64,000 nt of DNA, taken from contig NW_023365820.1 in the NCBI RefSeq assembly GCF_000003815.2, positions 32,451-96,450 of the forward strand. The letters run 5' to 3'. The notes under the pieces were generated by a model. The model saw only the letters and a program-made list of their open reading frames with translations. It made no database searches and was not told where the DNA came from. Source of the stretch: Branchiostoma floridae (lineage: Eukaryota > Chordata > Leptocardii > Amphioxiformes > Branchiostomatidae). Each line of letters starts with the position of its first letter. Positions within the stretch are counted from its first letter, which is position 1. This document shows, piece after piece, positions 1-64,000 of the stretch. A program made the translations under genes and the position numbers.

Positions 1-1
1 T

Positions 2-2412
2 GATAAATTTCCTGTTAGGCTCCATATCAGCAGTGAAGTGTTGGCATCTGTCTATGATGCAAAACCACATGCAATGATGTGGAGCCTACACCAGTTAGGA
101 AATCAAATCAGCAGGGCAGTAACATTGGTTGTTGAGGTGTCAAAATTCATCTTCTGTGTCAGGCATAATGCTAATAAACTCTCGTTTGGGTGGATGTTTG
201 ACTCATCGGGCAGTGTGCCTCGCAACGTCAAGCTGATACGTGTCAACCCTGGCATGTCTTGTGGCACTTTGCCTCCGGGTCGTTCACTGAATGTGATTCC
301 CATCCAGGCCCCTGTAGTTGTCTTAGCTACTGATGACTCTTTGGGAGACAAGCCTGTTCCAAACACGCTTGAGAAGTGCAGGCAGGTTTGGGAATACGAT
401 GGGGGCATTACGGTAGGCCTCGTGGGAAACTCAGTCTTCCGACTGGTTTCCATGACCACAAGGAATACAACCTTTGAAGGTGTTGCATTGTCCTTTTTCC
501 AAGCACGTAGCACAAACACACACACAACCACAGAGCCAGGATGTAGCCAAAAAAACACTACCCATGACAATACAAAAAACATCACCTGCATTCTCCTCGC
601 CCAAGATAAACACGCGGAGTTGTTCTTCACCGCTTCCCAGGCTCAGTGTCATACACACACCACAGAAAACACTTACAGAGGAGACACTGAAAACTCCAGC
701 AGCCTGACACACTGGGCAGATACCTCAACACCGCAATTAAGCATCACACCTAGACCAGAGGTGCCGTCAGCAACAGATCATGGTCTCATACCAGTAGTTG
801 TCTCAGTAGTGTCCTTTTTGGTACTGTTGTCTTTTGTGGTTTTGGTATTAAAGCTGCGCTCAGCATATTTTAACGCTGATGATGTGGGGGCCAGCAACAA
901 TGTACACATTTTAACAGATCCAGCTGCGGTTGCATTTCCCGGTTTGATCAGGTCAGCTTCCCTCCCTACATGTTCGAGAGAGGTGATGTCGGATGACGTA
1001 GCGTCCTGTAGGTCATTGCCCGCTGTCCTGCATTCCGTCCAGCCTACTTACTGTGAGATCCCAGATGACATAGCGGCTGCAAACAGGCCTTTGCCTGGTC
1101 TCCCAAATACATACTGGGAGATTCCAGAACACGCAATTTCCGGAGTAGTACGGTCATCTTCTCTTCCTACTGTAACATTCGCACGCTGGGGCTCCGCAGA
1201 CGATGCGACATCCTGTAGGTCATTGCCGGCTGTGCTGTCCTTCGAGCCCGCCTACAGTGAGATCCCCGATCACATAGCAGCCGCACAGCGCCCCCTGCCT
1301 GTTCTCCCGCACACACACAGGGAGTTCCTAGATCAAGAAGCATCTCTACAGCACCCTCTGCCTTCCTCACGACATACCTACAGTGAGATCCCAGATGATG
1401 AGGAGAGCGGACCCATGCCTTTCTATGATGATTTTGCCGAGTTTTCGCTTCATGTCCTTGGCAATAGGGGGCGGCTGCAGAATAGACGGACAGCCCAGAA
1501 TAACACTACAGCTTCAAGCAGACACCCGTATATAAGACCCGTCGCCACATATGGATCGTCTGCAGAGACCAAGGTCCAGATTAACAACTTTTACAGAAAC
1601 GCCTCCGAAGTCCAGGGTATAAGGGCCCGTAGACAGTTGAGGACAGCTTTGGTTTCCAAGCCTTGTGACCAAAGTTTACGGACCTACGTCAACGTCACAG
1701 ATGCAGTTCTGTCAATGGGTCGACACGTCACCGAAGCTCATATCGCTATCCTCGCATCGCCTGATGCCTATTGTACTATGGGGATCCTANNNNNNNNNNN
1801 NNNNNNNNNNNNNNNNNNNNNNNNNNNNNNNNNNNNNNNNNNNNNNNNNNNNNNNNNNNNNNNNNNNNNNNNNNNNNNNNNNNNNNNNNNNNNNNNNNNN
1901 NNNNNNNNNNNNNNNNNNNNNNNNNNNNNNNNNNNNNNNNNNNNNNNNNNNNNNNNNNNNNNNNNNNNNNNNNNNNNNNNNNNNNACCCAAGGCGTGGCC
2001 TCCTTCCCCTAGCCCACTGCCTAACACCTACTGTTCTTGGGAGATACCATGTAAGGGAACCCATAACACACCAATTTGTGCCTCCCTTCCCCTAGCCACA
2101 CTGCCTAACACCTACTGGCCTTGGGAGATACCATTTAAGGGATCCCGTAACACACCAAGGCGTGCATCCCTTCCCCTAGTCACAACGCCTAACACCTACT
2201 GGCCATGGGAGATATCAGAAGGGGGAACATATGGCACACAAAGGCGCGCTTCCCTTCCCCTAGTCACACCGCTTAACACCTACTGGCCATGGGAGATATC
2301 AGAAGAGAGCGTCCCTTACACACCAAGGCGTTCCTCCATTCCCCCAGGCACACTCTCTAACATCTACTGGCCAGGGGAGATGCCAGGAGAGGGAACCCCT
2401 AACACACCATAG
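2..2412 (+). CDS. Receptor-like type I membrane protein with repeated SH2/SH3-motif tail (5' partial)
   Basis: The frame is open from the window edge, so the N-terminus lies upstream. About the first 250 residues look extracellular: few cysteines, then a Thr/Ser/Asn-rich stalk with N-glycosylation sites. One hydrophobic helix at about 785-850 (LIPVVVSVVSFLVLLSFVVL) is followed by a basic stop-transfer (KLRS). The long cytoplasmic part carries YCEIP, YWEIP, YSEIP and RPLPGLP/RPLPVLP motifs, then an 84-bp repeat encoding TYWPWEIP units, with a stop at 2410-2412. An N gap (1790-1985) interrupts it. Just after the gap, at about 2012-2015, the first repeat unit is 1 nt short of its neighbours, so the frame must shift there to continue. 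An AATAAA lies at 2499-2504. The tail type is one I associate with amphioxus LRR/Ig-like receptors, but no LRR is visible here, so the ectodomain class is unproven. Confidence 0.75.
1790..1985. other. Assembly gap (196 N) inside the receptor tail
   Basis: The run of N falls inside coding sequence. A degenerate repeat unit just before it (DAYCTMGIL, 1763-1789) and PRRGLLPLA just after it share one frame, so the estimated gap length preserves the frame. Confidence 0.95.
1986..2409 (+). repeat. 84-bp coding tandem repeat (28 residues), about five units
   Basis: Five consecutive units encode PRRASLPLVT-PNTYWPWEIP followed by a variable linker ending in N-T. The period is exactly 84 bp in the last four units. 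The first unit is one base shorter (CCCACTGCC against CCACACTGCC in the next unit). Trp and Glu-Ile-Pro positions are best conserved, and the last unit is diverged (IYWPGEMP). Confidence 0.9.
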
Positions 2413-5189
2413 CCAATAACTCTCAGTCAATATGTATGACTTAGAACCTCTAACCGCCAACATTACAATTTCAGGATTCAGAAATGACAATTTTCAAAAA
2501 TAAATACCTTCGTTGGGCAGTGTTGTTGATGGGAAAATATTTGCCTCTCCAATTTTCTTTTTCAAGATGCATTGTATTGGACGTTTAAATTTACGGGACA
2601 GTCAAAAATATTCAGCGTATCTGAGGAAACCCGGTCTTTTTTTACTGATGGTTCATATTGCAAATTTACATGAATGTTCATTTCAAAAATACTAAAATCA
2701 CACTTTTCGTGCAGTGCCAATAGAAAGCAAACGTAGTGGCCATTTTGTCAACAGGAGGCTAAGAGATGATGTTGCTTTCTCATGTTTAATACACAGACGG
2801 TATTGTCCTGTTTTGAATAAAAGTCTATTTAATTATGATTCTTGACTAACGGTTACATGTGCAGCAATTGTTCATGCACACTTGCAAGCCAGATCTTGAA
2901 CATGCTAATTACAAATACGCCACGAAAGCTTTTGGCGTACGTCTTATTGCAAATTTCTAGACAAATATGCAAAAAAAGGAGTCAAAGCGTTTATGACTTG
3001 AAGAGTTTTGATGTCTCTAGAAACCAACCAGACCAAATAAAATACTTTACATCATAGTATATCTATCCTTCCAAAAGCTAGCCATTGACTAGAAAGCCTT
3101 TGCAATGCCATCTACGTCAAAAGTAACATTATTGCACAAAATTTTCTTTTACTTTTGTATGCCGGGTACTTTATCAAATTCTTTACGGATTTATTACTAG
3201 ATCTCAAACCTCATGAAAGATTGGGGTTTTGTAAACTTCTTGTTTCATCTTGTCTTATTTTGCATAATTGGTATTGAATGATGACCCTCTGTGCCAAATT
3301 CATATCTTCATTATCATGATCATCAAAATCATGAATTATGAAAAAAATCCGTTAAAAATTACCTATATTTGCATTTAATCGTATGCAAAATATAATTATA
3401 ATATATAAATATAATAAAGGAACACGGCTCGATTTTTCCATGTGGTGATAATTCACCGGGGCTGAAAAAGCATTCTAAAAAGAAAAATGGAAACTATTTT
3501 TTCTTCTTTCATCATTTGGTAACTAAGAAAGTTTGAGTATGATTCATTCAGCTGTAAAATTCTGTATATAGATACGCTCCCATGTTGCAACAAAAGGCTG
3601 AATTGCATGTTAGTTGCTTTATAGTATTTTTTGTGTAAATGAATCTGAGTCAATTGAATTTATGCAGTTACCTTTTTTTTAATCTAGTTGCCATACGTAA
3701 ATTGAGTGCCATATGTAAATTGAAACTAACTGAAATGACAAGGGATCCACGCCCTCATACCATCACCACCTATACAAATTATGCACTGTGTGTTTTTGTC
3801 ATTAATTACATGTTTGTGCAAATGTGGCCATCTTTTTGTTAACAATATTAGTGAATTGAGTCTCCTCCACCAAACACTAGAACTTGGCAATCTTATCTTA
3901 ATTTGATAGCATTTTTTATTATTTATGCAAAAGAGTTTATCATTTTCATAATTCATATTCAATGCCATGATGTTTGTCATTTGCCACGATTGAACAATAC
4001 CTCATTCAGTATGCAAATTTGCCCTCATTAGCATATTTCCTATCCACCAATGGACTTCTCTTTCTCTGTCACAAAGGCCTGAGGTTCAATTGGTCCTATT
4101 CTGGTTTATACAATTTCCTTAACTATATAAGTTAGATTCTGATTGGCATGATTACCACTTATTTTTTTACTACCATTAACCACCATATTAAACGCAAATC
4201 ATCTACATAACAAATATTACGAAGATCTGTCGGCTCCAAATTGAGTTTTTTCTTTCAAAATCTGAAACTAAATTGGCTCCTGCGGTACCAAAAAGCCGCC
4301 AGAGGGCCAAACTTACACCACTTACTCTCTTATGAAAAAAAATATTTACAATTGAAATCACAACCATATCTTGTACAGAACTGTTGATATCCACTGCAGT
4401 ACCGCAATAAGCTGCTATTTGGCCCAACATCTAAACATTTCAGGGTCTTAAGACCTACTCACGTACCAAATACAATCGATATAGGCTGTCCATCCACAAA
4501 TATGCATACATATATACATGCATATACATATACAAATGTACATGCACATAAAAGCAACCGAAAACATTACCTTCTGAACAAGTGTATTTAGGCTGAGTGA
4601 GTTGTTAGTGGAATCATTTTGATCAATAATATGATATGTAAATCAAGTTAATCCAACATATGTCCGTTAATCAGATTAACGTGTGTGTGGCAAAATTCAT
4701 GTGTGTATGATTATAGGGCAAATGAAGTGATGTGTACATGAATCCAGCAGTACATTTGCACATTATATGCAATAATGAAGGAACCACAATCCAAACTTAG
4801 TGATACCTAACGAACCTTAAACTAGCCCACCTCAATTACGTAACAATGTATATTACTTAGCTCAATAAATGAACCAGAACACTGTACATATAATGGATGT
4901 ATCAGAACTGCACGCCGGTGATTATCCATATCGGACAGACAGTTGCATGTAGAAAGCTAGAGTCTATTTATAAAGGATATGAATGGAAGGGGAGGTTGTG
5001 TAGTATTGGTGGTATAACATTTCTAGTAACAGTGTTATTTCGCGTTAGGGAAGATCTTACCTTGCCCTCTATAGAGGGCACTTTGGATTGAAGTTCATAT
5101 GCCACATGTCAGGTGTCGGTAGTTTGTTTTATAGAACACCTAATTTTAAAAACGAATGCGAATATAACTTTGATTATATTGAAAAAAGA
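2413..5189. other. Gene-poor AT-rich spacer with degenerate dispersed repeats
   Basis: I see no exon here. AATAAA motifs occur at 2499 and about 2816. From about 3850 to 4530 there are weak matches to a repeat family seen better at 32.9-33.6 kb and 62.4-63.4 kb: a 'rightward' series of accaaa-aag-ccgc-agggggccc and 'atttgcataatt' phrases. A short ATGCATACATAT-type simple repeat lies at about 4500-4550. Confidence 0.5.
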
Positions 5190-5790
5190 TGAAAGTCGGA
5201 GCAAAAGTAAATCTACATACTAGGAGACTTAAATGTGGACTGGAAGAAAACATCAGATGTATCAAATACACTACATGATAGGACACAAAGCTGCGGTGTA
5301 TAACAGTTAGTTGACCAACTAGAACTGTGAACCAACGAGAGCTGTAAACCGAGAATGATTAGATGTGGCATCTTACATTGATCTAGTATTCACCTAGCCC
5401 TACGCAAGACAACAATACGTACAGTTAGCGTCTCAAAACACGACGATGTTTATACCAAAGGCAATGGTCCAAACAGCAGGGCAAAGAACAGTGCTCAAAA
5501 GAAAATACAATAATTTCACGACGGAAGCATCCCTTTCTGAAATGAAAGAGGCACCATGGCTGTTGCTGTGTAACTTTGATGTTGACCAGGCGACTGAGAT
5601 GTTTACTGAAGTCAGCATTATACATGTGACTCATGTGACAGACATGTAGGTCAAGTGCACTCTTGACGTACTTACTTCCATCAAGGAGCCGATGGAGATA
5701 AAGCCAAGAGAGGGACGCCCAAACAACTGGACTGGTAAAGAAAGAGCTGTGTACTGCAACTAAATGAACCAAATGAACATCAGTAACTCG
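5190..5790 (+). pseudogene. Decayed non-LTR retrotransposon endonuclease fragment
   Basis: At about 5221 the sequence reads L-G-D-L-N-V-D-W, the catalytic-region motif of the apurinic-type endonuclease of LINE elements (usually LGDFN-W). Further on, frame-shifted pieces resemble QLVDQ, the 'YIDLVFT' block (5373-5395) and the S-K-H-D-D-V block. Stops and frameshifts break it throughout, so it is a dead fragment. The family (CR1/L2/RTE-like) cannot be fixed from this much sequence. Confidence 0.5.
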
Positions 5791-5815
5791 CAAAGGCTCC
5801 ATTCTACAGAGACAT

Positions 5816-5859
5816 GTTGTTGTTGTTGTTGTTGTTATTGTTATTGTTATTGTTATTGA
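5816..5859. repeat. (TGT)n/(TATTGT)n microsatellite
   Basis: Consecutive TTG units pass into ATTGTT units with no interruption, just upstream of a gap. Confidence 0.9.
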
Positions 5860-5926
5860 AGCATACAATGGAAACCCGAAAGAGACATGGAATACAATCA
5901 AATTCCTCCTTGGAAGAAAGCATACT

Positions 5927-6026
5927 NNNNNNNNNNNNNNNNNNNNNNNNNNNNNNNNNNNNNNNNNNNNNNNNNNNNNNNNNNNNNNNNNNNNNNNNNN
6001 NNNNNNNNNNNNNNNNNNNNNNNNNN
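5927..6026. other. Assembly gap of exactly 100 N (size unknown)
   Basis: A run of exactly 100 N, the conventional placeholder for an unsized gap. Confidence 0.95.
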
Positions 6027-8020
6027 AATTACTTTAAAAGTTAGATGGCTGTATAGTTTTTTTCTCACGAACAAGCCTGCAAACTAAAATTTGGAGTTGT
6101 ACAGATTCAACGAAGGCCATTGAGGCCACCTTGCGATTGGCATAAAGTTTGCAGCTACACTGTCTGCACTGTTGTTTTGAACTTCTAGGAGGCAGTTTTG
6201 ATCCAGCTGACTCCGATACTACAGCGAAGGAGTGCTTTTGTATACATAAGACTTGTGCGGCATTGTAAGTCTTTTTGGAAATACGTATGCGTTTCCAGAA
6301 TAATAAGAACTAATACGAGAAATCCTTAGATGAGAAAGAAGAAATATACAAGTTTTCTGATTTTGTAGGGGTTTAACAAATGAATTAAATGATAACTAAA
6401 TGATATTATAAGAATTCAGTATAAATTGGATGTCTTTTTACTGAACCGTATCTACTAAACAAGTCATACAAAATACTTAGAAACCCCTGTGATAGTTAAA
6501 CCCATGTCAATCAATTATGACACACGCTAAAATATATATACCATCAGAACACACTCACTGTAGCAAATATTAGAAAACAATAACCCGCCTAGCACCTCAT
6601 GCGCCGTAACGTTAGATACGTCTGTCAATGACCTCACCATATGTGGATTAACAGGTTTTCTCTGTTATTAGTCACCATTAGTGAACACACGCAGTGTGCG
6701 GGTCAAAGGTTCAGATTTCGCCTGGAGGTAATAAGAACAAGAATGGTATACATTCAAGGTCTCGCTGATCGTCACCAGTAGACAGTACAAAATGTATGTT
6801 TGATTTCATTATTTTCTCATAACATTAATTAACAACTTATATGTAATAATTAAGTGTTTTGTTTTGAGTTTTGTAAGGACGCCCCCTTCATAATCAAGAA
6901 TTTTTGGGTACTAATTCCTAGCATGCCTTATTGTTGTAACCTTGTAGGCTCATCGGGTGAAAAGAAGTAGTTACAGCTGGTGACGTCATTGGGCAGAACG
7001 TTAAAAAGTGACCCATTATTTAAGAAAAGCCACACCATGATGACGTTAAAGAAGCATAGCGCAAGCACCGTACTTATTCAAATGAGTAGGGATTATTTAC
7101 GATATAAGCGGGTTTAAACCATTAATGTTCAATGGCTGCACCCGGGGCAAATTATCACATGGTGTCATACGACAATTTGCCCCAGGTGCGATACCTTGTT
7201 ACCTTGATAAACGAAATGTACCAGTTTTTTGTATATTACACTACACAAGCTTTAAAACAGTGTGATTTAGTCGCACCAAGGACGCTTTTAACGGGCGCAG
7301 TTCAAAAAATGATCGTAAAGTGCTGGTTGTGAAGAGTCTTATGTTGGAAAGCAGCCAGACTAGTAGATAAACAAAGCCACCTACTCATATTTCGTCCAAA
7401 ATATCTTTAAATTAATAAAATAACCATTTTCATTCATAGAAAAAGGCAAAACGAGTATAGTTAATAACATAACATAACATCAAATGCATGTATTACTCTT
7501 GCTGACGTCACGATATTTATCTTAACGGTTTTTGACGTCATGACTATTAAATGTCCTTGACGTCACAAAGGTCATGAAACTTAAACACAAGGACACCAGA
7601 CAAATGTCACTTCCTGTAAGATAAGCTTAACAATTGTTTGTGAGGTTATTTTGTAAGAGGATATATTTTTCAAACTGGCTTCAACTACCGAATCACAATC
7701 AGGTTAGTAAAAAGTTACTTTATGCTTTTTGTAGTATTTACATACAAGCAGGGTCAATTTGTCTTCAATGTGACATAACATGTACAACTCAAATGCCATG
7801 GCTATACTGAATGCATTCTGTCACTCTACAATATTTCTTTGTTTGTGTGTAACTGTGTTTCTTCAATTATTAAAATAACTGAAGAAACACAGTTACACAC
7901 AAACAAAATACACACAATTATGGTGTAAAAATAATAAATTTTGCGAAAACATATCTTTCTTACAAACATTTTGTTCCTTTTTTTTTGTTCCTATTTTCAG
8001 TTCAGTTCTAAAACTTCAGT
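6027..8020. other. Non-coding spacer upstream of the sulfotransferase gene
   Basis: No exon is supportable. Contents: a 15-bp imperfect inverted repeat at about 7141-7190 (CACCCGGGGCAAATT and AATTTGCCCCAGGTG around a 20-nt loop), several TGACGTCA/GACGTCA motifs (7503, 7534, 7559) of the CRE/ATF type, and the long hairpin at 7838-7907 listed separately. Confidence 0.4.
7838..7907. repeat. Perfect 28-bp inverted repeat with 14-nt loop
   Basis: The arm at 7838-7865 (starts TTTGTTTGTGTGTAACTG) is the exact reverse complement of 7880-7907. The loop is 7866-7879 and can itself add four A/T pairs after one mismatch. It lies about 110 bp upstream of the sulfotransferase start codon. It could be a foldback relic, a recent palindromic duplication or a hairpin RNA. 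Neither flank shows a clear target duplication. Confidence 0.85.
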
Positions 8021-11000
8021 ATGCAGCCAACCAAATCAATTGCCGTCATGTGTCTCGTCTATTTGTCAGTGTCAGCATTGTACCAATTCTATCTCAAGGT
8101 ATGTACATTCTAAATCCTCTTCTTCGATTGCACAATAATTGTTCTATTTTTCACTCGATTAAATAGGACTGCATATTCCGAAGACTATGACATATCAAGA
8201 AAAGTTGAATGTACTGTAGAACAGTAAGAGGTAATTGCGTACTAGACAACACGGGGAAGACACAAAAATCTAAAACATGCATCTGGATCTGTCCTTAAAA
8301 TACAAGTAACATAAGGGTAACATCTAAAATTTTATGTTTTGCTGTCACTATTCATTTTTGTTAAAATGTACTCAAGAATGATTTGCTATGTATTCTAAGG
8401 TATTTATAATGATTTAAAAAAACTTCATATCTCCACCCGTTTTGATAAGTCTATCAAATATATTGCCGTTAACATTTTCTTCCTTCAAGGACAACGATTG
8501 GGTCACTTCGAGACCACGCCCTAAGCCTGCTGTGTTCCAAAGGACCATGACGATCACACAGAATGTAAATGTAAAGAATAGCAAACAGGTATCGTGATTT
8601 TTTTTTCTTCTGACTCAAATTTTATACGATGTTGCCTTATGACTACGGTGTAGACAACTTTACTTTGACTTTGACCCGACTAAAATCACGCTCGTAGCTA
8701 GCAGACGGTCATACCGTCCCGTCATTGTTTTTAATCGAAAACCAGTCATATGGACGTTCTTTTTTCATTGGCCTTTGCTGACGAAAATACCCATAACGTT
8801 TGAAAACTCAAGTCGGCGGACCTAAACTAGTGGACCCCCAACTGGTAGCTTGTATATGCATTAAGTCATTTTGTGACGTCTTTCTGACGTCATTGCTGTT
8901 GCCATTGACTACAAAAGTCATAACAGACATCATTATTCTATCTAAACTTACTGTGACATTGTCGTAAAGTATAATATAACTTGAAGTTTTCTGAATACCC
9001 TTTTTTCATTGTTCCTGCCAATACAATTACATAAACTAGATGACGTCATAATGACATCAAAGCTCATACAATTCTCATACTTTACTTGTATATCGTTAAT
9101 TTTAACTTTTTCTCGTAGAATTTTAACAGCTCATCACAATGTATCGTCGTTTGTATTCTCTTTCTTCAAGCACATGGATTTGGTCATTTCAAGGCCACGA
9201 CCTAAGCCTGGGGTATTCCAAAAAACCATGACGATTACCAAGAATTCTACCTTTAAAATCAATGTAAAGGTATCGTAATTTTTTTTTTTTACTTGAATGT
9301 TATACAAATGCTTCTCTTTGACATTGGGGTTCTGGTTTATTCACATTGACTATAGCCTGGCTAAAATCGCGCTCCTAGCGGCTGACCCTACAGTCTCAGG
9401 GATGGGGGTCATTTACCGCATCCAGTAGGAGATTATGTAAACACAGACCTACTTTGCCTCTATTTATACTCACTTTATAAGCACCTCCATTCGTCAGCAT
9501 AAAATGGATACTCTGTGTTGTAAGAATACATTGCCAACTTGTACCCTTGAGCTTTGTCTGGACGCAAAGCACACACTCGAAAAAAAGTTTTAGCTGATCT
9601 CGCAGACTTTCATCAGGTGTATGATTTGCTGCGCGATGACGTCAGAAGTGAATCAAAGGTTGTGAAAAGAAGGACCTTTATGAAACAGATTATGAAAGAC
9701 GGACTGGCATTGACCGAATATTTACAGTGTGTGTTTTCTTTGTGTTTTAACAAAGCTCAATTTGTACAACGTTTGTACAATTTGTACAATTAATTTGTGA
9801 ATATATTCCTATAGTTTTTTGTAGCTTAACTTTGTAATAATGACCAAAATATGACTGCAGAATAGAAATAGTAATTGTATATCCAGTAAGGCTTCTAGAT
9901 CCAAGTATGATAATATGTTTTGCCTTCACCCAGAATGTGTCGAATTCATTGGTTGTCGGGAAGCCTTCTTTAAAAAGTACTGATCAACGTGTTGGATCCT
10001 GCACCAACGTGTCTGAATCTAACAACAGGAACAAGTTATCAAGGTACCGTTATTGCATAACAGAGAGTCTACACTCTACTAACGCGCTACACTGACTAAA
10101 TCGGCCTTATTTTCTCACTATCACATCTATTTTACCACTGGTGTACCACTGAAGATACGGCAGGCTACCAGTGCCTATCACTGACAGTTACAAATTGCTA
10201 TTGTCAGTGAACAGTTTATTCACCATTTACCATTAAACTAATACTAACCGAAATCTTGAAATCCGTACATGTGTGTTCGAGTGATTTTGTTTGTCTGAAT
10301 GACGTAGATATTATATGTGTGACTTTGGTTAAAGTGAAGTAATCATATCCTGACTGATAATATCCTACGTTTAGGATAGCCTTTCAGGGCTCGAAATTCA
10401 TTTTGGAATTAGGTGCTTAAAAAAATTGGGTGTTTGGGTGCACCACTTAAATTCAAGTAGAATGTCAGAAAAACCTAATAACAAAAGATAGTTATATGCT
10501 ATCAAATTCTTAAACAAGTACCATGACAGAAATTTATATTATCTTTCTAACCCTTAGATGCCAAGAATGTGTTGTATACTAGTACACTTTGATTTCTTTA
10601 CGTACATAAACCAAAGAAAATATTTGGATGCACCCTGTGCACCCACAGAAAACAATTAGGTGCACAGCTCCAATTTTGGGTGCACCTGGGTGCATATGCA
10701 CCAAGTATTTTGGGCCCTGCCTTTCGAGACATTGCAATCAATTTTACATCATTTTTAATTTCTTTTTTTCCATAGCAAAGAAATCTGTGATCAGCCTCAC
10801 ACTAATGTAGCCTTCCTGAAGGTTCACAAATGCGGCTCTACTACAGTAGCGAACCTGATGTTTCGGTTTGGTGACAAACACAACTTGATTGTTGCTCTGC
10901 CGCCGAAGAGGGACCGCCCCACCATAGGCAGGTTGGGAACAATAAAGTAAGTAACCGACTGCCAAGCACCTTTGACCCTTTGCTGACGTCACACATCCGG

Positions 11001-13512
11001 TCTTGATGTGTGGATTAGGCTCAGGATCATTTCTTTTGATAAGGATAAGAGGACTTATCGAAAGCTTGTTGGTAAGCGCTTTATTTGGTGTAAGGATATA
11101 AGGTTTCAAAATTGTTACATAACCAAGAATAACATTGGGTATGCTGATCTCATGATGCTAATAGGAACAAATACTATCACAGTCTTCACTCAAGTTATTA
11201 AATTTTTATACTCATGGCCCTCGTTTTTGGTGCAAGCTCAATCGCTAGGTTATAACGTGACTGCTGGTATCGGAATGTTGTATGTGATACACTTTTCTGT
11301 CTGTTTTTTGGTGCTTTTTTATATTTGTATATGCATTACCTGTATGCGTATCGATTAACATTTGAATATATTTCATTCCCGAGTCGCAATGCATTATTGT
11401 CAATACAGTCAAATATTGAATACAATAAAGTTACAGTATACTCTCATTTATACTGTTTGAGTTTGTTTACTAAGACATACAAAAAAGAGATATGTTTTGT
11501 TATAGTTTAGCTAATATACATACAGAATAAATGTCTAAATTTATTCGTGTCCAAACGTTGTTGTGTATAGAGACAGTGACTATAAGCATCCACCTGGCGG
11601 AAAGCGGTGGAACATCTTCGCCCACCACGCTATGTACGATAGGACACGCTTTCACCAACTCATGGCTCCTGATACACGGTATGTGTGGTACAGGTTAAAG
11701 GCCACGAATGTAGTCTCGCATTAGAATAAATACAAAACATGTAAGGAAAGGACTGTCAAAATTCACCTACTTAAGGTTTAGTCGGTGCTAAACTCACATT
11801 GGCAGCAAAGTCTAAATTGTATGTCTAGAAAGTTTTGATCATCTCCATACGGTGTAAAGTTCAACACCGCAGCCAAACGAACTTTGGTGACCTTTTGACC
11901 TTCCAGGGTTGACATCAATACAAAGAAATTACACATATACTAGACTGTCCAGGACAAACCTTACATGGCTCAAAACCTACCTTTGTTGCAAAATCAAATA
12001 GCCAGAACTCATATAATTTCCAGCTCTAAAATGCCAACATTTCCCAAGATATAGGCTTATTAGACTTACTTTTGCAAGTTATATCTTTGCCATTAAAATC
12101 CTCGTTCTGCCCAAGTCTGTACTGGTGGCCTTTTACCTATGTAAGAAGACTTCCACGGTGAAACACTTTGGTTGAGTGCCTAAACTTCCCAACCCTGTGT
12201 CTGAATTCTGACTTTTTGGGGTAAAAGGCAACCAACAAATTTAGTAATGATGCTAATGGTGCTACCATAACAAACGAGCTACAATTAAAAAAAAAAATCT
12301 TTCAGATAATATAAGTCATTGTGGTAGAAATTATAAAGCTAAAACAGCGGTAGAATGATCAAGGAAACTTTCGGCACTATTGTTTCCAGACCGTCTTACA
12401 TATGAAATACTCGATAGACTCCCACGGTGCTGTAATACACCGTATGACTATGGCTGACTGAATCTGACATACCGAATTTTATATCATTGTAATGGTCATT
12501 ATATTGGATTTTTAGTAATGTAAAATGCATTTTATTAAGTATTTAGGGAGATATAATCAACTCAAATCAGAAACACAAATAATTTTTTAAGCATTTTATG
12601 CCCACATTTTCTTGACCTTTGTTTTCAAGGTATGTCACCATTCTACGAGAACCCTTAGGACGGCTCCAGTCTGCCTTCAAGTACTTTCATCTGCAACGGT
12701 ATTTTCCAGGACTTGAAAAAGAAACTCGGCGTGGAATGCCTCCTGTTGTAACGTACCTTACCAGACCAGAGTACTGGGATCCACGATACCGGCCACCCAG
12801 AAGGTCAGAAAACAAGGAACATTTCTGCTTCAGAAACTGCATGGCTCGAGATTTGGGTCTCAAAGAGAAAGATTATGACAACAAGATTGCTGTACAAAAG
12901 TTCGTAAAAGACATAGAAAACGATTTCTCAACGGTGCTGATCTTACAACATCTGGAAGAGTCTTTAGTTTTACTCAAACGACGGATGTGTTGGACGTTTC
13001 ACGACATTCTCTACACGTATGGACGATCTTCGAGAAAGCAACGCTACAATCGGAAGGTGCCCATCACAGCGGCTATGACTGACAGGTTTTACAAGCACAA
13101 CAACGCCGATGTCATGTTGTACACTCGTTTTAACGACTTGCTCCAACAAGATATCAAGAGAGAAGGTGACGATTTTCTACGAGAGGTGAAATACTTCAAG
13201 CGCGTTAACAACGATGTGAAGCGCTATTGCCGTTCTAAGAAAAGGAAAGGGCAAGGGAAAATGGTCATTACTAGAAGCAGATGGAATGACGCTTTCTCTG
13301 TTGACAGCACATTTTGTGGACGTTATGGAAAGGGTCGAAAATATTGGCATCCAAGACTACAATCAGCGTATCATTCGAAATCAGCAAATGAAATTAATAT
13401 ACATTATATACATGATCAAGGAGTGTGGATTATGTGGTGGGAAAAGATAAGCAATGAATTGAGCCTCCACCAGGTCTACGTAGGTATGAATCATAGAGTG
13501 GTGAGAAGGTGA
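8021..13512 (+). CDS. GAL3ST1-like: Galactose-3-O-sulfotransferase family protein (galactosylceramide sulfotransferase-like), multi-exon
   Basis: Type II Golgi enzyme family that transfers sulfate from PAPS to the 3-OH of galactose on glycolipids or glycans. Exons read from GT/AG sites with agreeing phases: 8021-8098 (ATG, cytosolic stub plus signal anchor AVMCLVYLSVSALYQFYL), 8490-8588, 9171-9269, 9934-10043, 10776-10946, 11571-11678, 12630-13512 (TGA). The exon at 10776 carries the 5'-PAPS loop (VAFLKVHKCGSTT), followed by RFGDKHN. The 11678/12630 junction rebuilds TRYVTILREPLGRLQSAF, the 3'-phosphate-binding block. Including both second exons gives 515 residues; with only one it is 482, against about 420 for vertebrate members. 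The last about 70 residues after FCGRYGKG do not look family-like, so a splice out of the last exon is possible. AATAAA lies at 13776. Confidence 0.88.
8460..9395 (+). repeat. Tandem duplication of sulfotransferase exon 2 with flanking intron
   Basis: Exons 8490-8588 and 9171-9269 are both 99 bp, both phase 0, and both encode SRPRPKP-[AG]-VFQ-[RK]-TMTIT near the middle. The homology continues past the donor (gtatcg followed by a T run) and downstream to about 8720 and 9390 (ctaaaatc-cgctc). The duplicated block encodes the stem between membrane anchor and catalytic domain. Confidence 0.85.
9572..9730 (+). other. Protein-like open stretch of unknown origin in a sulfotransferase intron
   Basis: The reading RKKVLADLADFHQVYDLL followed by RDDVRSESK and MKQIMKDGLALTEYLQ has normal amino acid composition and no stop, but it has no ATG start and does not fit the flanking exon phases. 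I do not recognise it. It could be a fragment of a transposon protein or chance. Confidence 0.25.
10386..10717. mobile_element. hAT-like MITE in a sulfotransferase intron
   Basis: The element starts AGGGCTCGAAAT and ends GGGCCCT. The 7 bp GCCTTTC flanks both sides (10379-10385 and 10718-10724). The interior is rich in TGGGTGCACC-type palindromes. The CAGGGCTCGAAAT-like end is typical of hAT-derived MITEs, but the target duplication is one base short of the usual eight, suggesting decay. Confidence 0.6.
11679..12629. other. Sulfotransferase intron before the last exon
   Basis: AT-rich, with no further exon or recognised repeat apparent. The acceptor is TTTTCAAG at 12622-12629. Confidence 0.5.
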
Positions 13513-14049
13513 ATTTTCGGATAGAGTCAGACTTATAGCTTACAACTGACCGGTCAAAGCCTACTGTGGCGCACTCCCTTGAGACACTATCCTTCATAAA
13601 GTAAGGGTCAGGTAGGCAAAGGAGTGGATGAAAAGGCAATACCAGAGAATGGACAGGCATAGCAGTCACTGCAAAACCAAGAAAACAGAATGCCAAGACG
13701 ATATTCTATTGTGCTCTAATTTTTAAATACTAAGGATTAGATGATATGAGATGAGATAGCCAGCGCTGTTCGTCTAATAAAGAGAGAGCAATGTATTATT
13801 TAAGCTTTCCCGAGCAAAATATGCCTAGCGTATACAACGATAAATTACTTTCACATATACACATAGGCATCTCTATACAACAATAAATGGAACATTTATA
13901 GCTAAATGATACTGGATATAAGGTTATAGCCCTATAGTGTTCTGCCTAAGTCTTGTAAAAGTAAAACAACGTCTACACTGATAGTGAATAGAGTTATTTA
14001 GACCAAGTAGTTGAATTCTTAGTTCCTTAGTGTACTACTTTAATCGATC
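13513..14049. other. 3' flank of the sulfotransferase gene
   Basis: Contains the candidate polyadenylation signal AATAAA at 13776-13781. No other gene is seen. Confidence 0.5.
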
Positions 14050-14371
14050 AACTTTATCCAATGATAAAGAAATGGTTTGAATAGCAACTTCTGCACTTCT
14101 TGCAATCTTTCTTAAACTTGGCCTCCTTTTTTTTAACCAGTTTAACACAAAGAGGCCTATGCCTTCTTACCTTCACCCCATGTTGTCACAGCCAGCGCTA
14201 GAAGCGTCCCAAACACAGTCAACAGGTGGTTAAAACATGCCATTTTCCCCGCGGAGTTCGTCTTGTTTGTGGCTCAGGGTATAAAAAGTGATCCGGCTCG
14301 TCAGACGACTCTTTGGTGTCGTCTTTCAACCGTTCCGGGTCAACAGTTCACTACTAAACGTAAATGTTTCG
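14050..14371 (-). pseudogene. Inverted relic of the small membrane-protein gene: promoter block and signal-peptide exon
   Basis: Read on the - strand, this matches the upstream block, first exon and start of intron 1 of copies A-C. The exon (14171-14261) is again exactly 91 nt and ends GGTGAAG before GTAAG. The ATG of the other copies is ACG here (14259-14261). An in-frame ATG six codons later (14241-14243) would still give a hydrophobic leader (CFNHLLTVFGTLLALAVTTWG). No match to the membrane exon is found to its left, so it is an orphan exon. The + strand of the block carries a good TATA motif (GGGTATAAAAAG, 14278-14289). Confidence 0.75.
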
Positions 14372-14430
14372 TTGTATATTTTATAGGGGTTACGTCCGTA
14401 AAATGATATTTTTACAAATAGTAATAGTAG

Positions 14431-14677
14431 TTACGGAAGCTCCTGGAATGCTAAGAGCATGATTTGCACAGGGTACTCTAGTGGCGGAGCGAACGCGTGC
14501 CAGGAAGAAAGCTTTTTAAGCGGCAGTCCCTTGGTGACTTTCCCATCCGAAGGACCTCCTTACATAGTCGGGTTGATCAGCCGTGGTACGGGCTGTGCGC
14601 GTCCTGGAAAACCGGGGATGAGCACTCGGGTGTCTACATACCTGGACTGGATTCGCGACACCATAGACGAAGCTTAA
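14431..14677 (+). pseudogene. Terminal exon of a trypsin/chymotrypsin-like protease with destroyed active site
   Basis: After an AG at 14429-14430 the sequence reads YGSSWNAKSMICTGYSSGG, later PYIVGLISRG-GCARPGKPGMSTRV and YLDWIRDTI, ending at TAA 14675-14677. This is the C-terminal part of a chymotrypsin-fold protease. The catalytic GDSGGP motif expected after ANACQ is replaced by EESFLSGSP, so the nucleophile loop is altered and lengthened. No exons for His or Asp of the triad are seen upstream. It is either a dead fragment or an inactive protease homologue, the former more likely. Confidence 0.7.
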
Positions 14678-14869
14678 AACTGCCCAACTGTTTTTCTGAA
14701 TTTTTTTATGTGTGTGTGTTTCCTTCTTTGTATGAAATTGGAAATGTTTATTAGACGTATATAGGGAATAAATACTGTAGCACAGAGTACTGTCTACGCG
14801 TGGGGAAAAGATTACCTGTACATAGCGCTATTCGGCATGTGAAGAGAATTTTAAAACGTGGTACAGGTG

Positions 14870-15140
14870 GTATTTTAAGCCTGACCCGAAAGTAGAAATA
14901 TAATCTAGCACTATCATATAATGGTACATTTTAACGTCTGGTTTGCGTGTACAGATTCAAAATATATTGGTACATTTTAACGCCTGGTTTCCGTGTACAA
15001 ATATCATATACCAGTATATCATTCTGAAGCACTATATGGTACTTTCCAATGCCTGGTCTGTGTTAGAAATATTATATAGCATTATAGTACATTGTATAAT
15101 CCGGGCCTGTAGGCGAGTAGAAATATCATTTACGGTATGT
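14870..15140. repeat. Degenerate tandem repeat, about 60-70 bp unit
   Basis: Phrases of the form 'tggta-cattttaacg-ctggttt-cgtgtacaaat-tcatata' recur four or five times with many changes. Confidence 0.55.
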
Positions 15141-17160
15141 CGATGAAGGTTAGACATTCAGGTCATCATAAGATATACTAAAATAGCAATTAATCAACGA
15201 CCTTCGTTTTAAAAATCATATCCAGTTGCTTGAGTATTTGCGTTTAGGGTCATTTATTGAAAGAAACAAAAAAAAAGATTTTGGTTGCGTGAATAAAGGG
15301 CAAATAAAGGGTCCAGACAAAATTAGATCCCAAGAATCGGTCGAATCTACGGTTCGTAGTCGAACAAGGTTCAGGAATTTGTCTAGATTCTCTCAGAAAC
15401 ACTCCATGTCTGCCATGATGCACAATTTTTCGATCAACTGAAATTGTCTAGAGGCCATTTCGTACAGTGCCCCCATCCCCACCTGACTACCATGACGTCA
15501 AAACTTGTCCGACAGGTTCAAGCGTCCTGACAGAAGCCCTTTGCAATTTGTTTAACTTCATAACCTTCTTGACCTTTTCTTGAATTTTTTTCTTCTACAA
15601 ATGGTTGACCAGATTGGTGTCTGGTGTCTGGATATGTAGGGTATAACGTTTGTTCAACCTTGTAAAGGATTAGAGACCTCCATGAGACCATATTACCACA
15701 GCCTTCTTCCGAACATGTCACTTCGATATGATAACTTTGCACCTGCTAAGCAATTAGTAGAGAAAAGAGACACATGGTACACTTCAAGTCAGATTTCTAA
15801 TGTCTTGCAATACTGGGAATGAGGGAATGACCCATGAACAGGAAGAATGTGGTAAAATAAAGAATAAACAAACAAACAAACAATCGGAAGATCCAGTAAC
15901 TCCTGGGAGGACCCTTATTTCTTGACATTAGCCACGCCCCTCTCTTATTTTTGTTCTACAGTCAAAGTGTGAAGCCCATATCACTAATTACATGAATTCC
16001 AAATTGATATATTTGCAACTCAGAATTTAACCGTTAGCAAAGGACACGAACACATGGTGACCTTGCTGTTCTGATTCTTGATCCCGCAAGTGTGAACCCC
16101 CTAAAAGGAGGAAATTTAGTAGTCACGTACCCCTCCCCCCTCATTTCTGCCAGTCCGATTCTTTTCATGTTTTTCAAGGTGATAACCGACCGGCGTTAGA
16201 GTGTTTTGTTTCCGCTCGCCAATTATTATTTCCATCCATTTGCATATCCGTACGTACGTACAATATTAAACAAAATGCCATTTATGCTTAGATATCTAAA
16301 TTTATTTAAAGCCAGTTCCGTACATGCCGACATCAGCACTTTTGTTTTTTGCAATCTCCAGTTTTCCTTTACAAACTTCTCTTAGGGAGCTACGAGCACA
16401 CCGCTCCCCCTGTCTTTAGACATCGGTACTGCAGTACACTGTATAGAGATTCGTCGTGGTGTCAAATCTTTTATTCAAAAAGTTTATTATGTTCATCAGG
16501 TACTTTTCTGCCTGAAAAAAAAAGCCACATGTAAAATAAAAATTGCAATCCTACTGCAGAAAATAAGAACCACTGGACTCATTTTAAATTCCACTTGATT
16601 TACATCACAATGCATTGTACATGTTTTATCATATCAGTATGCATGTCTTTGTTAGGTATAAAAATAAAAATTTACAAAAAAAGAATTAAAAAATAAGAAA
16701 TATTTAATTGTCCTGATTTGTGATATAGTGATTCTATTATGGCAACACTTTTGAACTCCATCAAAAACAAAATTCGAAGCAATTCGAAGCATTAACTAAA
16801 GATAAAAATGGTGAGACTGCGCAACATTCACTCTCTATGACCAAAAGAGAACTGAGGTTGATAATACCGCATGACCCGAAAAGGTAGTCGTGGAACCAAC
16901 CAGACTAATTCGTGGAACCAACCAGACTATTATAGAGAATGACTTGGCGAACATTCTTTCATACATAAGGTTCAATCATTACGTTAAGAATAATGTAAAA
17001 AGCTACATGTGACACTGTCTGTTTTATCATAAAAAGAATTCCAAAAATTAAGAAATAGTGCACTTTGTGTTTTCCAAACAAGTATCAAGTACATGTATGG
17101 AGGCAATCTAATGAAAGATTAACGGGTCGCACTTTTATCATCTCTTCATTCAAGTGAAAC
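15141..17160. other. Gene-poor spacer
   Basis: No supportable exon. A (AAAC)n-like tail after AATAAA at about 15857-15890 may be a LINE 3' end. The rest is AT-rich unique-looking sequence. Confidence 0.4.
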
Positions 17161-17164
17161 CTCG

Positions 17165-18290
17165 CTGAACACGCTATGAAGTTTCCCGGTGACTGGTACT
17201 GCCTGTCATGCTGACGTCATGTTTAGTATGTCTTACAAAGAAGTTTATTTGCAAGTTCGTGCCCCAGGGCTAATTGCAAGTACATGGTATACACATAGTA
17301 GATATACAAGTGACAATGGACAGTTATAAACAGTATTCTACACCAATACTAGAGTGTTGGCTATTTCTATACAGGTTGGGTTCTTTATTTTTTAGAAGCA
17401 GAGGGAGACGAAAAGCCCCACATTTTCTAGAATTTGTGAGTTCTGCGATTTCAAGAGAAAAGTGGCTAAATGTTCGTCTGTCAATGTGGGGAAGTTGGGA
17501 TAAGTCTTTGTGGCTTCTCTAAACAGACTGATTCTTTCTGTTTGGTTGAATGGACATTTGGAAATAAAATGTTTTCGTCTCCCACTGCTTTAGATGTACA
17601 ATATTTAGAAATTGTTTCACACACTGGTAATCTCTTATATCCCCCTCTTTCTAGTTCAAGGCGATGAGCGTTTATTCTGACTTTGCTTATTGTGGAGCGC
17701 CGCTTAAAATCAACTAGTTCTAATAAGTACTTCTCTCTAGCGTATACAGATTTACAAGTTCTGTAGAACCTCAGCTTACCGGTTTCTATACTTATATTTA
17801 CAGCTGTTGGTCCACACCCTACATAATGCAGTAGTTCAGGTGCAAAAGTGTACTTGAAAACAAGCTCCAGTCTGCATGATATGAACACTTTTAGGTATCA
17901 AATGATGTCTAAAATATCGTATTTACTATCAAGGTTTACCGGTACCTAGTACCGTCTGTCATGCTGAAGTCACTGTTACTATGTCTTCCAACTGTTGGTC
18001 CACAACCTGAAAAGTACAGTGGTGTGTAGTTCAGGTGCAAAAGTGTACTTGCAAACAAGCTCTAGTCTGCATGCTATAAAGACTATATGGTATTAAGAAA
18101 CTATGTCTAAAATACTGTATTTACTATCAAGGTTTACCGGTACCTAGTACTGTCTGTCATGCTGACGTCATGTTTAGTATGTTTTCCAGCTATTGGTCTA
18201 CACCCTGCCAGTACAGTAGTTCAGGTGCAAAAGTGTACTTGCAAACAAGCTCTAGTCTGCATGATATAAAGACTATTTGGTATCAAACCA
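17165..18290. repeat. About 190-200-bp tandem repeat, three units plus fragments
   Basis: Units begin at about 17802, 17988 and 18188 with 'ctgttggtccaca' or its variants and share 'gttcaggtgcaaaagtgtac', 'caagctctagtctgcatg' and 'aaggtttaccggtacc'. The last third of the unit also appears alone at about 17180-17240 ('ctgtcatgctgacgtcatg'). The open frames here are by-products. Confidence 0.8.
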
Positions 18291-19177
18291 CTCGTGCTCA
18301 TGGCTCAAAAAGTGGAGCTAGCGAAAGTTTCTTGTTCAAGGGGCGGCTGAGAAACACATCCTGAGCCGAGCATTGCTGACCTCGTAGTGGCAGCGGAGGT
18401 TCCTAATCTAAGCCACGTGTGGTCAGGGTTCCAGGCAGCTAATTACTCAATTCCGCGCTCAAATGTATCCAATGAAAACTATTTTGTCTCAACCATGTCT
18501 AGAATACGGTATTTACTTTTGCCAATTTGATCATGACCAAGGAAGACCATCTAGGAAGAGAACAGAGACTAGATTATTTAAACCTCCAGTTTCTGTGCCA
18601 GATATCTACTGGGTCATTAAATATCTGATTGGTGTTGTCATGTCAACAGGACAAGTCAATAACACATTGAACGAGAATCTTCCACACAATTCAGTGTTGG
18701 CCTTTGGGGAAACTGAATATCAAGTTTTCTTTTGGTCCACAATATGGTGAGGTAAAAGATAAATACTAAATTATTGATAGGGTTTCCTTACATTGCCACG
18801 TACCCTACGGGCTAGGTACCCGTCTGTGCGATCTCCAGTAATTCATAAAATCAGCTATGTGCAGAGTCCCGCACGAATACAACAGCACTAATTATTTTGG
18901 CATTGCACGTCACTGTGGCAGGGTAGGCCAAATACGAGGCATTCTATCGTCATGACTGGCAGAAAACGGCCCAAAATACTGACTAATTCATAACTTCAGA
19001 TCCCGCTGTCACTCATCTGACGGGGAAAACATGCTAACTAACTTTGCCTATTCGTAAAGCTGAGTATGCAGAGACGGTATACGCCAACGTCTAAATATTT
19101 TTGGACCGCACGCCATTGTCCTAATACAACATCGGTACGCGGAATGCTACTGTCATTCTTCATCCCAAAATCCAATC
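18291..19177. other. 5' flank of the LDLa-repeat gene
   Basis: A fragment of the preceding repeat recurs at 18490-18520. A 95-codon open frame (18463-18750) has no recognisable domain. I see no clear TATA element near the start codon at 19178. Confidence 0.4.
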
Positions 19178-22100
19178 ATGGCGACCGGCTTGCTTCTGTT
19201 TGTATGCCTGCTGTCCATCGAGCATGCCTCCCTCACTCGTGCTGCCAACATAACCGTAGAGTGCCCGTCCTCTACCTTCGCATGCAAGACGACTGACGAC
19301 TGCGTCGACCTTAGCGAGCGGTGTGACGGGTTCCGGTCCCATTGTCCGGACGGTTCCGATGAAGAGTGCACGACTCCGGACTGTGTGTCCCCAGACGTTT
19401 TCAGCTGTGATATTGACGACCGCTGCTTCTCTCTCTCCCGAGTGTGTAACGGAGTAGAAAACTGTCCCGACGGCTCCGATGAGGTAGATTGCATGTTAAA
19501 AGAGTGTCCCTTACCAGGCTATTTCAAGTGTGTAGGTAGTGCCACTTGTTTCCCACCAGTGTGGCAATGTGACGGGTGGGATGATTGTGAAGACGGCTCA
19601 GATGAGAAAGATTGCACTAGCAAAGAGTGCTACAACGCCTACGATCTCAAGTGTGAAAGTAGTGGAGTATGTTTCTCTCCATTGAAGCAATGTGACGGTT
19701 TTGACGATTGTGCAGACGGTTCAGATGAGGAAAACTGCACCAGCATTGAGTGTCCCTCGCCCGAGGATTTTAAGTGTGAAAGTAGTGGTATTTGTGTCCC
19801 TCCATGGAAGCAATGTAACGGGTTGGATAATTGTATTGACGGTTCAGATGAGAAAAATTGTACAAGCAAAGAGTGCCCCTCTCCCGGGTATTTCAAGTGT
19901 GAAAGTAGTGGTATTTGTGTAGCACCACATTGGCAATGTGACGGTGTGGCTGATTGTCTAGACGGTTCAGATGAGGAAAATTGTACCAGCATTGAATGTC
20001 CCTCTCCCGAGTATTTCAAGTGTGAAAGTAGTGGTATTTGTTTTCCTCCATGGAAGCAATGTAACGGGTTGGATAATTGTATTGACGGTTCAGATGAGAA
20101 AAATTGTACAAGCAAAGAGTGCCCCTCTCCCGGGTATTTCAACTGTGAAAGTAGTGGTATTTGTGTAGCACCACATTGGCAATGTGACGGTGAAGATGAT
20201 GTTCAGACGGTTCAGANNNNNNNNNNNNNNNNNNNNNNNNNNNNNNNNNNNNNNNNNNNNNNNNNNNNNNNNNNNNNNNNNNNNNNNNNNNNNNNNNNNN
20301 NNNNNNNNNNNNNNNNNNNNNNNNNNNNNNNNNNNNNNNNNNNNNNNNNNNNNNNNNNNNNNNNNNNNNNNNNNNNNNNNNNNNNNNNNNNNNNNNNNNN
20401 NNNNNNNNNNNNNNNNNNNNNNNNNNNNNNNNNNNNNNNNNNNNNNNNNNNNNNNNNNNNNNNNNNNNNNNNNNNNNNNNNNNNNNNNNNNNNNNNNNNN
20501 NNNNNNNNNNNNNNNNNNNNNNNNNNNNNNNNNNNNNNNNNNNNNNNNNNNNNNNNNNNNNNNNNNNNNNNNNNNNNNNNNNNNNNNNNNNNNNNNNNNN
20601 NNNNNNNNNNNNNNNNNNNNNNNNNNNNNNNNNNNNNNNNNNNNNNNNNNNNNNNNNNNNNNNNNNNNNNNNNNNNNNNNNNNNNNNNNNNNNNNNNNNN
20701 NNNNNNNNNNNNNNNNNNNNNNNNNNNNNNNNNNNNNNNNNNNNNNNNNNNNTCAAGTGTGAAAGTAGTGGGGCATGTGTCCCACCAGAGTGGCAATGTG
20801 ACGGTTTTGACTATTGTTCAGATGGTTCAGATGAGGAAAATTGCCCCAGCACTAGCAAAGAGTGCCCCTCTCCCGGGTATTTCAAGTGTGAAAGTAGTGG
20901 TATTTGTGTAGCACCACATTGGCAATGTGACGGTGTGGCTGATTGTCTAGACGGTTCAGATGAGGAAAATTGTACCAGCATTGAATGTCCCTCTCCCGAG
21001 TATTTCAAGTGTGAAAGTAGTGGTATTTGTTTTCCTCCATGGAAGCAATGTAACGGGTTGGATAATTGTATTGACGGTTCAGATGAGAAAAATTGTACAA
21101 GCAAAGAGTGCCCCTCTCCCGGGTATTTCAACTGTGAAAGTAGTGGTATTTGTGTAGCACCACATTGGCAATGTGACGGTGAAGATGATTGTTCAGATGG
21201 TTCAGATGAGGCAAATTGCACTAGCAAAGAGTGTTGGAACCCCTACCATCTCAAGTGTAAAAGTAGTGGAGTTTGTTTCACTCCATGGGGGCAATGTGAC
21301 GGAGATTATGATTGTGAAGATGGTTCAGATGAGGAAAATTGCACTAGCAAAGAGTGCTAGAACCCCTACGATCTCAAGTGTAAAGGTAGTGGAGTATGTT
21401 TTTCTTCGTGGAGGCAATGTAACGGGTTGGATGATTGTGAAGATGGTTCAGATGAGGAAAATTGCACTAGCAAAGAGTGCTACAACCCCTACGATCTCAA
21501 ATGTAAAAGTAGTGGAGTATGTTTCTCTTCGTGGAGGCAATGTAACGGGTTGGATGATTGTGAAGATGGTTCAGATGAGGAAAATTGCACTAGCAAAGAG
21601 TGCTACAACCCCTACGATCTCAAATGTAAAAGTAGTGGAGTATGTTTCTCTTCGTGGAGGGCATGTAACGGGTTGGATGATTGTGAANNNNNNNNNNNNN
21701 NNNNNNNNNNNNNNNNNNNNNNNNNNNNNNNNNNNNNNNNNNNNNNNNNNNNNNNNNNNNNNNNNNNNNNNNNNNNNNNNNNNNNNNCAGATGAGGAAAG
21801 TTGCACAAACCAAGGCCCGTGTGCAGAGCAGGGACTGTGGCAGTGTGACGTGTACACCCGTACATGCATCAACCAAACCTCCGTATGTGACGGAAACGAG
21901 GACTGCCAGTTTGGGACAGACGAAAAGAACTGTGCCAGTAGGTTCCATTTTTTGTTAGCCTTGATTGCTCTGCAAAAGAACTGTCCGTTGACCAAAGACA
22001 TATCCATTGAATCGACAGACTTGCGAAGTACTCGTTGTGTTGATATCCTTTTCTATGTAAGCATATGGCATTAGCATGCCTGCGTTCATTTTATTGAGTT

Positions 22101-22941
22101 GGAATGTCTAAGTAAGTTTAAAAACATGCCTTTCCATTTGTTATTGTTTTTATAAATCCACAAGCATTGACAATGGACACTTCTAAGTCTATTTCTTCTT
22201 TTATTAGTAGTAGATAAAATCAAAAAATGCCGTATATATATATATGTGTGTGTTTCAAGACCTAAAGGTGTTCTAAAAAAATACCTACATGTATTACAGC
22301 GTAATCGTAGTTATACTTGGATTACAAAACTAAGAATTTTAAAGATGCGTAGAGTCCTAGTTGCTTCTAGATATAGGGACTTAGACTTACATGGTTTACA
22401 TGTGTTGTGTGTTTCCATTTACAGGTGTGCCCAAAGACTGCTTTTTCACCTGCCGAGACAATGACACTTGTCTGCCAACACGTCAGCTGGGTGACGGGCA
22501 CCAGGACTGTACGGACGGGGAGGACGAAAGACCCGGTGACGGTAAGTGTTGAGGTTTGCAATTAATCGTTGGTGTTACGTGCATCATGCCAAATAGTTTT
22601 TTTAAACGTGTATTATGTTGTGCTATTGTGGGCGACTTTTTGTATTGTGTTTCGATGTATTGTACTTTACTGTATTGCTAAATTGCATTAGGTTGTGCTT
22701 TACTATACTGTTCCATGTTGTATTGTTGTATGTCAAAGTCATATTTATATATGTACGTAGTAGTCTGATTTTATAATGGATTCCATTTTAAAAGATTTGC
22801 CTTGATGGGTACTGATCTAGATTGTTTTATTGTAGTATCAACTGCAATTCAGCCCTTGGGCTGCGAATGTGATACGCTTTTTCTTCTTCTCAATAAACCA
22901 TTACACACATAATTATATGTACGAGTCTGCAAGTCATTAGA

Positions 22942-22994
<53 letters not shown>

Positions 22995-25080
22995 TTGAGT
23001 CTTCTATAGACATAATGTAACAGCTCAAATGCCTTGGCTTCACCATTTATCGTTTTTAACGACGAATGTATCGATACAAATCTGTTGCTACAGTTGAGCA
23101 GGCTCTTGCGGAGACTTGGGGCTCCTGCAGCTACAACTGTTCGTCCGTCTACGGTAACGCGTCATGCGTCCCTGACGCGTTCAGCTGTGATGGTGACGCG
23201 GACTGTTTGGAGGAAGAAGACGAGCAGGGCTGTATCGAACATAGGGCTTCCTTGGACGGATATTCTTCTGGGGGAGCAGATGGCAGCGCGGGCGATATGT
23301 CCACCCAAACCAGCGCCACGCCAACCGCAGGAACAACTACGCTAGATTCCGGAGAGACAGCGGAGTGTCCGACGTTCTATTGCGACCTGTACGGCTCCAC
23401 GGACCCGTCCTGTGTTCAAGATCATCTGGTCTGTGACGGTCAACTGGACTGTGCATTGGGAGAGGACGAGCAGGGATGCGGCAACGCGGATGACACTTCC
23501 ACCCAAGCCACCATCACGTCAACCGCAGGAACAACTACCCAAGATTCCAGAGAGGCAGCCGAGTGTCCGACGTTCTACTGCAGCCTGTCCGGCTCTACGG
23601 ACCTGTCATGTGTGCAAGATCACCTAATCTGTGACGGTCAACTGGACTGTGTATTGGGAGAGGACGAGCAGGGATGCGGCAACGCGGACGACACGTCCAC
23701 CCAAGCCACCACCACATCGACCGCAGGCACAAGTACGCAAGATTCCGGAGAAGCAACCCACTGTCCAACGTTCTACTGTAGCCTGTCCGGCTTTCCGGAC
23801 ACGTCCTGTGTGCAAGATCACCTGATCTGTGACGGACAACCGGACTGTACATTGGGAGAGGACGAGCAGGGATGCGGCAACGAGGACGACACATCCACTC
23901 AAGCCACCATCACACCAACCGTAGGCACAACTACCCAAGATTCCGGAGAGACAGCCGAGTGTCTGACGTTCTACTGCGGCCTGTCCGGCTCTGCGGAACC
24001 GTCTTGTGTGCAAGATCATCTGATCTGTGACGGACAACCGGACTGTGCACTGGGAGAGGACGAGCAGGGATGCGGCAACGCGGAAGGCACGTCCACCCAA
24101 GCCACCACCACGTCGACCGCAGGCACAACTACGCAAGATTCCGGAGAAGCAACCCACTGTCCAACGTTCTACTGTAGCCTGTCCGGCTTTCCGGACACGT
24201 CCTGTGTTCGAGATCATCTAATCTGTGACGGACAACCGGACTGTACGTTGGGGGAGGACGAGCAGGGATGCGGCAACGCGAACGACACGTCCACCCAAAC
24301 CAGCATCACGTCAACTGCAGGCGCAACTACCCAAGATTCCGGAGAGACAGCTGAGTGCCCGACGTTCTATTGTGGACTGCCCGGGTCTATGGATCCGTCC
24401 TGTGTGCAAGATCATCTGATCTGTGACGGTCAACTGGACTGTGTATTGGGAGAGGACGAGCAGGGATGCAGCAACGCGGACGGCACGTCCACCCAAACCA
24501 GCCCCACTCCGAGTAACGAGCCAGTGTCGTATGGAGAGCAGACAGGTACAATACCTTTATAATCCACTCTATGCTTTAAGCACGTTGCTTAGTTACAACT
24601 TACAGTAAAAAAGTTCCCCCTTTAACGGATTTACCATTTAATTTGTACTCAGAACTCCAGCTTACAGGTACCTGTTTTCTGTATTTTTGTCCGCTACATC
24701 TTCCTCAATTTTTGTGTCTTCTGATGAATGTATCTCTTTTATTGTGCAGCAAATTTGAGAATAAATGAAGTTTAAAACGCCTGATTTCCTACAGTTGCAG
24801 TCAACTCCTTATTTTACGGATTCTCTACTCACATACAAAGACACAATGAAATATTTATACTGCTTACTCCTCGTAAAACAAGCAATCTCTCTAAAATGTA
24901 CTTTCAGGCGGGCACGTAGCATGTCATTTAGAACTGTCGAATTGTCAGTGCTTGTTTTGGGGAACCTTCCTTGTTTTTACAGGGTTCTATACAGGGAACC
25001 ATGGATCGAAGAACCAGCCTGTGGTCTGGCTGACAGCCGCTGTACTGGGCGGTCTGATTTTCTATCGCCAGTATTTCTAA
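19178..25080 (+). CDS. LDLa-repeat type I membrane protein, multi-exon, with an in-frame stop
   Basis: Starts with a signal peptide (MATGLLLFVCLLSIEHASLT). Exons: 19178-21937, 22425-22541, 23094-24545 and 24983-25080, with GT/AG borders and matching phases. The first exon holds about 17 visible LDL-receptor class A modules of about 39 residues (six Cys, CDG-DC-DGSDE calcium ligands). The 22425 exon adds a variant module (CRDNDTC). The third carries one divergent module plus six 66-residue units. The last exon encodes a membrane helix (PVVWLTAAVLGGLIFY) and a tiny tail RQYF before TAA. It probably binds ligands at the cell surface. Oddities: two gaps (20217-20752, 21688-21787), a 1-nt loss before the first gap, and TAG at 21358-21360 where sister modules read TAC. 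Either an assembly-damaged gene or a pseudogene. Confidence 0.8.
19865..21189 (+). repeat. Identical 336-bp direct copies on both sides of a gap
   Basis: 19865-20200 and 20854-21189 match base for base (offset 989) over almost three LDLa modules. The first copy ends in a 1-nt deletion (GATGATGTTCAG against GATGATTGTTCAG) shortly before the N run. Confidence 0.95.
20217..20752. other. Assembly gap (536 N) in the LDLa gene
   Basis: Run of N within the tandem LDLa modules. Confidence 0.95.
21688..21787. other. Assembly gap of exactly 100 N in the LDLa gene
   Basis: Placeholder-size run of N within an LDLa module. Modules on both sides continue the family pattern. Confidence 0.95.
22943..22995. 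repeat. (CT)n(AT)n microsatellite in an LDLa-gene intron
   Basis: About sixteen CT repeats pass straight into about ten AT repeats. Confidence 0.95.
23300..24500 (+). repeat. 198-bp coding repeat: LDLa-like module plus Thr/Ser linker, six units
   Basis: Cys-1 codons start at 23366 and 24356, exactly 5 x 198 bp apart. Each unit has six Cys (CPTFYC, SC, CDGQ-DC, EDEQGC) and keeps the four acidic side chains expected to hold calcium (CDG, DC, DE), though DGSDE has become LGEDE. Linkers read DTSTQATTTSTAGTTTQDSG, rich in likely O-glycosylation sites. Confidence 0.9.
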
Positions 25081-25654
25081 TCTATACATTGTCCCCAAAG
25101 TATAGGAAATAGCATGGAGCCATTTTGCTGATATTTACACAACCTTGTCTTATATCGCTAAATATCACTTGGATATCAACTGGATATGGTTTTGAACAGT
25201 CAGACGTTCCAGATAACATCTGTTATCTTTTGTAATGGACATTGCAGTGATCTTGTTGGAGATCACGTTATACATCCCAACTATGAAATTACATGGAAAT
25301 GAGCTGTAATTTTTATATTTTGGATGTAAAACCTGCTCTCAACAACACTATATTATAGCATTATATGATAAAATGCTGGAAATATGATTTGTGGATTAGT
25401 TAGTATGTAATCCACTGTCAGTCTTATACATTGTCTTAACCAATGTTTTGTTGTATACAATGTTAACTATTTCTTTAAAAGGTTTCGATACCATTTCTAT
25501 TTTCAATATAGTTTCTATATATACATTATCAAGATGACATGATTTGCAGTTGATGTATCTAAGATGCTAGCATGCGAGCATAATGATTTATAGTTTTCAT
25601 TCAAATAGAATAACTACACTAATATACATTAAGCTAGTTACTTATCAGTTTTTG

Positions 25655-26115
25655 ATTACTACAGTACCAAAAATGATTTTTTTTCTGATGTTTCTTACCC
25701 CATGGGCAATTCTTATGTGAAGAAAAATATTCTTGCAGGAAAAAAAAATGTAGAATAAAATTCAAGCGAAACGAGAAACTACAAACAATTATTATAATGC
25801 AAGAAAAAAATCTTGAAATTCTTGTTTTTTCACAACCAGTTTTAACTCTTAAGAAATGCAAGGATTTTTTTTCTGGAAGATAAATTTTCTGTGAGGAAGT
25901 TAAACAAGATAAAAAAGAAAAAGCATTTTTGGAAATACAAGAAAACAAATCTCAAATCGTCTCAAAAACTTAACAAGCAAAAATTTTCTTGCTCAATGGA
26001 CAAACACATTTTTCTAAGATTTCTTGGGGACAGAATAATTTTCTTCCGGGAAGAAATAAATTATGTGAGGAAGGAAAACGATAAACAAGAAAGGCATTTT
26101 TGGCAGTATAACTAA
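25655..26115. repeat. Possible foldback (MITE-like) element
   Basis: The left end (ACAGTACCAAAAATG at about 25661) and the reverse complement of the right end (ATACTGCCAAAAATG at about 26094-26109) resemble each other. The inside contains repeated AAGAAA-type phrases with CATTTTTGG. The ends are imperfect and no clear target duplication is seen. Confidence 0.3.
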
Positions 26116-26529
26116 CGCCTTCCAGGCCAAATTTTCAGAAAATTACGTTATTCCACTTGAGATTCCTGAAGCATTGTGAAGCACGTTTATATTCATGAAG
26201 TCGCTCTTTTGATTGATAAATAAATCATCGTATATTGTATATCTTGGATGATGGAAATAAAACTTGGGGAAACATAATCTATACATTTATGTATCTTTGT
26301 TGTACTTACTATGTTAATATACCTGTATATCATAAAATATATAAGGTAGCTACAAAAAAGTTTTAATTTATTTAAAAGAACAACAAGAAACAACTTCATA
26401 GTGTATAACCCATACCTGATTAGTATAGTTTATACCAAGTACATAGCTATAGTTTTCATGGCAAAGAAAGAATTCCATTTCAAATACCTATTGTAAACTC
26501 CAGTGTAATTGTAAGTTCCCACCCTGTTT

Positions 26530-26780
26530 ATAACAGATATAGTTTCTAAATTAGTAAACATCTAGGTTTACTTTCAAGTCACAGAGAAAAGTCAATTTCA
26601 TTACAGATATATTTTCTACATTAGTAAATATCTAGGTTGAGTTTTAAGACACAGAAAGACGTCATTTTAAGTACAACAAGCATGTAAAGTTACTGTCCTA
26701 TTTATGACAGTAATTTTTCAAGGTTGAGTTTCAAGTCACAGAGAAGACTCCATTTCAAATGCAACAAGAATCCTTGTTCA
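26530..26780. repeat. Degenerate tandem repeat
   Basis: Three units share 'acagatata-tttcta-attagtaaa-atctaggtt' and 'caagtcacagagaa', with spacing of roughly 70-110 bp. Confidence 0.6.
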
Positions 26781-28189
26781 CAAAATGTTCTTTTGAATGT
26801 ACTTCAGATTCTGCCCCTGTTGAATTGAACTATAATAACATTTTCATCGCACAATCAGGTTAGAGTTAACTCTCTGAATTATTGATTGTACAGGTGTTTC
26901 GCTATTGACTTGTAGTGAGAGACAAAAAACCTGGGGATGAATTTGTGACGAAGCTGTTTCCACAGCCATTCTTACATGGACAGTTGAGGAATTCGTTAAA
27001 TTTACTTCCAGTTGGATGTCAACAAAAGGCAGGTCAGTTAGTTTGTAACGATACGGACAAAGCAACTGATATGAATGACATCGTCTGCAGACTCTAAATC
27101 CAATGCGCAAGATCAATAAAAACAAAACAAACAAACTTTCAAAATAGACATCACAAATGTTATGAAAATAGCAGCTATGGCAGTGAGAAAACGAGCCAAC
27201 AAGTCTTTTATTCCTGTCTTGACGAAAAGCAAACAGTGAGGGACATGGTATCACACACCACTTTCACAATTACGCTCATGGCAACCACATCAATGCAACT
27301 TTTACAACTATCCACTTTCACATCTAGAAATACAGATAAGCCATTAGGCACTTCTGTGACACCTTTACAAGTACAAATAATATAAAGCTACAATACGACA
27401 TGTTTTCACTTTTTTGTATTTTTCGTCATGTTGACTATCTCCCGAAGAGGAATTTATTCTGCTTATGTCTTCTGTGGCTGGTGTTATCCATAAAAATTAC
27501 TCGTTGTGTCCTGGGTAGTAAATGATAGTGAAGTGGAACCATGGCCTACCTTAGCTAACTAGCAACTATCAAATGTATAGACTTGTGTATGCTTCCCATA
27601 TATATTATTAAAAAATGATCCGGCTAAGTTTCACTGTTTTCCTTTTGTTATTGCAACATTGACTCATCAATTTGGATCTTTATTAAGATAGTACTGACGA
27701 GAATTTCTAATTTTAGTTGGCCGCTTACACAATTTTTTTGATTTTACAAACTGGGTCGATAAGTTTTAATTAGTAGATCATGATCAGTAACTTCTTCAAT
27801 ATTTTAAACTCTTTGGTGGTTCATAAAGGACGAACTGGGCGTGATCAATGAATGACGACCATATGTGAATGTCGTGAAATTCAGTGCTTTCACTTGTAAA
27901 TTAGATAATCAGCAACATAGCAGTCGCACGCGAGGGGAGGTGGAAGTTTTTCACACCTTTTGTTCTGACTGAACGACATATAATGAATTTGCCCAAGGCT
28001 TTGTATCGCTTACATCGCATATTTTGTTAAGAATATTCCACAGATATTTAGCCCACAAAACGGAGAAGAACGACGTGGAATAAAAAACAGAGTGGAATGG
28101 AATGCCTCTTTAACGTTGTACATAAGTATTCGTCGGTCGTCTTGTTGCCTGGAGGCAAACGTTAGCACACTTACCTTTACATAATCGGG

Positions 28190-28810
28190 CAAATCACATT
28201 AATTGATACCTTATATGAGTTATCACATTAGTTTCACATGTAAAATAATGTGATATGCTGTCACTTTTTTTTCACATCTTGCAAGTTTGTGAACATCACA
28301 TAAATTCACATTTCTCAGCATGACAGTTGTCTTCACTTGTTTTATATTTCGTAGCTGGCCGCATTTCACATAAGTTTAACATGAAGTCACATTTCTTAGA
28401 ATGAATTTACATTTTTTTTACATTTTTAGCAAGAGCCCTTTTCACATAAAAATCACATAAGTATAGCCGGTCGAGACGTGTATCGACAGTCACATAATTT
28501 CACGTAATGGCTGCACAGCCAATGTCATATAAGGTAATATGTTTTCACATTTCAAAATGTGATTCTTCAAGAACGTTTAGGGGAAATGTGCAAAAATGTG
28601 ATGTCAACTAAATTTTTTTTCACATCAACCTCAATTTCCGTGCCACCCTTTAAAAATGTGACTCGAATGTTATTTTATGTGACTATATGTCAACTTATGT
28701 GATAAAATGCGATGCTATTGAACCTCAAAATGTTTCACATAATATCACATTATATCACATTTCCATGTATTTTTGCAGACAATTCACATAATTTTCACAT
28801 TTATGGACCT
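28190..28810. repeat. Dense TTCACATAA / TTATGTGAA motif field
   Basis: About two dozen copies of TCACAT or its complement ATGTGA lie in 620 bp, in both orientations and at irregular spacing. It ends just before the duplicated block upstream of small gene A begins at about 28840. Confidence 0.75.
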
Positions 28811-28839
28811 TGTAGTGTTATAACCTCTATGTTCTAATT

Positions 28840-29089
28840 GTAGTAAAGACAGGGTCGAATTCAAAACCATAATAGTTCTAACGACTTGAGTTTGACACTA
28901 AAATATGCACTTAAAGTTAACTTTATTTGGTATTTTCTGACAGACGTTTTAATTGGTACTTTACCCTTACAAAATACACAGCAGTATGTGTACGTTTAGT
29001 ACTGAACTGTTGACCCGGAACGGTGAAAAGACAACAAAAAAGTTGTCTGACGAGCCGCATCAATTTCTATACCCTAAGCCACAAACAAG
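28840..29089 (+). promoter_or_regulatory. Conserved upstream block of small gene A
   Basis: This block is shared with copies B (about 39797-40063) and C (about 49515-49782). Its ATG-proximal part is also found inverted at 14262-14371. The most conserved stretch is CTGAACTGTTGACCC, GAACGGTGAAAAGAC, then CAATTTCTATACCCTAAGCC directly before the ATG. Conservation may reflect recent duplication rather than function, but the inverted copy is old and still keeps it. Confidence 0.45.
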
Positions 29090-32022
29090 ATGAACTCTGC
29101 AGCGAAAATAACATTTTTTAACCACCTGTTTGCTGTGCTTTGGATGCTTCTAGCGCTGGCTCGGACAACATGGGGTGAAGGTAAGAAGGCGTTGGCCTCT
29201 CAGTGTGAAACTGGTTAAAACAAAGGTGGTCAGTTTGAAGAAAGATTACCAGAAGTGCAGAAGTCAACCACTAGTCTCTGGCATTGTGTACATTTGTTAC
29301 TGACTAAATGGATACGTTTTGCCATTCATTCCATTGGTAGCAGCAAGAATTCACGCTAATACGCTAATTCTGTTGTGACTGTTCTATCGTTGAACATAAG
29401 GAGACGCATTTAGGGTATGTCTGGGCGACGCCATTTTTCCATTGGTTATACTCTGAGCAAAGTAATTAGATCTAAATCTGTGCCACTAGAATGTCAACAA
29501 ACTTGTCTACTAAAACTAAGAACAGAGTATTGACTTGCTAGGGACTCACTACGCAATTCTCGTCTACGAACAAGACATTTGGTAGATGCTGTAACACACA
29601 CAGGTTGTGATTTTGGTTAATGTATACGATTAACAGATGGCTTTGTTCCAGATATTTTATTTCATTCTTTGTAGCCATACGTATTAGCAAGAAGCCACAG
29701 TTTTAAACAATGTATTTAGTCCATACAGTAACTGTTACAAAAACTAGAGCTCTAGAATCCGTATGATTAAAAGACTCAGACAGTGGTTATCTGTATAATG
29801 TTGTACATGGTTACAGTGTAGATACAATAGAAGGGATTAGATATTTATAGGTGTCACATTCCAAACTGGACTGAAAGAATGCGTGCCCTCCCGGTAAAAC
29901 AACACACTAGTACACAAACGACAACAAACGACAGAAACGATTTTTTACACTACATATATCCTTGTGGATTTGTAGATCTATATAAGCAAAGTATAGTATG
30001 AATCGTAAGAAATGTAAACTGCAATATCGTATGCAATCTTTACTGAATGCTAGATGTATATTTTCATCTGGGTAAGGCGCGCTCCCGGCGACAGCCATTT
30101 TAGTCACAACAGGCCGGTCACGAGGGGCTGATCACGACAGGCCGACTGTACCATTATACGTGTGGGGGCTTTTCCTAACTGGGAAAAATCTAATTTCAAT
30201 CAATGTAACTATGTTTTTTATCACTAGAGTACCCATTCTGTGATTCTCAATCAGCGGTTTTTAACAAATGAGCTTAATTACTCAAAGAAGACCCAATAGG
30301 TATCAAAGAGTCTATGGTCACAAGAGGCTGAAACTTTGGGCTTTCTCCTAACTGTGATAAACAAATTTTCAGTCAATTTTTTATTTATTTTATCTATCAC
30401 TAGAGCATCGGTTTTGTATTTTCCGATCACCAGTTCTTAACGAATGGGCTTGATTACTCTTAAGAGCCATACTGGTCACCACAGGTCATAAGTATCAGAG
30501 AGACCATGGTATCGAGCGGCCCAAACCTTTCTCCTAACTGGGGAAAACAATTTTCTGTCAATTTCTATAATATCTTTGTTACTAGAGCAACCATTCTGTG
30601 ATTCTCAATCATCAGTTTTTAACAAATAAGCTTAATTACTCTAAAGAGACCTCTCGTGGCCGTAGCCTTTCTAAACCTTAAAGGTGTCTCTTTTGAGTAA
30701 TTAAGTTTATCTGTTAAGAACAGCAGTTACAGCAGGGAATCTTTCCGGTGTGACTAGATATGCAGCTTGTAAGCACTTGATCGGTAAAAAAAAGTCAAAT
30801 ACAAACCAATAAAAGCAAAAAAAAAATATCAAATACATGACACATTTAAATAAACAGCCACCCAACCAAACCCCACCAGCCCACGATTAAGTACAAAACT
30901 ACATATAACGTTAGGTCTTTCCTCACTTAGCTATAAAAGGAACAAAACCAAATGTCTCTAAAACCAGCTTCACTCTAAGTTATAAAATTTGTTCTTGGTT
31001 CTTTCTGTCTGCATTCTTTTAAATTGTATACGAATTTCCACTTCTTTCTTTCTTTCTGTCGCTATTTTTTCTTTCTTTCTGTCTGCATTCTTTTAAATTG
31101 TATACGAATTTCCACTTCAAAAGCAGGGTTTGTCGCTATTTTTTCTTTCTTTCTTTCCGTCGCTATTTTTTCTTTCTTTCTGTCTGCATTCTTTTAAATT
31201 GTATACGAATTTCCACTTCAAAAGCAGGGTTCGTCGCTATTTTTTCTTTCTTTCTATTTTTAGGAAAATAGACTACAAAAAAATATTTTTCCAGCTAGTG
31301 GTCTATGAGATTCAACGTATTTGGGTTTCTTTTCATTTGCAAACACTAAAAAATTACTTGAATTTATGAAAGCACATTCAGGCTAATTACCAACCATGAT
31401 TACAGATCTATCACGTCAAGCCATTTCCCCTAATGGGGTGTGTTTTGATACTCTTTCTGGGCTCGTGGTAGTCTAATAAAAAAAAGAGGTAAAAATCACC
31501 CCAAAATCACTAAACACGATCCGTGTTTTAATGCGTACTGTCTTTGAAATTCATTTATTTCTGAAGTCTTGTATAATTAAATGTAATATTTGTTTATTGT
31601 CAGACTCCTTTGCTGACCCCAGCATCATGCGTCCCCCCGGGTTGGACAGTGTGGGGCTGAACGTTGTGGTCGGGTCGTCCGTGTGTTTGGGGGTCGTCGT
31701 CATCGGGGTGATGGCCGCCATCTTCTACCACCTGGTCACCAAATAACGCAGGTAAGATTTCTTCACGAACACTGAGTGTAAATGATAAGAGATGAAAGTC
31801 TACGACCGTTTTAAGGGCGGCATCAAGCGATAGCAGTAAGTTACGAAGAATTCTTTTTTTTAAACTGTTGATCACAACCAAACACAAATAGAAATTCTTG
31901 TACTCACAACGCCGTTTGCGTCACACTGTTACAAATGTTCTACATTTTGAACTTGTAACTGATTTATATATAATTTATGTTTTATTTCATATTTTTCCAG
32001 GAGTGAATTTCGTCTTCCTTGA
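29090..32022 (+). CDS. Small single-pass membrane protein, copy A (shortened by a stop)
   Basis: Exon 1 (29090-29180) encodes a signal peptide (core FFNHLFAVLWMLLALARTTW). Exon 2 (31604-31751) encodes a short ectodomain (DSFADPSIMRPPGLDSVGLN) and a membrane helix (VVVGSSVCLGVVVIGVMAAI) followed by FYHLVTK. Donors and acceptors are canonical and the phase-1 junction makes Glu-Asp. In this copy TAA at 31744-31746 replaces the TCA of copies B and C, so the protein ends at about 77 residues. Without it, exon 3 (from 32001) would add SEFRLP and stop at 32020-32022. The helix contains SVCLG, a small-xxx-small packing motif. I recognise no known family. Confidence 0.65.
30165..30725. repeat. Triplicated ~180-bp repeat and inverted pair in intron 1 of copy A
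   Basis: Three degenerate units share 'tttctcctaactg', 'atcactagag', 'ttctcaatca' and 'taattactc'. The last unit is followed by an inverted match (left arm at about 30616-30652, right arm at about 30685-30722, sharing AGAGAC and AATTA). The same structure recurs at 41150-41715 and 50870-51425. Confidence 0.65.
31003..31260. repeat. Copy A-specific tandem repeat in intron 1
   Basis: The phrases 'ctgcattcttttaaattgta', 'tacgaatttccactt' and 'gtcgctattttttctttctt' occur three times here, but once in copies B (about 41970-42030) and C (about 51690-51755). Confidence 0.85.
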
Positions 32023-32159
32023 ACACCAGAACAGTGCTCAAACATCGCAGAAGAGAGAAAACACTTCTTTCATTTATTCATCAACGGAGTACAATACAGG
32101 ACAGAGGGGTGATACACTCTACCATTACGCTAATATTCACATCACCTCTCAAAAAAAAA

Positions 32160-34127
32160 AAAAAATAACAACTGACAAGAACAAGTAAAACTAGAGTTCC
32201 ACGAACACATACCTTTGCCAAATAAACCAGGTTTGTTATGTAGACAGATGTCTGTAGACATGAAAAGTTTATTCTATATGTTATGTAAAGTCACACGAAC
32301 TCTTATCAACTAGAGTTTGGTGACCTAATAACTCCATGAAATATTGAGTTTACGATGTTTTCGCCGCCATTACTGCTAGTTACCTGCACAATGTTTTTTC
32401 GTCATTTCTCAACGCAAGTTTGTCGATCTTTGGAAGGTTTTAGATGATCTACAAGTATACTGCAACATAAAAGAGAATATATACAAGTTCTATTTTTCCA
32501 AGTCCAAGAAGCGTTTCCTGCCGTTCCGGTTTTAACCGGACGTGAACTGAAACTTTTTACAAGTATAGTGCCGGGTTCAAACATCCAAACAAACCAAAAA
32601 CATTACCTTCGCCATTCTGGCAAAGGTAAACGTTACATATTAGGCTTAGCCATTCTGGCAAAGGTAAAAAAAAAAAACACGCAGGCACACCCAAAACTAT
32701 ATCTCCATTTATTTATTTGTCATGGAAATAACTATGAACAAAACCGCAGAAGTTCAAAACACATGGAATCAACCTATGCTCCCTAATTTTCCTAGAAAAT
32801 AAGCCTGTTCTAGTTGGTATTAAAGAGTGTTTGGCACCCAGGGGGCAGGGGTCAAGGCTGGGTCAGCCTGCTAGCTTGATCTACTTGCATGGCACCTGCA
32901 GCTGTCAATAAAACACGTCCAAGCAGATTATCCAAATTAGCTGTTAATTTGCTTAATTAGCATCTCATTATGAAAGTCTTCACTAAGTCTATCCACATAT
33001 CAAAAATCATGACAATCCGGCAACACGTTCATATTTCCCATTATTTATGCAAATAAAGTCACCATTTGCATAATTGATATCTATCGATATTTCTCTCCTT
33101 CCCAGCCACACATGTCACAAGTTTGAAAGTCCTATCCTGGACTAAGGGGGGTTATAAAATTTCCTCATTAATTATGCAAATCAGCTGCCGATTTGCATAA
33201 TAAGCATCTCATTATGCAGGTCATCACTCATTCCATCTGCATACCAAAAATCATGGCGATCCGTTCTCCAGTTATTTTCGCCCGAAGTTTTAAAGGAAAC
33301 TGCCACCTGCAGTTCCAAGAAAGCCGCAAGGGGGCCCAATCTCGCAGCAATCACTCTCTGCTTTAAGGGCTCTCTACCGCTCAAAAATCACGACCACAGC
33401 ATGTCCAGAACGCGAGATATCAATATGGAGGTTCTTGTGCAGTACCTTAGCAAGCCACTAGTGGGCCCCATTATCGAAAACCTCTTTCGTTTTCCAGACC
33501 CCTACCCACCCACCAAATATCAGCTGCATCCGTCACAGTCTTCTCGAGTTATGCTGTTCACAAACAGGGGAAAACACACAACCGGACCGAAAATATAACC
33601 TTAGCTATTCTGGCAAAGGTAAAAACTCAAAAGGTAGTCCTTTACAGTTATCATTAGGAGTACTCCCCTCCCCTTTTTAATAGATATTCGGAACATGTTA
33701 TATTTTATTGATATAGATTCACCATTACAATTTGAATGAAAATGCTTGGAACGATGCACGAATGGGGTTTGTCTTACACATATAGTCTTTTCAGTAAGAA
33801 AACAAGTACATTTAGAAGTTATTGACTAAGCAAATATATATTGTCATCATAATCATGTCTTCATTTAATCAATAGATTAGAAATCTTATTTTCACATTTC
33901 ATCATACATTATGCCTTGAGATTAAGAATGTACTGTGTATAATGTCAGCTGAATAAATAGAATTGGCTGATATATCAAAAGATCTGGGTAATATGGCTTA
34001 TTTGAACGCTAAATGTCCTGTAGGCCCTGAAGCGGGGCTTCTGATAGACTTATTTTGTACTTATTCCTCCTATAATATACAGATGGTACAGTGTAAGAAA
34101 TTTAGAAGATTTGACTAGCCTTTTTCC
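32160..34127. repeat. 3' flank shared with the copy at 61.3-63.9 kb, containing a dispersed hairpin-ended repeat
   Basis: The segment matches 61310-63930 over its whole length with small indels. Within it, about 32580-33622 is a dispersed repeat with TTACCTTCGCCATTCTGGCA-type hairpins near 32602, 32640 and 33600. The segment lies between small gene A and the TRIM gene and carries no exon I can support. Confidence 0.75.
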
Positions 34128-36179
34128 TTACACCTTGAATATCTTGATAGAATGATTGTCAGAAACAACCAAATGTCCGTCGTGAGTAAGTGTTAGTCCC
34201 TTTGGATAGCTCAGTCCGTGTACCGCCGGTGTCAGCACGTGTCTGATAAACGTGCCGTCCCGACTGAACACGGAAACACGATGGTTGTTCCAGTCAGCCA
34301 CGATGATGTTGTCCTCACTGTCCGTGATGACACAGTAGGGTCCACTAAGCTGTCCAGGCCCTGAGCCACGTGACCCACAGGTAAAGAGATGACGACCGGT
34401 GGGGTCAAATATCTTCAGGCTGTGGTTGAGATAGTCACTGATGATGATTTGGTTGCTGCTGTTGACGGTCAGATGGAGGTAGGAACTCAATTGCTGCTGA
34501 CCTTGACCTTTGTCCCCGAACTTGAGAATGACGTCACCACTGGGACTGAGTACAAACACTTGGTACCCGATAGTGACGATGATACGTTCTGAACCGTCAA
34601 CAGCGATACCGAGTGTAGTTATATCTTTCTCTGCAGCCCCTATCACCTGGATGACACGTGCAGCCCTCCCCTGTTTGTCCAGTACGTGGATGTTGTGTCC
34701 GTCTCCTGTCACCAACAGATTACCATTTGTCAGTGCCGCCACACACCATGGGTTGAACTCCAGTTCAACTTTCTTCTTGAAGGAGCCATCTTTGTCAAGA
34801 AACTGCAGACGTCTGTTGTCACGATCAGCCACTACAATTTCTCCATCTGTGGTGACAGCGAGTGATGTAGGACATTTAAACTGTCCATCTCCACTGCCTT
34901 TCTGACCAACAGTTTTTAGTAGTGTAGGACTTACTGGTCGGGTACATATTTCCAAGTTTATCGGAACTGGTGACAGTGTGCTTGTAAATGACACTCTTGT
35001 TTCTTTTATCCAACCTATCAATTTTGACAGGTCCCGTTCAAGGTCACTAGCTTGCGCGTCAAAGGTCAAGTTCATAAAACCGTTGGTCAGTTCAGCCCTC
35101 TTTGTGATTTTCTCATCCGCGGTTTGTTCCATCCGTGAGGTCAGTTCTCCGGCCACCGACATGACCTCCGCTGGACTCCCGTACTCCAACACATTGTCCG
35201 TGAACTGGACACAGCTCTTGGCTGAGGCCAGGTCCATCTCAGTTGCCTCCATGGCGGCTTCCATCTGTTTCTCCCGAGCAGCATTCATGGCGCGAAGCTG
35301 ACTGATTTTCTCATTTTTCACCTTCTGAACGGCCTCTATGATAGCCTCAGCCTGTTTTTCTATCTGTTCTTCTGTACGCTGTACCTGTAAAGGCCAATCG
35401 TTCTTTACCGACTGTAACTCTTTTATCCACTTCTCAAGCAGATCTGCTGTGTTTTTGACTAACGACAGTTTTGCCATGATCGTTGCCCTCTCCCTCTCTG
35501 CCGCCTTCTCTATCTCCACATACTGGTGATCTTTGTGCGCCGTTACCACACAGTGCAGACAGATGACCCGGTGACAGGTGTCACAGTAGAACTTGTTTAG
35601 TTCATTGTGATCCTCACACTTGGAGGTCTCCCTAGCCCGAAGCTCAGCCGTAAGTCGGCCTGATTGTATGTCTTGAATCGTTACAACTTTGTGGGATCTA
35701 CTCACTCTGAGGCCACGGTGCGTTTCGTTACACATCTGACACAGGTAGTCGGTACACTCCACACAGTAGAACTCGGCAGGGTTGCCTCTCTCACAGGCCG
35801 TACAGGGGACTCCCTCCCTCTGTGGTTCCGATGTATCCCCGTTCCCTGTTGGTTGTTGTCGCAGAATGTCGTGCAACTTGCCGACGAGGAAGTTGGACTT
35901 CAGCCCCTGGACGCCATTTTCTGGGAGGGGCACGTCTTGTCGGCACGTCGGACAGGAGAGTTTCCCTACCGGCTTTGTGGCCAGGAGCCTCTCCAAACAC
36001 GGCTGGCAGAAGGTGTGAAGACACGGCAGCACCTTAGGCTGCCTGAAGTCCTCCAAACAGATCTGGCAGACGAGAAATTCCTCGGTTATTTCGCTGAAAG
36101 CGTTGGACGCCATACTTGCCACCCACCGAAACTGAACTTGAGAGGACAACAGGTTTCTTGCGTCATTGGGTTGTCCCAT
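34128..36179 (-). CDS. TRIM-NHL E3 ubiquitin ligase-like protein (copy 1, intact)
   Basis: Single-exon 683-residue frame. RING zinc ligands are C38, C41, C53, H55, C58, C61, C76 and C79. Two B-boxes follow (C126-H163 and C188-H218), then a coiled coil (about 221-345), a linker, and an NHL beta-propeller from about 421 (VGQKGSGDGQF, DNRRLQFLDKDG, NNHRVSVFSRDG). RING domains recruit E2 enzymes and NHL propellers bind protein or RNA targets. No filamin domain is visible, so it is closer in layout to TRIM56/TRIM32-type proteins than to TRIM2/3/71. The ATG is at 36177-36179; a second Met (M23) just before the RING could also serve. Downstream, the 3' end faces small gene A. Confidence 0.92.
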   Translation of the reverse strand: MGQPNDARNLLSSQVQFRWVASMASNAFSEITEEFLVCQICLEDFRQPKVLPCLHTFCQPCLERLLATKPVGKLSCPTCRQDVPLPENGVQGLKSNFLVGKLHDILRQQPTGNGDTSEPQREGVPCTACERGNPAEFYCVECTDYLCQMCNETHRGLRVSRSHKVVTIQDIQSGRLTAELRARETSKCEDHNELNKFYCDTCHRVICLHCVVTAHKDHQYVEIEKAAERERATIMAKLSLVKNTADLLEKWIKELQSVKNDWPLQVQRTEEQIEKQAEAIIEAVQKVKNEKISQLRAMNAAREKQMEAAMEATEMDLASAKSCVQFTDNVLEYGSPAEVMSVAGELTSRMEQTADEKITKRAELTNGFMNLTFDAQASDLERDLSKLIGWIKETRVSFTSTLSPVPINLEICTRPVSPTLLKTVGQKGSGDGQFKCPTSLAVTTDGEIVVADRDNRRLQFLDKDGSFKKKVELEFNPWCVAALTNGNLLVTGDGHNIHVLDKQGRAARVIQVIGAAEKDITTLGIAVDGSERIIVTIGYQVFVLSPSGDVILKFGDKGQGQQQLSSYLHLTVNSSNQIIISDYLNHSLKIFDPTGRHLFTCGSRGSGPGQLSGPYCVITDSEDNIIVADWNNHRVSVFSRDGTFIRHVLTPAVHGLSYPKGLTLTHDGHLVVSDNHSIKIFKV

Positions 36180-37020
36180 TTTACATACAGGGGTTTATAA
36201 TATACTTTGATTAACCTTTCTGTTGCTTTTTGATATCTTAATATCTACGAAGGCTATAGGTTTTGTTGATTTTTCGAAAAGAGTAGATATGGTATAAAGA
36301 TATTCTTTGTGTCACTTATTGTGCTTAACGCCTTACCAACACGGAAGTATCAATACTAGGGGTGGGTACCGGTACAGAAAATTCAGGTCCAGGTCCGGTT
36401 CAGGTCCAGAGGATCAGGTCCAGGTCCGGACCTGAACCTGGACCTGATTTAGTATGACTCATACCAATGGTCCATTTCACTAAAACGAAATCTGTTTAGT
36501 AGAGTATTAGACTCACACTGGCGTTTTAAAATCCTACAACGCTAACTGCACCTGTACGATTGGCTGCAAAACGTGGTAGAAATTACTATAAACTCTACTG
36601 TACTTCACTCTTGTTATTTTCTTCCACCTGCAAGCACCAAAACGTGTGAATGCCTGATATAATAATCTGTTAATTTTCTAATCGGTCCAACATCCGGTGC
36701 ACCTAATCTTTTCAGGTCCGGTTTTTCTGGACCGGTCCAATAAGAGAAAACCGGTTTTGCACAGGTACGCTGTACCGATACCCAGCCCTAATCAATACCC
36801 AATGGGACTGTGATGATAAACATGTACTACGTCATAGGGAAGTCTTATGTTAGGCGTTAGGGGGGGGGGGGTGCTTGTACAGACCCACCTTCCTTTACGT
36901 AGAACAAGAGTGAAAAAAATACGTCGGTGATAAAAAAAATTCAAACTTGCTCGGATGTGAACATTTCTGAATGGTTTTATCAGTAACGTTATTGTCAAAA
37001 GTATGGCGACCATTTAATAT
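36180..37020 (-). promoter_or_regulatory. 5' flank of TRIM copy 1, interrupted by a MITE
   Basis: Homologous to the 5' flanks of TRIM copies 2 (39007-39440) and 3 (48716-49160), for example 'atctacgaaggctatagg' and 'aacacggaagtatc'. Unlike those copies, no small membrane-protein gene starts on the other side. Confidence 0.55.
36357..36790. mobile_element. hAT-type MITE, 434 bp, with 8-bp target duplication
   Basis: Terminal inverted repeats TAGGGGTGGGTACCGGTAC and (reverse complement of right end) TAGGGCTGGGTATCGGTAC match at 17 of 19 bases. ATCAATAC flanks both sides (36349-36356, 36791-36798). The interior is a palindromic AGGTCCAGGTCCGG array. The paralogous flanks at about 39225 and 48930 lack the insert. 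Confidence 0.9.
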
Positions 37021-37129
37021 AATGCTGCATTTTCCTTTTTTTCTCATATATTTTACACAGAAGCAGCATCTCCCTTAGAAATTTGCCAGATAGAATATTG
37101 AGAATAATTGAGACTCAAGAGCCCTTTAT

Positions 37130-37700
37130 CTTGCTAAATTTAATTGACGGCTTCCATTGTACTATTGAAATCCTTAGCTACTAAGCTAATGATCGTCTTT
37201 TATTTCTTCAGAGAGTTGATAAAAACATTCTATCAAACGTTAGCACCTGCTTTATAACATTTATGATGACGTGCTTTTGACCTTGAAGCAATAGCCTTCG
37301 ACCTAGACAGGTAGTTTCCGACACACTATACAATAGTAACTAACTAAGATTTAACATTTTGCCATTCACAAAATTTACGCTTACACAGTCATAGAATTGT
37401 CTATTGGAACTGTTTCTTAGTTGACCTTGAGATATATCTAGGGTAAACATGTCTGAGCTCGAGCGACGCCATTTTTCCTAAGCTATACCCGCACCACAGT
37501 AATTAGATTTGAATCTGTGCCAAGCACCCACTAGAATATCAACATGCCTGCGTAAGAGAGGAAAAGCAGAATGTAATATCAATATCTTATTCATCGGCGT
37601 GTTTTAATTATGCTGTAGCAACGTATTCCATTTAAAATCATTTTTAAAAAGGTTGATAAATTCGAATTCCTCAATACTATAAAAGTGCTAATTGAAGGGA
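37130..37700. repeat. Block X, duplicated at 43600-44190
   Basis: 'ttgacggcttccattgtact', 'gacgtgcttttgaccttga' and 'aatactataaaagtgct' occur in the same order in both places. The block abuts the truncated end of TRIM copy 2 here and the NHL-only relic at the other location. Confidence 0.8.
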
Positions 37701-39006
37701 AGTCAAACTGTCCATCTCCACTGCCTTCCTGACCAACAGTTTTTAGCAGTGTAGGACTTCCGTGTCGGGTACCCTTTTCCACGTTTATTTTAACTGATAA
37801 CAGTGTGCTTGTGAATGCAACTCTTGTTTGTTTTATCCCACCTATCAATTTTGAAACCTCCGGTACAAGGTCACCAGCTGGTGGGTCAAAGGTCAAGTTC
37901 GTGAAATCGTTGGGCAGTTCAGCCCTCTTTGCGATTTTCTCGTCCGCGGTTTGCTCCATCCGTGCGGTCAGTTCTCCGGCCACCGACATGACCTCGGCTG
38001 GACTTCCGTACTCCAACACATTGTCCGTGAACTGGACACAGCTCTTGGCTGAGGCCAGGTCCATCTCAGCTGCCTCCATGGCGGCTTCCATCTGTTTCTC
38101 CCGAGCAGCATTCATGGCGCGAAGCTGACTGATTTTCTCACTTTTCACCTTCTGAACGGCCTCTATGATAGCCTCTGCCTGATTTTTTATCTGTTCTTCT
38201 GTACGCTGTACCTGTAAAGGCCAATCGTTCTTTACTGACTGTAACTCTTCTATCCACTTCTCATGCAGGCCTGCTGTGTTCTTCACTGTCGACAGTTTTG
38301 CCTTGATCTTTGCCCTCTCCCTCTCTGCCGCCTTCTCTATCTCCACATACTGGTGATCTTTGTGCGCCGTTACCACACAGTGTAGACAGATGACCCGGCG
38401 ACAGGTGTCACAGTAGAACTTGTTCAGTTCATTGTGATCCTCACACTTGGATGATTCTCTTGCCCGAATCTCATTGGCGAGACGCCCTGATTGTAGGTCT
38501 TGAATCGCTAGAACTTTGTGGGACCTGGTCCCCTTGAGCCCACGGTGCGTGTCGTTACATACGTGACACAGATAGTCGGTACACTCCACACAGTAGAACT
38601 CGGCAGGGATGCCTCTCGCACAGGCCGTACAGGGGATTCCCTCCCTCTGTGACTCCGATGTTTTTCCGCTAACTTTTGGTTGTTGTCGCATAATGTCGTG
38701 CAATTTACAAACGAGGAAGTTGGACTTCAGCCCCTGGACACCATTTTCTGGGAGAGGCACGTCCTGTCGGCACGTCGGACAGGAGAGTTTCCCGACCGGC
38801 TCTGTGGCCAGGAGCCTCTCCAAACACGGCTGGCAGAAGGTGTGAAGACACGGCAGCACCTTAGGCTGCCTAAAGTCTTCCAAACAGATCTGGCAGACGA
38901 GAAATTCCTCGGTTATTTCGCTGAAAGCGTTGGACGCCATGCTTGCAACCCACCGAAACTGAACTGGAGAGGACAACAGGTTTCCTACGTCATTGGGTTG
39001 TCCCAT
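37591..39006 (-). CDS. TRIM copy 2, truncated: RING, two B-boxes and coiled coil without the NHL propeller
   Basis: 471 residues. The first 434 align with copy 1 including all RING and B-box ligands (CQIC, CLHTFC, CPTC; CTACARG; KCEDHNE). After the first NHL residues (GQEGSGDGQF) at about 37705 the frame runs into block X sequence, adding 37 unrelated residues ending IIKTRR. It could encode a ligase lacking the substrate-binding part, or be a pseudogene. The coding part itself has no stop or frameshift. Confidence 0.8.
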   Translation of the reverse strand: MGQPNDVGNLLSSPVQFRWVASMASNAFSEITEEFLVCQICLEDFRQPKVLPCLHTFCQPCLERLLATEPVGKLSCPTCRQDVPLPENGVQGLKSNFLVCKLHDIMRQQPKVSGKTSESQREGIPCTACARGIPAEFYCVECTDYLCHVCNDTHRGLKGTRSHKVLAIQDLQSGRLANEIRARESSKCEDHNELNKFYCDTCRRVICLHCVVTAHKDHQYVEIEKAAERERAKIKAKLSTVKNTAGLHEKWIEELQSVKNDWPLQVQRTEEQIKNQAEAIIEAVQKVKSEKISQLRAMNAAREKQMEAAMEAAEMDLASAKSCVQFTDNVLEYGSPAEVMSVAGELTARMEQTADEKIAKRAELPNDFTNLTFDPPAGDLVPEVSKLIGGIKQTRVAFTSTLLSVKINVEKGTRHGSPTLLKTVGQEGSGDGQFDFPSISTFIVLRNSNLSTFLKMILNGIRCYSIIKTRR

Positions 39007-40063
39007 TTTTCGCGACAGGGGTTTGTCAGATACTTCAAGTAAACTTGCTGTTGCTTTTTAAATTTCTTAATATCTACGAAGGCTATGGGATTTGTTGATT
39101 GTTGGTCCTTAATGTTTTTAGTGTCTACGATGGCTGTGGATTTTGTTCTTAAATGGGAAGACATGACATAAGAGACATTCCTTGGATAGTTTACTAAATG
39201 TGCTGGACTCTTTTTGACACGGAAGTATCAGCACCCACTGAAACTATTATAAACATGTGCTACGTCATTGGGAAGATCCATGTACGGCGTTAAGGGGGTG
39301 CTTGAGAGAGCTAAGAGTGGGAAAAAGCCGTTATAAATAATTCAAACATAATCGTTTGATTGTGAAAAAGGCATGAATGATCGATATTATCAGCAATGTT
39401 ATGGTCGGTCACAAGAATGGTGACCTTTGCATATTACGCTGCATTTTTTTTCAGAATTTTTCTTTACATAATTAGAATTATTTAGACGACGTACTGAGGT
39501 ATAATTCTTAAAATTCATGCAATCAACTGCTTCCATGCTACTAATATAATCCGTAGCTACTAAGCTAATTATCTTCTATTTCATTCAGCTAGTTGATCGA
39601 ATTAAAATAGATTATGAAAAAAGTCACACCTGCTTCATAAGATCAATGATGACGTTTCCATATCAAAACAATGACCCTTGACCTAGACAGGTTAAACTAC
39701 GTCTATTGTTAAAATGGATTCAGCGATTACAATAGATTCCGTCTTATCTTTCACTGGCCTCACAAACTCGCATTATTGAAGATATATTCTCAATGTCCTA
39801 AATGTAGCAAAGACGACGAGGTCACGCGAAGACAAAAAACATGTCATAGTTCTAACGACTTGGGTTGGACACTAAAATATGCACTTAAATTTCACTTTAT
39901 TTGGTATTTTCTGACAGACGTTTTAATTGGTACTTCACCCTTACCAAATATACAGCATTACGTGCACGTTTAGTACTGAACTGTTGACCCTGAACGGTGA
40001 AAAGACACCAAAAAAGTTGTCTGACTAGCCGCATCAATTTCTATACCCTAAGCCACAAACAAG
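39007..40063. promoter_or_regulatory. Shared intergenic region between TRIM copy 2 and small gene B (head to head)
   Basis: TRIM ATG at 39006 and small-gene ATG at 40064 point away from each other, 1.06 kb apart. The same arrangement and length recur at 48716-49782 with matching sequence throughout. A bidirectional control region is plausible. Confidence 0.5.
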
Positions 40064-43000
40064 ATGAACTCTGCAGCGAAAATAACATTTTTTAAGCACC
40101 TGTTTGCTGTGCTTTGGATGCTTCTAGTGCTGGCTCGGACAACATGGGGTGAAGGTAAGAACGTGTTGGCCTCTCAGTTTGAAACTGGTTAAAACAATGG
40201 TGGCCGATTTGAAGAAAGATTACCAGAAGTGCAGAAGTCAACCACTTGTCTCTGGCGTTGTGTACATTTGTTACTGACTTAATGGATACGTTTTGCCATT
40301 AATACCATTTGTAGCAGCAAGGATTCACGCTAACACGCTAATTCTGTTGTGACTGTTCTATCGTTGAACTTAAGGAGACACATTTAGGGTAAACATGTCT
40401 GGGCGACGCCATTTTCCCGTTGGTTATACTCTGAGCACAGTAATTACATCTGAATCTGTGCGACCAGAATGTCAAGAAACTTGTCTACTAAAACCAAGAA
40501 CAGAGAACATAATATAAACTCCCGTATTGACTTGCTAGGGTCTCGCTACGGATTTCTCGTCTACGAACAAGACGTTTGGTAGATGCTGTAACACACACAA
40601 GGTGTGATTTTGGTTAATGTATACGATTAACAGATGGCTTTGTTTCAGATATTTTATTTCATTCTTTTGTAGCCATACGTATTAGCAAGAAGCCACAGTT
40701 TTAAACAATGTATTTAGTCCATACAGTAACTGTTATAGAAACTAGAGCTCTAAAATCCGTATGGTTAAAGGACTCAGGCATTGGTTATCTGTATAATGTT
40801 GCACACGGTTACAGTGTAGATACAATAGAAGGGGTTAGATATTTATAGGTGTCACGTTCCAAACAGGACTAAAAGAATGCGTGCCCTCCCGGTAAACACT
40901 AGTAGAAAAACGACAACAAAGGATAGAAACGATTTTTACACTAGATATATCCTTGTGGATTTGTAGATTTATATAAGCAAAGTATAGTCTGAATCGTAAG
41001 AAATGTAAACTGCAATATCGTATGCAATCTTTACTGACTGCTAGACAGATATTTTCATCAGGGTAAGGCGCGCTCCCGGCGCCAGCCATTTTAGTCACCA
41101 CAGGCCGGTCACGAGGGGCTGGTCACGACAGGCCGACTGTACCATTATACGTGTGGGGGCTTTTCCTAAATGGGAAAAAAGTATTTCAATCAATGTTGTT
41201 ATGTTTTCTATCACTAGAGTACCCATTCTTTGATTCTCAATCACCGTTTTGTAACAGATGAGCTTTATTACTCAAAAGAGACCCCATAAGTACCAAAGAA
41301 GCAATAATTACAATAGGCTGAAACTTTGGGCTTTCTAACCGTAATAAACAAATTTTCAGTCAATTTTTTGAATGTTTTCTATCACTAGAGCATCGATTTT
41401 GTATTTTCCGATAATCAGTTCTTAACGAATGGGCTTGATTACTCTTAAGAGTCATATTGGTCACCACAGGTCTCAGAGTCTCATAAGTATCAGAGAGACC
41501 ATGGTATCGAGCGGCCCAAACCTTTCTCCTTACTGGGAAAAACAATTTTCTGTCAATTCTTATAATATTTTTATAACTAGAGCAACCATTCTGTAATTCG
41601 CAATCATCAGTTCTTAAAAAAATAAGCTTAATTACTCTAAAGAGATCTCTCGTGAACGTAGCATTTCTAAAACTTAAAATTGTCTCTTTTGAGTAATTAA
41701 AATTATCTGTTAAAAACAACAGTTACAGCAGGGAATCTTTCCGGTGTGACTAGATATGCAGCTTGTAAGCACTTGATCGGTAAAAAAAAGTCAGATACAA
41801 ACTAATAAAAGCAAAAAAAAAAAAAATCAAATACATGACACATTTAAATAACCAGCCTCGATGAAGTACAAAACTACATATAACGTTAGGTTTTTCCTCA
41901 CTTAGCTATAAAAGGAACAAAACCAAATGTCTCTAAAACAGCTTCACTCTAATTAATTTTGTTCTTTCTGTCTGCTATCTTTAAAATTGTATACGAATTT
42001 CTACTTCAAAAGCAGGGTTCGTCGCTATTTTTAGGAAAATAGACTACAAAAAATATTTTTCCAGCTGGTGGTCTATGAAATTCAGCGTATTTGGGTTTCT
42101 TCTTATTTTCAAACACTAAAAAATTACTTGAATTTATGAAAGCACATTCAGGCTAATTACCAACCATGATTACAGATCTATCACGTCAAGCCATTTCCCC
42201 TAATGGGGTGTGTTTTGATACTCTTTCTGGGCTCGTGGTAGTCTAATAAAAAAAGAGGTGAAAATCACCCCAAAATCACTAAACACTATTCCGTGTTTTT
42301 AATGCGTACTGTCTTTGAAATTTATTTATTTCTGAAGTCTTGTGAGAAGGCACGCATGGGCCATGTCTTATGAAGTCTGCAAGGTTGTTTTATGCGCACT
42401 TGTATTATCAGTAGCACAGTACTGTCTCCCAGTTCTAGCAAACATGTCTGAATCAAATGCTCGAAAGCTCCAGGTTGTACAGAACAGGGCCTGTAGATTG
42501 GTGCTTAAATGTCCACTAGAAACACATGTTAAGCAAATGCATTCAGACTTGGGTTGGCCCATGGTACGAGAAAGATTCGCCATCAGCACATTGACTATGT
42601 TTTTCAGAATACTTGTCAGTAAGGAGCCCCATAACATTTACAGCTCCATCGTCCCTGTCCATTCTACCCACACATATTCAACTAGATTATCCAACTCCTT
42701 CAGTTTTAAACTCCCTAAGCCAAAAACAAACTCAAAAAAGCGAACTTTTCTCTACCGTGCCATCAGTCTTTGGAATGACCTACCACCATACATCAAATCT
42801 CTGCCCAACATCTCACGCTTTAAAAAGGCAATGTATCAAGTCTTTTCAAGGCAATAGTTTTTTTAATAATTGTGTATCTATTATTATCTGTTTGTATATA
42901 TACATGTATGTTTGTGTATATATTTGCGTTTGTTTATGTATGTTTCATATGAACCCTGGTAGACTAGCCCTAAATAGGGCTAAAGGGTATCGGAATAAAG

Positions 43001-43455
43001 GAAGGAATAAAGGAAGTATGATTAAATGTAATAATTGTTTATCGTCAGACTCCTTTGCTGACCCCAGCATCATTCGTCCCCCCGGGTTGGACAGTGTGGG
43101 GTTGAACGTTGTGGTCGGGTCGTCCGTGTGTTTGGGGCTCGTCGTCATCGGGGTGATGGCCGCCATCTTCTACCACCTGGTCACCAAATCACGCAGGTAA
43201 AATTTCTTCACGAACACTGAGTGTAAAAGATAAGAGATGAAAGTCTACGACCATTTTAAGGCGTCATCTAGCGATAGCATTAAGTTACGCAGAATTTTTT
43301 TTTTCAAACTGTTGATCACAACCAAACACAAATAGAAATTCTTGTACTCACAACACCGCTTGCGTCACACTGTTACAAATGTTAACTTGTAACTGATTTA
43401 TAAATAATTCATGTTTATTTCATATTTTTCCAGGAGTGAATTTCGTCTTCCTTAA
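40064..43455 (+). CDS. Small single-pass membrane protein, copy B (full length, 86 residues)
   Basis: Exons: 40064-40154 (91 nt, signal peptide MNSAAKITFFKHLFAVLW...), 43049-43196 (148 nt, DSFADPSIIRPPGLDSVGLN, then the helix with LGLVVIGVMAAIFYHLV and TKSRR) and 43434-43455 (SEFRLP, TAA). All junctions are GT/AG with consistent phases. The predicted mature protein has a roughly 20-residue outside part, one helix and an 11-residue basic tail. Intron 1 holds a LINE relic close to exon 2. Divergent from TRIM copy 2. No known family recognised. Confidence 0.7.
41150..41715. repeat. Triplicated intron repeat and inverted pair, copy B
   Basis: Same layout as at 30165-30725: three units with 'atcactagag' and 'ttaattactc', then an inverted match at about 41612-41715. 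Confidence 0.6.
42340..43018 (+). mobile_element. 5'-truncated LINE insertion (reverse transcriptase C-terminus)
   Basis: The open frame to TAG 42855-42857 reads LQVVQNRACRLVLKCPLETH, LGWPMVRERF, RTFLYRAISLWNDLPP and FKKAMYQVFSRQ, the C-terminal end of CR1/L2-type non-LTR reverse transcriptases. It ends in GGAATAAAGGAAGGAATAAA, a typical 3' repeat. Copies A and C lack it at the same position (ctgaagtcttgtataatt). Confidence 0.85.
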
Positions 43456-44400
43456 ACACCAGAACAGTGCTCACCCCAAACATCGCAGAAGAAAAAAAAA
43501 ACATTTCTTTTTATTTATTCATCAACAAAGTACAATACAGGACAGAGAGGTGCAGTACATGGCATCATCTTATACCTCAACTACAGATCTTTATCTTGCA
43601 AAATTTAATTGACGGCTTCCATTGTACTATTGAAATCCTTTGCTACTAAGCTAATTATCTCCTTTCTTTCTTCAGCCTGAGTTTATAAAATAAAACATTA
43701 TATCAAACTTTACCATCTGCTTTATAATAATTATAATGACGTGCTTTTGACCTTGAAACGAGAGCCTTTGACCTAGACATGTAGTTTTTGACACACTATA
43801 CAGAAGTAAGTAACTAAAATGCAACGTTTTGCCATTCACACAATTTACACTTACACAGTCACGGAATTGTGTCTTGCAACTGTTTCTTGGTTGACCTTGA
43901 TATAAATTTAGAGTAAACATGTCCGAGCGACGCCATTTTCCCTGCGGCTTCACCCGCACCAAAGTAATTAGATTTGAATCTGTGTCAAGCACTCCACTAG
44001 AATATCAACATGCCTGCGGAAGACAGAGAGGAAAAGCAAAATGTAATATCAATAGCTTATATTATTTATTGGCGTGTTTTATAATATGCTATAGCAACGC
44101 ATTCCGTTTAAAAATATTCTACTTTTCAAAAGGTTGATAAATTAAATACAAATAAATACTATAAAAGTGCTGATTGAAAGAACAGTTTTAGAGAGTTTTA
44201 TGACTGGCCACGATTGTACATAGCCAGTCTTATACGTTAAACAAATATTGTGCAGGATTTGGTGATCGGAGGTCTATCATGACTTATTTGTATTAGCCCT
44301 AACAGCATACAGTAACAGCAAATATGCTATTGGCACAACAAAGCAATTCCAGAAACTTGAATAATATTACTCGCAGAGCCTTTTGCAATATAAATATAAT
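43456..44400. other. 3' flank of copy B and second block X
   Basis: 3' UTR-like sequence shared with copies A and C up to about 43550, then block X (43600-44190, compare 37130-37700). No exon is seen. Confidence 0.55.
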
Positions 44401-44439
44401 GATCCAAGAGTGGGAGTAATTCATTTGTAATACCTTTCC

Positions 44440-45075
44440 TTTTACAAATGGAACATCTTGATAGACTTATTCCCAGAAACAACTAAATCTAAGTCATCAG
44501 TTTGCGTAAGTCCTGGTGGAGAACACAGTCCGTGTTACTCCCGTGTCAGCAAGTGCCTGATAAACGTACCGTCCCGACTGAACACGGAAACACGATGTTT
44601 GTGAAAGTCAGCCACGATGATGTTGTCCTCGCTGTCCGTGATAACAGAGTAAGGGAGGTTCGAATGTACATGATATGTACATGTCCCGAGCCAAGTGACC
44701 CACACCTGAAGAGATGAAGACCGGTGGTGTCAAATATCTTCAGGTAACCGTTGCTACAGTAACTGGCAATTATTTGCTTTCTGCTGTTGACGGCTACGCG
44801 GAGAAAGGGCTGCTGACCTTGACCTTTGTCCCCAAAGTTCAGAATGACGTCACCACTAGGACTAAGTACAAATACTTGGTCCCTAACAGTGACAACGATT
44901 CGTCCCAAACCTTCAACAGCGATAAGTACTTAGTAGTTTCAACGTTCGCTAAAGCTCCTGGCACATGAGAAAAAACGTGCCGCCCTCCCCTGCTTGTCTT
45001 AGTACGTCGACCATGTGTCTGTTTCCTGACATCAACAGATCACTGTTTGTCTGTGCCGCCACACACTATGGCTTA
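44440..45075 (-). pseudogene. TRIM relic: NHL half only
   Basis: On the - strand, VFVLSPSGDVILNFGDKGQG, LKIFDTTGLHLF and other NHL pieces match TRIM copies 1 and 3, but stops and frameshifts break the frame, and the RING, B-boxes and coiled coil are absent. It is the complement of what TRIM copy 2 retains, and both abut a copy of block X. Confidence 0.85.
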
Positions 45076-46663
45076 TAACTCAACTCGTGATGCTTTAGTC
45101 GAATTGTCATGATATTTTGTTGTATTTAGGTAGATCTTCAGAAGGCCATGGCAAGGTTTGTGGCCTTCTGAAGGCTTTCTTTGGCACTGCAGTGGTGCCA
45201 ACCACTGTCGTGTTTGTTCCAGGACATCATTTCAGAAACATTGTTTTACACTGACCTATCAATATATACCTAATATTGCCATAAATATAGCATAAAATCG
45301 TTCTTATGCGTGTTTACTAATATATATGGGTTGGTTATTATCAGATTCTGTTGCACGAGGAGATATGTTTCTTGCTGAAATCTAATCCATGGATTAATTA
45401 AGAGCCACTACGTTACGTTATTCATGGTTAGCTACTAGATTAAAAATATCCTCATTTCACCAGTTATAAGGTCGAGTCAAATCGAAATTATAAAAGCCCT
45501 CAAAGGTCAATAATGATATATTTTGAAATAGTGGCGTTTGACCTTGACAGTTAAGGCCTGCATGCATTGTACTCCTCACATATTAAATTATCATGAAGAT
45601 TCATTAGCCTTGTTATACAATTCATATTCAAAATGACTTACATGTTCAAACTGTATCAACTACAACGTCTTTTCGATCTACATCCTGCCCAGTACGGTTA
45701 TTAAGATACAACAGTGTACTGGCCATGTATAAATCTGATGCCAAAACATCCATGTGATGTTAACTGGCCCCAGTATGTATTATATGAACAATATTTGATG
45801 TCAAGCTAAGTCAAAAATACCCTATTTTCTTTGAACGATTTAAACAAGATGTCCTCCAGCATAACTTTTGAAAAGGTAACATTATTTGCATACAATCTAT
45901 TTCATGGAAGAATAAGGGCACTAGGTCTTCATTCTTTATTCAAATGAAATTAATATTTGAGATATAGTAAACAGAGATCTCACAAAGGCAATCCTTTATC
46001 TGTTATTAACTTCACCTAAATAGACTTTAAACGCGTCACTTTGAGTATTCTGATCTTGATTCGCTATCATTTTAGATGATGGCGGTTGGAACAATCCGCA
46101 AAGACTAGGGTTTTGTCTAACACATGTACAGTCTTTCCAATGAGAAACAATACTTTAAATGCAGAAACTTTCGCCGTGGATTAATTTTCGCGGTTTTCCG
46201 GTGGCCGCTTCAACGCGAATTGAAAACCACCGCGAACATTTTTCCATAACAGTAAGAGACTACAGTGCATGGTGTTACCGCGAAATTAAAACCACCGCGA
46301 AAAGTCCATTTTCGCGCTTCCGCGAAATTAAATCTCAGCGAACTTCAATTCATGTATAGTATATGGATATGAATAACTGACTATAGATACTATTGTCTTC
46401 ATTTAATCAATACATTAGAAATGTTATTTTCATATCTCATTATAGATTACACCTTGAGCTTAAGCATGGTTTGTATATGATATCATCTGATGTAATAGAT
46501 TAAGTGGAAATATTAAAGGATCCAAGAATGATAGTTTCTCCGAAAACAGTACTGACCTGTAGGCGCTGAAGAAGGGCTTATAAAAGAGTTATTTTGTTTT
46601 TCTTGTTACTATGGTGCAGATGATACAGTGGAAGGAATTTAGAAGATCTGACTAGCCTTTTCA
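45076..46663. other. Spacer between TRIM relic and TRIM copy 3
   Basis: No exon. At 46165-46345 there is a repeat with 'ttaattttcgcggttttccg' and several CCGCGAAATTA-type phrases in both orientations, probably a small foldback element. A short inverted pair 'ggccttctgaag' / 'cttcagaaggcc' lies at about 45135-45172. The stretch near 46400-46660 matches the 3' flank of TRIM copy 1. Confidence 0.45.
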
Positions 46664-48715
46664 TTACACCTTGAACATCTTGATAGAATGACAGTCAGAA
46701 ACAACCAAATGTCCGTCCTGAGTCAGCGTTAGCCCCAATGGATAGTTCAGTCCGTGTTCCTCCCGTGTCAGCACGTGCCTGATAAACGTGCCGTCCTGAC
46801 TGAACAGGGAAACACGATGGTTCCCACAGTCAGCCATGATGATGTTGTCCTCGCTGTCCGTGATGACACAGCAGGGGTAGGTCAGCTGACCAGGTCCCGA
46901 GCCATGTGACCCGCACGTGAAGAGATGACGACCGGCGGAGTCAAATATCTTCAAGTTGTGGTTGTCATTGTCACTAACGATGATTTTGTTGCTGCTGTTG
47001 ACAGTCAGACGGAGGTAGGAACTCAATAGCTGCGGACCTTGACCTTTGTCCCCAAACTTCAGAATGACGTCACCACTGGGACTGAGTACAAACACCTGGT
47101 ACCCAAAAGTTACGATGATACGTCCTAAACCGTCAACAGAGATACCTTGTGTAGTTTTATCATTCTCTGCAACCCCTGTCACCTGGATGACACGTGCAGC
47201 CCTCCCCTGTTTGTCCAGTACGTGAATCTTGTGTCCGTCTCCTGTCACCAACAGATCACCGTTTGTCAGTGCCACCACACACCCTGGCTTAAACTCCAAT
47301 TCAACTTTCTTCTTAAATGACCCATCTTTGTCAAGAAACTGCAGGCGTCTGTTGTGATAATCAGTCACTACAATGTCTCCATCTGTAGTGACAGCGAGTG
47401 ATGTAGGGGAGAGAAACTGTCCATCTCCACTGCCTCTCTGGCCAACAGTTTTTAGTAGTGTAGGACTTCCGTGTCGGATACCTTTTTCTACGTTTATTTC
47501 AACTGATAACAGTGTGCTTGTGAATGAAGTTCTTGTTTGTTTTATCCCACCTATCAATTTTGAAACCTCCGGTTCAGGGTCACCATCTGGTGGGTCAAAG
47601 GTCAAGTTCATTAAATCGTTGGTCAGTTCAGCCCTCTTTGTGATTTTCTCGTCCGCGGTTTGCTCCATCCGTGCGGTCAGTTCTCCGGCCACCGACATGA
47701 CCTCCGCTGGACTTCCGTACTCTAACACATTGTCCGTGAACTGTACACAACTCTTGACTGAGGCCAGGTCCATCTCAGCTGCCTCCATGGCGGCTTCCAT
47801 CTGTTTCTCCCGAGCAGCATACATGGCGCGAAGCTGACTGATTTTTTCACTTTTCACCTTCTGAACGGCCTCTATGATAGCCTCTGCCTGTTTTTCTATC
47901 TGTTCCTCTGTACGCTGTACCTGTAAAGGCCAATCGTCCTTTACTGATTGTAACTCTTCTATCCACTTCTCATGCAGGCCTGCTGTGTTCTTCACTGACG
48001 ACAGTTTTGCCTTGATCTTTGCCCTCTCCCTCTCTGCCGCCTTTTCTATCTCCACATACTGGTGATCTTTGTGTGCCGTTACCACACAGTGCAGACAGAT
48101 GACCCGGTAACAGGTGTCACAGTAGAACTTGTTCAGTTCGTTGTGATCCTCACACTTAGAGGTCTCTCTTGAGCGGAGCTCCGCAACAAATTTGCCTGAT
48201 TGTACGTCTTTAATTGTTAGAACTTTGTGGGACCTCGTCCCTTTGAGTCCACGGTGCGTTTCGTTACATACGTGGCACAGGTAGTCGGTACACTCTACAC
48301 AGTAGAACTCGGCAGGGTTGCCTCTCTCACAGGCCGTACAGGGAATTCCCTCCGTCTGTGGTTCCGATGATTCCTTGCTCCCTTTTGGTTGTTGTCGCAA
48401 AATGTCGTGCAGTTTACCAACGAGGAAGTTGGACTTCAGACCCTGGACGCCATTTTCTGGGAGGGGCACGTCCTGTCGGCACGTCGGACAGGAGAGTTTT
48501 CCTACCGGCTCTGTGGCCAGGAGCCTCTCCAAACACGGCTGGCAGAAGGTGTGAAGACACGGCAGCACCTTAGGCTGCCTGAAGTCCTCCAAACAGATCT
48601 GGCAGACGAGAAACTCCTCAGTTATTTCGCTGATAGCGTTCGACGCCATACTTGCAACCCACCGAAACTGAACTGGAGAGGACAAAAGGTTTCTTGCGTC
48701 ATTGGGTTGTTCCAT
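46664..48715 (-). CDS. TRIM-NHL E3 ubiquitin ligase-like protein (copy 3, intact)
   Basis: 683 residues from the ATG at 48713-48715 (the upstream TTG codon is not needed), the same length as copy 1. RING (CQIC ... CPTCRQDV), two B-boxes (CTACERGN ... SHKV; KCEDHNE ... HKDHQ), coiled coil, and NHL repeats (VGQRGSGDGQF, YHNRRLQFLDKDG, CGNHRVSLFSQDG). Differences from copy 1 lie mostly in the linker and propeller loops. Head to head with small gene C. Confidence 0.92.
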   Translation of the reverse strand: MEQPNDARNLLSSPVQFRWVASMASNAISEITEEFLVCQICLEDFRQPKVLPCLHTFCQPCLERLLATEPVGKLSCPTCRQDVPLPENGVQGLKSNFLVGKLHDILRQQPKGSKESSEPQTEGIPCTACERGNPAEFYCVECTDYLCHVCNETHRGLKGTRSHKVLTIKDVQSGKFVAELRSRETSKCEDHNELNKFYCDTCYRVICLHCVVTAHKDHQYVEIEKAAERERAKIKAKLSSVKNTAGLHEKWIEELQSVKDDWPLQVQRTEEQIEKQAEAIIEAVQKVKSEKISQLRAMYAAREKQMEAAMEAAEMDLASVKSCVQFTDNVLEYGSPAEVMSVAGELTARMEQTADEKITKRAELTNDLMNLTFDPPDGDPEPEVSKLIGGIKQTRTSFTSTLLSVEINVEKGIRHGSPTLLKTVGQRGSGDGQFLSPTSLAVTTDGDIVVTDYHNRRLQFLDKDGSFKKKVELEFKPGCVVALTNGDLLVTGDGHKIHVLDKQGRAARVIQVTGVAENDKTTQGISVDGLGRIIVTFGYQVFVLSPSGDVILKFGDKGQGPQLLSSYLRLTVNSSNKIIVSDNDNHNLKIFDSAGRHLFTCGSHGSGPGQLTYPCCVITDSEDNIIMADCGNHRVSLFSQDGTFIRHVLTREEHGLNYPLGLTLTQDGHLVVSDCHSIKMFKV

Positions 48716-49782
48716 TTTACGCAATGGGAGTTTGTAAGAAACTTCAAGTAAACTTAATGTTGCTGTTTAAATTTCTTTATGGGATTTGTTGATTGTTGGT
48801 CCTTGATTTTTTTAGTGTCTACGTTGGCTGTGGATTTTGATAATTATTCTTAAATGGGAAGATATGGCATAAGAGACATTCTTTGGTTAGTTCAATAATT
48901 GTGCTGGATTTTTTTTTTGACACGGAAGTATCTAGACCCACTGTAACTATGATAAACATATACTACGTCCTTGGGAAGATCCATGTTGTTAAGCGGGTGC
49001 TTGTATAGATCTGTCTTTCTTCACAAATCAAAACAAGATTGGAAAAAAGCCGTTATAAATAATTCAAACATAATCGTTCGATTGTAAAATGGCATATAAA
49101 TGATCGATTTTATCAGCAATGTTATGGTCGGTCACAAGAATGGCGACCTTTGCATATTACGGTGCATTTTTTCAGAATTATTTTCACATAATTAGAATTA
49201 TTGAGACTACGTACTGAGGTATAATTCTAAAAATTTATGCAATCAACTGCTTCCATGCTACTGATATAATCCGTAGCTACTAAGCTGATTATCTTCATTT
49301 TTATTCAGCTAGTTGATCGAATTAAAATAGATTATGAAAAATTTCGCACCTACTTTATAAGATCAATGATGAAGTTTTCATATTAAAACAATACCCCTTG
49401 ATCTATACAGGTTAAACTACGTTTATTGTTTAACTAGATTCAGCGCTTACAATAGATTCCGTCTTATATTTCACTGGGCTCATAAACTCGTACTATTGAA
49501 GATATAACCTCAATGTCCTAAATGTAGCAAATACGACAAGATCGAAGACAAAAACACGTAATAGTTCTACCGACTTGGGTTTGACACTATAATATGCACT
49601 TAAAGTTCACTTTATTTGGTATTTTCTGACAGAAGTTTTAATTGGTACTTTACCCTTACCAAATACACAGCAGTACGTGCACGTTTTAATAGTACTGAAC
49701 TGTTGACCCGGAACGGTGAAAAGACGACAAAAAAGGTGTCTGACGAGCCGCATCAATTTCTATACCCTAAGCCACAAACAAG
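48716..49782. promoter_or_regulatory. Shared intergenic region between TRIM copy 3 and small gene C
   Basis: 1.07 kb between divergent start codons, colinear with 39007-40063. The ATG-proximal block (GGAACGGTGAAAAGAC ... TATACCCTAAGCC) is retained. Confidence 0.5.
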
Positions 49783-52700
49783 ATGAACTCTGCAGCGAAA
49801 ATAACATTTTTTAACCACCTGTTTGCTGTGCTTTGGATACTTCTAGCGCTGGCTCGTACAACATGGGGTGAAGGTAAGAAGGTGTGGGCCTCTCAGTGTG
49901 AAACTGGTTAAAACAAAGGTGGCCGATTTGAAGAAAGATTACCAGAAGTGCTGAAGTCAACCACTAGTCTATGGCGTTGTGTACATTTGTTACTGACTAA
50001 ATGGATACGTTTTGCCATTAATACCATTGGTAGCAGCAAGAATTCACGCTAATACGCTAATTCTGTTGTGACTGTTCTATCGTTGAATTTAAGGAGACAA
50101 ATTCAGAGTAAACATGTCTTAGAGACGTCCCATTGGTTTAATAATACTCTGAGCACAGTAATTAGATCTGAATCTGTGCCACTAGAATGTCAACAAACTT
50201 GTCTACTAAAACCAAGAAACAGAGAACATAATATAAACTCCCGTATTGACTTGCTAGGGACACTCTACGCAATTCTCGTCTACGAACAAGACGTTTGGTA
50301 GATGCTGTAACACACACACAGGGTGTGATTTTGGTTAATGTATACGATTAACAGATGGCTTTGTTTCAGATATTTTATTTCATTCTTTTGTAGCCATACG
50401 TATTAGCAAGAAGCCACAGTTTTAAACAATGTATTTAGTCCATACAGTAACTGTTATAAAAAAGACTATAGCTCTAAAATCCGTATGATTAAAAGACACA
50501 GACAGTGGTTATCTGTATAATGTTGTACACGGTTACAGTGTAGATACAATAGAAGTGGTTTAGATTTATAGGTGTCACATTCCAAACCGGACTAAAAGAA
50601 TGCGTGCCCTCCCGGTAAAACAGCACACTAGTAGAAAAACGACAACAAAGGACAAAAACGATTTTTACACCAGATATATCCTTGTGGATTTGTAGATTTT
50701 TATAAGCAAAGTATAGTATGAATCGTAAGAAATGTAAACTAATATCGTATGCAATCTTTACTGACTGCTAGACCGATATTTACATCCGGGTACGAGGCGC
50801 ACTCCCAGCGCCAGCCATTTTAGTCACCACAGGCCGGTCACGACAGGCCGACTGTACCATTATACGTGTGGGGGCTTTTCCTAACTGGGAAAAACACATT
50901 TCAATCAATGTTGTTAGGTTTTCTATCTCTACAGTACCCATTCTGTGATTCTCAATCACCGTTTTGTAACGAATGAGCTTAATTACTCAAAATAGACCCC
51001 ATAGTATCAAAGAGTCTATGGTCACAAGAGGCTGAAACTTTGGGCTTTCTCCTAAATGTGATAAACAAATTTTCAGTCAATCTTTTTAATGTTTTCTATC
51101 ACTAGAACATTGGTTTTGTATTTTCCGATCATCATTTCTTAAAGAATGGGCTTGATTACTCATAAGAGCCATATTGGTCACCACAGACCATAAGATTCAG
51201 AGAGACCATTGTATCGAGAGGCCCGAACCTTTATCCTAACTGGAAAAAAACAATTTTCTGTCAATTTCTATAATATCTTTGTTACTAGAGCAACCATTCT
51301 GTGATTCTCAATCATCCGTTTTTAACAAATGAGCTTAATTACTCTAAAGAGACCTCTCGTGGCCGAAGCCTTTCTAAACCTTAAAGGTGTCTCTTTTGAG
51401 TAATTAAGTTTATCTGTTAAGAACAGCAGTTACAGCAGGGAATCTTTCCGGTGTGACTAGATATGCAGCTTGTAAGCACTTGATCGGTAAAAAAAGTCAG
51501 ATACAAACCAATAAAAGCAAAAAAAAAATATCAAATACATGACACATTTAAATAAACAGCCACCCAACCACCGCCCACGATTAAGTACAAAACTACATAT
51601 AACGTTAGGTCTTTCCTCACTTAGCTATGAAAGGAACAAAACCAAATGTCTCTAAAAGCAGCTTTAGTCTAAGTTATTTTGTTCTTTCTGTCTGCAATCT
51701 TTTAAATTGTATACGAATTTCTACTCCAAAAGCAAGGTTCGTCGCTATTTTTAGGAAAATAGACTACAACTAGAAAGGCCGACATTTGCTTGGGTGCAAA
51801 TACAGCATATTTCAGCAATACCCATTCCCATGCAACATCGGACTGTTCCAAGTCACCCCTGCTCAAAAATGGAACATTTTAACAGTAACTTATCCCCAAA
51901 AGGAAACTAATATTGTGAATTGATTCCAGGTCAAAACGGAGCTTGCCCAATATGCCCCGGGCCAATGTGGAAGAATATACACTTTCACAGGAGCCCCTTT
52001 GCATAACGAATTAGTTATTAGAATCGCGGCAGCTTCTATTTTTCCAAAAGTGAAAAAAAAGCATCGCACCTTCCATTCAGAAAATATTCATCATGAAATT
52101 ACATGAAACCATTCAACAATTTCCACTACAACAACTAGGTCTAAGTACCGTTATAAGCTCCTTTTGAACTAGAAGTAACTACATTTGCTCTTTCCATAGC
52201 CTGGATTCCATACCCCAACCTCAAGATATATCTTTCGTGTTGGGGTCTGGCAACATGGCTGTAGAAAGGTTCTCGAAGGCCCGTTGATCAGTGGGAGGAG
52301 AACCTGGGATTGATGACCACTCTCACCACAGGTAGCCAGCTACAACACACCACAGTTGGTCAGCAGGCTATCACAGTAGCGAATCAGCTACGTTATGGAT
52401 TCAAAAAGTATAGTTGGGGGTCTTAAACCAATCATGGCAGGGGTGTAATTACCTCCTGCTGATCCTGTGTTGTTCTATTGGTGGGGTTTTTTGCCCACTA
52501 TAAGGTGCAAAATTGAGAACCCGGCCTATGCCATCCTGCCAGACCCCAGCACGATAGATACTTGAGATCGGGCTGGGGTTTGGTAACCAGGCTACTCTTT
52601 CCAGTACAGGGAGAGAAATGTTGCCACTATAGACATATGGCCACTATAAAAAAAAATGCTGATCTATTGACGAAGAGCAATAAGTTACACATAATTTAAG

Positions 52701-55700
52701 TACTGATCTTTATTCATTTACAAATTGCACATGTAAGCCAATTGTTTAGATTTACAGTTTAAATGATTATGACGAGAAATATTGATGAGAAAATAACCAT
52801 TTTCGCCACTGTCAAACCTACGTATCAAAACTAAACGCGAACTGGCCAATTTTCCCGCGTTTTCCGCCAAGTTACATTTTCTCGATTGTCTCGACTAACC
52901 CCTTCCATAGTCAACTCTGTCAAAAATGATGGATATCGCCATGCGGAATGTTGGTTAATTCAACGTCAAAGACTAACGTTCAATGCATGCGTACCGTCCG
53001 CTACAAATGACCCTGTCTGAACTCCAAATCCTCGCAAACTACAATTTTAAACCAGGCACAGGGTGACATATGGCCACTGTAATGCTGTAATATGCATGTG
53101 TTTTGTCTGTATATACGGCATTGGAAGCCAGCTTATGAATATTAATTAGCATTCGCCTTCTCGGCGCTGATTGGCTGGCTCTTTAAATTCAATTAACTCT
53201 CCCCAAAGCGCAGGCTGCCGCAGGTGTGTGGGGTCATTGGAGTTCACGTACGGGAGGAGGCCGAAAGAAATCCAATTTCCCCTCAGAAAAGTACTGAAAT
53301 CAAGCATTTTAAAGTAGTTTATGCCAAAAATTTTACATGGATCATTTTACCAACTATCTAATGCCTATCTACACCAAATTTCAGGTCATTCCATTGAAAT
53401 ACCAGGTACAGTGGGCTAAAATATACCGTTTTGGTCAAAACATTACCTTTAAACCTCAATACAATCATTTTAGAGGCAGATATGAAAAACAAATAAACGC
53501 AAACTGGCCAATTTTTAGCGTTTTCCACCAAGTAACATTTACTCGATTGTCTCAACTAACCCTACCAAATTCAACTCTGCCGAAAATGATTGATATTGCC
53601 ATGCGGAATGTTGGTTAATTCAACGACATAGACTTGTATTCTAACGTTCAATGCATGCGTACCGTCCGCTACAAATGACCCTGTCTGAACTCCAAATCCT
53701 CGCAAACTACAATTTTAAACCGGGCACAGGGTGACATATGGCCACTGTAATGCTGTAATATTCATGTGTTTCTTTCTGTATATACGGCATTGGAAGCCAG
53801 CTTATGAATATTAATTAGCATTCGCCTTCTCGACACTGATTGGCTGGCTCTTTAAATTCAATCACCTCTCCCCAAAGCGCAGGCTGCCGCAGGTGTGTGG
53901 GGTCACTGGAGTTCAAGGCAGGAGGCCGAAAGAAAACCAATTTTACCTAAAAAAAAAGTGCTGAAATTGAGCATTTTAAATATATATTATAGTTTATGAC
54001 AAAAAATTTACTTGGATCATTTTACCAACTATCTAATGCCTTTTTATACCAAATTTCAGGCCATTCCATTGTAAGACCAGGGTACAGAGGGCCAAAATAT
54101 ACCGTTTTGGTCAAAACGTGACCTTTCAACCTCAATAAAATCATTTAAGAGGCAGATATGACAAAAATGAGAAAAAAGCATCAAGGTATTGGCCCACTCC
54201 ACCTGAATATGTCTGTCCTTGTTTATACCATGTCTCTGTCTGGAAATATTTGTTTGTTTTTTTATAGAATTTTACAGTATATTCCTGTATGCTTTGCATT
54301 TGCTATCATACGGTCAAACAAATGTCTCTGACCCCCGTAAAATCTTAAATGGCCGGATCCAAATATCGCGCGAAGCTTAGCCAATCAGATTCATAATCTG
54401 TTGCTTCTAGTTGCTGATTGGCTGAACGGCTAATTGATTTACACGCAGGTGGCCTGGAGCTGACCATGCGTTCTATTGTTGACGCCCCAAATCGTAGGAA
54501 TTGAGCAGAAAATTCCCCGATAAATCATTTTGAAGTGGTTTTTAACCAAAAATGATAACGGGGTCCTGTAAGTAAACATACCATGCACTACCATACCAAA
54601 TTTTGGGTACTTTGGACTTAATACCAGGGCACAGGAGGCTCAAATAAAAAGTTTGGTCAGAAAATCGCAAAAGAATAAAATCATTTTAAAGTCATTTTTC
54701 AAAAAATGAAAAAAAGCACGTGGGTATTGGTCCACTCTACCCTTGTGCCAAATTTCAAGTCATTCGGTCCAAGAACGACGGAGATGAATCGCTTTGAAGA
54801 TTTGACAGGAGAAAGAAAGAAGAAGATGAAACACAAGTAAGGAATTTACGTGTTTGTAAGCATAAGTCCGTGAGATTTCTGAAACAACAGCAGTTCCGTG
54901 ATAAACGGAACCTTCTAAAAACAGCGCAGCGAAAATACCATCGCTAGCGATTCAACTTCGGATGGCAAACCGGACAAAAGTTATAAGTACTGTTGAAGTC
55001 ATTAACGTTAAAGTTTGTTTTTTGGTTGCCTTTGACGGTTTGACCTGAAATACTGTTACGCTAAACTCCTGAAGAGAAGTTAAGTGACTGCTGCGATTAT
55101 CACAGAAATGCCCCTAAAAACTGATACAATAAGCGTTCTGAATAGCCTAAAGTGCAAGAGTTTCAGGCGGGCTTCGACCCCCTGGGACCCCCAACGGGGC
55201 TCTGCCCCTGAACCCTGCCGGGCCGGGGCCTTCGGCGTTCTTCGGCGGCCCCCGAAAAAAAATTCTGGCGGGAACACTGCAGTATATACGGAATCGTGGG
55301 GCCCCGCTTATGAATATTAATTAGCCTTCGCCCTCTATGCGCACAGGTGTGGGCTCTGTGCGGGGTCACGGAAGGTCACGTCTGGAGGCCAAAAGAAAAC
55401 AAATCTCCCCTCAGAAAAGTGCCAAAATTAATCATTTTAAAGTAGTTTATGTCAAAACTTTTACTTGGATCATTTTACCAACTATCTAATGCCTATCTAC
55501 ACCAAATTGCAGGCCATTCCATTGTAAGACCAGGGTACAGGGGGCCAAAATATACCGTTTTGGTCAAAACATGACCTTTAAACCTCAATAAAATCATCTT
55601 AGAGGCAGATATGAAAAAACTGAGAAAAAAGGATCAAGGTATTGGGTCATTCTACCCCTGTGCCAAATTTCAGGTCATTCGGTCTAGGAACGGCGGACAT

Positions 55701-58700
55701 GAATCACTTTGAAGATTTGACAGGAGAAAGAAAGAAAGAAGAAGAAACATTACGAAGACAATATATTTCACCATACTATGTATGGCTGAAATATAAGAAA
55801 TATATATGTAGCTGGTGGTCTATGAGATTTAGCGTATTTTTGTTTCTTTTCATTTTCAAACACACAAAAAAAATACTTGAATTTTTAAAAGCACATTAAG
55901 GCTAATTACCAACCATGAACAAAGATCTATCACGTCATGACGTCAAGCCATTTCCCTAATGGGGTGTGTTTTGATACTCTTTCTGGGCTCGTGGTAGTCT
56001 AATAAAAAAAGAGGTAAACATCACCGCAAAATCACTAAACACTATTCCGTGTTTTTAATGCGTACTGTCTTTGAAATTTATTTATTTCTGAAGTCTTGTA
56101 TAATTAAATGTAATAATTGTTTATCTTCAGACTCCTTTGCTGACCCCAGCATCATTCGTCCCCCCGGGTTGGACAGTGTGGGGCTGAACGTTGTGGTCGG
56201 GTCGTCCGTGTGTTTGGGGGTCGTCGTCATCGCGGTGATGGCCGCCATCTTCTACCACCTGGTCACCAAATCACGCAGGTAAAATTTCTTCACGAACACT
56301 GAGTGTAAAAGATAAGAGATCTACGACCGTTTTAAGAGCGAATGTCTGTATGGGTCAAACAATGGTGGCAGGGGTCAAAAAATAGATTTGGCTCATATTT
56401 TGCAGAGTGATAGTACTTGGTACACAACCCCTCAAAATAGCTTTCTTTCTGCTCAGAACCTCTCGTTGCTATGGCAACAGGCCAAAGAAGTTTATGGGCC
56501 ATTTTTCCAGATTTTGGCATGTAAAAAACATGAAAATTGGCCAACTTTAGGGCACTAATACTGATCAATGCTTTAACTTACAAACAAAAGCAGAATGTCC
56601 TGATTAGAGCAATGCCTGAACTTGCATTAAATAGCAGAAAAGTTAATCTTCTGTAAAATCTATGGTCACGGGCAACCTGAATGCAATACACTGTTTTCAC
56701 GTTGTGAAAAAACTGAAATTTTGCCCAACTTTGAAGCACTGAAAGTCCGTAAGTGTACAGATTTTTCGCTTGCAATTCACACCAAATAATAACCCACTAA
56801 AGAGCTATTAGATGAATGCTTGCAAAGTTTGGGTTCTTGTTTTGTTGCTACGCAATTATCCTTTAAAGTGGGTCAACTTTCATGATTTTGAGAAAATGTC
56901 TTTTTTTGCTATCTTTGAACTACTGTAAGTTCTAAACCAAACTTGTTCTGTTATTGGAATTTATTTGAAAGATAAACCAATATATTGTCTATCAAATGCA
57001 TGCTTGTAAAGTTTGCGTTCATGTTTTGTTGCTACGCAATTGTCCTTTAAAGTAGGTCAATTTTCATGATTTTGAGAAAATGTCATTTTTTGCTATCTTT
57101 GAACTATTTTAAATTCCAAACCAAACTTGTTCTGTTATTGGAATTTATTTGAAAGATAAACCAATATATTGTCCATCAGACGCATGCTTGCACATTTCAG
57201 GTTCTTGTATTCTAGCAGAGTATGCACATATCTGAAGTAGGTCGTATTCCACTAATCTTGTTGTTGAAAAAAAAACAGTTACTGTAATACACATGTCACA
57301 GTCTTTGTTTTTTTATAGAAACAATGTAACAGACACGCTATCACCATAAAGAAAAAAAAGTTGTAGAGATTCTACACAAAGTAATACTCGTCTTCAATGT
57401 CCCTCATCCCCTCTTTCATGCCGGGATAAATCATAATCCAGTGGCACAAACAAATGTCTCACTGATACCGTAAGGCTTTTGCGTATGCCGCGGGATTAGC
57501 CCTACATAGGAGGGTGTGTCAGATGCATCCACTCAGAACTTCCAAACATTCTGATATCTCTGCAGCTACGCACGTTACGTATACTCGTGTATGACTACAG
57601 TCTACAGTCTTATGTTTGCTTCCCACAATATTGACTCTCAAAGACTTAACTTGTTTCTACTTTGAACAAATATCACCAATATCAGTGTGTCTTTCTATTC
57701 ACAGTAGCATACATATAAGACAAACATGCGTTTGGTCAACTTCTGCAATGTCTGTGGCCAGTATTCATTTTGAACAATGGCAGGAACTTGGGTACTCTTA
57801 AGGTTTTTCCACAAATGCTGACTATACACCGGCAGTGATTATTGACGACACATCTACATAAAAGTGCTTACATTTCAGTGCTCACAGTTCAATCTTCAAG
57901 ATTACCTATAAGTTCCTGTCCATGGTCAAAATAAGTACACAGAAATAGCAGAGGGTGTACATATTGTTCACATGAACATGGCACTGTAAGTGGAAAGATG
58001 CACAAGTTAAGTCTTCGGGAATCAATATTTGTGGGGACGCAAGCATTTTTAACTTAAGTCACTGTAGACAAGGAGGTTCAACTGCAAATCTAGTAGAATG
58101 TTCAGAAGTTCAGAGTAGATGCATCTGACTTTAACAACGACCATGACTGTGTAGAATCCCTTCAAATGTTTGTTTTTCTTTAGTGTGGTTACACATTGTT
58201 AGTATTACATTAATTCTATAAAAATGAAGACTACCATGTCTGGTGTATCGCCATTGTCAAAAACAAGTTTTAGGATAAGTGCGAAAAACGACCTACTTAT
58301 AGGGACATGTACGTATTCTGCTAGAATACAAGAACCCCAACTGTGCATAGTCATGCATTTGATAGACAATGTATTGGTTTATATTTCAAGCAAATTTCCG
58401 TTACAGAACAAGTTTGGTTTGGAATTTATCACTGTGCAAATATAGCACAAAATAACTATCAAAGTCACGAAAATTGAACTACTTTAAAGGACAATTGTGT
58501 ATCAACAAAACAAGAACTCAAATATAAGCATAGATCTATATCTGATAAACAATATATTGGTTATTTCAATTACACAACAATTTTGGTTTAGAATTTATGA
58601 TACAGTGAAACCTGCCTTAGGGGTCACCTGAGTATAGGGGCCACCTGGCCATTGCGGTCACTTTTTGCCGGTCCCTTGGATTTTTCCCATTGACCTAAGC

Positions 58701-60455
58701 ATTAAAAAATAGTCTATATCGGTCACCTGTCGAATGCGGTCGCGGCCAGACGATTTTCGGTCCGGCCGCTATGCCGACACTGCCGATAGCGGTCACCGGC
58801 GCGACTGGCCGGCCGCGTTACGCCGCGCTAAACCCACGTGGGGTTCACTTTTTTTTCAATTTCTGCACTACATCAGCAAAATGTAGGCTAAACTTTGACG
58901 ATTTACAAAGGAAACATTGTAGTTCAAATATAGCAAAAATGACATATCATCAAAGTCATGAAAATCAGCCCACTTCAAAGGGAAAATGTGTACCAACAAA
59001 ACAAGTACCCAAACTTTACATGCGTGCCTTTGATAAACAATATATTGGTTTACATTCCAAGTAAATTCCAATAACATAACAAGTTTGGTTTGGAAGTTAT
59101 GATTGCGCAAAAATGGCACAAAATGACATATTATCAGAATCATGAAAACTGACCCACTTTAAAGGACAATTGCATAGCAACAAAACAAGAACGCAAACTT
59201 TACAAGTATGCATTTAATAGACAATATATTGGTTTATCTTTCAAATAAATTCCAATAATTTTGGTTTAGAACAAGTTTGGTTTAGAACTTACAATAGTTC
59301 AAATATGGCACAAAATGACATTTTGTCAAAATTATAAAAATTGACCTACTTTAAAGGACAATTACGGAGCAACGAAATAAGAACACAACTTTAATAAGCA
59401 TGAATTTGATAGATAATGTATTGGTTTATATTTGATGTAAGTTTCAATAACAGAACAAGTTTGGTTTGGAAGTTATGATTGTGCAAAAATGGCAAAAATG
59501 ACATATTATCAAAATCATGAAAATTGACCCACTTTAAAGGACAGTTGCGTAGCAACAAAACATGAACGCAAACTTTACAAGCATGCATTTGATAGACAAT
59601 ATATTGGTTTATCTTCCAAATAAATTCCAATAACAGAACAAGTTTGGTTTAGAACTTACAGTAGTTCAAAGATAGCAAAAAAAGACATTTTCTCAAAATC
59701 ATGAAAGTTGACCCACTTTAAAGGATAATTGCGTAGCAACAAAACAAGAACCCAAACTTTGCAAGCATTCATCTAATAGCTCTTTAGTGGGTTATTATTT
59801 GGTGTGAATTGCAAGCGAAAAATCTTTACACTTACGGACTTTCAGTGCTTCAAAGTTGGGCAAAATTTCAGTTTTTTCACAACGTGAAAACAGTGTATTG
59901 CATTCAGGTTGCCCGTGACCATAGATTTTACAGAAGATTAACTTTTCTGCTATTTAATGCAAGTTCAGGAATTGCTCTAATCAGGACATTCTGCTTTTGT
60001 TTGTAAGTTAAAGCATTGATCAGTATTAATGCCCTAAAGTTGGCCAATTTTCATGTTTTTTATATGCCAAAATCTGGAAAAATGGCCCATAAACTTCTTT
60101 GGCCTGTTGCCATAGCAACGAGAGGTTCTGAGCAGAAAGAAAGCTATTTTGAGGGGTTGTGTACCAAGTACTATCACTCTGCAAAATATGAGCCAAATCT
60201 ATTTTTTGACCCCTGCCACCATTGTTTGACCCTTACAGACATTCGCTCTTAAGGCGGCATCTCGCGATAGCAGTAAGTTACGCAGAATTCTTTTTTTAAG
60301 TTGATCACAACCAAACACAAATAGAAATTCTTGTACTCACAAAGCCGCTTGCGTCACACTGTTACAAATGTTCTACATTTTGAACTTGTAACTGATTTAT
60401 ATATAATTCATGTTTTATTTCATATTTTTCCAGGAGTGAATTTCGTCTTCCTTAA
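49783..60455 (+). CDS. Small single-pass membrane protein, copy C (full length, introns enlarged by insertions)
   Basis: Exons: 49783-49873 (91 nt, signal peptide ending WILLALARTTWGE), 56131-56278 (148 nt, DSFADPSIIRPPGLDSVGLN and helix with LGVVVIAVMAAIFYHLV) and 60434-60455 (SEFRLP, TAA). The coding exons are intact although intron 1 holds a 4-kb composite insertion (51770-55808) and intron 2 a 3.9-kb foldback element (56336-60248). Retention of frame and splice sites suggests the gene is, or recently was, under selection. Divergent from TRIM copy 3. Confidence 0.65.
50870..51425. repeat. Triplicated intron repeat and inverted pair, copy C
   Basis: Same layout as at 30165-30725 and 41150-41715. 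Confidence 0.6.
52197..52594. mobile_element. MITE, 398 bp, with 9-bp target duplication
   Basis: Ends TAGCCTGG...CCAGGCTA, with TIR homology extending about 24 bp (ACCCCA and CAAG shared). CTCTTTCCA flanks both sides (52188-52196 and 52595-52603). A 9-bp duplication points to a Mutator-like origin, an inference from size alone. Confidence 0.85.
52834..54170. repeat. 662-bp tandem repeat, two copies, with partial copies beyond
   Basis: 52834 and 53496 both begin AACGC[GA]AACTGGCCAATTT. The later phrases 'cgccatgcggaatgttggtt', 'gtaccgtccgctacaaatga' and 'gcttatgaatattaattagc' keep the offset. A diverged part recurs at about 55305-55640. Confidence 0.85.
56336..60248. mobile_element. 3.9-kb foldback element with TTAA target duplication
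   Basis: About 880 bp at each end (56336-57220 and 59370-60248) are inverted copies of each other, made of a unique outer 470 bp and inner ~180-bp tandem subunits (several more on the right arm). TTAA flanks both sides (56332-56335, 60249-60252). Copies A and B show the empty TTAA site. No transposase frame is present, so it is non-autonomous. TTAA duplication is the hallmark of piggyBac and some other cut-and-paste families; the GAGCGAATGTCTG terminus does not identify which. Confidence 0.9.
58608..58852. mobile_element. Fragment with pogo/Tigger-like terminus nested in the foldback element
   Basis: The sequence begins ACAGTGAAACCTGCCTTAGG and continues with repeated GGTCACC-type phrases, GC-rich relative to its surroundings. 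Such CAGTgaAACCT starts are typical of pogo-like MITEs, but I see only one end. Confidence 0.4.
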
Positions 60456-60540
60456 ACACCAGAACAGTGCTCAAAAATCGCAGAAGAAAGAAAACATTTC
60501 TTTCATTTATCCATCAACAGAGTACAATACAGAACAGAGA

Positions 60541-61306
60541 GGTGCTTTAAAAAAAGCTGTACCTTGCCGGGTAGTAGGGATTTCGTCAGGAAAAGGTACC
60601 TCGGCGCTTCACCAGTGTTCATCAGTTAACATGAGGATCACATCAAAATAATCAGAGACAACCACAGAGTTCCACATGTCGCCCCCCTCCCACCCCAATT
60701 CTTGTACGGGAAAGCTTTAGTGACTTCTCCAGCTGCCAATCCAGTCTCAAATCTATTTTTCACACAATACAAACTCTATCAAGGACATTTATAGTCACAA
60801 ATGTCTTTAAAATGTACTTACCTGGCTATTAGTCCCGAAGTTTGCGGCTATTTTTTTTTGTTTCATGTTGTTGCAATGTAGAAAGAGGGACACCTAGCAA
60901 CTGTAGTATGAAATGCAGCAAAAATCCCCAAGTGTAGGGAAATTTACCTCATTAACATAATCTATGTCAGATAAATTATTGGCACAATAAACCGGTATTG
61001 TAAAACTTTTTGACCCACAATGAGTATGCATTATTCTTTATTACAAAATAAATTCCTTCTGATGCAATTTTTGATATATCTTTATGATAAACATGGGTTA
61101 AAGCGCAGATTTATTTACGCTGGACCACATACGTCTAAAATACAGTTTTAATACTGGCCAGCAATGTACCCTTGTCTAACTAAGCCATATAATTGGGCAA
61201 AGAGAAAAGGGCATTTTGAAGGGCCTTTTGAAGGGCTGGGTTAACATTGAACCATGTAAAGATCGGGCCTCATTACCTTGCCGGGCTAAGGCCCGGCAAG
61301 GTAAAA
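60541..61306. repeat. Insertion after exon 3 of copy C, ending in a perfect palindrome
   Basis: Copy A lacks this stretch. It ends in TTACCTTGCCGGGC (61273-61286), a 4-nt loop, and its exact reverse complement (61291-61304). The start also contains TACCTTGCCGGG, suggesting one element with related ends. Confidence 0.55.
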
Positions 61307-61309
61307 AAA

Positions 61310-63931
61310 AGATAACAACTGACAAGAACAAATAAAACTCGAGTTCCACGAACACATACCTTTGCCAAATAAATCAGGTTTGTTATGTAGACAGATGTCT
61401 GTAGACATGAAAATTTTATTCTATATGTTATGTAAAGTCACACGAACTCTTATCAACTAGAGTTTGGTGACCTAATAACTCCATGAAATATTGAGTTTAC
61501 GATATTTTCGCCGTCATTACCGCTAGTTACCTGCACAATGTTTTTCGTCATTTCTCAACGCAAATTTCTCGATCTTTGGAAGGTTTTAGATGATCTACAA
61601 GAGTATACTGCAACATAAAAAAGAATATATACAAGTTCTATTTTTCCAAGTCCAAGAAGCGTTTCCTGCCGTTCTGGTTTTAACCGAACTTGAACTGAAA
61701 CTTTTTACAAGTTTAGTGCCGGGTTCGGCGCAGCCTACCGTACGCAACACTTATCAAAACTTCCTTGTAGTTGTTTTTGTTTTTTCTTGCACCAATTAAA
61801 TTTAATTTCGCAGTTTTACAAGTAAATTTAATTTTCGCGGTTTTACAATTAAATTTAATTTTCGTGGTTTTATAATTGAATTTAATTTTCGCGGCATCCC
61901 TTTCCCAAGTGGAAGGCCTCTCGGCTGAGGTCTGGCGGAAACACTGCTTAGCAAGCCGCTAGGGGGCCCATTATCGAATTTATTTTCCTGATCCCTACTG
62001 ACCCACCAAATATCATCAGTATCCATCGAAGTCTTCTCGAGATATGCTGTCCACAGGACATTTGGGACAAACATCTACACAAACCAAAAACATTACCTTC
62101 GCCATTCTGGCAAAGGTAAACGTTACCTTAGGCTTAGCCATTCTGGCAAAGGTAAAAAACACAAACACGCAGGCACACCCAAAACTATATCTCCATTTAT
62201 TTATTTGTCATGGAAATAACTATGAACAAAACCGCAGAAGTTCAAAACACATGAAATCAACCTATGCTCCCTAATTTTCCTTGAAAATAAGCCTGTTCTA
62301 GTTGGTAAGAGTGTTTGGCACCCAGGGGGCAGGGGGCAAGGCTGGGTCAGCCTGCTAGCTTGATCTACTTGCATGGCACCTGCAGCTGTCAATAAGACAC
62401 GTCCAAGCAGAGGGAAGGGAAAGTGGATTTATAAACTTCCCTCATGGATTATGCAAATTAGCTTGTTAATTTGCTTAATTAGCATCTCATTATGAAAGTC
62501 TTCACTTAGCCTATCAACTTATCAAAAATCATGACCATCCGGCAACACGTTCATATTTCCCATGCATTATTTAGGCAAAAAGGTCACCATTTGCATAATT
62601 GATATCTATCGACATTTCTCTCCTTCCCAGCCACACATGTCACAAGTTTGAAAGTCCTATCATGGACTGAGGGGGGCTTAAAAACTTTCCTCATTAATTA
62701 GGTAAATCAGCTGACGATTTGAATAATTAGCATGTCATTCCATTTGCATACCAAAAATCATGACGATCCGTCAACACGTTCTCCAGTTATTCTCGCCCGA
62801 AGTTTGAAATGAAACTGCCGCCTGCAGTTCCAAGAAAGCCGCAAGGGGGCCCAAACTCGCAGCAATCACTCTCTGCTCTAAGGGCTCTCTACTGATCAAA
62901 AATCACGACCGAAGCATGTCCAGAACGCGAGATATCAAAAATGGAGGTTCCGCTGCAGTACCTTAGCAAACCGCTAGGGGGCCGAATATCGAACTCCACC
63001 TTCGTTTTCCAGACCCCTACCCACCCACCAGATATCATCAGCGTCCGTATATGTAGAAGTCTTCTCGAGTTATGCTATGCACGGACAAAAGTTTGCAAGT
63101 AAACCGGCGCCTGCACTTCTAAGAAAGCCGCTAGGGGCCCAAACTCGCAGCAGTCACTCTCTGCTTTAAGGGCTCCCTACCGCTCACAAATCACGACCGC
63201 AGCATGTCCAGAACACGATATATCAAAAATGGTAGTTCCGCTGTAGAACCTTATCAAGCCGCTAGGGGGCCCATTATCGAACTCCTCCTTCGTTTTCCAG
63301 ACCCCTACCTACCCACCAAATATCAGCTACATTCGTCGCAGTCTTCTCGAGTTATGCTGTTCACAAACAGGGGTTAAAACACACAACCGGACCGAAAATA
63401 TAACCTTAGCCATTCTGGCAAAGGTAAAAACTCGAAAGGTAGTCCTTTACAGTTATCATTATGAGTACCCCCCTCCCCTTTTTAATAGATATACGGAACA
63501 TGTTATATTTTTCTGATACAGATTCACCATTACAATTTTTAATGAAAATGCTTGGAACGATGCACGAATGGGGTTTGTCTTACACATATAGTCTTTTCAG
63601 TAAGAAAACAAGTATATTTAGAAGTTATTGACTAAGCAAATATATTGTCATCATAATCATGTCTTCATTTAATCAATACATTAGAAATATTATTTTCACA
63701 TTTCATCACACATTATGCCTTGAGATTAAGAATGTACTGTGTATGATGTCAGCTGAATAAATAGAATTGGCTGATATATCAAAAGATCGGAGTATTATGG
63801 TTTATTTGAACGCTAAATGTCCTGTAGTCCCTGAAGCGGGGCTTCTGATAGACTTATTTTGTACTTATTGCTCCTATAGTAAACAGATGGTACAGTGTAA
63901 GAAATTTAGAAGATTTGACTAGCCTTTTTCC
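61310..63931. repeat. 3' flank of copy C / TRIM copy 4, duplicate of 32160-34127
   Basis: Colinear with the first copy, with extra insertions: a ~30-bp minisatellite (61795-61892) and an internal duplication of the dispersed repeat (62960-63110 and 63200-63360). Hairpin motifs TTACCTTCGCCA-TTC-TGGCAAAGGTAA lie at about 62090 and 63400. Confidence 0.8.
61795..61892. repeat. About 30-bp minisatellite, four units
   Basis: 'aatttaattttcgcggtttt' recurs with small changes four times. The first copy of this flank (32.5 kb) lacks it. Confidence 0.9.
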
Positions 63932-64000
63932 TTACACCTTGAATATATTGATAGAATGATTGTCAGAAACAACCAAATGTCCGTCGTGAGTAAGTGTTAG
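63932..64000 (-). CDS. TRIM-NHL copy 4 (C-terminal 22 residues only, runs off the window)
   Basis: The - strand reads LTLTHDGHLVVSDNHSINIF then KV and a stop (63932-63934), matching the C-terminus of TRIM copy 1 except Lys to Asn. The gene continues beyond the right edge. Confidence 0.85.
   Translation of the reverse strand, partial: LTLTHDGHLVVSDNHSINIFKV

Follow-up and report, generated by a model that had tools for sequence, protein, structure and literature searches.

A candidate orphan gene of three exons, with a predicted type I membrane product, in a TRIM-bearing tandem array of Branchiostoma floridae

In this study we analysed a stretch of 64,000 nucleotides of Branchiostoma floridae DNA (the window), in which three copies of a small gene, A (29090-32022), B (40064-43455) and C (49783-60455), belong to a tandemly triplicated unit of 9.7-11 kb that includes TRIM genes. 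We give about an even chance to the reading that this member of the unit is a genuine small gene of three exons, encoding an orphan type I membrane protein. Its product is probably a tiny single-helix membrane protein. If transcribed, the gene would encode an unrecognised micro-membrane protein overlooked by Pfam, and would be an example of a short multi-exon gene concealed by long introns. The array also offers a test of the fate of a small orphan gene when a tandem unit containing selected genes multiplies. At present, this is a modest annotation result.

Gene model and tandem array

A preliminary description of this DNA had proposed three copies built from a 91-nt exon, a 148-nt exon and a tiny exon encoding SEFRLP, with concordant splice phases. 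All of these exons are found in place (Table 1), exon 3 contributing 22 coding nt including the stop, and the intron phases are identical in 3 of 3 copies, intron 1 being in phase 1 and intron 2 in phase 2. The splice sites are GT-AG, with GTAAG or GTAAA at all six donors and a terminal CAG at all six acceptors. Conceptual translation gives 86 residues for both B and C, while a TAA at codon 78 limits the product of copy A to 77 residues. Introns 1 and 2 measure 2423 and 249 nt in A, 2894 and 237 nt in B, and 6257 and 4155 nt in C; the multi-kb insertions previously attributed to both downstream copies are thus present in C and not in B. The open frame carried by the insertion in intron 1 of copy B gave no Pfam match, and presumably resembles the end of a non-LTR retrotransposon. 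At gathering scores, Rfam returned no match across the window.

Table 1 Features of the small gene and its surroundings, in window positions.
Feature	Position	Strand	Remarks
Fourth exon 1, inverted, degenerate	14171..14261	-	ACG replaces start codon; donor retained
Copy A exon 1	29090..29180	+	Predicted signal peptide, 91 nt, then phase 1 intron
Copy A exon 2	31604..31751	+	Outer part and predicted membrane helix; contains codon 78 TAA
Copy A exon 3, coding part	32001..32022	+	SEFRLP and TGA stop, downstream of codon 78 stop
TRIM-NHL open frame T1	34128..36194	-	Co-duplicated neighbour; RING, B-box, NHL (Pfam)
TRIM open frame T2	37591..39057	-	RING, B-box, no NHL match; divergently oriented to copy B, with 5' end ~1 kb upstream
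Copy B exon 1	40064..40154	+	
Insertion in copy B intron 1	42344..43015	+	Approximate limits; contains open frame
Copy B exon 2	43049..43196	+	Codon score rank 4/363; single helix in AlphaFold2 model
Copy B exon 3, coding part	43434..43455	+	
Fragment, DNA 76-77% like 3' part of T1 and T3	44435..45081	-	Open frame 44546-44929 without Pfam match
TRIM-NHL open frame T3	46664..48766	-	Divergently oriented to copy C, with 5' end ~1 kb upstream
Copy C exon 1	49783..49873	+	
Copy C exon 2	56131..56278	+	Codon score rank 2/363
Insertion in copy C intron 2	56332..60252	.	Inverted ends ~858 nt; TTAA at each side
Copy C exon 3, coding part	60434..60455	+	

The tandem duplication that carries the small gene and the TRIM genes is recent, with copies that differ by about 8-9% over the 5' part of intron 1. 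A divergent TRIM frame is present upstream of two of the three copies. The preliminary description mentions neither the wider triplicated unit nor the fourth exon 1, which reads from 14261 to 14171; between it and exon 1 of copy A there are 12 nonsynonymous and 2 synonymous changes. A search below 14170 for an exon 2 of the fourth copy yielded 4 candidates on the minus strand and 7 on the opposite one, and hence none above chance.

Coding character and variation among copies

Exon 2 is coding-like. Among 363 candidate exons outside known coding sequence, with overlapping alternatives tallied separately, those of copies C and B come second and fourth by codon score. The exons ranked 1 and 18 in the same list belong to an LDL-receptor-A domain and a sulfotransferase, respectively; as both are supported by Pfam, the score picks out real exons, and the ranks of exon 2 indicate more than a chance arrangement. 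Exon 2 of copy B scores 25.8 bits, a value reached by none of 2000 base shuffles (2.1 bits, sd 7.8). The score of exon 1 is low (2.8-4.8 bits). On the minus strand of exon 2, two of the three frames score 19.0-25.7 bits, and in copy A a minus frame (25.7 bits) slightly exceeds the called one (25.5 bits); none of the three minus-strand frames is open through exon 2 in B, none in C, and one is in A. The codon score alone is therefore indecisive as to the strand of exon 2, while in copies B and C the open frames point to the plus strand. The chance level for a membrane-like exon following an acceptor is not low, with 7 found in 14 kb of a control strand.

Comparison of the copies revealed fewer variable sites in the exons (10/261) than in the introns (232/2261, p = 3.4e-4) or the flanks (42/331, p = 1.2e-4), but no significant slowing relative to intron 2 alone (15/218, p = 0.15). 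Measured against all introns, nonsynonymous sites including the stop are slower (7/194 variable, p = 0.0014) and silent sites not significantly so (2/64, p = 0.06). Windows as invariant as exons 1 and 2 also occur in the 5' part of intron 1, where they make up 13% of 91-nt and 4% of 148-nt windows, respectively. For the three pairs of copies, dN/dS is 1.35, 1.02 and 0.85 (synonymous/nonsynonymous changes 1/4, 1/3 and 2/5), and silent changes are not favoured (p = 1.0). A ratio near 1, which the preliminary description, jointly with stops in other lancelets, regarded as a sign against its proposal, is thus found numerically, but with just 4-7 changes per pair this comparison decides nothing on selection at the protein level. 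For the array's TRIM frames, inter-copy values are 0.28-0.38, which indicates purifying selection. As to the reported intactness of B and C in spite of insertions, both do encode 86 residues, but this says little because the copies have diverged so slightly and copy A is truncated.

Predicted protein and alternative readings

The predicted layout, a signal peptide followed by one membrane helix and, in B and C, a basic inner tail, is that of a small type I single-pass protein and agrees with what had been described; copy A has lost most of the basic tail. It is based on an AlphaFold2 helix, the tail sequence and hydropathy, which peaks at 2.47-2.61 in the helix and at 1.64-1.78 in the putative signal peptide. 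For the 48 residues of exon 2 of copy B, AlphaFold2 run without alignment produced one helix spanning residues 13-47 (mean pLDDT 82.9). The segment DPSIIRPPGLDSVGLN precedes the helix, which in B reads VVVGSSVCLGLVVIGVMAAIFYHLV and is followed by the tail TKSRRSEFRLP. Of the two packing motifs proposed earlier, SVCLG is indeed a small-xxx-small motif, whereas GVVVIG is not, as four residues separate its glycines; the stretch also varies, to GLVVIG in copy B and to GVVVIA in copy C. A second small-xxx-small motif is GVMAA in A and B, and AVMAA in C.

The signal peptide would direct the chain into the ER and be cut off near TWG-ED, leaving a mature chain of about 57 residues: some 20 outside, a helix of about 25 that contains no acidic residue, lysine or arginine, and a basic tail of 11 residues, which would fix the orientation. 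Since there is almost no outside domain and no recognised signalling motif in the tail, the protein most likely acts through its helix, which could pack side-to-side via its SxxxG and GxxxA faces. The partner might be the protein itself or a larger membrane protein, as with small accessory subunits; the latter would correspond to the partnered role suggested in the preliminary description. A bolder proposal, to which we attach little credence, is that such minimal proteins, made of a signal peptide and a helix, form a family specific to the lineage, kept and amplified with TRIM ubiquitin ligases because the two are functionally joined. The small protein would mark or recruit membrane targets for the ligase, and two of the three copies do have a divergent TRIM frame about 1 kb away.

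The main rival reading, possible though doubtful in our view, takes the signal-peptide and membrane exons as the terminal pieces of a type I receptor. The outside domains, encoded by phase 1-1 exons, would have disappeared or would still be added by splicing from unrecognised exons, and the protein would be a relic or a truncated form. Intron 1 is in phase 1 at the signal-peptide boundary, and introns placed there start the formation of class 1-1 extracellular modules according to PMC8001218, which would allow modules to have been gained and lost at this intron. The argument from phase is weak, however, because phase 1 introns are over-abundant near signal-peptide cleavage sites in general, as stated in PMC1626468. 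The truncation of copy A and the start-less fourth copy also fit a relic. Against it, a scan of the alignable part of intron 1, exclusive of insertions (2369 AG-GT pairs in its 5' part and 23 in its 3' part), for phase 1-1 exons between 75 and 900 nt long found none that is open with splice sites in all three copies. Such exons shared by two copies number 1 for B-C, 0 for A-B and 7, overlapping, for A-C, and are at most 111 nt long among the five longest per pair. Seven open frames of at least 100 residues overlap the introns, and none of the seven has a Pfam match.

It is unlikely, on present evidence, that the copies are non-functional passengers, either pieces of a once-coding gene or chance open frames, amplified only through their position between selected TRIM genes. 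The dN/dS of about 1, set beside the lower values of the TRIM frames, would suit passengers, as would one copy with a stop and one relic exon; the copies are moreover young, so that their intact appearance need not imply selection. However, exon variation is about one third of the intron rate, nonsynonymous sites are slowed, exon 2 scores as coding and splice sites are retained in 3 of 3 copies. An assembly artefact, in which uncollapsed alleles were set in tandem to form part of the array, seems highly improbable. The SNP difference of 4.39% between Chinese lancelet alleles, given in PMC4284660, is roughly half as large as the 8% that separates the copies, but the copies number three instead of two, B and C each have their own intron insertions, and there is no run of N downstream of 21787 in the window.

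Relation to known families

Returning to the reading as a real gene for an orphan membrane protein, its family had been described as unrecognised, and indeed no Pfam family was reached at cut-off for A, B or C. In a Pfam listing taken to E = 10, from which HMMER filters removed most matches above ~0.1, the sole match was Mid2 (PF04478; E = 0.017 for B, 0.0011 for C and 0.15 for A). A Mid2-like yeast cell-wall sensor was rejected, as the scores of 15.3 (B), 19.3 (C) and 12.3 bits (A) lie below the cut-off of 23.2, and the match is confined to the hydrophobic stretch and its flanks. A search of solved structures up to E = 10 gave the single match 5x5v (E = 0.21), over a hydrophobic stretch, which was dismissed. 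Among viral contigs, 18 stretches fit a pattern, and by tblastn none of them is a relative. The gene is absent from the literature matches listed for lancelet small membrane proteins, amphioxus TRIM/NHL tandem arrays and Branchiostoma TRIM expansion. The TRIM genes of the array were co-duplicated with it but encode an unrelated protein.

DAP10/DAP12 adaptors have a signal peptide, a tiny outside part and one helix, all shared by the small protein as predicted. Their hallmarks are an acidic residue in the helix and a tyrosine motif in the tail, and this assignment was rejected as the helix here has no acidic residue and the 11-residue tail no tyrosine. The KCNE/MinK channel accessory subunits are short single-helix partners of larger membrane proteins and, to our knowledge, have no cut signal peptide; the small protein is likewise short and single-helix, but differs in its predicted signal peptide. 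Neither the KCNE nor the FXYD profile matched in the same filtered Pfam listing up to E = 10. FXYD proteins, accessory subunits of ion pumps, carry a PFxYD motif before the helix as their hallmark, where the small protein has DPSIIRPPGLDSVGLN, and membership was rejected on this ground. In layout the small protein as predicted is like them, since FXYD proteins too are type I and of very small size, with a short outside part, a single helix and a basic tail.

The small gene and its tandem array

The three tandem copies of the small gene (A, B and C; coding exons of 91, 148 and 22 nt) are present as claimed in the preliminary description, with the exons where it placed them and with splice phases that indeed agree across copies, phase 1 for intron 1 and phase 2 for intron 2 in all three; GT-AG splice sites occur in six of six introns. 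Copy B encodes 86 residues, as does copy C, while copy A has a stop at codon 78, inside exon 2, so that its protein would end at 77 residues and lack the SRRSEFRLP tail.

The copies are members of a larger tandem repeat, with start-to-start spacings of the matched stretch of 10974 and 9719 nt. In the self-comparison (matches of at least 200 nt), long matches take in upstream DNA, introns, 3' flanks and the TRIM genes, the minus-strand open frames T1, T2 and T3. T2 and T3 are oriented divergently to copies B and C, respectively, and their 5' ends lie roughly 1 kb upstream of these copies. Copy A has some 270 nt of upstream DNA in common with the other copies, and in the same self-comparison the DNA directly upstream of it matched none of the TRIM genes. 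A fourth, degenerate exon 1 is found inverted together with its upstream DNA (83.9% to copy A); it has ACG at the start-codon position and an intact donor, and candidates for its second exon were not above chance. A short inverted repeat precedes exon 1. Its arms read AGACAAC/GTTGTCT in copy A; in the fourth copy they read AGACGAC/GTCGTCT, the change in one arm being mirrored in the other, and in copies B and C they are mismatched. The 23 nt 5' of the start codon contain two variable columns across the four copies.

Features of the window (Pfam, assigned by Pfam match)
Feature	Position	Strand	Remarks
Copy A, coding exons	29090-29180, 31604-31751, 32001-32022	+	
Copy B, coding exons	40064-40154, 43049-43196, 43434-43455	+	
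Copy C, coding exons	49783-49873, 56131-56278, 60434-60455	+	
Fourth exon 1 and upstream DNA	14390-14087		inverted
Upstream inverted repeat, A, B, C	29029-29048, 40003-40022, 49722-49741	+	
Upstream inverted repeat, fourth copy	14324-14303	-	
T1	34128-36194	-	RING, B-box, NHL repeats (Pfam)
T2	37591-39057	-	RING, B-box (Pfam); no Pfam match for NHL; 3' end continues differently from T1 and T3
T3	46664-48766	-	RING, B-box, NHL repeats (Pfam)
TRIM-like fragment	44435-45081		resembles 3' part of T1 and T3 (self-comparison)
Open frame in this fragment	44546-44929		no Pfam match
Right window end	61303-64000		mostly repeats copy A 3' flank
Insert, copy C intron 1	51770-55794 (approximate)		about 4 kb
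Internal repeats of this insert	52829-53489, 53491-54165		88% alike
Insertion, copy C intron 2	56332-60252		ends inverted, each about 858 nt long (96.5% alike)
LDL-receptor-A repeat arrays	19064-21687, 23060-24562		long; tandem units of 123 and 198 nt (Pfam)
Run of N	20217-20752		within LDL-receptor-A repeat region
Additional LDL-A exon	22425-22541		Pfam
Galactose-3-O-sulfotransferase-like gene	10776-10946, 12616-13512	+	two exons (Pfam)
Open frames with hydrophobic stretch	795-2409	+	span includes the tandem repeat below, which follows the open frames
84-nt tandem repeat	1988-2409		LPNTYWPWEIP-like units

The insertion in copy C intron 2 has TTAA on both sides, against a single TTAA in copy A, as in piggyBac-type elements.

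Coding character and variation

Candidate internal exons of 90-260 nt (n = 668, overlapping alternatives counted apart) were ranked by codon score, with T1 and T3 as the training set. Among the 363 of 668 outside stretches marked coding, exon 2 ranks second in copy C, fourth in copy B and, in shortened form, seventh in copy A, where the full-length form is not open. Since ranks 1 and 18 are an LDL-A and a sulfotransferase exon by Pfam, the score detects true exons. Copy B exon 2 reaches 25.8 bits, whereas base shuffles average 2.1 bits (sd 7.8) and 0 of 2000 attain its score. Of the three frames on the minus strand of exon 2, two likewise reach 19.0-25.7 bits, with a value in copy A slightly above that of the called frame; no minus-strand frame is open through exon 2 in copies B and C, and one is in copy A. 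Exon 1 scores low (2.8-4.8 bits).

In the three-copy alignment 10/261 exon sites are variable, against 232/2261 in alignable intron parts (p = 3.4e-4) and 42/331 in the flanks (p = 1.2e-4); the difference from intron 2 alone (15/218) is not significant (p = 0.15). Of the ten exon changes, six replace an amino acid, one is a stop and three are silent, one of the latter between two stop codons. Pairwise dN/dS, computed without stop codons, is 1.35 (A-B), 1.02 (A-C) and 0.85 (B-C) from 5, 4 and 7 changes, whereas the TRIM frames (415 codons, same method) give 0.38, 0.32 and 0.28 with dS of 0.18-0.21. The small gene is slow at its silent sites as well: the B-C comparison gives 2/66 against 47/282 in T2-T3 (p = 0.003), and set against the introns the silent sites give 2/64 (p = 0.06). 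Silent and replacement changes within its exons could not be told apart (p = 1.0). The exons are thus little changed, and the low variation could owe something to gene conversion or chance; with 4-7 changes per pair, the copy comparison neither demonstrates selection on the small protein nor rules it out. The 5' part of intron 1 diverges by 7.7% between B and C, which, given a lancelet source and the rate reported for B. floridae (5.89e-9 per base per generation; PMC12862219), would place their duplication about 6.5 million generations ago. With a duplication so recent, the intact frames would carry little weight.

Predicted protein and its possible role

Hydropathy maxima predict one signal peptide and one helix. 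Signal-peptide cleavage usually follows a small-residue rule, by which the putative site is TWG-ED. AlphaFold2, run without alignment on the 48 residues of copy B exon 2, gives a single helix spanning residues 13-47, less confidently modelled at its outer end. The helix is free of acidic, lysine and arginine residues, with one histidine close to its inner end, and the tail is basic and without tyrosine. Of the two packing motifs proposed earlier, SVCLG holds as a small-xxx-small motif, while GVVVIG, with four residues in between, does not; the helix carries a further such motif, GVMAA (AVMAA in copy C). No relatives were found in Pfam, solved structures or viral contigs, Pfam offering only the yeast Mid2 family over the hydrophobic stretch at 12.3-19.3 bits, below its 23.2 cut-off. 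Literature on lancelet small membrane proteins and amphioxus/Branchiostoma TRIM arrays held nothing like the small gene among the matches listed.

The simplest interpretation is a small type I membrane protein whose action would lie in its helix, which would engage either another copy of the protein or a larger partner. Its chief rival, a receptor that has lost its outside domains, draws on the position of intron 1, a phase 1 intron at the edge of the signal peptide, a place at which the formation of class 1-1 modules is described as starting (PMC8001218); however, an excess of phase 1 introns around signal-peptide cleavage sites is a general feature (PMC1626468), and no phase 1-1 exon retained by all copies turned up in scans confined to the alignable parts of intron 1. 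Lancelet gene models are described as error-prone (PMC4967905), a caution for any unsupported model. The small protein lacks the PFxYD motif and adaptor motifs. Although it displays the tested features of none of the accessory subunits, the small protein is similar to them in overall layout.
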